A stretch of DNA of 64,000 nt from Crossaster papposus. Its lineage: Eukaryota > Echinodermata > Asteroidea > Velatida > Solasteridae. This document shows, in pieces, positions 1-64,000 of the stretch; the stretch's first letter is position 1, and the number at the start of each line of letters is the position of its first letter. The notes beneath the pieces are model-generated. The model did no database searches. It saw only the letters and a list, made by a program, of their open reading frames with translations, and was not told the DNA's origin. The stretch spans positions 124,001 to 188,000 of the forward strand of contig JBAIAA010000237.1 of NCBI GenBank assembly GCA_037893245.1. The letters run 5' to 3'. The position numbers and the translations under genes are program-made.

Positions 1-814
1 ATCATCTTAATCCCTTCTTTAGTTGAGATGCAAGTAGTGCATCGGTCTAATTAGTTAATAGCGGCTAATTCGGATGTCTTTTTTTTTTTGGTGGAGTAAA
101 ACGCAACGCCCTATGACCGTTATATTAATGACTGGCGCCTCTTAAGGTTCTTAAAACGGAGATTGTCTGTAATTGGTCTCATGATTCCTGATCTCGATTT
201 CGGAAAGATTAAGGTTTTTTCGCGATCCTCCGTTATAATCACAGCTTAAAACCATAACAATGCCAAATGTAAATTGAGTGATTTCCACCGGTTTTTGTTA
301 TCAACCGCCAAATTGAAACGCCGCAGTGTTAAGAGAGGGAAACACCGAACAGTATACGTACTATTATTGCGCGACAGCAGAGGTATAAAAACGGGTGATT
401 TTTAAAGATAGCTCCCTGCTGATAAACTTAGCATTCTCTGGCTTATTGGAATGTCGTTATATACACTGCATTTGTAAATTGGGTATGGTTTTTAAGGGAA
501 AACAATTGACCTTTTTGTTCCATATCGCATGTATACAAAACTCGAAACTTCCAAAGGCTTTTTTTTCATGTTGACATGTTGATATTTATAAACTTTAAAC
601 AGCCATAACTTGTTAATGGAATGTCCGACTAAAACGCAACAGACAGCATTGTGTGGATAATATTCTCCTCTTTTATAAGATCTGAGAGCTCTCGTTTTGC
701 CCGAACGTCTTTTTTTGCCAGAACCACTCATATGTAACTGACATGTAGTTATTATGTGCAAGATGTCTTCCTTCAACTTTGTGGTAGATAGCGAATGCCT
801 TTTCTTAGTTTCAA
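1..814. other. Intergenic, no recognised feature
   Basis: The sequence is AT-rich and unique as far as I can see. No open frame resembles a known family, and no tandem or inverted repeat stands out. Confidence 0.5.
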
Positions 815-1131
815 ACACTATAGGAAAGGGTATACGATGTGATTTTGCATTCTAAGCAGACACGGTACTTAGCAGTATGTGATTTCAACAAACGATTACC
901 AAACTCACATCCAAAATGCTCAAAAATTCACATCCTCAGTCCAAATTCACGTCGTAGGTTAAGTTGATGTGAATCCAGTGGATGTGATTTTGAATCTTTA
1001 CGACTTAACCCAGGATGTGAATTTTGAACTGAGGATGTGAATGCGGAGCACTGGATGCGATTTTCTGTTGTCGAAACCAAGAACCGCGTCCGCTTTGAAT
1101 GCAAATTTACATCATTCCCTTTCATAAATCT
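815..1131. repeat. Foldback element, family H, copy 1
   Basis: The two halves are inverted complements. The left arm begins CACTATAGGAAAGGG and runs through GATGTGATTTTGCATTC; the right arm ends GAATGCAAATTTACATC followed by a degraded terminus. The arms are built from repeated short blocks such as TTCACATCC. Related copies lie at 37875-38515 and 59471-60170. This copy is uninterrupted, so it shows what the loop looks like when empty (around 980-1005). The open frames here are by-products of the repeat. It is non-autonomous; the superfamily is not assigned. Confidence 0.75.
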
Positions 1132-2046
1132 ATAAGAGAAGTATTCAAAGCGTAACCTCTTGAAGTGTAAGCTCAATAAACGTTTTGATAAGGTATTGAA
1201 AGAAAACAAGTGAAACCATTTGTTGCAAGAGGAAGACGGATGGAAGCACGATTTCGCCAATATTGTTTCGAAAATCGGTCAAAGTATATGGACATCATTA
1301 CATACATGTTGATTTCTTCTAAGTTAAAGCAAGTCAGACGTACTAATTTCACAGGGTGTTTTGGTACCAGTACGATCCAGGCACGGAACTGTCTCTCGGT
1401 GATCCAAGTGAGCCTTTTTAATAATAATTATAGGGTTTTTTTGGGCGAATGCAAAATGATCCCATGCCTTAAGGTTGAATTACTAAATGTCATATATTCT
1501 CATTTACACAATGTAACTATAGACCATAATTGGAGGAAATGACATAACTAACGCCCCTTGTGAAGAAATTGCGCGGGAAACTGGTTATAACCAGCACATT
1601 ATCCTTGGACGTTATCTCTCTTAAATATAGCTTATTGTTTAAAGTGGCAACTCGGTGTTGTCTCGTTAGGGCGATCATTAGTACGCGCCTCCTTGTGACA
1701 GCTTGCTTAATTTAATTGGATTTAATGCGGTCGTGGATACTTTAATGATCGGTTCCCCGGCTGGGATTTCTTTGCGTGATGACCATGCATTGACAAGGGA
1801 AGGGCCAAACAAAAAAAACGTTAAAGAGACCAACGAGATTCGAATTGGAAACGCGACACCGAGTCTGCATGTGGTTCGATTATGACTAAACCTATATCTA
1901 ATGTGCATGGACATACAGTCCTATAGGTTCTAGAATCACGCACACGAAGACATAGTTACTTGTGTTAAACACATGGACATCCCTTTGTATTCGTGTACAG
2001 AAAACCCGAAAAAAATAAACATTTTACTCGCTCTGTGGTGACCTGG
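1132..2046. other. Intergenic, no recognised gene
   Basis: No exon-like or RNA-like signal was recognised. The stretch near 1905-2035 shares short blocks (GGACATCCCTTTGT) with 62180-62210, so it probably contains an old dispersed repeat. Confidence 0.4.
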
Positions 2047-2293
2047 GCCCAATTTCATGTCTCTGCTAACCACAGAATTCCGCGCTTACGGTCAGCATTT
2101 TCCGCTAACTGCGCTAGCAGAAAAATTACGTGCTTACCCTGTAAGCACAGAATCCTTAGTTACGGGATGTACGCATGCTCAGAAACCAAAATTCCTCGCT
2201 AACGCGTGAAATACGTTTACCGTAAGCACCGATCTTTCTTTTATAGTAAGCAGGGATTTTTCGCTAACGGTAAGCAGAACCAAGAAAATAGGC
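2047..2293. mobile_element. TIR element, family C-like (GGGCCCAATTTCAT ends)
   Basis: The left end GGGCCCAATTTCATG with CTGCTAACC is mirrored by a right end that, on the reverse strand, reads GGGCCTATTTTCTTG with CTGCTTACC. The interior alternates TTAGCG and GTAAGCA motifs in both orientations. The ends resemble the elements at 27405-27648 and 39413-39656, but the interior is different. It is non-coding and probably a MITE. Confidence 0.55.
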
Positions 2294-2440
2294 CCTGCAC
2301 ACAGCGGGGACAATGGTATTCGGTATATTTCTATAGATGAATAGGTCTCCACAAGGTTTTCACCTATTCTGTGAAAACCTTGTGGAGACCCATTCATGTA
2401 TAGAAATATACGGAATACCATTGTCCCCGCTGTGTGCAGG
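2294..2440. repeat. Long near-perfect palindrome
   Basis: Two arms of about 70 bases are almost exact inverted complements around a loop of about 7 bases near 2367. The outer ends read CCTGCACACAGCGGGGACAA and its complement, and the inner ends read GGTTTTCAC and GTGAAAACC. Only a few mismatches are visible. Fragments of the same sequence (GTGGAGACC, CATTGTCCCC) recur at 16540-16630. Confidence 0.85.
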
Positions 2441-5027
2441 TCTCCACAGCGCGAGTAAAAAAATTATTCGCAACTTTTCAATAAAGTTTTAGTACACCAT
2501 TATTTGTCAGTTGTGCATTTTTATCGTTTAAAGCAGCAGTATAGTTCTCAAAATCTAAAGAATGATGCTTGACAACTAACCTGACAAAGATTTAGCTCTG
2601 TGGATGATGTATTTTCAAAGGAAACTTCGATTTTAAACTAACTATAGTTGTCAAGAATGCGTCTCTGAGACGTTTTTTTTAAATGTTTTTATTCAAAATG
2701 ACAGCATGCCAGAAAGAATAATTTCAAAGGGAGATTAGAGTCATTGGTATCTTTCCATCAAGTAAGCCTTTAAACAGTCATTTCGGTTGGTTACCAGTAC
2801 TTAATAGTTGCGGTATACTGTCCCAAAGGTATAATACGTCATTAATTAACATTAGGCTTCTATGAAGATTATTATAGTTTTTTTGTCGGCGTTTCCGTTT
2901 CGGATCTTATTCCAAAACCGATTTGCACTAAAACTATACTTTGATACCGGACCCATTTCCCCACTAGCCAACCCATTCACTGACGTCTTCACCACCAACT
3001 GCTCTCCAAGACAGCCGGCCATGAGACAGCTAGAGCTGCGAGCTAGAAGTCATATCGGACAGGCCCAGCTAATTGCGCCCCGTCTAGCGTTCCTCAAGAC
3101 TATTTTTAACCAAGTTCTTCCCCCCGCAAGGAAGAACTGTCCGGAGCGAGTCGACGGCAGGCAGGCGGTACAACCGATGACATCCCCGTGCGCAATATAC
3201 ACACACACGCGCGCGTATGCTTACATGTAAATACAAAGCCCACCAACGACCTCCCCAAAAATTGAGACGGTAGAAGAAAAAAAAAGGGCCTGTATTAGAG
3301 AGAAAAGAAAAGGACTTGTTTCTCCGGAAATTAATAGAAAAATCTGCCCGCAGGTCCGTCAGAGAACCTCTCGCCTTCCGCCGTCAAGCTCGCACTGACG
3401 AAGGCAAGGAATTGTCATATTAATTGAACCAAATCTGTTGCTTTCTGATACAATTTGTTTACTTTGGCCGCGGGGGCCGAGGGCAATTTTCCGCCGTCGA
3501 CAGTCGGATAGCAATACCGCGCCAACATTGGGAAACAAGGTGAAACAAAAAAATCCCAGTAAAAGGTGAATGTCTACTAGCTTGCTGCCCCCCCCCCCCC
3601 CCCCCCCCCCCTCTTCTTTCTCCCCTAACCACCACTAACCTCCTCCATCTCCTAAAACCTGTTTTAAGTGAACTTGTTATCGCTGTCGCGTATAATATGC
3701 ACGGTTGTCTGAGGCGCGTTTACTGCTCGAAGCCTCTCTGTGTTAAGCATGTATATAAGCGAGAGTCTGCATGGTGACCAGGGGATGGAAATCTCATAGT
3801 GTATGTGGCCATATGTCGTCAGTGGGGACCAGGGCTGTGAATGAAATCCCCCTAGCGGGCAAAGTCTCCTCCGCTCTGTCTCTCTCGTTCCGTCTTACCT
3901 CTCGCCCTGATCTGATAGCCTCTATATGTATGTATATATATATATTTACCGAGACGATTCAGCTCTTCTCCGATGAATATATTCGAGGAGATCACGGCCC
4001 GAGTCCCCCGTCTAGCGGTCGCACGAGCTAGTGAGAGCGCAAGGGGGGCCCAAGCCCCTTACCCGAGGGGACGGCCCGGGGGACACGAAGCCATTCAGAA
4101 CCCCGGTGATGAAAATGCATGAGAAGGCCGCCGAGAAAGTGGACACAAAATGTTCCCTGTCTCCGTCACCGTGTCGAGGAAGTTGCCTCGGAATCTTCGA
4201 GTATCCAATTTAGAGCGGCAGGCAGAGGCGCTAGAAAGATGAGAGCTAGTCCGTTTGCATTCAATCATCCACTTTCAACCCCAGCAATGATTAGACGATT
4301 ACCGCTCAAATTCCCAAACCCAAAAAAAAATTATAAAAAGGAACTCAGAAAGCAATAGAGAAAAAGAAGAAAAAAATCCAAGAAGAAAAAAAATCGTATG
4401 TCAGAAGAATTATGAACAATGGAATTCAATCTGCCTTCCTCTCCTAACAAGTCGGCTTAATAATCCAAAATTGGATTTAGCGGGGAGCTTGTGTCAGGAA
4501 AATTTATCATTTAAGGCTCACTTGACAGAGATTAGGCGGGGAATATTCCGGCGGACTGTCAGCGGTTTATTACGCCGCCCCCGGGCGGGTAAACCATCCT
4601 CGGCGCGCGCCGCGCGCGTACATAGATACTGAACAAAGAAGTACATGTATGGCCCCCGGCCATCGGGCTAGCTTTTTTTTCTTCGCTTTCTTTCCTTCGT
4701 ATTTCTGTGTTTTTGCATTGATGGTCGTTGCTCCCTTTTAACTTAGAATTGAAAGGCGGTACAGCGGATTTGGTCAAATTTTCTAATCTTGCTACATCCA
4801 AGAAGATGTTTCATTTTATTATTATTTGCATTGTTTGTATTATTTGCATTTTAATGTTTCCCTTTTATATGATTATGATTGTAAGTACTTAGGCCTATAA
4901 TTATTTTGGTTAATATAGAGTGCGAGGAGGCACGGTTAAAAACGAATGAAGCCTTCGTGTCGGATAGCGTATTTCGGCCGTCATTCCGACTTACAAAATT
5001 GTGACCGAATTCCTCGAATTTAAGTTC
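2441..5027. other. Intergenic stretch
   Basis: No gene was recognised. It holds a 24-base C tract at 3588-3611 and two complex non-coding stretches (about 3390-3500 and 4440-4560) with homeodomain-type core sites, noted as possible conserved regulatory DNA. The open frames at 2862-3230 and 4031-4358 resemble nothing known. Confidence 0.4.
3588..3611. repeat. Poly(dC) tract, 24 bases
   Basis: Uninterrupted run of C followed by a pyrimidine-rich stretch. Its length is uncertain in any assembly. Confidence 0.9.
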
Positions 5028-5031
5028 TTAA

Positions 5032-5390
5032 AGGTAGGATACACCTTTTGCAGATATCGAAAATATTTACTACCGAATTATTGAGAAATATCTTACTCAT
5101 TTGAAAGTAAATAATGATTCTAGGCATCCAGCAAAATGATTGCGCTAGATATCCTGTAATTATTCCGAAAAACATAATTTTCTAAAGAAAAATTCGCGAT
5201 CGCCAAACGGCGATCGTGAAAAAACAAAGATAACATAAGAATAATTGCTCGACGCCGGTTGAAAACAAACGCTGTTTTTCGTGCTTTTCTCGGCATCAAT
5301 GACTGTAAAACCAGTATTTACTAAAAAATACAACCCCCAAATCTACCCATTCATGATAATTCAAACAATTACCAATGGTGTATTCTACCT
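5032..5390 (-). mobile_element. MITE family G, copy a
   Basis: The terminal inverted repeat AGGTAGGATACACC is flanked on both sides by TTAA (5028-5031 and 5391-5394), the likely target duplication. The element is 359 bp and non-coding. It contains an internal palindrome near 5200 (CGATCGCCAAACGGCGATCG). Other copies are at 7739, 9139, 40429, 58096 and 59659. TTAA duplications suggest mobilisation by a piggyBac-like or Kolobok-like transposase, not seen here. Confidence 0.85.
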
Positions 5391-5394
5391 TTAA

Positions 5395-7438
5395 AGGGGT
5401 AGGCCTACTAAATCCTGAAATTCCCCCAAAATTTTATGTTTTGGATTGTTAACTTATCCTATTTCAAACATCTGGTCGAAAGAAAACCAACCTAATGTCT
5501 TACCTCTACGAAGAAAAGACGAGAAAATTATGCTGTTTACCGTGACGTGTTTTTTTTATTTGTTGGATTGGGTCACATTTTTGCGACACATGAATATTAT
5601 TAAATATTGATGAATATATTTATTTTTACAATTAAACTACTTAAAGTTTATTTTTTTGATTTAACTTATTCGGGGTTTTTTGGTAAAAAAAAGAAGACAC
5701 ATGCACAGACGTGTAACCTCTCTCAAACCACAAGCTGAAATTATCTTCTGATCTAACATTTTTCTACAAGGCTAGTTTAGTTTGAGCTGGGGAAATTTGT
5801 ATGGTGTACTTTGTCACGAATAATCTCGTACATATCCACCTTTATTATGTCATTATTGCAGATAATTTAGTTTGTTATTAGGATGTTTGGTATGTCAATG
5901 GAAGAGAGATGATTAAAAAGAAAAACCTATTCCCGAAAAAAATAAAAAAAATAATTATGTCAGTTCGGCACTATGTTCCCCTGTTATTGTTTGTATAAAC
6001 AAAATGGTTACTCTATTATCGACTATGCCCAACTTGGGAAGGAAAAATAACACACTTTAAATTTAATTTTAATAAGTTTAAATATTTTAGGATACATTTT
6101 GTTTATGTTATGAAACGTAATACATTATAATCTCAAAATTCGATGTACATGGCGTTACATTTCTCACTACCGCACCCCTTTAAGGTGTCGTACCCATTTA
6201 AGGTGTCGTACCCCTTTAAGGTGTCGTACCCCTTTAAGGTGTCGGGCTGCACTGCGATCCGGCCAGCAAAAATATTACTTGTATCAATAAAACCCTGTGT
6301 CAAAAAATAAAATCTAAAAATCCGCGTTTAAGGTTTCTCATGTAACCTCATACCCCGGGATCAGCGCCGTCAAGCGCGTCTCCTCGCCCGTATGGCTCGG
6401 CCCGGCTAAGCCGCTAAATCTCCCGGCGTCACCCTTACGTGACATCCAAGCCAAAAAAAAACCTTCCCCGAACCTAGATATTGAAATACACCACCCAAAA
6501 AATGCGTCTTACAGTCAACAAATTACATATTTCTATGCCAGGAAGCACGCTCGGGTTCGGGTTTTGGTTTGCTTATAAAGGTCCCTCGTGTTTTAGTAGT
6601 GACGATAATCTTTGATCTAATTACAGTAGGTCATGATTACTTCCACGTTCCCGTATTAATTTAACATATCAATATACCGGCATCTGCGGTTTTTCTTTCT
6701 CTCAAACATACGATTACAGTCTTGTAAAATTACAGAGGTTTGGTGGTTTTTTTAGCTCGAAAAGGATAAGTTATCTAGTCTGTAGCAATACGTGTACTAA
6801 TGTATATATTATTGATAAACTCATTCGAAATTAGGCTTTAGGCTTTTAATGTTTTACTGGCCTGCCATAGATTATTATTTCAGGATTCACAAAATGAGAA
6901 ACGAAAGTAGCATCTATAAATTGCCATTTGTGTCTATAGTCGTTGTTTCTGTTTTTCTCCTCCTAATTATTGCAGCTTCAAATTTTCTGTTGGGCTCAAT
7001 TACGCGTTCATTAAATATGCATCAAATTGCATTTGGAGACATCCTTAAAACAAAGTGCCATTTTCATAATGTATAATTATCCTTCGAACGACGTTTCTTT
7101 TAACTACAGATTATAGGCACCTCTCCTATTTTTTTCTTTTCTCTCCCACAGACAGTTGTCATAGAGGCGTGGACGCCGAAATGACATTGGAATGAATAAA
7201 TAAATGATTGCACCTTAGATGAGTTTGAAATATTAAATTAGCTCGATTATTGTCGAGTCCATTTCGCCCTTGGTCGCGGTTCATGGTCGACGCTTAAAGT
7301 ACAGTTGTATCCCGACAAGGTTGTTTGTCTTTGTCTATAATTGGCAACCTTGTCAGTTATTATACCCAAAGGATGACGACTAGGTCAAGCAGTTTGAAAG
7401 ATGTCTTCACAATTTCTGAGCAACAACACAATCAATGT
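5395..7438. other. Intergenic stretch
   Basis: No gene was recognised. It is AT-rich, with a short tandem repeat at 6176-6245 and a GC-richer block at 6350-6440. The small open frame at 6849-7076 encodes a hydrophobic stretch but matches no family I know. Confidence 0.4.
6176..6245. repeat. 18-bp tandem repeat, about 4 units
   Basis: The unit GTACCCCTTTAAGGTGTC repeats about four times with one substitution (CCCATTTAAGG). Each unit includes TTTAA. Confidence 0.85.
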
Positions 7439-7439
7439 C

Positions 7440-7640
7440 TTCAGCTCGCTAATACTTTTACAACTGTATACATATGCAGCACGAAATGTGGCAGAGAAAA
7501 CCCCCCCTCTTTTGTGTTGACCATTGTGTTCCCGGAATCTCAGGAATTCTTTTTAGGTTTTAAGGGGAGATGTGTTAGGTAACAATAGTGTTGAGTGTGT
7601 ATAAGGTATAGGGATAAGAGGGGGGTACCCCTCTGCCACA
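7440..7640 (-). repeat. Dispersed repeat family P, copy 1
   Basis: On the minus strand this matches four other stretches (17355, 23240, 42345, 42700). Shared blocks are ATTGTTACCTAAC, AAAACCTAAAAAGAATTCC, TGAGATTCCGGGAACACAAT and a pyrimidine-rich end. It has no coding content; the element class is unknown. Confidence 0.7.
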
Positions 7641-7738
7641 TATCGTGCTGGGTATAACTGTATTTGTATACATGAGTTTAGACTGATACCTTTGTGTCTT
7701 TCTTGTATGGAAACACTCAAACATCGCGAACGTTTTAA

Positions 7739-8098
7739 AGGTAGGATACACCCTTGGTAATTGCTTGAATTATCAGGAATAGGTAGATTTAGGGGGTTGT
7801 ATTTTATAGTAAATACCGTCTAACTGACCTGTCCGAAGTTTTACAGTCATTGATGCCGAGAAAAGCACGAAAAACAGCGTTTGTTTTTAACCGGCGTCGA
7901 GCAGTTATTCTTATGTGATTTGTGTTTTTTCGCGATCGCCCTCTTCATAAAATTCAATTTTTCAGAATAATTACAGGATATCTAGTGCAATCATTTTGCT
8001 GGATGCCTAGAATCATTATTTACTTTAAGATGAGTAAGATATTTCTTAATAATTTGGTAGTAATTTGTTTCCATATCTGCAAATGGTGTATCATACCT
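7739..8098 (+). mobile_element. MITE family G, copy b
   Basis: A full-length copy with AGGTAGGATACACC at the left, GGTGTATCATACCT at the right, and TTAA at both flanks (7735-7738, 8099-8102). The interior matches the other G copies. Confidence 0.85.
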
Positions 8099-8289
8099 TT
8101 AACAAATACATGCTATACCCGACCGTCAACAGAACGTAGGCCCCTATTCGGAAAACTTCGGATGTTCGGATACTGGAGAAATTCCTTCATTTTTTTTCCA
8201 CGTGATATTGGCGGCTACCGGATTACCGCGTTTTTTTCCCCGAGGAGAATTAGTGGTAATTATCATAAATATCGCTTCAGGAAATCTAA

Positions 8290-8550
8290 AATTAACCAGC
8301 AAGTCAAGTCTGTAAACCATATAAATCAAGTCAAATAAAGTATGCAGACCGCACAAGTCTTATCTATAGTAATAACCAAGTGAAGTCTGCAAACCTAACT
8401 TCTAGTAATAACTAAACCAAGAACATTAAACAAACTTCAACTATAGTCAGGTCAAGTATTGGTAGTATAGTAGTAACCAATTAAAGCTATATAGCAAACC
8501 GTTTACAACACTTTAATCATTAGCAATCAAGTCAAGTCTACGAGTCTGCC
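8290..8550. repeat. Degenerate tandem repeat
   Basis: Imperfect alternation of CAAGTCAAGTCTGCAAACC-like and TAGTAATAACCAA-like blocks, repeated about four times with much divergence. Confidence 0.55.
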
Positions 8551-11029
8551 TATATCTCAGTCGGTATTCGCCTCATTAAATCCACCGTGCCATGACACAG
8601 GGTGATTAGACAGAAGTTGCGGCACTACTTTTGTTTTGGTTCATATAATATTTAACGACCATAGAGGGACTCTTTCAAAAAAGATACGTGCTCGTCTGAA
8701 TATTATACCACAGCAATTAGTGTAGATCTCTGGGGCCGAAGTTTTGGCGCAGATAGAGCGTACCTATTTTTGTTTTAATCACTTACGCTAATGTCATAAT
8801 GCAGGCATTTAATGTACACCTGCATAATTAATTGAAAATGGGGCAAATTGTTTTGTCCGCTAGCCAAGGAAGACTCCAGGCACTTACAGCACCGCCGCAG
8901 TGTCACGGTCTCTTGCATAATTCATGAGAAGGTGATTCATTATGCAAGGATGCGCGGCGATAATAACGAAATTACCCGTGCAACGAAAAGCAAGGTCCTG
9001 AATAATTCAGCGGCATCGTTATAGACCCCTATTTGCCGCGTAACAGTGCACACCAGGTTCCAAGCCATCACAAACGAAGCCCAACGTTGAATGCCACAGC
9101 TAATAGCTTTTTAACTTGAACGGTATTTACAGCTTTAAATGTAAGATACACCATTGGTAATTGCTTAAATTATCGTGATTGGGTGGATTTGGGGGGTTGT
9201 ATTTTATAGTAAATACCGTTTAACTGACTTGTCCGAAGTTTTACAATCGTGGATGCCGAGAAAAGCACGAAAAATAGCGTTTGTTTTTAACCGGCGTCGA
9301 GCAGTTATTCTTATGCTGTTTTCTGTTTTTTTCGCGATCGCCGTCCAAATAAAATAAAAAAATTCAGAATAATTACAGGATATCTAGCGCAATCAATTTA
9401 CTGGATGCCTAGAATCATTGTTCTGATAGTTCTGTCAAATCTGTTTGTTTAAAGCGCTTCATCGGTGGCCCACATGACCTTGCTGTCTGGTCTACATTTG
9501 TGCAAATCATGTTGCAGATAGGAAGGCGTTTGAGTAATTGATTACTACGTTGTTTACTATAGGCACAGCGAAGACAAAGGCAGCAATGAAAGAGGCAACC
9601 TTCACCCCCACACACAAACAAACAAACACAATACTATAATCGTCATTGTTGTCAGACGAGACATGAACACACGCGCGGCTGATGTGTTGTTCTTTTGTTG
9701 TCCATTTGTTTGCCTAGCTCCATGGGCGAGCTTCATTATAAACCATGGAAAACCTTCCTCTCTGATTATACCAAAGCACAAGACTATAGTGTAAGGGGGA
9801 TAATAAAGGAAATCGCGCGCGCTTGGTTGTCTAGATGGATGAACCTAATCAGTGTGGCCACAAAAAAAGGGCAACAAGGCGTGACCGTTGGCCAACTGAT
9901 TCCTCCAACCTATACGGCACAATGATTACAAATAATGAACCATTCCTCTCCCCAATCTCTTGCCCTCGCCTGTGTACCAATTCTCACGCCCCTTTGCCAG
10001 CTGCCCCGGCCGTACGCCTCTCAACCACGCGCTCACTGAATCCCCTTCTTTTCCTTCCCCTCCACAAAAAAGTGTCAAAAATAATTAACCGCTTAGAAAA
10101 AGAAAAAAAAAGGTTTTGGACGAGGCTATGATGCGTATACGCGCGTGCGCGCGTCGACCTTGACTGCCGATTGATGTGATTGGTGGACGCGCATACATGC
10201 AGGCGGTGGTGGTGGCAATCAACATCGCTGATTAATAGTAAATCATCCCCATTGTACTGGGCTTTGTGTTCTGAGTTTCGTTTTGATGGGCTGTTCAGAT
10301 TCGAAGGGCGGAACTTGTGTTCAGGTTTTTTTTTCCTGTTGGTTAGAGAAACAATTTTTTTCGAGGGACGTATCTATCTGTTATTTTGTTTCCGCGCAGG
10401 AAGCTATAAATAATATCCATGCAGAACTGATTACTTTTTAAGTAGTCAGTATTATTCTGAAAGCAGGTTTAGTAGAAATATTCGTTATCAAGAAGAAAAT
10501 ATTCAGACGAAATCATTGCACTTACCAATATTGTTCACAGCACAATACGGTCTTCGCAACACAGTTTCTAAACGCGTGAAAACTACTAAATAACTCACAT
10601 GAACGTTCGATTTCTTACATCACTCGTAAACAGATAAAGGTATTTTCCCCCTTCGGCATAATCATTCGACAGCTATTCAACTTTTATCCCACCATCTTTG
10701 CCATTTCATTTACCTCAAATCAGGACACAGTTCTATAATCAAGCAAAGTTGACTTGAACATTACATGCGCCGCTATGTTACCTCGTATACACTCGTACAA
10801 CCCAAATGTAAAATAGGCATCATGACTGTCGTACTTGCCATTGCCATGTGCGTGTTAAAGTCAGGGAGCTAGACTGCATCGTGGTTTCGTTTCAAGTCGT
10901 ATACGGCAGTTTATATACTTTACAAGTGTTTGATCATCGCTTAATTAATAACAAGGATTTCAGTTTTAATTAATGCGGGCTAATGGTACTGGTGACAATT
11001 AGAGGTTATTATTTTATCAATGGGTTGTT
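8551..11029. other. Intergenic stretch
   Basis: Apart from MITE copy c no element is recognised. An inverted pair TTGCATAATTCATGA / TTCATTATGCAA lies at 8913-8946. TAATTA-type sites cluster at 10930-11030. The open frames are short and unlike known proteins. Confidence 0.4.
9139..9419 (+). mobile_element. MITE family G, copy c, 3'-truncated
   Basis: Starts next to TTAA (9135-9138) with a mutated terminus (ATGTAAGATACACC) and follows the family as far as GCCTAGAATCATTG, then stops; the right end is missing. About 280 bp remain. Confidence 0.8.
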
Positions 11030-11205
11030 ATGATAAGGTAATGGGCGGGACAACAGTAGCTTTACTAAGCTTTTGAAAGTCGAAACTAGATAATATCTGT
11101 CAGTAAGAGCATGCCGATCACGTCTACCAGCAAAAAACCACCAGGTTGATGAGCATTTTCGACCTTGCGCTTTGTAGACCATTGAAACCGCTAACAAGTG
11201 TCTAC
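11030..11205 (+). repeat. Dispersed repeat, copy 1 of 2
   Basis: Aligns with 12930-13115. Shared blocks include AAAGTC-AAACTAGATA, GTCAGTAA, and GCTTTGTAGACCATT. The class is unknown. Confidence 0.6.
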
Positions 11206-11219
11206 TGTTCTTTCACAAA

Positions 11220-11430
11220 ATGGGTAAATATTTAATAGTAAATAGCTTTCTCTCCGAAATAGTTAAATATTTAATTGTGAATAGTTTTCTATCAAGGAAT
11301 ATTTAAATATTTAATAGTGAATAGTTTTCTATCAAGGATTATTTAAATATTTAAAAGTGAATAGTTTTCTATCAAAGAGTAGTTAAATTTTTAACAGTGA
11401 CTAGTTTTTCAAGGAATACTTAAATAGTTC
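11220..11430. repeat. Tandem repeat of about 57 bp, 3.5 units
   Basis: The unit contains AGTGAATAGTTTTCTATCAA followed by an AT-rich part (ATATTTAAATATTTAAT). The outer units are more diverged than the inner ones. Confidence 0.8.
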
Positions 11431-11440
11431 ATAGGTACAT

Positions 11441-12389
11441 TTCAGTCTGCCGTCTGTCGTCAGTTCAACGGATCGTTGTTAATGTCAAAATTATGCAAAT
11501 TAGATGCGCGGACAAGTTTCGTCCCTGACCCCGATACCGTGACCGGGACTCGGCCCGCTTTCACATCTTTCGTTCTGCAACAAAGCAAATGGACCGAGAA
11601 GGTTCCCCGCAAGCTGATGACGATCAGCTTAATAATAAGCTACGGTAGTCCCTCGACATGATATCTGCCCGGAAAAAAAACTTAAAGAAACAGTCCTCAC
11701 TAAAAGCAGTACACGGTTTCTTCTCGATTACTTTTTAAGCAAAAATTGAATTAATTGTTGTGGCGGTGATGATATAAGTTAAGTAATGAGGCGTGGGTTT
11801 GAATCCCACTTCTGACACCATATTGAGTACCGACTACGGAGAAGAGTGTAAACATGAATCAACGTGTGGTTTTATTGATAGACACAGGTCACACATCAAA
11901 TTGTAACTGCGGTGCTCCAGCATGCGACAGTGAAGGTGGGCTTAGCGGAATTTCAACCAAAGGCATTTGACCACGAGTTAAACAAAAAGAATAGTCTTGA
12001 ATGTTTCTGTTTCGGATTATTGTTTTGTTTTAAAATCTGCTGTGTCGGTACATATTGGTGTAAGGTAGAACTACATGTACTTTAATCAGATGCATCGACG
12101 GTTCATGCAGACTGGTATTCTGTTTGTCGTTTTAAGTGCTGCGTTTGACTTCTTCGCGTGTTTCTGCCTAACTATAGGCCTATACCACGGCTGTCACCAC
12201 CTTACCGAATGCTTGAAATATATTTGGAAAACTTATAAATGTAAGATCCAGACAGAATTTCAGGTGTAAATAAGACAAGTCACGACCGTCTGTTTTCTAA
12301 TTCTTAGGCTGCACCTATTTTCTGCGCCCAGCCAAATTTCCATCGAATGTTCTTATCAGTTTGTACACCAGTCATTGTGAGACTGTGAG
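11441..12389. other. Intergenic stretch with a B-box-like site
   Basis: At 11793-11820 a five-base-pair T-arm-like hairpin (GTGGG TTTGAAT CCCAC) is followed by TTCTGACACCA, like the 3' part of a tRNA. No 5' acceptor strand or D arm can be found upstream, so this is at most a tRNA-derived SINE remnant. Nothing else was recognised. Confidence 0.35.
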
Positions 12390-12393
12390 TTAA

Positions 12394-12779
12394 AGGGATC
12401 GTATACGTTTGGTAATTACTCCAAAAATTAATGGCAATACAAACTTACTAGACAAGAAGTACAGCAGCTTTGGATAGTATAATGCATTTTTAGAAACTTG
12501 ACACTTCGAAGTACTGCGGTTATGGAAAAAGATCACTTTTTATCCCAAAAACAATTGAATCTGAGAAGCGTTACTGCAGTGACGTTTCTCAGACTTTGTA
12601 TTCCAATGCAGATTATTCTTCCTGCGTGGACATAACCGCTCCAGAATTTTGGCAATATCTCAAAATCGCTACCACCTTTTGAAATGAAATTTGTACAGGT
12701 TAGTTTTATGGTATGTATCTATAACTATATAGGATTGAAACAAACAGTGGGTTCCAATTACCAAACGTATACGATCCCT
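12394..12779 (+). mobile_element. MITE family T, copy 1
   Basis: 386 bp with inverted ends AGGGATCGTATACGTTTGG and TTAA on both sides (12390-12393, 12780-12783). The interior carries a palindrome centred on CTGCAG whose arms begin TCTGAGAAGCGTTA and end AACG-type TTTCTCAGA. Other copies are at 26744, 47734 and 62842. It is non-coding and probably uses the same kind of transposase as family G. Confidence 0.9.
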
Positions 12780-12783
12780 TTAA

Positions 12784-14211
12784 TACACAAAACACTGTAC
12801 GCGATGAGTGTGCGCGGCGCTTATGTTGTTCTTTTTTGCCGTTTAAACGTTGACATTTGATGTGACCACTACATCATCAGCGTCTTCGATTTTTTCCTTC
12901 TCAAAAATAAATGGCTCAAGTGGGTTGGGTTGTTGTGCTAAAATAATGGACAAGACAAAAATAGCTGAAGTATATTCTCTAAACTTTGGAAAGTCAAAAC
13001 TAGATATGTCAGTAAAAAGGTCTACCGATCATATCGTGGCAAAAAAACCAAAAAAAACCCGGGTCGATGGGTAATTTTGACCGCTTTGTAGACCATTAAA
13101 ACTGCAAGCAGTAAGTCGGGACTACCTCCTGGACTTGTGGAGACGTCCCGCGCGTATAGGGGTGCACTAGCCTAAGTCAAGCCCCATTGAAAACAGTGTA
13201 AAATCAACAACGTTCAGGGCAAAGTTTCATGCAAACCGACATCACTGGGGTTTCTGAAACAACAATCAAAACATTGCCTTGGTCTTTATCTTTCCATTTC
13301 TTTTCAGTTTTTCGTGAGTTAGCCAATAACATTTTTAAATATTCACACCAAAAGAAACTCACCTCCCGAAAAGTGATACTTCCCGAGCCTGCAAGCAGCC
13401 ATTTTACAAATGGCATCCTCGGCACGTTCTCGGGCAATTAGGGCCCATTTTGTAACCGTAATTTTACAAGTCTGCCCTCAGATTGAAGCCCAATAACTAG
13501 GGAGTTGATCCTAGGCTATATTTACACAATCCCACTCTTTTTAAAACCAGACGGCCTTCTTTTAAAAAAAAAACATTGTGTGTGCACATTTCATGCTAAT
13601 GAACTCGCGGAGAAATTCTCACTTCAATTAGCGTATAGTGCACCTATAGTGTGCGTGAAGTTTGTGTGAAACTCTTAGTTTAGCAAAATGTTTAAAAGAA
13701 AATCATTCAAAGTAATCCAGATTCCTCATCTAAATCTAGATCCATCCGAAAATTTGTCGGGATTATTCTTGACCCATAAGCTATCTACCTAACAAGTTTG
13801 GTTAACATTCCTTCAGGAATTTTTCCCGTAATCCTGCTAAGCAGCCCGACAGACATACAGACAAAAATAACCTCCGCCATCCGATTGTTCCACTTTCCAG
13901 GTCAAAATGACACATTTCTGTGTCAAAAAGACCACGACAAAATGTCTTTTTTTTTAATCTGGAGAAGTTTCATTTCTTTAACTAGGAAATGGGTAGAGTA
14001 AATACAGATTGTGATTTAGAGTTATTCTGACCCAGCGGTCGTTAGAGTGTAGGTTTCTTCCCGTTTTATGCGAAAGGTGATTGATAAGTTAGAAGGTAAA
14101 AGGTAGAAGAAGATGAGCTATTATATTTGTCAATGACTGTGCGCGCAGTTCAACTTGTGGAACTATTATGCATGTACACAGATAGTTTGAAAAGGGTCAC
14201 ACTATCACCAG
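12784..14211. other. Intergenic stretch
   Basis: Holds the second copy of the 11030 repeat at about 12930-13115. No gene was recognised in the remainder; the overlapping frames at 13204-13441 are antiparallel shadows without family resemblance. Confidence 0.4.
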
Positions 14212-14629
14212 GGCCTATCACGCTGATCTCCTGAAACAGCTATGGGAGAAAATCATACAGATTCAGCATGGGAAGCTGACAAGAGGGGTGCTCTTCCACC
14301 AGGACAGTACTCCGGCCAACACGTCAACGGTGACCATGGCTGCCCCCCAGAAATGTGAATTCGGACTGTTCAAACACCCGTTCTATATAATTATCCTGAT
14401 TTGGCACCCCCTGACTACTATACCTCTTCCCGATTTTGAAGAAAGATCCCGGTGGTCGCCATTTTGAATCAGACGATGACGTTATTGATACGGTGGACCA
14501 CTTCCTTCTTGGGGACCCAACACGATGGCTTTCTATGTAGGACAGAAAGGACCCGTATGCTCCATGACCGCTGGACTAAAATGTGTTAATGTAGGAGGGG
14601 ACTACCCTGGTATGGTCAAGGAACAATAA
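14212..14629 (+). pseudogene. Mariner-type transposase remnant (C-terminal half)
   Basis: Reading + strand from 14212 gives a mariner-like series: HADLLKQLWEKI, then FHQDSTPANTS (the second catalytic Asp with its usual context), then after frame changes PDLAPPDYY (third Asp region), GGRHFESDDDVI, and a terminal GDYPGMVKEQ before a stop at 14627-14629. At least two frameshifts (near 14385 and 14423) and an internal stop near 14538 break the frame. The N-terminal DNA-binding part is not visible. The family catalyses cut-and-paste transposition at TA sites; this copy cannot encode an active enzyme. It lies directly upstream of the 18-bp satellite. Confidence 0.85.
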
Positions 14630-14744
14630 CTATCTCTTTTCATTATTTTTTAGAAACCATTTGACTATAATTATTCAGTGGAGCCCAGCACTCTAAAAAA
14701 AAAAATTAAAAAAAATTTGCAACACCTTTCAGAAATCGTAATCG

Positions 14745-15360
14745 AATTACATCTTTAATCTGAACTACATCTTTAATCGGAACTAGATCTTTAATCGGAA
14801 CTAGATCTTTAATTGGAACTAGATCTTTAATCGGAACTAGATCTTTAATCGGAACTAGATCTTTAATCGGAACTAGATCTTTAATCGGAACTAGATCTTT
14901 AATCGGAACTAGATCTTTAATCGGAACTAGATCTTTAATCGGAACTAGATCTTTAATCGGAACTAGATCTTTAATCGGAACTAGATCTTTAATCGGAACT
15001 AGATCTTTAATCGGAACTAGATCTTGAATCGGAACTAGATCTTTAATCGGAACTAAATCTTTAATCGGAACTAGATCTTTAATCGGAACTAGATCTTTAA
15101 TCGGTACTAGATCTTTAATCGGAACTAGATCTTTAATCGGAACTAGATCTTTAATCGGAACTAGATCTTTAATCGGAACTAGATCTTTAATCGGAACTAG
15201 ATCTTTAATCGGAACTTGATCTTTAATCGGAACTACATCTTTAATCTGAACTACATCTTTAATCTGAACTACATCTTTAATCTGAACTACATCTTTAATC
15301 GGAACTAGATTTTTAATCGAAACTAGATTTTTAATCGAAACTACATCTTTAATCTGAACT
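14745..15360. repeat. 18-bp satellite, about 34 units
   Basis: The unit ATCTTTAATCGGAACTAG repeats head-to-tail with no spacers. The core is nearly identical from unit to unit. Units at both edges share the variant TCTGAACTAC in place of TCGGAACTAG. It is non-coding because of regular TAA/TAG codons. Confidence 0.97.
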
Positions 15361-16319
15361 TTGCAAAAGGTCCCGGTTCATGCGGGTGGTCCGTGGTAGC
15401 CGTTGCGTTGATGCATCAGCGGTTTAACTGACGCATTCGATATTGTACGCCGCGATTCACACATCGATGTTACGGTTGGTTGATATAGCTAAAACAGTGA
15501 GGGCCGTATTATATTTCAATTCCAAGCGCTAAAATAATCAGAGAGCCGCCAGGTTTTTTATTTTTGTACAAGCTCAGTTCAAATTGATTATGAATATTAA
15601 TTACTCATTACTTGAAATAAATCCGGGAAGTCGTGTTTGTTTTAAATCGAATGCAATTCTGGTCCATAATCTAATTCGTCTATACGAGAGCTCTTGTGAA
15701 ACAACAGGGGGAAAACAGAAATGCAATTACACAATTGAACATTTTAATTTGTTTTGGAGAAGATCCGAGGGGCGCCGATAAGACATGTTCAGACTTGTTT
15801 TTCATTTTATTTTATTTTATTTTATTTTATTTTGCACGATTCTTTTTTGTATGATTCCTGATCCAGCAGAAGATTCGTTTTATAATTAAACACTGTTGGA
15901 GTCAAATTAAATTGACATACATAATATAGCTTTATGAAAATGTTCTACTTTTAGTTTCAAGGTTCTCTGGGGATATGACGTCAAGTAGCGAAGCGCAGTA
16001 CTCTGGGTTCTTTAGAGCAAGGGGAGGGGGGGGGGGGTCTCATTTTTTAGAACCCTATTCTTGTCAGGAAAGCCTTGTGATTGTTACCGCCCTCGTTAAT
16101 GTACGCGTTTTGATTATGGCGTATATTCAGAACATGAGCCGCTATATAATTGAACTCATGTAATGTTCATTATAGGGCCTACGGAGCGACGCTAATTTCC
16201 GGCGCGAGATTTCTCGTTACTTCACAGCTTAAATTATTAATTGACAGTTTAATTGTACTGGTCATTGGAAATCAACTGCGTATAACACTGAGGAATCGCA
16301 GGGTTAAATTCACCTGATT

Positions 16320-16700
16320 ATGAGTGAAAACTGCAACTACACCAACAGATGGGGTTTAGCCTATCTGGTACAAACTCACCTACGTACGGTTCAGTTCATG
16401 TATTTTCGACCCATTTGAAATTTGGACCCAATATACCCTATATTATACCCTAACCCAAACACTTACCCTAACCCCACATCCCAACCCTAGTTTTTGAGTA
16501 ATTTAAGTAAAATTCAAAAATCTAATTCGTGAAATTTCTAGTGGAGACCTATTCACATATAGAATGTACCCTTTGGAGACCCTTTCACTCCCATTGTCCC
16601 CATTGTCCCCATTGTGTTCACGTCTCCAGAGGGTACCGTATTTCGCACCAGATGAACTCGACCCAATTATGGGTTATAGTTGCAGTTTTCGCCCATAATT
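16320..16700. repeat. Foldback element
   Basis: The left end TGAGTGAAAACTGCAACTA and a nearby ATCTGGT are mirrored at the right by ACCAGATGAA and TAGTTGCAGTTTTCGCCCA. Between them is degenerate CCCTAACCC-type sequence (16440-16495) and a block related to the palindrome at 2294. Confidence 0.65.
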
Positions 16701-17354
16701 TGTCGTCGTCGTCGTTCTACCCATGACTGAGTATTCTTTAAACAATTGATGAAGTTTCTGCAATCGGGTCGATTTTGAGCTTTGATTTAGCAGGTGTATA
16801 ATTGACTTCTTTGTTAGAGTATCGAATCCGTCTGTCAATAGGATTGTCTGCCTTCCCCTATTTCTTTTCCCCCTCCACTTTGCCGAACAAAATGAGTTTC
16901 TCCATCACGCCTGGTATTGCGACCCAAACATTGCCCAGTTTCACAACTGGGTAAATGTAAACCCCATGGAATCTTAACGGCGTGGGGTCCAAAGACCCTA
17001 GTGGAGGGTTAGAGACAAAGCCCCCTGAATATCGATCTTAGCAATTTCAGAATCCAGGTTGGCAAATGGTGACAAATAGTGAAAACTAATATAGTATTCG
17101 AATATTCGAAACTTGGCTCATACGCTTTAATACAATCAATTAATTATCATGTAGCGTGTGGGGAAAAGGCACTTTCTGGCATACGCGTATAACATTGGGG
17201 GGATAATTAGTCAAAATCTTGTGGGATATAACCCCCCCGAGGCCCCCCGTCCCGGTTTCTACGCCTATGTTTTTCAGTTCATTTTCTGATTCTTCGATGT
17301 TTTGTGCCAGCACGATCTTTAAAACCAATTAAAACAGATATTATATACCCAGCC

Positions 17355-17560
17355 CGATATAAGATCGAGGGACTCCCCCCTCAGTCCGCTAAACCTATAC
17401 ACTCTCTATAATATTGTTACCTAACGCACCCCCCCCCCCTAAAAACCTAAAATGAATTCCTTAGAAACCGTAACATTCTGCAAGCACAATGGCCACCACC
17501 ACAGGGGGGAGGTTCTCTCCGTCTAATATCTTACTATTATGTATAATTCGGTAGACTACT
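17355..17560 (+). repeat. Dispersed repeat family P, copy 2
   Basis: Same block order as the copies at 7440 (inverted), 23240, 42345 and 42700. An 11-base C run (17429-17439) sits at the position where other copies carry 13 and 22 Cs. Confidence 0.7.
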
Positions 17561-18660
17561 TTCAAGGACGCATGTGTGTGTTTTTGTTTTGTTAATGACC
17601 TTCTTCTATAGTTACCCGTCTTGCCTTGCGGATGTAGTATCGTGGCAGCCATCGACCGCATTGTGTTATTTTATTCCCCCTGCAGCTCTCGTGCAGGAAA
17701 CGTGAACTAATTTAATCAGTAGTAACCTTAATGTTCTGCCACTTAGAAGTCAATTTACCTCTCCGCCGCAAAATCAATGGGGATAATGCTCCATGCATGT
17801 AGTTTATTGATACAGTATACCTACCACATCGCCCCCAAATTAATTAATCAATTTTAGTGTCAGGGTTGTTGCCATGCTGAGCCATGTCGAGGCACGGATG
17901 TGTGTCGCATCGAGTTAATTTTTAAAGAAAGCTTGAAAGAAAACAATAAAACAAGTCGAAATCTCTGTGATTGGATGCCTGATTATTGGGTTATAGTTAC
18001 TGAAAGTATTTCGGATGCGCGGGCTAAATTAGAACTGTTGGTTTATCAATGTGGTATTACATGTCGTTTGGATATTGGAACCGAGGAAATTATATTCGGC
18101 GATATAGCTCATTGTTGATAAATACTTAATAGGCCTACTACCCAAAGTCGGTAACGCAATTGAGTCAAAAGAAGCTCAATATTGAAGAATAGGCTGTTCA
18201 TAATATTACAAGTTCACGCATGCATTAAAGGAAACATGTAGTCTAACATCTTCATTACGCATTTTTTGTTTTAAATCAATAGATTTATGTGTATCAAATG
18301 TGAATAAAAAGCAAAACTGGTTCTAGTGTACGTTTAGTGTGGTAATTTGCCGTCCAGAAATTGACCCCCCCTTTTTAAATTTCGCGGCCACTCAAAATGA
18401 ATGACGTAAATCGAGTCAGAACCCGGACAAATTATCGATAGTCGGTACGCGACGTCTAGGTACGAGACGGGTTCGCGTGGCCACGTACGCACACATTGTT
18501 GTGTGTACGAGAGTGAACGAATCCCGTACGCCTTGTGCACACGTACGTACGTACATGTACATGTAAACGCGATCACCCACACGCACGCTGTCCAAAGCAA
18601 AGGATACCGTACAAAGTACATATGTACATGTACATGTACAGTAATCGGCGCGGACTAAAC

Positions 18661-18858
18661 ATGGACGATCGTGAAAGTTCTTCGTCGGTTTTTAGTGAAT
18701 CTGACGAAAACAGTACAGATTCGTCCGATTGGAATATCGTTAGGACAGCATCTGACTTCAGCATGTTTTTTAAGGGCATGCCAAAGTTGCTGTACAGACC
18801 AGTGTCAAAGCACGACCGCTCAAAATGGTCGCTGCAGATCGGGCCGAAAAATCACTAG
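18661..18858 (+). CDS. Possible small ORF, Ser/Asp-rich, unknown
   Basis: An ATG at 18661 opens a 65-codon frame. The first 25 residues are rich in Ser, Asp and Glu, and the rest is mixed with no recognised motif. A good splice-donor match (TG|GTAAGA, GT at 18893) lies just after the stop but in another frame. I do not recognise the product and there is no independent support for expression. It could equally be a chance frame or part of a non-coding transcript. Confidence 0.15.
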   Translation: MDDRESSSSVFSESDENSTDSSDWNIVRTASDFSMFFKGMPKLLYRPVSKHDRSKWSLQIGPKNH

Positions 18859-20352
18859 GCCCGGCGGGACCACTTCGCTCTGGTAAGATTTACTTTGGCT
18901 GTCCAAATCCTCCGATATTTAGGATCAGCCGGAAACAAATGAAGGCTTACTCCATCCTTGGTAGTTTTGCTACACCCAGCAGCTACACATCTAGTCGGCA
19001 TGACTGAAAACAGTTGTATTTTTACCCTGATTTAGAATAAAAAACCGGCATGGTAAACTCGTAGACAAAGACTTGTTGCATGCAATGCGCGCATAATGCA
19101 AGCCAGGCCCGGGTAGCGCCCCCCGCAGCGAGGCAATTCTCTGCCTCGATTTTTGTCATACCCCACGCGAAGTTTTATGTTAATGAGGCTTCCCTTTGAG
19201 AGGCGGAGTGGTATGACTAAACATTTTCAAAAATTATTTTCTCCCATTTATCACAGAAAATAAACACAACCTCACACATAATGTTGTTGTCAATATGATA
19301 CTTTATTGATTTAAGCAAAAAAAAACCTTATTACATGTTTCCTTTAACCCTAATGTACAGTACACAGTACTACAAAACACCAGGGTTGTAGTCGTATCCC
19401 TGCAAGTCCGGTCACAAGTCCCTTCATAAAGGCAGTCACAAGTAACTGGATGAACAATGACAAAGGAATGCTTTTGTCAAAGCTGATTTGAATAGCTTGT
19501 GATTTGAATTGGAACTGAAGGACTTGTGATGGACTTGCAGGGACTTGCAGGGACTTGTGATGGACTCGACTACATCCCTGCAAAATACTACACAAATCTC
19601 ACATATAGGCCAGTGTAGTACATGTACTGCATACTGCAGTTTACTCAAGTAGTATTTTGTAGTGTTGGGTGACGTTATAGGGTTTTGCATGAGGTCACAC
19701 ACGTTACCGAAATAGTTATATTGTGACATGAATAAGCCTAATTTTGAAAGTAAATTTGGAGTATTTTATAATAAAGTTGCTTTTCGTTGGGGTAGTAAAG
19801 TTGCGTGTTTTTTGTTTTGTTTTGTTTTTTGTTTTTGCATTTTTTAGGGGCAAGTATATTTTATACTCTTTCTCTTTTAAGTCGCGTTTGGGTTATTATT
19901 TCATACCTGAACAATGTAGAAGTAGAAACACCATGTGCCTGTAGCCCAGAAAAAAATACCACACGCCTTTTAGTGAAGTGCGTAGGCATATGCCTATACA
20001 TAAGCCGCGCTCGTTTTGTTCTGCTGCGCGTTGAGCTCAGGTCGTTTTTGCGGATTATCAAGATATTGCTATACGGACCAAAACACCTTATAGACAAGCA
20101 CACCACCACCTCCTAAGGCCAAAACTACCTATACCAATATAGAGGGAGAATCCATCTGGAAGACAAATGATACCAATTCCAATTTGGTCCAGTAGTTTTA
20201 AGCCCAGCCCCTATATCTTGGTATCATTTTTTAGAAAGACTACCTATCTGCGCTTTGTCAGTTTTTATCCGTTTATATTAGTCCTAGGTTACCTTATTCC
20301 AGTACATATTGTATTCCTTTAATAGCTATACAGATTTAAATATTGCTTTCTC

Positions 20353-20570
20353 ATAAAGGTAGAGTATACCAACAAGTAACAAACCTTACTTGTTTTAAAC
20401 AAAATGCCACTAAACTCCTAGTGAAATTATTCCTTCTGGCATGATGTCATGTTCAAGAACACATTAAAAGAAGTTCATTACCAAAGATATACGTCTCAAA
20501 TTACATCGGTAATTTGTTTGTAATCCATCTTCGGTGCGCGCAAGCGTTGACGCGACACGCACATGCGCGT
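20353..20570 (+). repeat. Dispersed repeat, copy 1 of 2
   Basis: Shares with 33720-33935 the blocks CACTAAACTCC, GTGAAATTA, TTTGTAATCCA, GGTGCGCGCAAG and CATGCGCGTAG in the same order. The class is unknown. Confidence 0.6.
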
Positions 20571-21699
20571 AGTCGCTAATTATTGGTCGGTCCGTTGAGT
20601 AGCATCATGTAGTCTTTGCCTAAGACGACTGTATTCAATATTTGAGTGTGCACGTAGTTTATTCTTTTCACGGAGTGCGAGCGCCTGCCGCTAAATTGAC
20701 AAGATTGTAGACCAGCTCCCTCACTCACTCAGTCGTCTTTGCAAACTCCATCCAGCGGTTTATCTTTTTCCTTATTTCGCCGCAGGTTTTTTGTCTAGGG
20801 AGCCAATTAGATATGCAACACAGGCCAGCGCGACTGCTGAATGGGTAGTTGACTGCGTGAAGACGCTATGCCTATTAGAATGTTCGATTTTGCATGAAAA
20901 AATCACGCCCCATTTAAGGGCGGTTGCAAAGCTAAGACGAATGTGTGAGTTTACTAGAGAGATGGACTAACCGTGTCGTTAGCGGGCGCAATCTATGAAC
21001 AGAATACGCGACGTGTACAATCAAAATAATACAGTCGTCTTTGGCAAAGACTATAGGCATCTCGTAGCTGCTATATCGGCAGAATGATAACGCGCCCGGA
21101 ATGCTGATTTTTGACGCATTTCTAAATATGACCCGGCAAATGTTAAATTTAAATCGAGATCTATGATTGTTTTATCGGAATGTACAGCCTTCACAGAGAT
21201 GAAAGTCAGGTTATTTGTTTAGTACATATCTTTAGATTTTGAGCATATTTTTCGCTTCAAATAAAAAAAAAATATGCACGAATGACTAGTGGCCTGTACT
21301 AAAATAGGCCTATTATTTTCTTTTTTAGAATTAGGTGTTCTCGCAGTATTACATTATCACACAGTAGGCCTACATGTATTAGCCCAAATATGCTTAAATA
21401 TTTGTTCACTATTCCACTGATGAAAACTTTAAATCAAAACTAAAGGTAAAAAGTTGCAAACAATTTATACAAGCACATAAAATGTTGCTTTGACCGTCAG
21501 AATGATTGTCGAAAAAAAAGGATATATTAGTTATTTTCCTGCGGCCGTAATATAATTGACAAGCCCTTACGTGTACAAAATGCGGCTTAATCGGTTGACT
21601 CCGTTATTTTGTCTTCGGTTCATCTCAACACAAAAAAATTAAACACAGAGTCATTACGTTGAAACCAACACGACCCTGCTTTCACCATTATAAAAACCA

Positions 21700-22127
21700 A
21701 GGGTGTTACAGCCGATAATGTATAACCAACGGACAATGTACCACCAACCGATAATGCCACACAAATTGACCGCTAACTGCATCACTAACCGATAATATAA
21801 CAAAACAATGGGCGATATAGTGTAGTAACTTTGTCTCCACTTTTGGTCAATTTCTGTTACTTTATCAGTTAGGACCGACATTGTAGTAAATTTTATCTGA
21901 TATCTTCGGACAATATTAACAAAATCCATTAGAAGAAAAAAATATCCTGGTCAACCCAAAAGGTTTATACAAATCAAAGATGTTCCTGACGTGTTTGATA
22001 CATCACTATATAGTCAATGTTTGTTACATGATCGGCTATTATAGTGATATAGTACCGGTCGGTGTGTGTGTCACAATCGGTTAGTAATACATTATCCGTT
22101 AGTTAATACATTATCAGTTGTAACAAA
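21700..22127. repeat. Diverged foldback with CCGATAATG repeats
   Basis: Several copies of ACCGATAATG-like sequence at 21707-21802 are answered by inverted copies (CATTATCCGTTAG, CATTATCAGTT) at 22078-22125. The arms are well diverged. Confidence 0.45.
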
Positions 22128-22185
22128 GGCTTTTCACTTCCCAGAAAACCCAATTCAATTATAGTATTTGTACGACTGTTACGTG

Positions 22186-22194
22186 TATAAATAG
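22186..22194 (+). promoter_or_regulatory. Possible TATA box
   Basis: GTATAAATAG lies about 730 bases upstream of the homeobox exon. It might mark an internal promoter of the UNCX-like gene, but no downstream coding start that splices in phase was found. A chance match is quite possible. Confidence 0.15.
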
Positions 22195-22918
22195 TTTTAA
22201 AAGGCTGGAAGCTGCACACGGGGAGTGAATATAGTTAGTAGCAGTGTTGCGAGAGAGTCTAAACACCGGCTAGTGTTTTTGTTTTATATGATTGAAAGCC
22301 GGCGGGTAAGGGGCCGGTCTCGGTCAGCATAGCCCCTTTTCTATACCGTCCCCATCTCTCTCACTGTCTCTTCGCTCGAGCGAGGAACACAGCGCGGGCG
22401 GGCGCATTATCGACCGGGCTAGGCCCTACTACCTCTCCTCAAATTTCATTGCAAAGAGTGGGTTGTCACTCATCTTGCAACACTTCGCTACATTGCATGC
22501 AGTCGACATTATTGATGGGCACGGCGCAGTCATTTCGGAGCGTGTAATGGGAGGGCATTTCCAGTCATCAAGATTGTTTTGAGGAGAAAGTAGAGAGGAA
22601 GAAGAAGAGAGGCACTAAATATCAAGATCTTCCAAGGAAGAAGAAAACAAGTATCCAATTCTGTTCTTGTAAAACAGGATGGGTCCTATAGTTTGAAGTG
22701 GAAAGCTAGACCAGTCTTTGGGAGGTGATAAACAGCGCAAGTGGTCTGATAGACGGACCAATAACTCCCACACCTCCCGTGTAACAAATCTTCCTTTCGC
22801 CTCTCAGAGGAAGCCCTGAGCAAAGACATACCCTCGAGAGGTAGAGGTAACCATTTCGGGCAATTAATCACTCTACTTTCTTCCACCTTGCTCCATTTCT
22901 CTTGTATTATATGTACAG

Positions 22919-23088
22919 ACGGAGAAGGGAAGGACGGCAGCGGATCCAAGAGGCGCCGCAGCCGGACCAACTTTAACGGCTGGCAGCTGGAAGAGTTGGA
23001 GAGGGCTTTCAACGAGAGCCACTACCCGGACATCTTCACAAGAGAGGCCCTGGCCATGAGGCTGGACCTGGTGGAGTCTAGAGTGCAG
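22919..23088 (+). CDS. UNCX: UNCX/UNC4-like homeobox gene, exon with homeodomain residues 1-46
   Basis: A 170-base internal exon. The acceptor is a pyrimidine-rich stretch ending ACAG at 22918. The donor is CAG|GTGAGG at 23088/23089. It enters in phase 1 and leaves in phase 0. After a short Gly/Lys/Ser linker it encodes homeodomain residues 1-46 (codon 1 at 22951), starting RRRSRTNF and containing [17 protein letters not shown], then ending LVESRVQ. The NESHYPD helix and the rest are typical of the UNC4 family, transcription factors that act in the nucleus in neurons and, in vertebrates, in sclerotome patterning. It continues in frame into 36353. The N-terminal exon, which in vertebrate members carries an FSIDGLL motif, was not found upstream. 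No in-frame damage is seen. The assignment is from residue identity; orthology rests on recall of the family, not a search. Confidence 0.95.
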
Positions 23089-23239
23089 GTGAGGCAGATT
23101 GACTTTCTATCATCCTAATCCTCCATCTTGGTAGTGTTCCGCGGCTACTTGGTCGCGATCGTATAATAATGCACCGCAACGGCACCAGTCAGACTTTAAT
23201 GATTCCATTGCTAAGACTGTATATCCAGCACGATTTAAA

Positions 23240-23405
23240 GCAGAACAGACCGCATTTGTGTCCCTGTACCCTAAACACACTAGATACTATTGTTATCTAC
23301 CCCCCCCCCCCCGTATATCCTGGAAGAAAAAAAATTCCGAGATTATAGGAACACAATGACCAATACAAAATAAGGGGGTGTCCTTTTGCCTTATGTCTTG
23401 CTTAC
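23240..23405 (+). repeat. Dispersed repeat family P, copy 3
   Basis: Block order matches the other P copies: ACTATTGTTAT, a 13-base C run (23300-23312), ATTCCGAGATTATAGGAACA, CAATGACCAATACAAA. Confidence 0.65.
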
Positions 23406-25190
23406 CTGATAATTCCCAACCGTTGTATTGTTTTGTATGAGGTATACAGGATCACGGTACAATTTGTTCTTTTTCCCTAAACAAAAAAAACTTTAAACAG
23501 GATAGCACAACAACATTTGCTATAGAATACGAAGTAAAAGCAAATGTTGTATAAGTTTTGGTTGTTTTTAAGCTTGATAGTTTCAAATCATGTCCGCCTT
23601 CATGTTTACAGGATTATAGGTCAAGTCAGTTCCGAAATCGTTGTTCTTTTCCCGTTTTCTTACGCGAATTCACAATAACACTCTGCAGGGTGAATTGAAA
23701 CAACTCTGCAGCTATTTTGTCTTGCCCCCTGACTGCTCGTGCCAAAATGCACCAAAACGGTCACCTGTACAAAATGTTTTGAAGTCGCGTGTTAGAAATG
23801 GAGAGAACCAAATTGATATTGGGCTACGCCATTTCTCTCGTGTCGTAAATTTGATATATTTTTTTTCAGGAACATTACACGAGAGATAATGCCATTTTGT
23901 GATGTTTATACTGCACGTATGAATCCCGGACGTATCCCCAAGTATTATATTATATTTAATGACAAATAGATTCGATAAGTACACATTTTACTGTTAACGT
24001 GGTCGTTATTAAACGCATCATGGGATACCATTCATATCACGTATACACCATTCCATTTTGCCTAATTTACCGGACTTAAACATTTTACGCGTCAGGCAGA
24101 AAGTGCGGATGGCTTGCCTTCAATTAGTCCCAGCGCCGAATTATCAATTTTCAAAACAAAACGTGTTCTCCATTAGTTTGTAGTAAACTTAAGCCCGCCA
24201 TTGCCATTATTTTGAATTATATTACGGGCACTTAAAACCCTTCCTCCCGCTAGAAAGATATTGTTTATAGCGATGTGGTTAATATATATTTACGAGGAAT
24301 TTCACATTGAGTGTATTCAAGTATTATGGCCACACGCTCCACGCAGGCGCACGTTCAATTTGCTTTTGGTTTTTATTCGAAAAGCACTTTCCTGGTTTGA
24401 ATTGATTCAATGAGTCGCAGTGGTCTTTTACCAAATGTTCCTTCGATTAGTTTAAGGTTTTTAATGGTAAACTGAGAATACACCCATTTGTTGCAAATGT
24501 CCCACATTAATGTGCCTGTGTGGGATGAACGAGACAGTAAACTTTCTGGCGCTGTGGCTCGTTTGTCATGATTTAACAGGCGCAATTTACAATGCGCACT
24601 TGAAAGCCTTAAGCCTCTCGCCGGCATAAATCCAAATTCTGTGATAGATTCCCCCAGCCGTAATTCTGTCACCGTACGGATAACGCACAGTTATAAAACC
24701 GCAATTACTTCTTTCGGCGACTCGGCTTGTTTTTGTACAACCCTTCTATTTGCCAATATGGTAAAGAAGGTAAACAAACAACAAATATTAAAGAAAATAT
24801 ATAAAAATTAAATTAAAAAAACTTGGTAGGCCTAGTTGTTTTTCCCGGGCAAAAAAACACTGTGCTCCTTTGAGCGCGACGGGGCCAAGCAGGCCGGCCG
24901 CCCCACAGATGAAGTATGGATCTTGAAACCGCTGGGCCGTTACATTGACAAGAGTATGTTATGGAGGGAAATGACAAACACAAATATGTGCATAATATTT
25001 GCCAGTTGGCTAAGCTGGAGGGGAAATTAATTGACATGCGGACTAAATTTTAACCCGGGAAAAAAGGTACTAAGTCAATGATATAGCGTATACCGCGCGC
25101 GGCCGGCAATCGCGCGCGACGCGCAGCCTGGGCCAAAAGAAAGCAAGAAGAAGAGCGAGGCAATAATTACTAATATAAAAACACTGGTAA

Positions 25191-26355
25191 TGGCCCTGTC
25201 ACACTAGAACGTTTTAGGCCAACGCGTGAGTAGCGCGTTAAAAATAGTTGATACGCTGGCAAACGCTGAACTTCCACAGAAAAAGTCAAGTGGAACCGTG
25301 ATTTCAGCGTGTCAATAACGCGTTGTTAACGGGTTCAATGCGTTCGCCAGCGCGTGAGAAACGCGTTAGTAACGCGCTCGACGACTGATGAACGACTGCC
25401 CAGCGCGTGAGTAGCGCGTTCCAACGCGCGCCAGCGTACTGCAACGACCACATGGTTAGTTGTATAAAAAGCCGACGCGCTACTACACTAATGGCCCTGT
25501 CACACCAGAACGTTTTAGACCAACGTGTTGGAATTTCGGTAACACGCGGGTAAACGTTGACAAACGCTAGGCTAGCGTTTGCAACTCGCTAAGCGCGTTA
25601 CCCACACGCTGGAACACGCTGTCACACGCTGAGGCAAAAATACATTTTTCAACATACCTAAAATTTTCAGCGTTTGCCAGCGTGTGCCTGCACACGCTGG
25701 CGGCGCGCAGGGTGGTCGTTAATCATGCGTCGAACGCGCTAGACGATCGTTACTAACCCACTCTCACACGCTGGCGACCCGCTGTCGTATTTTTACTATA
25801 AATCAGTGATACGTTCCTCACACGCTGAGCGCGTTCCTCATACGATACTCACGAGCTGGCATACGCTATGAACCCGTTATCAACCTGTATAGACACGCTG
25901 AAATCACGGTTCCACTTGACTTTTTCTGTGAAAGTTCAGCGATTGCCAGCGTATCAACTATTTTTAACGCGCTATACTCATGCATTGGCCTAAAACGTTC
26001 TGGGGTGACAGGGCCATAACCAGCGTGTCGCCAGAGTACGCCAGCGTACGCCAGCGTGCGCCAGCGTGTGAGTAGCGGGTTGATAACGATCGTCTAGCGT
26101 GTTCGACGCGTGAGTAACAAACCCCCAACGCTCCGCCAGCGTGTACAATCACACGCTGGCAAACGCTGGAAATTGTATGTATGTTGAACAAAATATGTTT
26201 TCCTCAGCGTGTGACAGCATGTCTCAGCGCGTGAGTAACGCGCTCAGCGTGTTGCTAACGCTGGCCTAGCGTTGGTCAGCGTTTGCCAGCGTGTTGCCAA
26301 AATTACAACACGTTACTCACGCGTTGGCCTAAAATGGTCTGGTGTGACAGGGCCA
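25191..26355. mobile_element. Foldback element (family F1) with an inverted copy of itself inside
   Basis: The outer ends read TGGCCCTGTCACAC at 25191 and its complement GTGTGACAGGGCCA at 26355, preceded by TAA and followed by TTA. The left arm (A, 25191-25488) is not complementary to the outer right arm (B', 26020-26355). Instead A pairs with the inner right arm and B' pairs with the inner left arm. This is what results if a second copy of the same family inserted in reverse orientation at the element's centre. The arms are made of degenerate subrepeats such as GCGTGAGTAGCGCGTT. It is non-coding; the 3-base TWA target duplications suggest PIF/Harbinger-type mobilisation (inference). Confidence 0.8.
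25492..26016. mobile_element. Inner, oppositely oriented F1 copy
   Basis: 525 bp bounded by TGGCCCTGTCACACC and GGTGACAGGGCCA with a perfect TAA duplication on both sides (25489-25491, 26017-26019). Its left part is the reverse complement of 26020-26355 and its right part is the reverse complement of 25191-25488. Confidence 0.8.
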
Positions 26356-26743
26356 TTAGGCAAAGAAGATGCCGCATCGCGCGTACCGCATCGCACCAAA
26401 CAATGATCGTATTTGGCGAGCCTGATTTATCAGCGCTATCTCGACCAACAAACATCGCGCATTACACGCGTGTGCCTACATGTTCGGCGGTCATGGCTGG
26501 GACTATTCTTGAGAGATAACATTATGACAAATCACGCCCGCTAGTCTCTTTTCTAATTTAATAACAAAACAAAAAAAACAAAAAAAACAAAAAAAAAGTA
26601 ATTTCAATCTACCTACGAAGTTGGACTGAGAAAGTCTCGTATTTTCCCTATACCCCAAGCTCTCATTGCTATACCGCGAGAACCATCGACGAGATTATAC
26701 GTTATCTAAAAATATTTGTTAAACTTAAAACCACATTAGTTAA

Positions 26744-27124
26744 AGGGATCGTATACGTTTGGTAATTGGAACCCACTGTTTGTTTCAATCCTATATAGTT
26801 ATAGATATATACCATAAAAATAACCTGTAAAAATTTCATTTCAAAAGGTGGTAGCGATTTTGAGATATTGAAAAAAATCTGGAGCGGTTATGTCCACGTA
26901 GGAAGAATAATCTGCATTGGAATACACAATCTGAGAAACGTCACTGCAGTAACGCTTCTCAGATTCACATTTTTTGGGGATAAAAAGTGATATCTTTTTC
27001 CATAACCGCAGTACTTCGAAGTGAAAAGTTTATAAAAATGCATTATACTATCCAAAGCTGTTGTACCGAGTAGGTTTTTATTGACATTAATTTTTGGAGT
27101 AATTACCAAACGTATACGATCCCT
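26744..27124 (-). mobile_element. MITE family T, copy 2
   Basis: 381 bp, inverted relative to copy 1, with AGGGATCGTATACG ends, TTAA on both sides (26740-26743, 27125-27128) and the same internal CTGCAG-centred palindrome. Confidence 0.9.
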
Positions 27125-27210
27125 TTAAAGTTCTTAATTATTTAACACGCCTACATTTGGAACCTGTTTGTTTCGCGCAGACTCGGTGATCCGGAGCGAG
27201 GTTGGTTCGC

Positions 27211-27240
27211 AAGATCTAAAGATGGCGACGTTCGCGACGA
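27211..27240 (+). promoter_or_regulatory. YY1-like ATG-containing site
   Basis: AAAGATGGCGACG followed by TTCGCGACG resembles a YY1-type initiator overlapping an ATG. The frame it opens is about 23 codons. It lies inside the intron with no other gene evidence. Confidence 0.12.
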
Positions 27241-27404
27241 ACAAAGAGATAATTTTTTTAAGATTTGAGCCAATATCTTATAGGGGCTAGACCCTTCGCA
27301 TGCACGTGACGTCAACTTCTAACCTTCGCTACTGCTTTTTTCCAGCATGTACTTTGCATCGCATTTTTGTATTGCATTTGTTTGACCCCAGGGGTCAACT
27401 TTCA

Positions 27405-27648
27405 GGCTCTATTTCATAGAGCTGCAAAGCACCCAAAAAAATGCTAAGCATAACAATTCTTCCTTGGCAAAAACAGCGTTACAAACTGAATTTTCAGGTG
27501 ATGTTTATTGTTTGTGACTGGTATTAAGCTGGTCTGGGTTTAGCATGAAAAGCACACGTGGATACATGACTGGTCCTGTTTTCAACTTAGCAAGGTTTTA
27601 TTTATGATAAGCAAACTTCTGTGCTGAGCAGCTCCATGAAAATGACCT
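27405..27648. mobile_element. TIR element family C, diverged copy
   Basis: Left end GGCTCTATTTCATAGAGCTG and right end CAGCTCCATGAAAATGACC are inverted complements. The interior has TTAGCATGAAAA, CCTTGGCAAAAACA and TGCTTAGCA-type blocks shared with 39413-39656. Confidence 0.75.
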
Positions 27649-28671
27649 CTCAGTGTTCCACTTTGTTTGCTTTGCCCACTTTCCGGACGCAGCGGCGTCT
27701 TTTCGCCGCCGGCACGCATGTTTCCAATCTCTCTAACACACAGTGATTTCCTTTGAATCCTCTCTCCGAAGTCATTTTGTGTGCACTGTTATTAACAGAC
27801 CTTTTGTTGGTCGATCTTCCACTTCGCTGTGTATACAGTCCCATTCCTTATAAGCCAGGTTTCTCGGGCATCGTCGAATACAACAAGGCTGAAGTAATAG
27901 GTACGAAGTCATTGACTCGATACACACTCGCAAGTTGCCAGAGGGAGCCATTTTATTAACCTACTTAGCGCACCTTTTTGTGCAATACTTTTTTTTACAA
28001 GCTTTAGAAAAGACTACACTCTTTTGACGTACACGTAACTTTTTTTGTAGCATTAATGTACAAGATGGGTTTTGAATATATCGTTAGAAATGTGTACTTC
28101 ATAAGCCGCTGATTGGTCAATTTGGCTTTATTGTTTTTGTAATACAACACCGGGTTAATAAAAACCGAAGGCCCGATAGAAGACGCCCGCTGAATGGCCA
28201 GATTCTGTCTTGTTTTGCATAACTAATCGCCGAATACAAAACGTCCACTCTTTATTAAAATGACAGCACATCAAATGCTACAATTCACAGGATGCTTGAG
28301 ACAACTATTCACTTACAACAAGTATAAGGTACAGGTATTTCATGAATATTTAGTGGCTTCGTTTTGTTATGTTTGCAAAATGTTGTTTACTTATAGGAAG
28401 ATGATGTCTGCATCATACAGAGCATTAAAAATGTGCACACAAACTTCACCATAAGGCCATTATTTAAACGGCAACACCTCGGAGAATGTGTATAGTTTCA
28501 ACTCAACTCCGATATAAAAGACCGAGTGTAGAGAGCGCGAACCGTCCGGTAGCCTTGCCGCCTCTGATGAAAGTACAGCCCCGGTTGTTAGTTCATGAAT
28601 TTAGTTTATGAATTAAATAAACAACCGGTTTGCCTTGGCTGTGTGGAGAAACAAGTCGAAAACTTCCTGAA

Positions 28672-28694
28672 CCCCCCCCCCCCCCCCCCCCCCC
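28672..28694. repeat. Poly(dC) tract, 23 bases
   Basis: Uninterrupted C run within the intron. Confidence 0.9.
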
Positions 28695-29728
28695 TTTATG
28701 CAACTCGTGTTTAAACATATATTATATGGAAACATTCACACGATCGCGTTTACCTATTTCTGTTAGCACCTTTGTTGTTTGTTGCGTCTTTCGTATGGGA
28801 TTTCTGCACAGTTTGGAGGGCAGACGGATTTAGACGGACGAACCACACAATTATGTTTCCCGCTTAAGGGAATTTTCGATAATACAATTTTCCTTTTATT
28901 GCATCAAGTGTGGGGCAACATACTCTGGCAAAATAGGTTTAATATTTTAAATAGTTACTATACTCTATCTTTCCTTACACCGAATAATTTGCTAACTCAA
29001 TCCAGCAATGCCACTGCATGGTGAATGTTGTTGTCGCGTGAAGTCTAAAAATGCAAAGACGCACTTTTGGAAATTTCCATTAGTAGTTAGTTCAAAATCG
29101 AACTTTTTTGATATTTTATTTTTATTTTATAGAATGTACAGCACTCACAGAGATAATACTTTGTCAGGTTAGTTGTCAAGCACCATTCCTCAAAACTGTC
29201 TCTGTTTTCATTGATAACAACAACAACAACTGACAAATGGTATACTATAACGTTTAAATTGACTTGACTATATACTGTTGATAATGTGACGGGTCAGGGT
29301 CGTTTCAAATTTGATTGGGCTTAATTGAATGCATATTCAAGTTTTGTAATTTCAAAAAACTTCAATTATGACTTTTTAGCCGAACGTGCATGTCAGATCT
29401 GTTGATGGTTTATTGTCTTTTCATTAATTTTATAACGAGAATTATAATTTCAACAAAAAAGCCCTGGTCACTATTATTATATCCCTCCAGCGACCTTTAG
29501 GTGCGCCATTTTTAAAGTTCATATCAAGTTTAAATTTCGAGTGAATGTGACATGGTCTGTTGATGGTGAAGTTTCTTACACATTCGATCCACAGACCGTT
29601 GCAAATACAGTGGTCTCATGGCCTGATGAACAGGGATAATAACCGTCAAGCGCCTTCCCATAGGTTTATTAAAAGCTCTATACAAGCAGGACATCAAAAA
29701 AGGCGAGTTTATTCGAACGTACGGGTAA

Positions 29729-30489
29729 TGCTACAGTCACACGGCCATGTTACGGACCTGCGGATGCCTGCGTATATTTGGATAATGAAAATGCGTAATT
29801 TTTAACCCCAATACGGAAATTTGAGCAAAAGTTACCTATATTCTGCGGACGATACGGATTAGTTACGGATGTTACGTATGAATTACGGATGTTACGGGTA
29901 AAACCTGCGGATGAACCCATCCGCTGCCAACCCGCTGGCACATGTTACTGACGACTTACGGATGACTTACGGATTTTACGGATGACTTACGAACGATACG
30001 GATGACTTACGGACGATACGGATAAGTTACGCTCGTGTCTGCGCATGTAGGCTTCCTCTGGCGTCCGCACCATCCGCAAATAAACCCACGTGGATCGGAG
30101 CTTGCTTCAGTCGCATTTCATCAAGTCTGAGATCTAGTTCCGGTTATTCAACAGTTTCTTCTCCATCTTTTTGATGTTTACGTACCCCTATGTATCCGCA
30201 GGCAACTGCACACCCGACAAAGTGTGCAGATCAGTTACGTATCTAACGTATCCTGCGGATGAGTTTACGTATCTTACGTATGAGTTACGGATGCTTACGT
30301 ATATTTCATCTGCAGCAAAATTTTGAGATTTTCAAAATTCCGCTGCGGATCTGCGTATGTCTGCGGATCCTGCGGATTGAATTACGGATGGATACGGATG
30401 CTTACGGATGATACGGATCCTTGCGGATGCTTACGGACTTTTATCCGTAAGCATCCGCAGCTACCGTAAGTGGCCGTGTGACTGTACCA
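29729..30489. mobile_element. Foldback element (family F2) built from TTACGGATG subrepeats
   Basis: The ends read TGCTACAGTCACACGGCCA at the left and TGGCCGTGTGACTGTACCA at the right, flanked by TAA and TTA. The arms are dense in variants of GATACGGATGACTTACGG, direct in one half and inverted in the other. The centre (about 30065-30190) is unique. It is non-coding. The termini resemble those of F1 (25191) and F3 (51162), which also begin with a C/T-CTGTCACAC-like core. Confidence 0.8.
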
Positions 30490-32151
30490 TTAAGGATATG
30501 AAACCAGTGAGATCGTGCGGATTCGGTGATATCGGTGTGGAATTAGCAGTTTTGGCACGGAGCTCACGAGCGAACGAAGGTCCTATATATACCGCGCGGT
30601 TCGGTCCATTTGCCCGGCAAAACCATCGGCTCATGTTTGTGTTGGCATCGCACCACTCGCCGCGCGCTACGATTGTGTACCTTTAGTGCGGGGCTAGTGC
30701 AGGCCAGAACAAAACCAACTACGACCGCTACAAGAGAGAGAAAGCAACAAGATCGACATAGTATATTCGGAGCGTCAACCGGCTATCATATTGAATTAAG
30801 CTGCCATGTAACATTATAAGTTGCACCTTCCCGCGTTAAGTGCTCTCGTGTTGTATTTAGTAATTGTCACAACGAGCTGGTAATTTAATAAAAGGAAGTA
30901 AGAACATTAGCGAAATTGTATTTCATTTCACTCGAGGAGGGACCGACTTGGCGCTGGGGTTAGGGGTAATGGATCCCTGCCATGCTCGGCCGGGGCGGTG
31001 CGGTGGTGCATGGTGGTTATAGTGGGATGTGTTTGTCCTTGCGCAAAGAAAATAGACAAGGAACTCGCAGCCGTGAACAAGTAAGGCGCGTACGTGCACG
31101 CGGCGCGCCCATGCAGTTAGTAGCGTTTTGGTTTACAGGGAACTATAGGTAAGACATGTCGCTGTGAGTTTATCTTACATCCTCGTTGATTTGATGACAT
31201 TACCGGAGACACAGAGGTGTGGGTTTCAGTCGAACGCACGCACAGAAACTGATTACATCTCTTCTTCGCTCTCACGGTGGGGGAGGCGGTGACTAGACCA
31301 CGTGTGCATCCTTTGTCTTAATCCACGCGCTGATAAGAGAGACAGAGGAGAGAAGATGATTTAAGATTTCTAGTCGTGACTACAGCCGGTAGCCTACAGT
31401 GTGGCGTGAAAAGATTCACAAACACGGACGTGTTTGCGTTTCCCTTTCGCACTTCAACTTCAAGCAAATTCCCGGGTTTCGGTTTTTATCAGATAGTTCG
31501 TTCTGCTTATATGTAGCCTTGTCTAGTCGTGTCGCCCTATCGCCAACGGCATAACCTATCCCGAGGATAATTAAAAACGATTAGAGACGCGGTTACAGGA
31601 GATTTCGTGTAACTGCAATATTACCCGATAGGCTGTGAAATGAATATAACGATCCCGTCAGTTGCTCGTGCCCTAGGCGACAGCCGATGTGTAAACACTG
31701 GCCTTTGATATAGGGAATTAAAGACCGTGTAAGACATGATTAAAATTGTAACAGCCGTTGAATTTCAATCCGTTATTATGACCGGGGTATAATACGGAAC
31801 TGTATCGCATGTTCGAAAATAATTGCATATTTCGATCATTTTGTTTTTACTTATGAGATGTTCAGAGGTCATTGTTGGTCTTACCTGATATTGATAATAA
31901 TGTCTTATTCATATGGATTGATTCTTACGCTCCAGCTTAACAAATCAGCGCTTTTTGATTCCCCGATGTTGAAAATGAGACGAATTGAAATAATACAATT
32001 TAAAATTGTTTAGGTGTCGGAAAAATATACTGACTGCTCAATTGTATTTATTGTAGTTTGGTAGTTTTATACCATAAAAGAAAATCTTAAACCTACACCT
32101 AAATAGCATGATTTTGTTCGCGCATTTTGCTTGGGCAAAAATTAACAATTT
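30490..32151. other. Intronic stretch without recognised features
   Basis: Moderately GC-rich, complex sequence. No exon, RNA gene or repeat was recognised. Confidence 0.4.
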
Positions 32152-32766
32152 GATGTCCAACTGAAAGAACATTCGGATCTATTCGTGGATCTTCGACGGT
32201 GAACGAGGCTGCACATGAAATAAAAACTAGCATTAGATGTCCATTTGAAAGAACCGTCGGATCCATTCTTGGATCGTCGACAATGAATAAAGTCTGCACG
32301 TGAAATAAAAACGATCAGTAGATGTCCAACTAACAGAACAATCGGATCCATTAGGATCTTCGACGGTGAATGAAGTCTGCACATAAAATAAAAACGAGCA
32401 GTATAGATGTCCAATCGAAAGAACAATCGGATCCATTTGGATCTTCGACAATGAATAAAGTCTGCACATGAAATAAAAACGAGCAGTAGATGTCCAACCA
32501 ACAGAACAATCGGATCCATTAGTGGATCTTCGACGATGAAAAAGTCTGCACATGAAATTAAAACGAGCAGTAGATGTCCAACCAACAGAACAATCGGATC
32601 CATTAGTGGATCTTCGACGGTGAATAAAGTCTGCACATGAAATAAAAACGAGCAGTAGATGTCTAATCGAAAGAACAATCGGATCCATTCGTGGATCTTC
32701 GACGATAAATAAAGTCTGCACATGAAATAAAAACGAGCAGTAGATGTCCAATCGAAAGAACAATCG
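32152..32766. repeat. Minisatellite, about 85-bp unit, 7.3 copies
   Basis: The units begin GATGTCCAA and contain AACAATCGGATCCATT, GGATCTTCGAC, AAGTCTGCACATGAAATAAA and ACGAGCAGTA. Unit length varies from 83 to 86 bases by small indels. Long minus-strand frames (up to 254 codons) run through it because the unit lacks stop codons on that strand; they jump frame between units and are not judged to be genes. Confidence 0.95.
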
Positions 32767-33471
32767 AGAAAAATATGACCGAGTTCAAGGGACATTGTTG
32801 TGTACCTATAACATTTTGGGGCTCCAGTAAAGGGTACTATAGAAGAGGTAAAATTGGGTTCGGGTATAATAAAGGAAAACAGAATAGGCACGGTGATGTT
32901 GAACAAATTATAGGTCGAAAGAATGTTTAGAGTTTGAGTTTAGAGAGATTTTCTTTGAGCACACGAATCATATGGAATGTCCCCATAACGTCATGTACTA
33001 AAATAAGGTATGTATATGTGTGTGTTATTGGAGAAGACCCAAGAATAACGACTTGGTGGTCTAATGTCGGACCTTTTCACACACCCCTCCTTGTTGAGTG
33101 ATTTGTTTAGCACAACAAAATGATGAATGAACATGCACACGTTGAACCTGTGTGTACAGCTTCGTGTGTGGTTGGAATTCCAGAAGTACATGTACATGTA
33201 AGTAGCTATAGCAGAAAGCTTTTGGAACCCCATGTAATATTGTTGTCAAAACAAATATTATTTTCTAGCGTTTTTCGAAAGTTACTTGTATTAAAATGTA
33301 CCTAACAGTAACATTCTTTACTAAAAATAAAAATGGGGAAAATAACTTTACATTTCTTTACATCTCTGTACATTTTTTTCACAGTTTCTCTGATTGGTTA
33401 AAAGAACGCATGACGTAGAAGAGCGTATACAGCCCGGTTGGTTGATTGCCGACCTCGTGTGTGTTCGCAGT

Positions 33472-33508
33472 GTTTAACCACGGATCATTTAATGGTCCGT
33501 GGTTAAAC
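33472..33508. repeat. Short perfect hairpin
   Basis: GTTTAACCACGGA and TCCGTGGTTAAAC are exact complements around an 11-base loop. Confidence 0.85.
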
Positions 33509-33719
33509 CTGCTCGAGTCATCTTTATACGTCGAGTGGGCTTTTGCGCGGCACCCGCTAACTGAGCGAAGTCGTATAGCTTGGATCGGATTGTTAAAAAG
33601 GTTTTAAGTAATAAGGTCAAGTAAAAAGAAAGTTGAAGGCATCTCTTCCCGGCCATCAAAAAACGACCCCTGCGTTTGTATTTAAACTTACAAAAAGTTG
33701 CATATATTGTAGAAATTTT

Positions 33720-33935
33720 AAAGGTGAAGAATACCTTGAACTGTCTAACAAGTAGTAACTTACCAAAATACTGTTAAAACGCTTATACTTGCTGTAAACT
33801 TGACACTAAACTCCCTGTGAAATTAATAGTAGTTGGTAGTTGGTTTGTAATCCAGGAATGGTGCGCGCAAGACGCACACGCGCACCCGCGCACCTGGGTG
33901 TTAATATTAGCAGGTTAAGTGCGTGACATGCGCGT
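33720..33935 (+). repeat. Dispersed repeat, copy 2 of 2
   Basis: Partner of 20353-20570, with the same ordered blocks. The middle differs by indels. Confidence 0.6.
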
Positions 33936-35052
33936 AGCTGCGTTCGGCTGAATGAGAACTCGCCCCAAATGCAGATTATGGCATTGTGACTCGGTAAATT
34001 TGAACAAATCACGTTGGAAGTTAAAAGCACCTTACGTATATGAAAGCCGAAATAAAAATAATAACCTGTTAACAATGACTATCATGAACCAATAGTATTT
34101 TTAATATTCCCTTGCTCATTGCGTATATGATTGGGTGGAGAGCAACTGAGATTGAATTTCTTGAGATGCCCCAAATACCGAGAATAAATGTTTTGTTAAA
34201 ACAAAACGTAACTGTTAAGAACACGGGGAATATATTTAAAGGGTTATACTGGTTACGACCGATATCTTTACTTATAATCCTTTGGGGAAACGAGTGCGAT
34301 TGGCTCAATAATAAAGCTACCTATTATGTATTCAACCCGACGGCTTTTGGTTGAACTGTTAATTAACTTTGCTGAGAGCATTTTTATGTTCCGAACTTAC
34401 AACAAAACAGGCAATGTTGAGAAGAGTCTTTCAGGTTTCGAGGAACGCTATAATATACAAAACTCTTCTGGCACATGTTCCTTCGCTGCTTTGTTATTTC
34501 TGGAATTGGCATTTGAGTTGATTTCTTCAGTATCAATTCCACCATTGTGCAGGACAGGTATTCATTTTTCTTTTTTACAGGCAGAATGAAGAAAAAAGTG
34601 TTGAGCGCTTTTGGGGAGCTCGGGGGCAGAATTTCAATACGGCGTTCCATAATCAACAAGCCATTCTTAGTGTCCACGATCTATGCCTTCTTTCAATTGG
34701 GGGACCTGATTAAAAAAAGAAGTCCAAATCATGTTGTTTTCTCGGTGTCTGTTGTCGAGGGCTGTGCTGTGCGCGGGAGAAAGCCCGGCGGGTCCGGTCG
34801 CCGCGGACGAGCCGAGCCGGGCCAGGGCCCGGAGATAAGTTAGATCACAGCGTGTCACCCGATAGGTCACTCACCTACTTGCCAGCTACGCCGGGGATCC
34901 AACGAAGTAATACCCTGTGATTGCTAGTGTATCAAATGCACCTTGTTTGGCAAACCTTGGCCAGTATAAAGGGAACAAAATATTAGCTGAGATCCCGGGC
35001 ACTATGCTCACACTCTGTCACGCGCGCGCACTGTCTTCCATTTACCGTGTGC

Positions 35053-35077
35053 GGGGGGGGGGGGGGGGGGGGGGGGG
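35053..35077. repeat. Poly(dG) tract, 25 bases
   Basis: Uninterrupted G run on the + strand in the intron, about 1.3 kb upstream of the last exon. Confidence 0.9.
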
Positions 35078-36352
35078 CTGCATGCCCTCGCCCCGCGGAC
35101 AACACCCGAGAACACTCGGATTATTTGACGAGCTGGAAATACTCCCCCATGTATCAAAATTCATTGGCTTTTCAATCTGTGCTAGATTGACATTTCAGAT
35201 CAAAAATAATAACGTGGACGGGGCAACAATGACTGTTTTCGCAACGCCAGCGCGCACCCAACCCCGTCCAAGTGATCTTTGGCAAATCCCAGTGCGCGCC
35301 ACAGAGTAAATCATTGTTAGTTTTCCATTATAGTCTCCAGAGAAATCCGGTACGAACATCTGAAAGGCCCCTGAACTGACTTCAGTTTTTTGTTCTCTCC
35401 TTTTTGTTACACTCTTTCTCTCATCTACTCTATTCTTATTCAGATAGTATGGGCTTTATGTGTTGTGTTTGGATAACCGCATGCCGGCCCCATTACGCCA
35501 ACGCAATCCCGTTTTGTATCGAGGGGTCCCCGGCAGAGGGAAATCAAACGGGCACAATGACATTGCGCTGAGCTAGGCGGAATTGGCCCCGGTCGCGTCC
35601 GGTCTCTCGACGGGTCTCTTGCGCGCGAGAAAAGTGCAAATTAAGAGGCATCTGCATCCAGAGATGCATTGAGTCATAGCAATCAACGGAAATCTCTGGC
35701 GGATCGCCTTTGTCCAGGCAAACAGGGGCCCATCTCACGTCTGTAAAGAAAAGATTCTCGAGAAAAAAATATTCTCAGCTCGTGGTAATACAAAAAAAGA
35801 GATGTACGATGAAACCCATCACCGTCTTATTCATATGACATTCTTTTCATCTCCTAGCGTTTGCTTCCTTCCCTGCCCTACATCTTCCATTGTGTAGACA
35901 TGTTCCTCTTGCAATTAAATAACATCAGTTTTGACTCATTGTTTGATTTTTTTTCTCCCAAGAGAGGTTCCGTGGACATGACCAAAATGTGAAGCTTTTA
36001 GTGTAATAACAGTTATCAAAATGACAAATTCAAGGTATAGGCCCACACCTTCTTGAAAGGTATGTGTTTTAAGGTATGGTATGGCTTGGTATACCGGTGA
36101 CCTCGCAGTGACGATTATATAATTCTTGTATGAATTCTCGATCTATTTGTTTTAGTTTTCTTTTCCTTTTTACCGTCTTCGCCAAAACTTAATGAGTTCT
36201 CTTCAGGTTATAGGTAAACAACAGGTGTATAGTTTACCCGAGAGAAATCTGGTAATTATCCAGGGACTTGGGAGTTGTTACTAATTTGGGTATTATGGCG
36301 AATTTGTTAAATTAAAGCTTGGTTGTCTTCTTTTTGTGTGTTCCCGCTTTAG

Positions 36353-37282
36353 GTTTGGTTCCAAAACCGGAGGGCAAAATGGCGCAAAAAGGAGAACACG
36401 AAGAAAGGCCCCGGCAGGCCGGCCCACAATGCCCAACTCATCACTTGCAGCGGAGACCCGATCCCCCCTGAGGAAGTAGAACGACGAGAGAGGCTTCGCC
36501 TGGAGAAGAAGAAGCAGAAACAGCGGGAGAAAGCCGAGAGGAACCTGGTGAAGGTCAAGAAGCACGGCGCCGTGGAAGCATCAAAGAAGGACGCGGATGG
36601 GGATGGGGAGGAAGAGGATGAGGAGGGCTCGGGCGAGGAGGGCAAGGAAGATGGAGCTCATGAGGAAGGGGCTGCCACCAAGTGCCCGCTCCCCTTGCTG
36701 TCCCCAGAAACGGATACCAAACAGGGCATTACCGCGGCCGGTGTGTTCCTGACCGACAAGAAACTGAAGACTCAGGCCGGTCACAAGTCGGCCAAGAGCG
36801 AGAAGGCGCGGCGGGAGGGCAAGCAGGGCCGCAAGCTGCCGCACCACTGCGCCGCCGACTCGGCCAACTCGGCCTTCCGCAGCTCCTTCAGCATCGACTG
36901 CCTGCTCTCGCCGAGGCCCAGCGACGTCGGTGGCCGCGGGTTCGGACTCCTAGCCGGACACTACGCCGCGGCGGCTAGTCTGGCTGCGGCTTCCCCCTAC
37001 GCTGCGGCCTTCTCCCCCTTCACTTGGAACTCTCTGTCTGCGGCCCTAGCCGCGGGCGTGCCCCAGCCCCTCGGGTTCCTGGTTGAGAGGCTTCTGCCAC
37101 CTAAACCTCACAGTGGGTTCCCCATGATGGCGCATCCCCACCCCTTAATGGACGCCTTTGAAGCACAAAAAACTCTCAGCGTGGAGAGGCTCCGGAAAAA
37201 AGCAGAGGAACACAAGAGCAAAGTTGCTGTGCAGAAAGACAGCTGCAGCGACTCGGAGTCGACCAAGGTGGAGATGTCGTGA
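36353..37282 (+). CDS. UNCX: UNCX/UNC4-like homeobox gene, last exon
   Basis: The acceptor TTTAG ends at 36352 and the frame is open for 309 codons to TGA at 37280-37282. Residues 1-14 complete the homeodomain (VWFQNRRAKWRKKE; Gln50 present). Residues 15-26 (NTKKGPGRPAHN) are an UNC4 signature. A Lys/Arg/Glu-rich, probably helical stretch follows (about 43-72), then an acidic Gly/Glu run (about 82-106). FSIDCLL at 179-185 fits the eh1 motif that recruits Groucho/TLE co-repressors. An Ala-rich stretch (about 203-235) and QPLGFLV (238-244), shared with vertebrate UNCX, follow. The C-terminus is Ser/Asp-rich. The exon is far more GC-rich than its surroundings. The product is expected to be a nuclear, sequence-specific repressor. 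No clear AATAAA was found just downstream, so the 3' end is undefined. Confidence 0.95.
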   Translation, partial: VWFQNRRAKWRKKENTKKGPGRPAHNAQLITCSGDPIPPEEVERRERLRLEKKKQKQREKAERNLVKVKKHGAVEASKKDADGDGEEEDEEGSGEEGKEDGAHEEGAATKCPLPLLSPETDTKQGITAAGVFLTDKKLKTQAGHKSAKSEKARREGKQGRKLPHHCAADSANSAFRSSFSIDCLLSPRPSDVGGRGFGLLAGHYAAAASLAAASPYAAAFSPFTWNSLSAALAAGVPQPLGFLVERLLPPKPHSGFPMMAHPHPLMDAFEAQKTLSVERLRKKAEEHKSKVAVQKDSCSDSESTKVEMS

Positions 37283-37874
37283 CAATCTGAAGAGCGTGTT
37301 TTCCGGACACTTATCATTATGTTAACGCGTTGGAACAATTATAGTTTAAACTCTTGAACCCATAAGAATATTGCTTTTCAAGAAACGGTCTGATTTCCAA
37401 TACCTTCTTTGCAAATGTGAATGCTTGAAAATATATAGTAATCTGTCTTTGTAATAACGTCCGCATTAATATGCTCTCAATTGGAAAGGAGCCCTATTTT
37501 AACTTCATGCATAAACAAATGTGTAAAATCTATAAAACATGATGAATTGACCGATTCGCTAATGAAGCTCTGCCCTGTGACCTTTTGACCAATCACAATC
37601 ATGTTTTAATGTATGACGTGTGGGCGCGCCATGCGGTCATTTGCATAATATGACGCGCGCGTCTAAAGCTCATGCAAATGAAAATGTGGCATTAGGGAGG
37701 CCCATATGTTGTTGCCCGCTACATACAGCGATCGCGCGCAAAAGGCGAATTTGTGACGTCACGGAAAGTATTCGCGCAGCGAATGCGTAAAAAGTTGAAC
37801 ACAAATTCGCGTCCGCGTCAAATTCACGTCCGGTTCGGCAGCCCTTCATGTTGTTCTCGGCTGTTCCGAAATGA
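37283..37874. other. 3' UTR or 3' flank of the UNCX-like gene
   Basis: No coding signal. A perfect octamer ATGCAAAT lies at 37672-37679, and TTTGCATAAT at 37640-37649. No canonical poly(A) signal was found here. Confidence 0.4.
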
Positions 37875-38515
37875 CACTAGGAAAAGGTATGATGTGATTT
37901 TGCATTCAATGCGGACACGGTCCTTAGCTGGATGTGATTTCAACAAAATATGTCCAAATTCACATCCAAATTCACACCCTCAGTCCAAATTCACGTCTGG
38001 GGTTTACGTAGATGTGAATCCAGTGGATGTGAATTTGACTCCTTAACGACCTTATGCTGCGTTCCCATCGCGTCGTGTTTATCGTGTTCACCGTGATTTT
38101 CTCCATGTTCACGAGTGGGTTGCATTCCAAACGCTACCCACCAAGACGCACGCGCACAGTGGAGTTAGTCGTGCGGTAAGGACATTCTTTATCGCGCAAG
38201 AACTCGTACGTGAAACAACACGCATGCGCGAGTATTTCATTGGTTTATGAAGTCGTGAACATGGAGAAAAAAATTCCACCTCGAGTTCACCACTGGTGAA
38301 CACGAGTTACCAGGCGATTATAACGCCACTATACGACTCGTGAACACGATAAACACGACGCGATTGGAACGCAGCATAAGCCCAGGATGTAAATTTGAAC
38401 TGAGAATTTGGAGCATTTGGATGTAATTTTAAAAAAATCCCTTGTTGAAATCTCATTCTGCTAAGGACCGTGTCCGTTTTGAATGCCAAATCACATCCTG
38501 ATGTTTCCTATAGTG
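37875..38515. repeat. Foldback element family H, copy 2, interrupted
   Basis: The left arm (CACTAGGAAAAGG, GATGTGATTTTGCATTC) and right arm (GAATGCCAAATCACATCC, TTTCCTATAGTG) are inverted complements as in copy 1. The loop between the arms contains the separate TIR element 38055-38376. Confidence 0.8.
38055..38376. mobile_element. TIR element nested in the loop of H copy 2
   Basis: The ends TGCTGCGTTCCCATCGCGTC and their inverted complement match over about 37 bases with one mismatch. TA flanks both sides (38053-38054 and 38377-38378); removing the insert with one TA restores CCTTAAGCCCAGG, which agrees with copy 1. The interior carries further inverted CACGAGTT / GTTCACGAG blocks. It is non-coding. 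Confidence 0.8.
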
Positions 38516-39412
38516 GGAGTTTGTGGGGTTTGTTTTAACGCGTGGGAAAAGTTTATATTTTGTATATTGCTTTTTGCGTTTTTAACTCGCGTGGCCTTTT
38601 ACTCAGGACTGTATGAACAAAAATATGTACATAAATTAACGATATGATCTTGTTTTGTTTTCTTTGATCGTCTTTGTTGACGAGTAAAGAAATTACTGCG
38701 GTTTGCATGATATTTTGCATAAATTGAAATATTCTACGTTTGGTTAAAAAAAACTGTGCTCAATTGTTCTTTGCTATTTTTAATCCACCATCTAATAGTA
38801 GATACGATATAAATTGTGTGGTTGGTCGGTTAGGTTATTGGTAATACACCACTCTTGATAAATTGTGTGGACTACCTTCCATTTGGTGTTTATAACGCGA
38901 AAGGCTTCGCCTCGGGAACTATAGTTTGTCAACTTCCAATACCTTGGAGTGCTAATATCGACTATTCACCATCAAACCATTTGAATCTTTTGTATACTAG
39001 ATCTCGCGCGCTCCATGAACTTTCAACTATTGGTTGCTGAAATGCGCACGCGCCTCAACGTTTAGAATGCGCGCATCTTGCGCACTGGGCTTGTAGGCGT
39101 TTCTAGAGTTGATTTTCGATTCTGTCTGCTGAATTAAGCCAGAAAGACAGCTCTTGAAGCATATAGTTGCCATTCAGTACCCCTTGAAAAATTGGAGCAC
39201 CCCCAGTTTCCACCTAAAAATGTTACCATAGTTACGCCGCTGTCTTCAAAGACAAAATATGGGGCTAGTATACCTTTACTATCAGCTTAGGTCATTTTCG
39301 TAAAAAGTTATTTTTTTTTATTTTTTTTTATTTTTTTTTTATCACCGTGTTAAAGCATGCGCCGTTGAGTAACCGCGTGCACCCACCATTAATTATACGC
39401 AGCTGGCAAACT
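38516..39412. other. Intergenic, no recognised feature
   Basis: AT-rich, unique-looking sequence with T-rich microsatellite DNA near 39308-39340. No gene was recognised. Confidence 0.4.
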
Positions 39413-39656
39413 GGGGCCAATTTCATAGAGCTGCTAAGCACAAAAAAATTGCTTAGCATGACAATTTGTCCTTGGCAAAAACAAGGTTACAGACCAAATT
39501 TTTACCTGATCTTTATTGTTTTCGATTGATAATCAGCTGGTTTTTGCTTAGCATGAAAAAAACCAAAGGATTTTGGCTAGTAACCTGTTTTTAATGAGCA
39601 AGACTTTTTTGTGCTAAGCAAATTTGTGTGCTTAGCAGCTCTATGAAATTGGCCCC
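39413..39656. mobile_element. TIR element family C, well-preserved copy
   Basis: The ends GGGGCCAATTTCATAGAGCT and AGCTCTATGAAATTGGCCCC are perfect inverted repeats extending through GCTAAGCACA. It is 244 bp, non-coding, with internal TTGCTTAGCATGA blocks in both orientations. Confidence 0.9.
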
Positions 39657-40428
39657 TGATACGCATTGGTTTGAGATTTCCCCAAACTTCGGTTGCCTCA
39701 CCGAATCGGCTTCAGGAGCAAGTTTTATGGTTGCGTTAGGTTGCGTTTGTATTGACCGGCAATCGTGGTCGTCGGACAAAAGAATTGGGAGGCAAACAAT
39801 GGGTCCACGATTGACACAACGTCCACGATCTCAACTCGTGTACAAATCCTATGGCGATCATCCGAAAACGTTAGAGTACAAACAAAAGAGGTAAGACGGT
39901 CGGACAATGCCCCGTCCATGATTGCCGGTCAATACATGACTGTGTGTGTGTGGTACATTGTATGTACCATGCATCCGTATACGTGTGACATTTTTTCCCA
40001 AATGAAACAGGGTCTTAACTCACTATGCAGTTAAAGAGAGGTAACATGGACATTTAAAAACTCACTCGGTGTGCAAAGTATTTCGACACACATTTTAATT
40101 GTTAGTAGAGTATAAAAAAAATCCCCTCCGCTCTTTTCGCTGATTTTGGATTAAGATTCTTTTATTTGTCTCAATAAAACTGAAATATTTGATTTATTTG
40201 TAAAAAAAAATTCTGCACCGAATTCACTAGATTTTTTTACGTTTACTGTTATAGCACATTCGTATTATTTTTTTTACCACGGAGATTGGTTATTTTTGTG
40301 TCAGTGTTAATAACATTATTATTAAATGCAATATTTTTGCTCAACCGGTAGAATGAAGTATAAAATCCTTTGTTTGTTGAAAACATATCAATTGCTGAAA
40401 TACTGTAATTACTGTAATGAAGTACTAA
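39657..40428. other. Intergenic, no recognised feature
   Basis: No repeat or gene was recognised. The open frames on both strands around 39628-40034 are unlike known proteins. Confidence 0.35.
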
Positions 40429-40698
40429 AGGTAGGATACACCATTGGTTAGTGCTTGAATTGTCAGGAATGGGTGGATTTTGGGGATTGTATTTTATACT
40501 AAATATCGTTTAACTGACCTGTTTAACTGAAGTTTTACAATCATGAAGCGTCGGGCAGTTGTTCTTGTTCCTTTTTAGAAAACAAATAATGTTTCGAACA
40601 AATTAAAGGATATTAAGCGCAATCATTATAAGTAAGATATTTCTTAATAATTATGTATAGACACATTTTGCGATATCTGCAAATGGTGTATCCTACCT
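40429..40698 (+). mobile_element. MITE family G, copy d, internally deleted
   Basis: AGGTAGGATACACC at the left and GGTGTATCCTACCT at the right are preserved. The flanks are CTAA and TGAA, each one change from TTAA. About 90 bp of the interior are missing compared with full-length copies. Confidence 0.85.
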
Positions 40699-41429
40699 TG
40701 AAAGCCACCGAGAATTATTTGCAATTACTCGAAAACCTTGCTCAAAGCGATAGCAGGACCGGTAACCATGCTCAAAGCGATACAAGGACTGGTATATAAG
40801 ATGTCCCTTGAAATTACCAGCTAAAACTTGATGTGGTTTAATGCCAAACTTAAACCAGCTGAATACCAGTCACAAACAATATAATAAGTGAACTATAAGT
40901 GAACGACGTATATTATACACAACGACCTTTCTTATGTAAGAAACAGACAAACAGAGTACATTTATAATATATTACTGTCTTGTAAAATCAGATATATGTA
41001 CCATTATTGAATTTAGTGTAGAAAATAAATCCGCTCAGAGAGTAATAAAAAGAACTTTTGAAGGAACTCAAAATTCGATTATTGCATCAGACGGTTGTCG
41101 ATTTGCCAAGGACGAGATACTCGGTGAACATCTTGTTTCCCACATTATTCCCTGTGCAACCAAGCAAGTAATCAAGGATATGACATGATAGCACGGGCTG
41201 TAGTTTGCAATTCTCGTGTAATTCAGACGTTAATGTAGACATCTCTATACACTTTATGGATGACGTAAAAGTATTTCGTTTGCAATGACCGGGTAGCGTG
41301 ATTTTTTTTCCCAACATGGTAAAGGCCAATTATCATAACTGGGCGTGTCTAGACCACACTAAATGGAAGACACTTAGGTTCTTAGAACCTTGCTTCCCCT
41401 CAAATTAAACTCATCCCACAATAAACTTA
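40699..41429. other. Intergenic stretch
   Basis: Fragments resembling the C family (TGAATACCAGTCACAAACAAT) occur near 40860. No gene was recognised; the minus-strand frame at 41087-41329 has no family resemblance. Confidence 0.35.
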
Positions 41430-41545
41430 CAATACAAAAATAGTCAATGAAAAATGAGCACAATCGAACCCATGAGAACTCGAACCCCAATCTTACGATC
41501 TATAACCTAACCCATTATCTACTTGGCTACTGGGAGAGGTCGACA
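41430..41545 (-). repeat. tRNA-derived SINE-like sequence
   Basis: On the minus strand, an A-box-like TAGCCAAGTAGATAATGGG is followed after about 25 bases by a B-box-like GGGGTTCGAGTTCTC. The T-arm pairing is imperfect, so this is a SINE or pseudo-tRNA and not a functional tRNA gene. Confidence 0.45.
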
Positions 41546-42344
41546 GAAGCCGTTTTTCTAAGTGCTTTAATGTACATCTGGCCTACGTATAACTAGTTGA
41601 CTGAGCAATAACAATATATTTTAGTATTATTGTTGAAACTACTGAATAATCATGACGCGAGGGGTGTAGAAACGCCCATTTACCCTTTCCCATAGTGGGG
41701 AAAATAATTTCGCGACCGGGTAATCATGGGTTGATCAGGCGAGCGGCCATCTTGGTTTCCTTAAATTGACCTGGCTATGGCCGGCAATCACACATTACAC
41801 AGAGGCCGAAGCCGCTTCGCATGTACACCCGTGTGCTAGTACTGCCAGTCGTAGCCGTGACTTGGACTCGGGCTTAGGCTTGTATACCCTGCATGATATT
41901 ATGTGACAGAGGGGTACCCCTCTATGTGAAACGTCGTTATAACGAACATCACGGGATCCACATGTTTGGTATATCGATCGTTCGGTATAGCGAATTCAGC
42001 CGCCTGTCCATCAGATGCCCATTTGTAACTCTTTCACATATTCAAAGCACCGGCCGTTTGACATTCAGGAATTAAAAACGACCTCAGGCCTAATAGTGTT
42101 TGATATACAAAGTGGATTTTTAAAAACCTGTTGACACATTTTCAACAACAATGCTTGGTATGTTTGGACACAAAATCGGGAGCTAAGGACGGTAGTTTTT
42201 GTTAATCTGGTATTTTTGTACATACAAATTTGGAGCCAATTAGGATGGTGTTCGGTATAACCGAATGTTCAGTATTACGACGTTTAACTTGTATCTTAAA
42301 CACATCCTCGTCGTGTACTCACGAGTATACACAGCACGATGTAA
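41546..42344. other. Intergenic, no recognised feature
   Basis: Complex sequence with no repeat or exon identified. Confidence 0.35.
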
Positions 42345-42535
42345 GATAATAGGACTCGCCCATACATATACACTCTCTAGACTATTGTTACTTAACGCAC
42401 TCACCCCCCCCCCCCCCCCCCCCCCGCACCCCCTCCCCTCTAAAACCTAGAAAGAAATCCTGAGAAACAACAACATTCCACAAGCACAATGACCACCACA
42501 AAGGAAGGGGGTTCCCTCCGTCTTAAATCTTGATT
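42345..42535 (+). repeat. Dispersed repeat family P, copy 4, with 22-base C tract
   Basis: Blocks CACTCTCTAGACTATTGTTA, CTTAACGCAC, AAAACCTAGAAAGAAATCC, CACAAGCACAATGACCACCA match 17355-17560. The C run is at 42404-42425. Confidence 0.75.
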
Positions 42536-42699
42536 CAAATGCTCACGAGGACCCGCTATTAATTGTTTTGTTTCATTTGTACTTTTTCTCAGTACTGATT
42601 TGTACGCCCATACTTACCAATGACTCGGTTCAGGTCCTCGGTGTCATTGTCATCGCTAATCCCCCATTGTCCCAAGTCCTCAGTCTAAATGGATAACCA

Positions 42700-42845
42700 A
42701 CTTACCTCAGGCTATTGTTACTTAAATGCACACCTTTACGCCTTTCATAGATATCTGAAAAGAATTCCTGAGATTCCGGAAACACACAAAAATGACCAGC
42801 ACAACAGAGGGATCGGGTGTCCCTGTGCCACATTATCTTGCTTCA
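42700..42845 (+). repeat. Dispersed repeat family P, copy 5
   Basis: GGCTATTGTTACTTAAATGC, AAGAATTCCTGAGATTCCGG and AAAATGACCAGCACAACAG follow the P order. The poly-C position reads CACACC, i.e. not expanded. Confidence 0.65.
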
Positions 42846-42927
42846 CATTAAAACAAAATACAACATTATAGACATTCTAACAGCATTTGAACTTCCTTGT
42901 CGTGCATTTTGACATTGGGACGTCGAT

Positions 42928-43156
42928 AGACGATGTGCCCTCTGACGTCACGTGTTTAAATTTGTATTCAAATGGCAGTATGCGCACACATCGTGTTTTA
43001 CCGACAAAATTGATTAAAGAGTGACGTCGCAGGTCAGATCGCCTTTGAATTATGTGACCTCTGATGTCTTCTTTAACCAAATGTATGTAAAACACGATGC
43101 GTGCGCATACTGCCGGATACATTTGAATACAGATGTAAACAGAGGCCACATCGTCT
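42928..43156. repeat. Foldback element, about 229 bp
   Basis: Arms AGACGATGTG...GGCAGTATGCGCACACATCG and the complementary CGATGCGTGCGCATACTGCC...CACATCGTCT pair over about 75 bases with modest divergence. It abuts the next foldback. Confidence 0.8.
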
Positions 43157-43234
43157 ATAAGTTGTATGCGGTAGTACCATGTGGTAAATTATCTTGTATG
43201 CGTTGTTTTGTTCTCACAAAAACCCTGATAGGAA

Positions 43235-43265
43235 CTGACGACGGACAGAGCATACTGTCCGAAAC
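43235..43265 (+). other. Hammerhead-ribozyme-like motif (incomplete)
   Basis: CTGACGA, a six-base-pair hairpin (GGACAG / CTGTCC) and GAAAC follow the order of the hammerhead core CUGANGA-stem II-GAAA. One extra C lies between the core and stem II. GGAA before and TTCC after could form part of stem I, but no NUH cleavage triplet sits correctly. It may be a decayed ribozyme or a coincidence. Confidence 0.25.
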
Positions 43266-43279
43266 GTTGAGTTCCCTGT

Positions 43280-43295
43280 GGTTCTTTTCAGAACC
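43280..43295 (+). other. Histone 3'-end-type stem-loop
   Basis: GGTTCTTTTCAGAACC fits every position of the metazoan histone mRNA stem-loop consensus (6-bp stem, 4-base loop) and is followed by ACACACCC. No histone ORF lies upstream. Confidence 0.5.
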
Positions 43296-43562
43296 ACACA
43301 CCCTAAAAACAGATAGGTTGAAAATAACCAATTGGTAGATATGTGCCCAACCAATATATTGGTTAAAATATTGATTATTTTGACCAATATATTGGTTAAA
43401 ATGACCAATATCATTGGTTATTTAGACCCTTATTTTGGTTACAATTGACCAATATCATTGGTTGGACACTAATCTACCAATCAGTTAATTGTTTCAACCA
43501 ATCTGTTACTAGGTTGCAAACTAAGAAAAATGCCACATGGTGCCACCGCATACAACTTATCT

Positions 43563-44520
43563 TATTGCCTTTTCACCATGCAAACCTTCAAATCTCATTG
43601 TGATATTGAGAGGCAGACCTAAAATGGCTGCTGTTGTGCGTATGGGTCTATACAGCGGGTGTTTATTATATGGGAACCCCCTCCCCCCCCCCCCCTATCA
43701 CGACTTGTGAAGTTTACCCTTGTCACTTTCTGAATCCTTCGGAGGGGCGAGAATCGTTTACAGTGTCGCCGTTTGGTGTGTGCGCGGCGAGCGAGCCATC
43801 GAAGCGATTTCAGGAGCCACGGTGCCGAGCCTAGCCGTATACGATGTGTCATGAGCCTCGGACCCTTATTTTACGCAAGCAACGTGGTTCCAGGTGCGCC
43901 AACGAGTAGTAATCCTGCCCGCAGTAATTGATTGTGACAAGTTAACGCCAATCTAACTCGCCGGGGAGCAGTCCGCGCTATTCGCCCGTACCTGTGAACA
44001 ATAACCCGGCTAATGGCTTTGCAATAAATTGAAAATAGGTGTGCTGACGGGCCCAAGCAAGCTGATGATCACGGTAATAAAATAATATCTCATCGGTGTG
44101 ACCACCGCATTCTTTGGACCGAACACCACGCGTCGCCGCTATTCTTTATTTTAATAGGCCTCGGTAAAAAAGATTAAAGAGCGGGTGGTGGCATTAGGCT
44201 GCGCGCGGTGGATAATCTTGACAACAAAATGGCGATCGACTTACTCTCTCGACCCAAAATAAACACAAAGTGGTCTGCCATATACGTCGAAGATCGCTCA
44301 TGCGTGCGCGCAATTAAAGTTGACAGTGTGTTTAATTAAAGCTAACTGGGTTTCATTGAGTTTGAACGTTGAGTGGTACTCAAACCTTTATTTTTACACT
44401 GAAAAACCATATAACTTTCCAAGCTGCTGACGCCAGAGGTGACTGCTAAATTCCTGCAGATTCGTCCTCGCGCGTTGCATGTAGACTGTGTAGCGTTCCT
44501 TGTAATTATTGGCGAGCTTA
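43563..44520. other. Intergenic stretch
   Basis: Includes a broken C run near 43679-43695. No gene or repeat was recognised with confidence. Confidence 0.35.
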
Positions 44521-44892
44521 CGATTTGGGACGGGAGACGAAGAGGACGGTAAGCCGAGCGAAAACATCGATCCGCGCATGCGCAGAACCGAACGTGTCTT
44601 CTTCCTGTGGAGTTTGGGAATCCAAAAACAACTTTGTTATGACCCCTGATCTCCATAGGACTTTGTATAGGGCAGACGCAGGTGCAAACAAATATAAGCG
44701 GTACATTGGACAGTAACCAGTTGGCTGGTCTGTTCCTTTCTCTATGGTCAAACCATGTAAAAACACTTTAAAATGTGGTTAACCAAGCCCATCTAGATAC
44801 AACAGGACACGGAGACATGTTCGGTTTCGCGCATGCGCAGATCGATTGTTTTCGCTCGGCTTACCGTCCTCCTTGTCTTCCGTCCCGAATCG
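44521..44892. repeat. Foldback element, arms about 80 bp
   Basis: The left arm (GGACGGTAAGCCGAGCGAAA, then CGCGCATGCGCAGA and CCGAACGTGTC) pairs with the right arm (GACATGTTCGG, GCGCATGCGCAGATCG, TTTTCGCTCGGCTTACCGTCC). About 200 bp of unique sequence lies between. Confidence 0.8.
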
Positions 44893-45087
44893 AAAGCTTG
44901 CTGCTGATGATACTGTGACGCCAACAAAACAAGATCAGACAAAGCCAGTTCGGTATTCCAACTGCGCATGTCCACATCAAGGTTCGACCAATTGTATTGT
45001 TTTTATCTTGGGATGAACACGGAAGATAGAAAAAAATTGTCAAATTTTAAGGTGTACATGCATGCGTAGTTAGAATGCCAAACCGAC

Positions 45088-45690
45088 ATCTTCCCGCTGT
45101 TACAGTGCGCATTTGAAATTCATAGAGTTAAAACATATCATCAGAGTTATATATATTAAAAACAAAATCCACTTGAATGTTGACATTACCTTTGTGTTGT
45201 ATAAAGGTTGAAAATGTTCTGAACTCATTGTAGATCCCCGTGGTAATCTCTTTCTAAATGATGTGCGCATTTGAAATTCATAGAGTTAAAACACATCATC
45301 GGAGTTTATATATTAAAAACAAAATCCACTTTGAATTGCATGATTTGTACAAATATTAAAATTACAATTAACATTAAAATTCACATAAATAGAAAAAGAA
45401 CCAAAAAAAGAATACTACGGGGATATCACTTAAATGTTGACATTATCTTTGTGTTGTATAAAGGTTTAAAATGTTCTGAACTCATTGTAGATCCCCGTGG
45501 TATTCTCTTTCTAATTAATGTGCAAATATAAGACTCATTATAGATCAAGGGATCACGGGGAAAGAACCAACAACAAATCCTCCCGACTCCCCTGTGAAAT
45601 GACGGGCAACATTGGTAAAGTATCGTTATTTCGATAAATGTCAAATGACCGTGTCCACGCGCCAGGAAAGATAATTTGCTTGAACAAAAG
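45088..45690 (+). repeat. Tandemly duplicated dispersed repeat (copies 1 and 2)
   Basis: 45088-45263 and 45264-45690 share GCGCATTTGAAATTCATAGA, TATATATTAAAAACAAAATC, TTGTGTTGTATAAAGGTT and GAACTCATTGTAGATCCCCG in order. The second copy has an extra AT-rich segment near 45333-45422 and continues to GTATCGTTATTTCGAT. A third copy is at 49722-50060. GCATGCGTAGTT-type flanks recur at 45872-45900. Confidence 0.8.
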
Positions 45691-46836
45691 TTTGGACACA
45701 CAAGATGCCTGAAAACACTTCGCTGTCGTGGTTTTGTTTTATTTTTTTAAATTTTAGTTATGTTACTTCAGATCAAGACGATGTTTGTAAATTTACTGGT
45801 CACCCGCTATGCTTTTGCACGCATTATACGATGAAAAATTTCGATAGAATATATTGTCAATTCTTAATGTGCACATGCATGCGTAGTTGAAATGCCGAAC
45901 CGACGTATTGTCAGAGCGCGCGAAATTATTCGTTTAGTTCATAATTGCTACTTACAGAAAGCCTTATTATGTATCATTTTTTTAATTGACAATTGCTTGT
46001 TATTCTACCCTGTATTTCTACCAAAAGACAAATCTGCGATAGCCAAATATATTTCTCGTGGCATACTTTATTTCACAAATCTGTGCTTACATTCTACTTT
46101 ACCTGAGTAATTTTTTTTCAAGAAACGACAGTTTAAAAAGTCGGAGTGCCCCTTTAAATCCGAGGCATGCACGTTGCAGTACTTAATGACGCTGAATTTG
46201 GCGCTCAGTGAAGAGTCAGCAAATTAACTTCTCTTGATAGAAAATTAACCTGACACCTCTTCTATTTTTTTTTCCCGCGCAAAGTGCAGGCTGGCGGGTT
46301 CATGTTCCACACACGGCCTGCGCAGTGTGTGGCGGGGCCCACGCTGACAGGGCCGGCATATGCAGAGAGCGTTGACTTCAGCCACTTCAGCCGATCGACT
46401 CCTGCATGCACCACCAGCAAGTCTCGTAACTCCACGTCTACTCATGCATGCTAACGTCTAAGTACCAGACACTGACTGGTCTCGCTAAAGACCCCTTTGT
46501 TGTCTTTCATCCACATCAAAATATATGGTTGTCTGGTATAGAAAGTTCTTGCTGTTTTATAATGGGATTCCAGTCATCGAAGAAAACCCAAATATCAGCG
46601 GCGCTATATAGTTGTGCAAAAATACAATTTTGCCAATACATTCAAATTCATTCAATTTCGAGGCAAAAAGCGAAAACGGTCTATTGATAACGTAAAGGGG
46701 TCCAAAAATTGAAATTTGTTCTCAATGTTCAAGGATTTGTGTCATATGTCTTTGGGAAAAGTCCCTGAATTTGTCTTTAAGTATTACTTTCTGGTGTGAG
46801 TGTTTTTAGGTCGAGGGGAATCAGCAGCTCTCCACT
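45691..46836. other. Intergenic stretch
   Basis: Near 46021-46045 a half-site resembles the end of the miniature element at 62696 (GACAAATCTGCGATAGCC). No gene was recognised. Confidence 0.35.
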
Positions 46837-47301
46837 AAAGCCGTGTTCGCACTGGATAAACAGTTTGGGTAATTTGACCATGACGCCGGGTAACATTCCG
46901 ATGGGTTGATCTTCCCACCGTCCGCACTTGGATTTAATTGACGCGGGTAGAATTGCCGAGACGATGGGTAAACTAACCGAGCTGGCTCCAAAACAATAAA
47001 GAGGGCGTCCTGTGTGACCTATGACCGCGACTTGACGACCGGATCGTCGGTTCCCGACGCTAGCTCTCAACATTATTTTCTTACATAATGGGTGATGGAA
47101 GATTTAACCGAGACGTCGCGTCCGCACTGGATTCTGGCTCGGTTAAATCTTCCTGGTCAATCTTCCTAAACTACCCACGCGGCGTGGGTTAGTTACCTGT
47201 GAGGAAAGTTACCCAGGCTGTCCGCACTGGACTTGAAATGGGCAAGTTACCCATTGGCTCGGTTAGTTTGCCCAAATTAAGTACAGTGCGGACAGGGCTT
47301 T
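46837..47301. mobile_element. Foldback/TIR element family F4
   Basis: The left end AAGCCGTGTTCGCACTGGA and the right end AGTGCGGACAGGGCTT are inverted repeats extending through GGGCAAACTAACCGAGCC-type sequence. Internal inverted blocks (ACTAACCGAGC, GTCCGCACTGGA) make a complex foldback. A half copy lies at 50917-51057. Confidence 0.75.
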
Positions 47302-47860
47302 AGTCAAATCAGATTAACTCTGACTTTGTCGGGGTACCATCCACCAAATTGTGGGCATAATCGCAGGCACCGCGCCATTATATTATACATAATATAATGG
47401 CCACATAATATAATAACCACAGCGCGAATTTTTGCGATGGGATCAAACGATGTGATTCACGCCGCGTTTCGCGCCGCTGTTTCTTTGGAGAGACCGTGTA
47501 ATCGAAAATGTTGTATTTGGCGTCTCTTGTGTTCCTTTTGGAAAATTTTGAAAGGTGTGCTACGTGTGTTTTGTTGTACATTGTGCATGTAAAAGCAAAC
47601 CTTTCTCTTTTTTTTTTTTTTTGGGGGGGGGGCTAAATATGCTAAATGTTAAATATTACCCAAAATTATTACCCAAATTTACCCAGTTCAGTGTGAATCA
47701 ACCATAAGTGTGCGGTCAGTGACTACTCTTTAAAGGAATCGTATACGTTTGGTAATTACTCCAAAAATTAATGGCAATAAAAAACTTACTTGGTAAGAAG
47801 TACAGCAGCTTTTGATAGTATAATGCATTTAAAAAATAAATTCACTTCGAAGTACTGCAG

Positions 47861-49219
47861 TTTATTTATTTATTTATTTATTCCATTTCTTTACCCAGGG
47901 TGTGCCCAAACAGTTTAAAACTGGTTTTCATTGGGGCCCTGCATACATCATCAAATAAAATAACAGTACATATTATAAATACAAGGATATTACAGGAATT
48001 CTAAACATTAATACTAATTCTGATTTACGAGATAGGCAAAAACCCGCCAAATAAAAAACCTTTTAGGTGAAAAATAAGAAGGGGAAATTCCTATCCGGCT
48101 CCACATTATAGTGGCAACCAAGTTCTAACTCCGTAGATCAGCGCAATTGGCATAATATCTAACACTCAGATGGCATGTCGGAGCTCTGATTTAAATGTGC
48201 TTAATGAGTCCAATGTTCGCAATTGTTCGGGCAGATTATTCCAAATATTTGCACCACTCACAGCGAAACTTGTGACGTAGCATTCTTTTTTGGCGAAAGG
48301 AACTTTCAGTGCCGTGTGGGTTGATTGCCTTGTTTCGCGAATTACTGTAAGTGGTTTGAAAATATTTGTCATGTACAAAGGAGTCATTTTGTTGATACTT
48401 TTGAAGACAAGAATAGCCTTTTTTGACTTGACTCTTTTTGAAAAAGGGGTCCAATTAAGACGAGCAAACATATCCTCTGAAGGGGTGAGGAAGGGACATT
48501 TAAGGATTATCCGCGCGGCTCTTTTGAGACATTTGTTTAACATATTATCGTGAGATATGTACCTTCCTCCCCACACAGTACAACAATACTCTAATGTTGG
48601 CATAACTAGACTTACAAATAGTGTGTGCAAGCTGTGCTGAGGAATACAATCACGAATTCTTCTTAGTATACTTAATTTAGACACCACATTTTTTCTTACG
48701 TATTCGACATGTGGGCCCCAACTTAATGCTTCATCAATAATTACACCCAAACATTTATAAGACTTCACATTTTCAATACGACTACCAGCAATGCATACAT
48801 TTAAATTAACATTAGATATTTTCTGCCTAGTACCAATAAGCATGCATTTGGTTTTGGTGGCATTTAAAGCTAGCTTGTTTCTTCCGCACCAGTTGTGAAA
48901 ACTAGTAAGAGCTGTATTTAAGCTACTTTCTATTATATTAATGTTGGAGGAGCTACACGTTAATGTTGAGTCATCTGCATACATAAATAAGTTGCAGTTT
49001 GGGGCAATACAAAATGGAAGGTCACTAGTATAAACAATTAATAAAAGTGGACCTAGTATCGACCCCTGTGGAACACCAGTGTTTACGGACAGGACCTTTG
49101 ATATGGTGCCGCCAATATTCACAGACTGACTACGTTCACTTAGGTACGACTTAAACCAATTTATTACAGAAGATGACATGTTCATCCTTTCTAGTTTCTT
49201 TAGTAAGATTTCATGATTT
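47861..49219 (-). mobile_element. 5'-truncated non-LTR retrotransposon (CR1/L2/Jockey type)
   Basis: On the minus strand the copy starts at 49219 inside the reverse transcriptase domain and ends in a short-repeat tail seen on the + strand as TTTATTTATTTATTTA (47861 onward). It interrupts the MITE between ACTGCAG and ATGGAAAA with no obvious target duplication. Truncation at the 5' end and a tandem-repeat tail are normal for target-primed reverse transcription in this clade. Confidence 0.9.
48166..49217 (-). pseudogene. Reverse transcriptase C-terminal fragment
   Basis: An open frame of about 350 codons with no stops or frameshifts. It begins at NHEILLKKLERMN, just after the first catalytic motif, contains GVPQGSILGPLL and the catalytic YADD box (FMYADDSTL), then the thumb (KCLGVIIDE) and the conserved C-terminal NLPEQLR region ending FKSELRHAI. 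It lacks the endonuclease and N-terminal RT parts, so it cannot act alone. The unbroken frame suggests a young insertion. Confidence 0.9.
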
Positions 49220-49721
49220 TATGGAAAACGATATCACTTTTTATCCCCAAAAAATTGAATCTGAGAAGCGTTACTGCAGTGACGTTTCTCAGATTGTGTA
49301 TTCCAATGCAGATTATTCTTCCTGCGTGGACATAACCGCTCCAGATTTTAGGCAATATCTCAAAATCGCTACCACCTTTTGAAATGAAATTTGTACAGGT
49401 TAGTTTTATGGTATATATCTATAACTATATAGGATTGAAACAAACAGTGGGTTCCAATTACCAAACGTATACGATCCCTTTAAAAGTTGTGATTTCAACC
49501 ATTAAAATGATGAATTCAACCAATTGAGTGTTGAATTAATCAGTTTTATGTATGGAATTTCAACTTTTCAAGAGTAGTCACTGACCGCACATGACTGTAT
49601 AAGGTGGATTCAACACTTTAGTTTTAAGCGTGTAGTTACTTGAGGCCGCGCCAAAGTTCCTGCTAAACTTTGCAATCGTTTGAACTTTGTGGCAGTCTTT
49701 AAAGTGTCTCAAATTAATTCA

Positions 49722-50060
49722 TCTTCCCGCTGTTACTTATACAGTGCGAATTTAAAATTCATAGAGTTAAAACACAATCATCGGAGTTTATATATTAAAA
49801 ACAAAATCCACTTAAATGTTGACATTACCTTTGTGTTGTATAAAGGTTGAAAATGTTCTGAACTCATTGTAGATTCCCGTGGTACCCATTTTCTAAGTAA
49901 TGTGTAAATCTAGGACTCGTTAGAGATCAAGGGATCACGGGAAAAGAACCCCACAACAAATGCTCCCGACTCCCTTGCGAAATGACGGGCTACCATTGGT
50001 AAAGTATCGTTATTTCGATGAATGTCAATGACCGTGACAACACCGGGAAGGATAATCTTG
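49722..50060 (+). repeat. Dispersed repeat, copy 3 of the 45088 family
   Basis: Same ordered blocks as 45088-45690, without the AT-rich extra segment, ending near GTATCGTTATTTCGATGAAT. Confidence 0.8.
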
Positions 50061-50916
50061 CATAGGCATTATAAACGGTCCAGCTTTTGTAACTGGCTTT
50101 GTTCTTGATGCATTCCAGGAAGGGTTTTGCATTGAGCTGTTCGATGTCTTTCCTCGTTTTAAAGCAGTCACATTTGCCAAGCTTAGTTCACAAGTTTCTT
50201 CGTCTGAGCTTCTATATAATAATATAACTCGAGAACTACGCAACTCGGAGCAAAACTAAAGACATACTAGAAACCAGCATAGTAAACTGTGCATATAGGT
50301 CCCATTCCATTTTCAGGGGAAAACACTGTCAAACCAACAATTGTTAAAGATTTGTCTTCTTCTTGGAGTATCAAACTTGCGTGCAAAGCGCATTGCACAG
50401 TCAGGTTCGTAAGGGCTATACCGTATACGCCATACTCGTGCATACTCGCCATACTAGCGCTCATTGACTGAACGCGCAATAGCGCGTTTTCATTTGTGAA
50501 GTAAGCCTTTATGACGTATAGCTTAAGAACTACGAACCTGGGGTGCGTACCACAAAGCAGAGACTGATGGTTGACTATAGTTTGCGCGCGAACTTGCTCC
50601 AGGAATCGGCAATCGGGCGTGGATCCTATGAGTCCTAATAAACTTGCATCTTGAAATAAGTTCGGTGAACATTTTTATTTTAATCACGACTTTTTTTTAC
50701 CTCAGACGTGAATTCTAAAGGATCGATCGACAGGTGAATGACTTTGTCAAGTAAATTTGTATTGCTGAAAATCAGACGTGGGACAGGATAAATAATCTTG
50801 AAAATAATAATGATACAAGACACTCTGGTCGTCGTGGTCGTCGTGGCTTTTGCGTCAATGTGGACTTATACTAGTATGAATTTCAATACCGGGAAGGATA
50901 AAGGGCTAATGTTGTT
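50061..50916. other. Intergenic, no recognised feature
   Basis: No repeat or gene was recognised; the short frames on both strands look like chance. Confidence 0.35.
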
Positions 50917-51057
50917 AAGCCCTGTCCGCACTGGACTTAATTTGGGCAAACTAACCGAGCCAATGGGTAACTTGCCCATTTCAAGTCCAGTGCGGACAGC
51001 CTGGGTAACTTTCCTCCCAGGTAACTAACCCACGCCGCGTGGGTAGTTTAACCGAGC
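50917..51057 (+). mobile_element. Half copy of family F4
   Basis: AAGCCCTGTCCGCACTGGAC through CACGCCGCGTGGGTAGTTTA matches, inverted, the right half of 46837-47301, then stops. Confidence 0.7.
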
Positions 51058-51125
51058 AAAAGGTGCCCAACGCTTCTTGGAGCAGTCGTATGGATCCTTA
51101 AGCTTCCGGGAGGGGTCTTAATTTC

Positions 51126-51161
51126 TTACGAGAGTTTTGGTTCAGACCAAAACTCTCGTAA
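51126..51161. repeat. Perfect hairpin at the edge of F3
   Basis: TTACGAGAGTTTTGG and CCAAAACTCTCGTAA are exact complements around a 6-base loop. The last TAA is the target site of the F3 element. Confidence 0.85.
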
Positions 51162-53001
51162 TACCCCTGTCACACCGGAGCTACGCTGCCGTTGCGCTCC
51201 CACGGCGACTAAAAAAGTTGAAAAACGCAGTAGAAGCGCAGTATATTGCCAAGAGCGTAGTGGGAACGTAGTGGAGTCTACCTAGGTCGTGGAAGGGTCT
51301 CCATGGTCGCCAAACCTCGGCGATTGTTTTGAGCCTGCTCAAAACAATCGCGGAGGGTCGGCGACCTGGTCCAAAACGCAGTGAGAGCGTAGTGGGATCT
51401 CAAAGAACGTACTAGGGACGTAGTGAAGTCTACCTGAGCGTGTCATGATCGTAGCAAGAGCGAGTTGGTATCGCCGTCTGCCCAATCTGCGACTGATACC
51501 CCTGTCAGACCGGTGTGCAATCCCACAGCGACCTTACTGCGATGCAGTTTTCATCAAAAACGCAGTGGGGTCGCCGAAAACTGGCAAAAAATCCTGAAAT
51601 CTATGAGGTAGGTAGCTCACAGTACGCTCTTGACTCGCTCACTGCGCTCTCATACACTCTCACTGCGACCTATGCGTTCCCAGTTTGATCATCGCCGCGC
51701 TCTCACTGCGCTCCCACTACGCTCTACGCGATCTCGCTGCGACCAAGGCGACCTCGCTACGACCTCGCTACGACCTTACTACGACCTTACTACGCTCTCA
51801 CTACGTCCCCACTACGTTATGTGCGTTTGTACCGCGTTCGCGCGGCGACTATAAATACATCGAGCTCGATGTTGCTGGATATTTGCTATCTTTTGTACAA
51901 TTATTATGTTCTGCCTCTCTACAGCCATGGTGAAGAGGAGATGCACATTAGTATGTTGTGTGGAGGATATAGGCTGCATTTATACCATTTGTGGCCATTA
52001 CGCATGTCCAAGTCAGAACGTACTATACACGCAGTATAATCACACTGTGAACGTACAGGAAGCTCCGTAACATCGCCATAGACGCATTAGGGGCGCCATA
52101 GTCGTACTGGCAGCCCCGTGTAGACGCAGTATGAGCGTGAAGAAGCCTTATACGACGTAGTAGAAGCGCAGTAGGAGCGCGGTAAGAGCGTAATGAGAGC
52201 GTGACAAGCGTACAGTGGTCGTACTTCAGACGTACTTCAGTCGCAGATTGGGCAGACGGCGATACCAACTCGCTCTTGCTACGATCATGACACGCTCAGG
52301 TAGACTTCACGACGTCCCAAGTACGTTCTTTGAGATCCCACTACGCTCTCACTGCGCTCCCACTGCGTTTTGGACCAGGTCGCCGACCCTCTGCGATTGT
52401 TTTAAGCAGGCTCAAAACAATCGCCGAGGTTTGGCGACCATGGAGACCCTCCCATGACCTAGGTAGACTCCACTGCGTTCCCACTACGCTCTTGGTGACC
52501 CTACTGCGCTTCTACTGCGTTTTGCAACTTGTTGTTGTTGCCGTGGAAGCGCAACGGCAGCGTAGCTCCGGTGTGGCAGGGGTATTACCACGGCTGTAGA
52601 GAGGCAGAACATAATAATTGTACAACAGATAGCAAATATCCAGCAACATCGAGCTCGCTGTATTTGTAGTCGCCGTGAGAACTCGGTACAAATGCACAGA
52701 ACGTAGTGGGGACGTAGTGAGTGCGTAGTAAGGTCGTAGCGAGGTCGTCTTGGTCGCAGCGAGATCGCGTAGAGCGTAGTGGGAGCGCAGTGAGAGCGCG
52801 GCGATGATCAAACTTGGAACGCATAGGTCGCAGTGAGAGTGTAGTGAGAGCGTAGTTAGCGAGTCAAGAGCGTACTGTAAGCTACCTACCTCATAGATTT
52901 CAGGGTTTTTTTGCCAGTTTTCGGATACCCCAATGCGTTTTTGATGAAAACTGCATCGCAGTAAGGTTGCTGTGAGATCGCACTCCGGTGTGACAGGGGT
53001 A
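51162..53001. mobile_element. Foldback element (family F3) with an inverted copy of itself inside
   Basis: The outer ends TACCCCTGTCACACCGGAG and CTCCGGTGTGACAGGGGTA-type are flanked by a perfect TAA duplication (51159-51161, 53002-53004). The left arm A (51162-51494) pairs with 52241-52584. The right arm B' (52588-53001) pairs with 51497-51932. The order A-B-A'-B' means the two inner arms belong to a second, oppositely oriented copy. Arms are built from subrepeats such as GCGTAGTGGGAGCGCAGTGA. Long open frames on both strands are by-products of the repeat. It is non-coding. Confidence 0.85.
51497..52584. mobile_element. Inner, oppositely oriented F3 copy
   Basis: 1088 bp bounded by TACCCCTGTCAGACCGG and CCGGTGTGGCAGGGGTA, with flanks TGA and TTA (imperfect duplication). 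Arms B and A' enclose about 308 bp of middle sequence (51933-52240) that the outer copy lacks. Confidence 0.8.
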
Positions 53002-53009
53002 TAAGAAAA

Positions 53010-53105
53010 TTACGGCAGTGCTACAGAAATATAGACTGCAACGCTTCCTCAACGCCTCATCAACGCTTCCGCAACGCCTCCTCAACGCTTCCACAACTGC
53101 CGTAA
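53010..53105. repeat. Small foldback enclosing a CAACGCYTCCTC tandem repeat
   Basis: TTACGGCAGT and ACTGCCGTAA are inverted ends. Between them, CAACGCTTCC / CAACGCCTCCT repeats about six times (53038-53095). Confidence 0.75.
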
Positions 53106-53115
53106 CAACTACCGC

Positions 53116-53212
53116 ACAGTGCGAGGACCCGGTTATTACTGCGTGATAATGACCGGGTTGGGGGATGACCGATGGTAATGGACCTCGCCGAATAACCGGG
53201 TCCTCGCACTGT
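53116..53212. mobile_element. Miniature TIR element, 97 bp
   Basis: The first 20 bases, ACAGTGCGAGGACCCGGTTA, are exactly complementary to the last 20; pairing extends to 22 bases. Confidence 0.8.
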
Positions 53213-53874
53213 TATTCCCTAAATAACTCACTGTTCAATTTTATTCTGACACAACCACTTAAGAGATTTTATTTCGGTTTTTCGAGGGGCACCACCGAAC
53301 TATCGTTAAAAAAAAACGGCCGAGATTACCAACACGCTGCAAATTGAACTCGAACGTACAATTCATTATGGACAGCGCTGCGCCCTGATTGGAATGGCAT
53401 GATTTCTATGGGGTACATTGTAGCAGAAAGTAGGGTTACCAGTGAAGCTTTTTTTGGCCCGTTTTTGTTAAGAACCTTCTTAATACGAATCACCGAAAAT
53501 GTGTGGGTTTAAAACGAAAGAACACTAATTGAACACTCGCTTCAGATCACTTGTCCATAAACCTGACGTCTGTATACAAGCCAATACCCCAAAACCTTCT
53601 CTCTTTTTCCATTACTCGTCTGCCGTTATAACAAAAAAAGAGAGAATCGAAGAAAAGTGGAGGGGAAAATCGTCTTCGAGAAAACAACTGACGTGCAGCG
53701 CAACAGCTCTTCAGCCCTCGATCGCGCGCCATGCAGATAGAGTGATTCATCCAGAAAAGGCGAGCTGCGAAAAAAACATAAACACAGAACAACCTCCGTT
53801 ACGAATTATTCTCTTTGTTCACCCGTGAATTAAAAAAAATCTAGGGGCTTGTTAGTTGGTCATGCGTGGCTGAC

Positions 53875-54150
53875 ATGGTCTCCTGGATGGAACAGGAGAG
53901 AGAATTAAAAGAAGAGAAAGGGGAGAAAAAACCGCAGGAAAAGAAAAAAAACAGAGTCAAAAAGCGAAAACTGCGGGCGGCCGAGATCAGCGTAGCGAAC
54001 GGGCCGTCATTCGGTAGACATGACCGGTATGGATCGATGGGGGAAGGCGGGCCGTGTCCGTTATCTTCCCCTTCGTCCAGCCATCCGATTGATGACATTT
54101 TACGTGGCCTGTTGCTGCTTGTCACTTCCCTGTTATGTGCACAAAACTAA
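53875..54150 (+). CDS. Possible ORF, Lys/Glu-rich with IDDIL motif, unknown
   Basis: An ATG at 53875 opens 91 codons. The N-terminal 35 residues are Lys/Glu-rich (coiled-coil-like), followed by a Gly/Ser/Pro-rich part and SSSHPIDDILRG, which loosely resembles the eh1/octapeptide motif of paired-type homeodomain proteins, then a hydrophobic tail. The opposite strand is open too, and purine-rich DNA makes chance frames likely. I do not recognise a family. Confidence 0.15.
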   Translation: MVSWMEQERELKEEKGEKKPQEKKKNRVKKRKLRAAEISVANGPSFGRHDRYGSMGEGGPCPLSSPSSSHPIDDILRGLLLLVTSLLCAQN

Positions 54151-54229
54151 GCCACGAGTATCTCTAGATCAGTGAGAATTGTTGTAAACAGAGCCACAAC
54201 GTTGTGCCGTGAAATATCTTAATCGGTGT

Positions 54230-55444
54230 CATGGGCGGATCCAGGATTTGTTTAAAGGGGGGGTCCACCCAAGGTCCTAGGCAAGATTTTTTGAATTGGG
54301 TGTGTAAAAATAAAATGTGGGGGTGTAACAATTTGAGTACATGTACATGTAACTGGGAAGCATGTAGGCCTACGCGAAGCGCACATCACGAGCGCGTAGC
54401 GCGAAGTCTCTGCGGCCGGGGTTCAGGGCCCGCTTAAGGGCCCTGAAATTTTTTGGTTTTTTAGGTGCCCTCTGGCGCAATCTGAGGCCAATTTCTACCT
54501 ATTTTTTGTTAATGTTGTGGCAATATGAAGCCTGATTTTTATACCATTTTTTTTTAAAATCTAATATTTACCATTTTTAGCTGGAATGATAACTTGAAAT
54601 AAATTTTGACCAGAGGAGTATATTATGGATACCGGTATTGGAAGTTTGGATTTAAAAACAGCGCACACTGACTCACACTACGTGTAAAATGAGGCAACGG
54701 TTAATTGGTCATAAACCTTAGGCATACTTAACATAGGCAGGATTTGGCTGGGAGCGACCGGCAATGACTCCATTTAAAATAATAAACAAATTACAAGCCC
54801 TAATAGTTATTAAGTAAGTTTAATTTAAAGTTGTATGTTAAAATAAAATGTTACAAGTTGTGTTTAATCTTTAAAAAACTACACGCCAAACTCCCGCTTG
54901 TGCTAGCGGGGTTTATTCCGACCGTCTCTACAAACGGTGGAAAAAGCGGCGTGTTTGTTCCAATTTAGTGTTTAGTAATTTACATAAATTTAGCTTAAAT
55001 TTAGGTCACGTGACAAATATATAAACACTGTGGTTAGCGCCTATTGCACTCGTTCTGCTGGGGCTACTTTTATTGGCAAGTCTGCCAAGTAAATGGGCCC
55101 AGTGGTGAGCCAAGCATGGCATTTGGGGCAAGCCTGCCCCGTTCAAGCTTATGAAAGCGTTTAAAAAATTAAAATATGTAATTGCCTGAAATGCAATAAG
55201 AAGGAATAAACAAACTAGCGGCTCGAAAAACTAAGCCAAAAAAGTCAAATCATAGTCTATATGGTTGTTATTTTGTGTGTGTGGTTTGAGAATAATACAC
55301 GTATGTGTATGTGTACATGTACGTTGCTTGTTAGGTGAAATACATTTATTTATTTTTTTTTATTTTATTTTTTTTTTTTTTTTTTCACTCAAGAAAAAAG
55401 GGGGGGTCCGGACCCCTTGGACCCCCCCCCTGTATCCGCCCATG
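54230..55444. mobile_element. TIR element with CATGGGCGGATCC ends
   Basis: 1215 bp between CATGGGCGGATCCAGG and CCTGTATCCGCCCATG, with GGGGGGGTCC and GGACCCCCCCC inside each end. GGTGT flanks both sides (54225-54229, 55445-55449) and is the probable target duplication. The interior is AT-rich with no transposase frame. A long T-rich run lies at 55345-55386. The superfamily is not assigned. Confidence 0.8.
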
Positions 55445-56029
55445 GGTGTCCAATGTGTCATATTAAAACACGAAATTGAATTGATCGTAAAAAACAAAGT
55501 GCCGCCAACTCGATCAGAGTGAAAAATAAATTAAACAAAACGCCAGATTAAAGTGAAAGTACAGCTTTTGAAGCAAATGAATTCCAAAGATGCGTCTTAT
55601 AAGTAGCACAATCTACGAATTATGAGTATAATTGTTTGGATGTCGGAACAGCAAACTATCTGTTCTGAAGTGCGCCCAGGCAGCAAAGGAAAAACGGCAG
55701 CCGAGAAAGTACTCTGCCCCGGCGTCAATTTAGTCGCGAAACAATCAACGTCATTGCAGTAACATCGGCAAGCGACGACCCCGAAGCAGGGTTTCATGAG
55801 CAATTACAGGCTGACTTGATCTTTACCGAGGTGAGAATTGACATCGAGAATACCTCCCAATTACCCCACATACGGGATCGGAAAAGCTGCAAGATCATTG
55901 GCGGTGCGTGAGCTGCCCTAAAATGCCTACTCGTCATTCCAGTTTGTCATCTTTTGGGTTCTTTTTTTGTGTTTTATTTGATAGATCGAAATGAATGTGC
56001 TGCGGTTAATCGCGTAAAGGTGCGAACTC

Positions 56030-56105
56030 GCGGAGTGATATCTCGCGGAAGATTTATATAGTGACCTGCGCGTACTTGGGATTCCAAGATGGCGGCGAAG
56101 CAATA
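56030..56105 (+). promoter_or_regulatory. Possible TATA-less promoter (TCTCGCG and YY1-type sites)
   Basis: TCTCGCGG at 56041 is followed 45 bases later by CCAAGATGGCGGCGAAG, the arrangement of a YY1-type initiator whose ATG is at 56089. That ATG opens only 13 codons. If real, it would be the start of an unrecognised housekeeping-type transcript. Confidence 0.25.
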
Positions 56106-56708
56106 CACCGTTAGTGAAGCGTCCTCCTGAAAACAGCGGTTTTTTTATCAGATTTTCAGTGTAATACTATCTTTATTGTAAATTGCATCTCGTCCGAATC
56201 TTTTGTTTCCTTATGTAGGATCTAGGATCCTTATTTTATGCTTAAAACCCTACAGCTACGGAAATGTCCCTGTGAATAAATCTGAGATCTGCTCTAAAAT
56301 CCTCATGTTTGGGATTTAACTTCTAATTCCAAAGGTCTTGTTAAAAGTAAACTAACATAACCTAATATTTTACTGTCTTAATGTTCCAGAGAAAAGACGA
56401 AATACATTTATGACGTGGAGGACATTGTTTTACAACATAGGTCTACACATAGTACAATCATACATGTTTACAGCTGTAGATATAAGTCTTCTTCCCTCAC
56501 ATCTACTTCCGCCTCACGGGCCACATTTACATAAATAATTGTTATATAAGGATAATAAGGTCTATTCCTCCAGTTTTGGTTACGTGAAATCGGCAGCTAC
56601 CGGACCTAATAATTCATGAGAAATACTAAGATCCTTTTGATCTGGGAACCAGGCTATGATTTAACGCGTTTCCTGGCCCAAAATGGGCGTATTCCCGGAC
56701 GCGATTTG

Positions 56709-57062
56709 TTTTCCGTACCACTAACGCGTCTGATCGGCTAATTTTTTTCCGCAGAACGACTTGGTCAGAGCCTTTATACCTTTTTCTATAAGACCCTATC
56801 TAGATGAGATTATTAACCAATAATTTTGATTAATAGAAAAAGGTATAAAAGTCGTGTATACGAAAAACTAGGGACTGTATACAATTAACTAGGGACTGTA
56901 TCCATTTATTTTGGTGAATTATGGCTGTCAACGTCGTTGGTCTTCATACGTTCCGCGCGTATCAAAATCGATTCAAATTGAAGCGCGCGCTTTGTATTGG
57001 TCTCCATTTGAGTCGCCTCATTCCAATGAAACGGCCGATCTGACGCGTTAGTGGTACAGGAA
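56709..57062. repeat. Inverted-repeat element, about 354 bp
   Basis: TTTCCGTACCACTAACGCGT and its near-complement (ACGCGTTAGTGGTACAGGAAA region) bound the stretch. Inside, TACCTTTTTCTAT and ATAGAAAAAGGTA form a second inverted pair (56778-56849). Confidence 0.6.
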
Positions 57063-58095
57063 AATATCACTTCCCGGACAGAGTGTCCCTTTAACGTTTT
57101 CTGCAGAGTCCCTGCCACTTTTTGCTGTCCGATTTCACCTTTGTATAGTCTCGTATACTTAAAGTCTCTGAATTCGGGCCATGGGAACTTAAACCATTGC
57201 ATATGTTGAACAATTTACGGAGCGCACAGTGGCCAAAGCAAACGAGTTCGTAATTACATCACCCGAGATTGTGTTGACAGTGTTTAAGGTGTCGACGTCT
57301 TGGGATACGATTGTACTTTCTTCCCCTGAACCAAAACAATATATTCAGCTTAAACACTGTTTCATGCGATATTCATCGCGGTCGTGCTTGAGATAGTGTA
57401 GATTTGTTTGTAATAATAAAATACGAAAATTGCCAACTACGTTTGCCTAACCGTTTGGGTTCTTTTGTTTACTTAAAAAAGCCTCGTAGTTGTATTTTCT
57501 GAGTTGATGACTGACGTTACATTACTGCGCACAAGGGATAACGTGTGGTCACACGTTGATTATTACATTAGGTAAACCAACATCTTAATTTTAAATATAC
57601 GCACAGCTAGGTCAGTGACTGATTGTATGTGACATTCATAAATTCCGGAAACAGTTTAGCCATTCCTATTGGTCGAGAGCCCGACACGTGGGTATGTTTA
57701 AAACATGACCCAGTAGGTTTTGAACGCTTGTTGGCGTCGCATTAAATTTGGCCTCCTATGAAGTCTGGTCAACGACCCTTTTTAATTGGTTGAAACCTCA
57801 CACAGCATACGCAATACAACCAATGAGACAGTCCCAAAAACCATTATCATTCACATTAGTACTAATTCACATCACGCCATTATCAAGCCATACCGAAAAA
57901 CAGGTGGAACGCGCGCGTCTATTTCCATATAAGGGCATGTGCGTGAGGCACATACCAATACAATAGCTATAGATTGGTATTCCTCAAAACACGAGGTAAA
58001 ATTGTTAAACCAAAACGTTGGAAAATTGTAATTCGTGACTTGTTTCGACTTTTTTAAACGAAATGTATTTATGCATGGGAAAATAATTTGGTTAG

Positions 58096-58466
58096 TACAT
58101 TGGTAATTGCTTGAATTATCATGAATGGGTGGATTTGGGGTGTTGTATTTTATAGTAAATATCGTTTAACTGACCTGTCTGAAGTTTCACAATCATGTAT
58201 GCCGAGAAAAGCAAGGAAAACCGCATGCGTTTTCAACTGGCGTCGGGTAGTTATTCTTATGTTGCTCTTGTTTTTTCGCGTTCGCCGTCCGGCGATTGTG
58301 AATTTTTCAAAATAAAATTCAATTTTGTTTGAACAATTATTACAGAATATCTAGAGCAATCATTTAGCTGGATGCCTAGAATCGTTATTTACTTTCAGAT
58401 AAATAAGATACTTCTTAATAATTCAGTAGTAAATATTTTCGATATCTGCAAATGGTGTATCCTACC
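58096..58466 (+). mobile_element. MITE family G, copy e, left end decayed
   Basis: Starts at TACATTGGTAATTGC with the first bases lost and ends GGTGTATCCTACC without a clear TTAA. The interior is typical of the family. Confidence 0.8.
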
Positions 58467-59470
58467 AAATATGTTTAAATAAAAGGTTATGCCTGAACAT
58501 TTTTTATGCCCTCGCCTTTAGCTCGGGAATTAACGCGTCCACGCTCACGAGCCGGTTTTAAACATCACGGCCAACGACATAATTATATTCCCTTATTTAA
58601 GATGATTTTGGTCATTTACGAAGATCGTTCTTATATCTTGCATCTATTATATCTGGACTTTTCATTCGGCTCCTAAATCATCCCAACGTTAATCGAGTGT
58701 TTACAATAGAAAATACATCTGTCTGGAACTACAGTTGGGCCCAACATAATAAGCACAAAGCGCGTTTTTCAAGTACTCAACCAAATCATTTATCACGCCG
58801 CACTATTAACTACAATAATAGACACGCATTTCTTTACACGACACTCACACCTCTCCGCTTCGCTGTAATAACCCGGCATATTTTTTTTCATCTTGTTTAC
58901 AAAGTCATTATTTTTAGGGGTGTTGTATAAACCCCCATCCTATTCCTGCCCGTCGCAAAAACAACAAAAACTGTTGCCGGTTGTTCGCGAGCATCGTGCG
59001 TGTGTCAGATAACTAATCATTTTCGAGGCGATTACGATTATACCGACTGACGTTTTGGTTCTGTCTTTTTGGTTGTTGTTGGGGTTTTTTTCATCGTGTG
59101 TTATGTCATATCGCGCACCGTTTGAACCATGTGACTCCCGCAGCATCGGTCATTCCGTGGGCCGCGTTCAGGCACCCTTTCGTTGTCGGGTAATTTTGAC
59201 AGAAATGCCGGACTGCCTATAATACCCTCCCAGGCAGACGTGCATGAATAGATTATTTTGCTTACTCGCATTCTTACACAAAGTAAATCCATCTCTGTTT
59301 TCTCAAGGCGATAAACGAGATAACGATGATGAAGCTTAAGAGACACGCTGAAATGATTCGATTAAAGAATGTAATATATTAGCCTTTGTCAGCACCCCTG
59401 ATTAAAAGTGCATCATATAGAGTAGCAACGAAATCGTCACTCGCTGAGTTTTTATACGACCAAAACTAAC
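58467..59470. other. Intergenic, no recognised feature
   Basis: No repeat, exon or RNA gene was recognised. Confidence 0.35.
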
Positions 59471-60170
59471 ACCACGAAAGGGCATGGTGTGATTTTGCAT
59501 TCAAAGCCGACACGGTCAATAGCAGAATATGATTTCAACAAAAGATTTCCAAAATCACATTCAAGTGGTTCAAATTCACATCCTCTTCCAAATTTACATC
59601 CCGGATAAGGTCGTTAAAAATGTAAATTCACATCTAGTGGATGGGAATTTGCACTTAAAAGGAAGTATACACCATTTGCAGATATCAAAAATATTTACTA
59701 CCGAATTATTAAAAAATATCCTACTCATCTGAAAGTAAATGTTGATTCTGGGCATCCAGCAAAATTATTGCGCTAGATATCCTGTAATTATAGCAAAAAA
59801 TAGAATTTTATAAAGAAAAATTCAGAAAAAACAAAGATAACATAAGAATAACTGCTCGACGCCGGTTGAAAAAACCCGCTGTTTTTCGTGCTTTTCTCGG
59901 CATCCATGATTCTAAAACTTCGGACAGCTCAGTTAAACGATATTTACTATAAAATACAACCCCCCAAATCTACTCATTCATGATAATTCAAGCAATGACC
60001 AATGGTGTATACTACCTTTAATGACTTAACAGAGGATTTGAATTTTGAAGAGGATGTGAATTTGAAGCATTTGGTTTTGATTTGTTTGGAAATCGTTTGT
60101 TGAAACCACATCCTTCTACTGGCCTTGTCCGCTTTTGATGCGAAATCACATCAAGCCGATTCCTATAGTG
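59471..60170. repeat. Foldback element family H, copy 3, interrupted
   Basis: The left arm (GATGTGATTTTGCATTC at 59486 onward) and right arm (GCGAAATCACATC, TTCCTATAGTG) pair as in copies 1 and 2. The loop contains MITE G copy f. Confidence 0.8.
59659..60017 (-). mobile_element. MITE family G, copy f, nested in the loop of H copy 3
   Basis: Left end AGGAAGTATACACC, right end GGTGTATACTACCT, with TTAA on both sides (59655-59658, 60018-60021). Orientation is opposite to copy b. 359 bp. Confidence 0.85.
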
Positions 60171-62695
60171 TAACTAACCGACCTCGAGGGGAAAATAATG
60201 GGCCGAGTTATTGATGTACTCAGTCGTTTCGATTTCTCGTCTGACGAGCAGTGATTTTTGGGTGGTCGCGCGGACAGATCTCGGGTCGGGACACCCAACG
60301 ATTTCTCAATGTCCCGATGCTAAATAGCGCGCATCGCGCTCCAGAAACAAAAACACCCATCTTTTAAAACCTTCTCCGGTCAATACAGACTTTCCCTTTC
60401 TACCTTCCAACCTCATCTTTCACTTATTTCATCCCTCCGGTTTTTTTAAGCGACAACCCCTTCTGATGCTGTTTTGTGACTTTTCATCGATGTCATTAAA
60501 GTGGCGTTGTGTAAGCCAGAATTGAGCCACAGTATATTTTTGTTAGAGACATCAAATAGCCATCGATAACTTAGCACGTTCTCGTCAACCCGTTGCGGCA
60601 AACTTTTTTTTCAATATCTCTCATTTTTTTCTTCTTCATGTGGTGTATTGTATAGTTCTGGGGGATTTAATTTCACCGCATAGAAATGTGTAATTAGTAA
60701 CCAATAGTGCGTTTCTGGTTACAGTAAATAGCAGTTTAATGAGCGTCCCTCGCGGGACGATATGCAAACAAGTTGCCGCGTCTTGCGAGTTAATTTTCTC
60801 GTGAACGGCCGAGCGCGCGCGGCTATAGATAGCTAGCTGTACTGTACGGAGTGCAAACCAGGTTGTTTGTGTGCCTCGTGTGTGTGTCTACTCGCTTGAT
60901 TCCTGCATACTAGCTCCGGGACTAATATCAGTTTGTCGCGGCGTGCCAAAGATGATGGAGCGAGCTCGTCACGGTCCACATCACAGGGATCATTTCGCTC
61001 GTCTATTAATACTTAATAACGAATCTTTTTTTCACTCCGGCCGGCCGGCCGGCACCGTACACGTATACACACCACAGCGAGGTCTCGCTTCCGCGATTTG
61101 AGCTCCTCTCTACGATCAGTTTCACCAACAAAATAATTAAAATGCCGGAATGAAACTAAAAGGCAAGATTCAATCGGTTCTGTCGATACATGTGAATGGA
61201 TGAAGAAAAATATTAAGGCATACAATCGGAAGATACTGGCAAACACGAGGTTGTGTCAATTAGTCAATCCATTGGAGAAAAAAAGGATATACGACTTTGG
61301 CTACAACACAGGCTGTTGGAATAGTGCAAGGGCCTCTGGTAAACCAGACCAGAAGACGGGGGGGGGGGGGGGGGGGGGGGCGGGTGTTGAGAGTGAGAGG
61401 ACGAGCTAGGGTGTCGTCCACGCATGACCGGTGATAGATTTCAAGATGCGCGCACGGTGTGTACGGCGGCACCGAAGCCGGGCAGAGTTCAGGGCGCCGC
61501 GAATCAGTCTTATTATCCCGTATATCGTGGCTGATGAGGGGCACGGTGGTGTCAACAAGACCCAGGGCTTGCTGTAATGGGGGAAAGGCCGCCCCTATTA
61601 TTCTGAACGGATGATAGTAATTAATCAATCAGGCTTGCCCTGGGTCCATACAGCCCCATCTGTCAGGGGGGAAGAACCAGACTACAGAGGAGACAGTGAA
61701 CCAAAAGGATAGCTGCCACACTGTCACACCAAAAAAATAACGAGTCGGTCTCGAAGATGAGGCGAAAAAGAGAATGAAATATGTATTTTATTGAGACCGG
61801 GTGATCACACCATCGAGATGAGTCGGTGTGTGTAGGGCCTCGGGATTACGGAGACAAATATCATTAGCGCGTTGATAGAAATCGGCCGGGCCGGGCACGG
61901 CTCGGCGCGGTGTGTGTGTTTGCAGATCTGTGGCGGCACACTCGCATCCCTTCCGTGGGGATCACAAGCTGTACGGTGCCCGGGGTACGGGTCAAGACAA
62001 CTTTTTGGCTTCTTTAGATTCCATCTTCTGGTCGAGGGTTGGATGCGATAGCTTGCCATTCGTCCTTGCTCCACGCTCCCACCTCTGACTCTCTGCCTCG
62101 GAGTGTGACATGTTGTCGTATACTAGTCAGGCAGATTGGAGCAACACAAATTTGACACATGCAGCTTTACCTTACATACGTATTGTGGACATTCCTTTGT
62201 CTTCGTGTAGTTAAAAAACGTTGACTAAATACTCATTTTTCTCGTTTCCCAAAAACAAATTTACCCTCAAATTTTGATTCTGGGCCTCACAGCTGTTCCT
62301 TTTATCTTTTCTATATATAACCCTAACCCGTTTTTCCTCTAGCGCTCTTTTTCGGAAACTGAAAAACGGATTGTGGACCTGGGCAAGTCCACAAACCGTA
62401 ACCTCTTCCCGCATCGTGTGGACCTTTTCGGAGGTCCACAGTGCGTATGCAAGACTAACTCATATAGTCGTAATAATAATGTTACTTTTTACTTACTTGT
62501 TGTGGGTTTTATCTTAATTCTTCCTCACGGGAATTTTAACAGGGGGTGAGTCGGGAAGCGGTTTTTGTTAAGAGAAAAATGTATCACGAGTGGGGATGAT
62601 GGAATTGGTGATGCTATACGCTTAAATAAGGCTTTGCTTGGTCGGTAAATAGTTTTACTTGTGACGAGAAAGATAATTGGCTACAGGGCCATCGC
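60171..62695. other. Intergenic stretch
   Basis: No gene was recognised. It holds a 23-base G tract at 61358-61380 and a short hairpin GTGGACCT / AGGTCCAC near 62421-62442. Complex sequence at 61830-62060 is unassigned. The minus frame at 61260-61628 owes its proline run to the G tract. Confidence 0.35.
61358..61380. repeat. Poly(dG) tract, 23 bases
   Basis: Uninterrupted G run on the + strand. Confidence 0.9.
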
Positions 62696-62813
62696 AGATT
62701 TGTCCCTTTGGAGAACAAAATAAGTACATTTTCTGAATAGCTAGCAATGGCAGCCATTTTGAAAAAAAATGAAAATTGCTTATATTTTTCAAAGGACAAA
62801 TCTGCGATGGCCC
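62696..62813. mobile_element. Miniature TIR element, 118 bp
   Basis: GGGCCATCGCAGATTTGTCC at the left and GGACAAATCTGCGATGGCCC at the right are perfect inverted repeats. The interior contains a palindromic AATGGCAGCCATTTT. Confidence 0.8.
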
Positions 62814-62841
62814 AATACTATACTATATGTAGTTTTCCTAA

Positions 62842-63231
62842 AGGGATCGTATACGTTTAATAATTACTCTAAAAATTAATGGCAATGCAAACTTACTTGG
62901 TAAGAAGTACAGCAGCTTTGGATAGTATAATGCATTTTTAGAAACCTTTCACTTCGAAGTACTGCGGTTATGGGAAAAGGTATCACTTTTTATCCCCGAA
63001 AATTTGAATCTGAGAAGCGTTACTGCAGTGACGATTCTCAGATTGTGTATTCCAATGCAGATTATTCTTCCTGCGTGGACATAACCGCTCCAGATTTTCG
63101 GCAATATCTCAAAATCGCTAACACCTTTTGAAATGAAATATTTACAGGTTAGTTTTATGGTATATATCTATAACTATATAGGATTGAAACAAACAGTGGG
63201 TTCCAATTACCAAACGACGTATACGATCTCT
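62842..63231 (+). mobile_element. MITE family T, copy 4
   Basis: About 390 bp, ends AGGGATCGTATACG and CGTATACGATCTCT, flanked by CTAA (one change) and TTAA (63232-63235). A 3-base insertion (ACG) lies in the right terminal repeat. The internal CTGCAG palindrome is retained. Confidence 0.9.
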
Positions 63232-63289
63232 TTAATAAGTTATAATTACTAATAGGCCCTACATGGTTTATAAGTGATTTGCGCTAAAC

Positions 63290-63485
63290 TCTTGTCTAGT
63301 GTGAAAAGGGGCTTTTCCCGAAATTAGTTTACACGAAGCAAGTGTGAAACGAAACAAGGTTGAACCATAGTTGAGGGAACACAGGGTTGAAAAATCCAAA
63401 TACCAACCCGGGGTGGCAGCGGGTTCGCCCAGGGTTGAGTTCAACCCGGTGTGAGAGGCTGTTGTGTGAAAAGGGCGACTCGAGC
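63290..63485. repeat. Inverted-repeat-rich element remnant
   Basis: AGTGTGAAAAGGGGC near the start and TGTGTGAAAAGGGC near the end frame several GGGTTGAA / TTCAACCC blocks. This resembles short MITE-like repeats, but the ends are in direct orientation, so the limits are uncertain. Confidence 0.4.
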
Positions 63486-63514
63486 GGAGGCCAGTCTCGC
63501 CGACTACCTGAAAA

Positions 63515-63830
63515 TGGAAGTTGATACGTATAGCTCCTACCAAGTTGGTAGAACACCTGAACGGTAATCTGGAGGTCGTAGGTTCAAGCCCCGCTTAATT
63601 TTTTTTATTATTATTTTTTTTTTTTTTTTTTTTTTTTTATTGTTCCCTTTATATCTAATTTATTTATCCTTAAATGAATTATCCATTTAGTTTGGAGAGC
63701 CCCTCGACAGAAACTTGTTTCTTTTGGGTAATCCTGCGGGATCAGTGTTTGCTATTTGTAATTGTTGTTTAATTCAGTGATTTTGTATATCCCGAAAAAT
63801 AAAATAAAGATAAAGATAAAGATAAAGTCA
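63515..63830 (+). mobile_element. tRNA-derived SINE
   Basis: The head resembles a tRNA (perhaps Thr-type): A-box-like TAGCTCCTACCAAGTTGGTA at 63531 with a 5-base insertion, an anticodon-arm-like CCTGA-ACGGTAA-TCTGG, and a B box GGTTCAAGCC at 63581-63590. A long T-rich run follows, then a unique body, and an ATAAAG microsatellite tail at 63801-63827. The order head, body, short-repeat tail is typical of SINEs mobilised by CR1/L2-type LINEs. Confidence 0.65.
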
Positions 63831-64000
63831 ATTTCTTCGTTCATTACTAAAGAAAAAAATATGAGTACCCATCATTAATCATTTTTAAACAGTAAAACTG
63901 TTGTGCGGTTGTTTAAATCTCCCACCCAGTCAAACTGCATCACCAGTTGTTGTTGGGATCTGTTAGATTGGTACTGAACCCCTAAACTGATTGTCAATAC
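63831..64000. other. Window end, no recognised feature
   Basis: No repeat or gene was recognised in the last 170 bases. Confidence 0.35.

Follow-up and report, generated by a model that had tools for sequence, protein, structure and literature searches.

Three of the five palindromic elements that we analysed in Crossaster papposus hold ordinary nested DNA transposons whose positions reflect the short word that each incoming element targets (TTAA or TA, with TTAA present in FB2 only near the centre), and the other two are fixed interleaved composites. We put the probability of this reading at roughly 0.85. It draws on the observed architectures, on where the inserts sit and which target words they duplicate, on further copies hit in their arms, and on genome-wide occupancy of three TTAA sites in a single host family. 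Mechanistically, each incoming transposase would recognize a short word of its own in duplex DNA, regardless of cruciform extrusion. The elements lie in a window of 64,000 nucleotides (contig JBAIAA010000237.1, positions 124,001 to 188,000; Table 1).

An earlier note on this DNA had placed an inserted element, foreign or self, between the arms of each of five foldbacks and had assigned the inserts to at least four families using TTAA, TA or TWA sites. Self-alignment recovered all five palindromic elements at roughly the positions given there. Three of them (37875, 47690 and 59471) are indeed interrupted, whereas those at 25191 and 51162 are free of insertions and have an A-B-A'-B' layout that is found throughout their families. 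The real inserts number three and belong to three families; the use of TA and TTAA stands, and the 'self' inserts and TWA sites have been dropped.

Table 1. Palindromic elements, their arms and inserts in the window, and arm insertions at other genome loci (L numbers).
Feature	Position or loci	Strand	Basis
FB1, interleaved double palindrome, 1171 bp	25188..26358		self-alignment; termini TGGCCCTGTCACAC / GTGTGACAGGGCCA
FB1 arm A, partner 25812-26026	25188..25394	+	self-alignment, 86%
FB1 arm B, partner 26047-26359	25488..25789	+	self-alignment, 82%
FB1 arm A'	25812..26026	-	self-alignment
FB1 arm B'	26047..26358	-	self-alignment
FB2 copy, uninterrupted, absent from the earlier note	821..1126	+	family alignment
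FB2 copy, interrupted close to centre	37875..38513	+	family alignment
TIR element TGCTGCGTTCC.../...GGAACGCAGCA in FB2, TA duplicated, at TTAA site S3 (right arm, inner end)	38055..38376		junctions/alignment
FB2 copy, second interrupted; variant pairing almost to exact centre	59470..60170	-	alignment, fold
M1 element in FB2, TTAA duplicated; rejoined site 59655 paired 4/4 (stem)	59659..60017		fold of rejoined copy
FB3, small palindromic element	47690..49603		self-alignment, fold
M2-type element in FB3 left arm, not loop; TTAA duplicated; contains reverse-transcriptase fragment	47734..49479		self-alignment, fold
FB4, interleaved double palindrome, 1848 bp	51158..53005		self-alignment; termini ACCCCTGTCACACC / GGTGTGACAGGGGT
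FB4 arm A, partner 52237-52588; ends at TGA immediately before B end	51158..51496	+	self-alignment
FB4 arm B, partner 52587-53005	51493..51931	+	self-alignment
FB4 middle L, 305 bp, between B and A', not in paired arms	51932..52236		self-alignment
FB4 arm A'	52237..52588	-	self-alignment
FB4 arm B'	52587..53005	-	self-alignment
Arm insertions, FB1	L032, L036, L038, L042, L056/L060		family alignment
Arm insertions, FB4	L005, L019		family alignment
Arm insertions, FB2	L068, L080/L083, plus those at inner arm ends		family alignment

FB1 and FB4 are composite families with mutually nested arms, not insertions. Neither has the nested arm order and single centre of an ordinary foldback, as A pairs over B and B pairs over A'. 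This order is kept in 26 of 30 sampled FB1 genome loci and in 19 of 30 sampled FB4 loci; it is therefore not the product of events particular to the window copies, and a loop insertion is ruled out for both elements. The sequence CCCTGTCACAC corresponds to the ends of interleaved elements of the FB1/FB4 type.

Each of the three real inserts is a TIR element that lies within another element and is flanked by copies of its target word, the arrangement expected of nested MITEs. All three sit in arm sequence rather than in loops, where the earlier note had put them. When the flanks are rejoined, site 47730 in FB3 lies deep in the stem (three of its four bases are paired, with 31 further pairs inside and 33 outside), and site 59655 is fully paired. 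An assignment of the latter to FB2 consensus site S1 proved wrong: in plus orientation the site aligns to S2 and the minus chain breaks at q143|152, and it is the fold of the copy itself that puts the site in a stem. The statement that no TIR element is inserted within a foldback arm is contradicted by these two sites and by arm insertions at FB1, FB2 and FB4 loci elsewhere in the genome.

If incoming transposons favoured cruciform tips for their single-stranded or bent DNA, one of three explanations offered in the earlier note, loops would receive more insertions per target site. Five of the seven insertions in FB2 copies do fall within the central 50 bp of the 324 bp consensus, which is 94% self-complementary (binomial p 0.0014), as do three of five (p 0.029) once the two window copies that prompted the idea are removed. 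Insertion of bacterial IS elements into REP palindromes and a weak palindrome preference of nested plant LTR elements, as outlined in PMC1525189 and PMC6911290, respectively, point the same way. Per base, the central clustering in FB2 looks real, yet the consensus has TTAA in exactly that region and nowhere else (at 138, 176 and 184, all within 138-187), so that TTAA-using elements must land centrally. All five central insertions are at TTAA or its inner TA; the two outer ones have duplications of 6 and 7 bp and no TTAA. Availability of sites, which the earlier note had considered in the form of centres rich in TTAA/TAA, is thus supported for FB2 and is the best supported of the three explanations.

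Genome-wide occupancy of the FB2 sites, covering TTAA elements in this one host family, speaks against a tip preference, which we consider highly improbable. Sites S1 and S3 are in the stem and S2 is in the loop. With up to three mismatches, M1 was found 21 times at S3, 12 times at S1 and nine times (left junction) or seven times (right junction) at S2, the loop count being an upper bound because one S2 match is the window copy at 59470, which is paired at the site in its own fold. Empty sites numbered 324 for S3, 231 for S1 and 375 for S2, counts to which a set of nearly identical FB2 centres contributes. M1 therefore occupies 33 of 588 stem sites (5.6%) against 9 of 384 loop sites (2.3%; Fisher p 0.015), a contrast between stem and loop that is confounded with local sequence, as S3 repeats S1 and its flanks in inverted form and the flanks of S2 differ. 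The p-value was 0.004 with the right-junction loop count, 0.013 for occupied sites with up to two mismatches (22 versus 4) and 0.11 for S1 alone versus S2. According to the earlier note, loop targeting would be refuted if insertions were as dense per target site in arms as in loops; for M1 in FB2 loop density does not exceed that of the arms, and the difference even runs the opposite way. M2, the second TTAA family, was seen with up to two host mismatches three times at S3, five times at S1 (two matches identical, one doubtful) and twice at S2 among the best 100 of 736 matches; its site-count control gave one match with the reversed sequence and so is not clean. Where alignments extend to an end of M1, TTAA flanks it in 17 of 21 cases at the 5' end and in 16 of 18 at the 3' end; it flanks M2 in one copy, 47734-49479.

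Analysis of sampled FB1, FB2 and FB4 copies likewise revealed no sparing of arms. Insertions were called from chained alignments to family copies, a generic gap-finder having been dropped for its many false arm-to-arm cross-matches. Arms hold 13 of the 15 identified insertions (13.1 expected from arm length), and the non-arm stretches of the three families together hold two (1.9 expected), or two of 13 (1.7 expected) without the two window copies. Two-sided events alone gave 11 of 12 in arms (10.5 expected). In FB1 and FB4, seven of eight identified events are in arms, which again speaks against a tip preference. The 95% interval of non-arm enrichment spans 0.13 to 3.2 fold and, with only 15 events, this sample by itself is compatible with a modest loop preference. 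Events with common junctions (L056/L060, L020/L023 and L080/L083) were each counted once; L032, L056/L060 and L020/L023 are one-sided and were counted because the insert was identified, the far host side being missing in L056/L060. The location of L038 itself within another FB1 end was not counted. Also excluded were deletions or rearrangements (L008, L016, L017, L021, L044, L049, L054, L078 and L090), a repeat of part of B (L007), a replacement of 456 bp by 698 bp (L037), L068 q206|185, a satellite expansion (L084) and one-sided breaks next to unassigned sequence (L004 outside the arms, L009 in an arm, and L064, L075 and L087).

It could be argued that arm insertions are equally common per site and were missed by eye since interrupted arms are hard to recognize. 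This is plausible for a by-eye reading, and the arm insertions outside the window came to light through alignment to family copies, which recovers them. We nevertheless consider it somewhat unlikely as the explanation, because it accounts for the impression of spared arms and leaves the central clustering in FB2, which tracks the TTAA positions, unexplained. Placement by target word remains our preferred reading, and the apparent concentration in loops is explained by a known kind of target choice.

The novelty lies with the interleaved families: two families with mutually nested arms are a more unusual observation than the loop question. They may have arisen by repeated nesting of related elements in which the outermost ends were used and an inner hairpin was lost, an account to which we give slightly less than even odds. 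In this model, E1 would have inserted into E2, the A-to-B' unit would have been mobilized, E2 would have inserted into A and the inner B' would have been lost. The FB4 junctions fit such nesting. Arm A reads CTGCGAC-TGA followed by the B end where its partner continues CTGCGAC-TGA-AGTACG, and B' reads GTGG-TAA followed by the A' end where its partner B continues CATGG-TGA-AGAGG, which indicates that A and B were each inserted in the other. Further, self and sister insertions occur at present (L032, L036, L019 and L005), and TNA triplets mostly flank the outer ends (29 FB1 loci). On the other hand, the arm orders of 60 loci included no A-B-B'-A'-B' intermediate, L007 merely repeating part of B; L resembles the arms weakly, which could reflect common low-complexity motifs; and the FB1 A-B junction, with its 93 bp spacer, is not clear-cut. 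A bolder proposal, that A-B-A'-B' is a recurrent, stable transposon architecture adopted independently by two high-copy families (unrelated arms, like ends) because crossing arms cannot fold into a single long hairpin and would thereby avoid being deleted or silenced through hairpins, strikes us as improbable. If general, interleaved families would offer a testable case of a palindromic element growing long arms without one long hairpin.

These results show that the cruciform-tip question can be reduced to counts at neighbouring sites in one host family, here without a loop preference. They also advise caution with nesting patterns read by eye, as composite families resemble insertions and target words confined to the centre mimic a structural preference.

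No A-B-A'-B' architecture was found in the titles and opening abstract text of the listed papers on foldback, overlapping, interleaved and composite inverted-repeat elements. The piggyBac and Kolobok elements duplicate TTAA, and M1 and M2 are likewise flanked by TTAA duplications, a likeness in the target word. In the foldback elements Galileo and Tetris the arms pair in nested order, whereas FB1 and FB4 pair A with A' and B with B' in crossing order. Long inverted arms with internal repeats are common to both groups, judging from the outlines in PMC3573991, PMC2775673 and PMC4079207. PIF/Harbinger-type MITEs are summarized as having 3 bp TTA/TAA duplications and TIRs of 14-25 bp (PMC2213677); FB1 and FB4 resemble them in having short related ends, and at 16 of 29 FB1 loci the left and right triplets are identical (TAA, TTA or TGA). 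Seven of the 29 differ from such MITEs in having TAA on the left and TTA on the right, and six show other mismatches. Insertion into palindromic repeats is shared with the IS elements in REP palindromes outlined in PMC1525189, here with no loop excess. Finally, the three real insertions are essentially the same as the nested or multimeric MITEs of Jiang and Wessler (2001), as cited in summary in PMC2836001 and PMC10664404, each being a DNA transposon in a short DNA transposon at a position set by a short target word, whereas FB1 and FB4 are interleaved rather than nested.

Palindromic elements were found by self-alignment at all five places where the earlier note had described a foldback element with an insert between its arms. 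The inserts themselves did not hold up in two of the four families (FB1–FB4): FB1 and FB4 owe their appearance to a family architecture of the form A-B-A'-B', and loop insertion was ruled out for the window copies because this interleaved order is kept across family loci. The three real insertions, in the two copies of FB2 and in FB3, occupy arm sequence and not the loops to which they had been assigned.

Palindromic elements, tandem arrays and insertions (numerical positions refer to the window; palindromes and arm pairs are from self-alignment)
Feature	Position or loci	Remark
FB1	25188-26358	
FB1 arm pairs	25181-25394 with 25812-26026; 25488-25789 with 26047-26359	crossing
FB2, first copy	37875-38513	
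FB2, second copy	59470-60170	
FB3	47690-49603	
FB4	51158-53005	
FB4 arm pairs	51158-51496 with 52237-52588; 51493-51931 with 52587-53005	crossing
Tandem array	14739-15360	18 bp unit, 34.6 copies
Tandem array	32152-32766	85 bp unit, 7.3 copies
FB1 arm insertions	L032, L036, L038, L042, L056/L060	L032 and L036 self-insertions
FB2 arm insertions	L061, L067, L079, L068, L080/L083, 59470 copy	L061 is the 37875 copy
FB2 loop insertion	L088	
FB4 arm insertions	L005, L019	L005 family with similar ends; L019 self
FB4 non-arm insertion	L020/L023	
Second FB1 piece before arm A	C720 (L056), C612 x4 (L060 among them), C177, C169, C162	sequence read in L056, L060

The FB2 copy at 37875 carries a 0.3 kb TIR element with a duplicated TA inside S3, one of the three TTAA sites (S1–S3) of the FB2 consensus; the copy at 59470 carries an element of the TTAA-flanked family M1 with duplication of TTAA, and FB3 contains a TTAA element of the M2 type, which itself harbours a reverse-transcriptase fragment (Pfam RVT_1, E 6.5e-15). 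When the flanks are rejoined and each element is folded in silico as single-stranded DNA, the FB3 site is placed in a stem (three of four bases paired, 33 pairs outside and 31 inside), as is the site at 59655 (four of four paired), in an FB2 variant predicted to pair almost to its centre. The 37875 site corresponds to the innermost stem of the FB2 consensus, and predicted pairing in its own copy is confined to a small local hairpin. FB3 is flanked by inverted segments (47167-47300 and 50917-51050) that lie 3.6 kb apart, are 98.5% identical by self-alignment and are apparently two copies of a small TIR family with ends carrying CCCTGTCCGCACTGG.

Mapped onto the FB2 consensus (324 bp, 94% self-complementary, built from 14 of 30 loci), five of seven insertions fall at positions 138–187 (P = 0.0014), or three of five without the two window copies (P = 0.029). 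The suggestion that the centres of such elements are rich in target sites is supported for FB2: the consensus has TTAA only at 138 (S1), 176 (S2) and 184 (S3), and all five central insertions are at TTAA or its inner TA, whereas the duplications at the remaining two, of 6 and 7 bp, lack TTAA. In the predicted fold S1 and S3 are paired but S2 is unpaired, so that stem and loop, and with them the proposed preference for cruciform tips, can be compared within 50 bases. We searched the source assembly (1.02 Gb, 1841 contigs) for M1-occupied sites, defined as 14 host bases, TTAA and 11 M1 bases with at most three mismatches. These numbered 21 at S3, 12 at S1 and 9 (left junction) or 7 (right junction) at S2, against 324, 231 and 375 matching empty sites, respectively; reversed controls gave no matches in any occupied-site or empty-site search. 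Occupancy was 33/588 (5.6%) in the stem versus 9/384 (2.3%) in the loop (Fisher P = 0.015; S3 versus S2 alone, P = 0.014; S1 versus S2 alone, P = 0.11; 22 versus 4 sites at up to two mismatches, P = 0.013), and the loop value would drop further, as some S2 matches with three mismatches possibly lie outside FB2 and one right-junction S2 match is the window copy, whose site is in a stem. A small sample for M2 points in the same direction (S3, 3; S1, 5; S2, 2; among 100 of 736 matches listed; the reversed control gave one match). Thus, the higher insertion density per site that a loop preference would produce is not seen for M1 in FB2, although no stem preference is claimed because S1 and S3 have common flanking sequence that S2 lacks.

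In 14 of the 100 M2 matches listed, for which the degenerate pattern dictates the visible contexts, the M2 end adjoins a TTAA that follows an apparent M1 end (GGTGTATC...); TTAA duplications of one element thus seem to be reused as targets by the next. Dozens of near-identical FB2 centres ending in GGATGCG are found among the empty-site matches listed for S3 and S2 (C156, C186, C640 and other contigs), four of them on C156 at a spacing of about 260–270 kb, which suggests an FB2 piece within a recently amplified element or large repeat. At another locus, L084, the centre of FB2 has expanded to a GGATGTGAATCCAGT tandem array, a palindrome becoming a satellite.

When 90 loci and the window were compared with FB1, FB2 and FB4 by chained alignment and the junctions were read, 15 independent insertions were identified. 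The earlier note saw no TIR element within a foldback arm, whereas the arms hold 13 of the 15 (13.1 expected by arm length), with the placement of the 59470 copy resting on its own fold. The figures are 11 of 13 (11.3 expected) without the window copies and 11 of 12 (10.5 expected) for two-sided events. With 15 insertions this is a weak test (95% interval of non-arm enrichment, 0.13–3.2 fold), in which selection of loci through an arm match would, if anything, hide arm insertions.

In FB4 the arms follow the crossing, not nested, order A-B-L-A'-B', L being the unpaired middle, and those of FB1 cross likewise. Among the 30 best matches to arm A of each family, the window copy included (40 scored of 1188 first-look candidates for FB1 and of 560 for FB4), the full four-arm order is present in 26 FB1 and 19 FB4 loci; the latter number counts as B' a last arm labelled B reversed in 8 of the 19, and would be 11 under strict labels or 20 with L016. 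Several of the other loci are truncated by cuts, deleted or interrupted. In 26 FB1 and 11 FB4 copies, paired arms within a copy are on average 81–91% alike, whereas the same arm across copies is 90.6–99.8% alike, which argues that the composite spread as a unit, even though choosing the best arm-A matches selects young copies and inflates arm A similarity. Identical triplets at the left and right outer ends of FB1 in 16 of 29 loci (L031, L033–L060) likewise indicate that the composite moved as a whole. In the same set, 7 loci have TAA on the left and TTA on the right and 6 have other mismatches; since a true 3 bp duplication should match on both sides, the middle base may have been repaired or copied from the opposite side. 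Of the 40 FB1 candidates scored, 8, spread over five contigs, have a piece of a second FB1 at a constant position directly before arm A, as if an FB1-FB1 dimer had been amplified in its own right.

At its junctions, FB4 shows each of the two palindromes nested in the other. Arm A breaks off at CTGCGAC-TGA, where the B end starts, and its partner continues CTGCGAC-TGA-AGTACG; B' breaks off at GTGG-TAA, where the A' end starts, and the partner continues CATGG-TGA-AGAGG. Two simple insertions, whichever came first, would yield a nested structure, unlike the interleaved one of FB4. We tentatively prefer an origin in which related elements would have nested repeatedly, the composite would have been mobilized through its outermost termini, and one of the inner hairpins would have been lost. 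Similarity between FB1 and FB4 is limited to 11–21 bases at the ends (E 0.08 or worse), so that this architecture either arose twice or is very old.

Among the papers listed in literature searches, none was seen to describe interleaved double palindromes. Related phenomena are on record: nested MITEs with target-word preference are already known (Jiang and Wessler, 2001), in Drosophila melanogaster palindromic target motifs were the norm for both TIR and LTR elements (PMC3276498), nested LTR elements of plants are reported to have a weak preference for palindromes (PMC6911290), and bacterial REP palindromes are known to receive IS insertions (PMC1525189).
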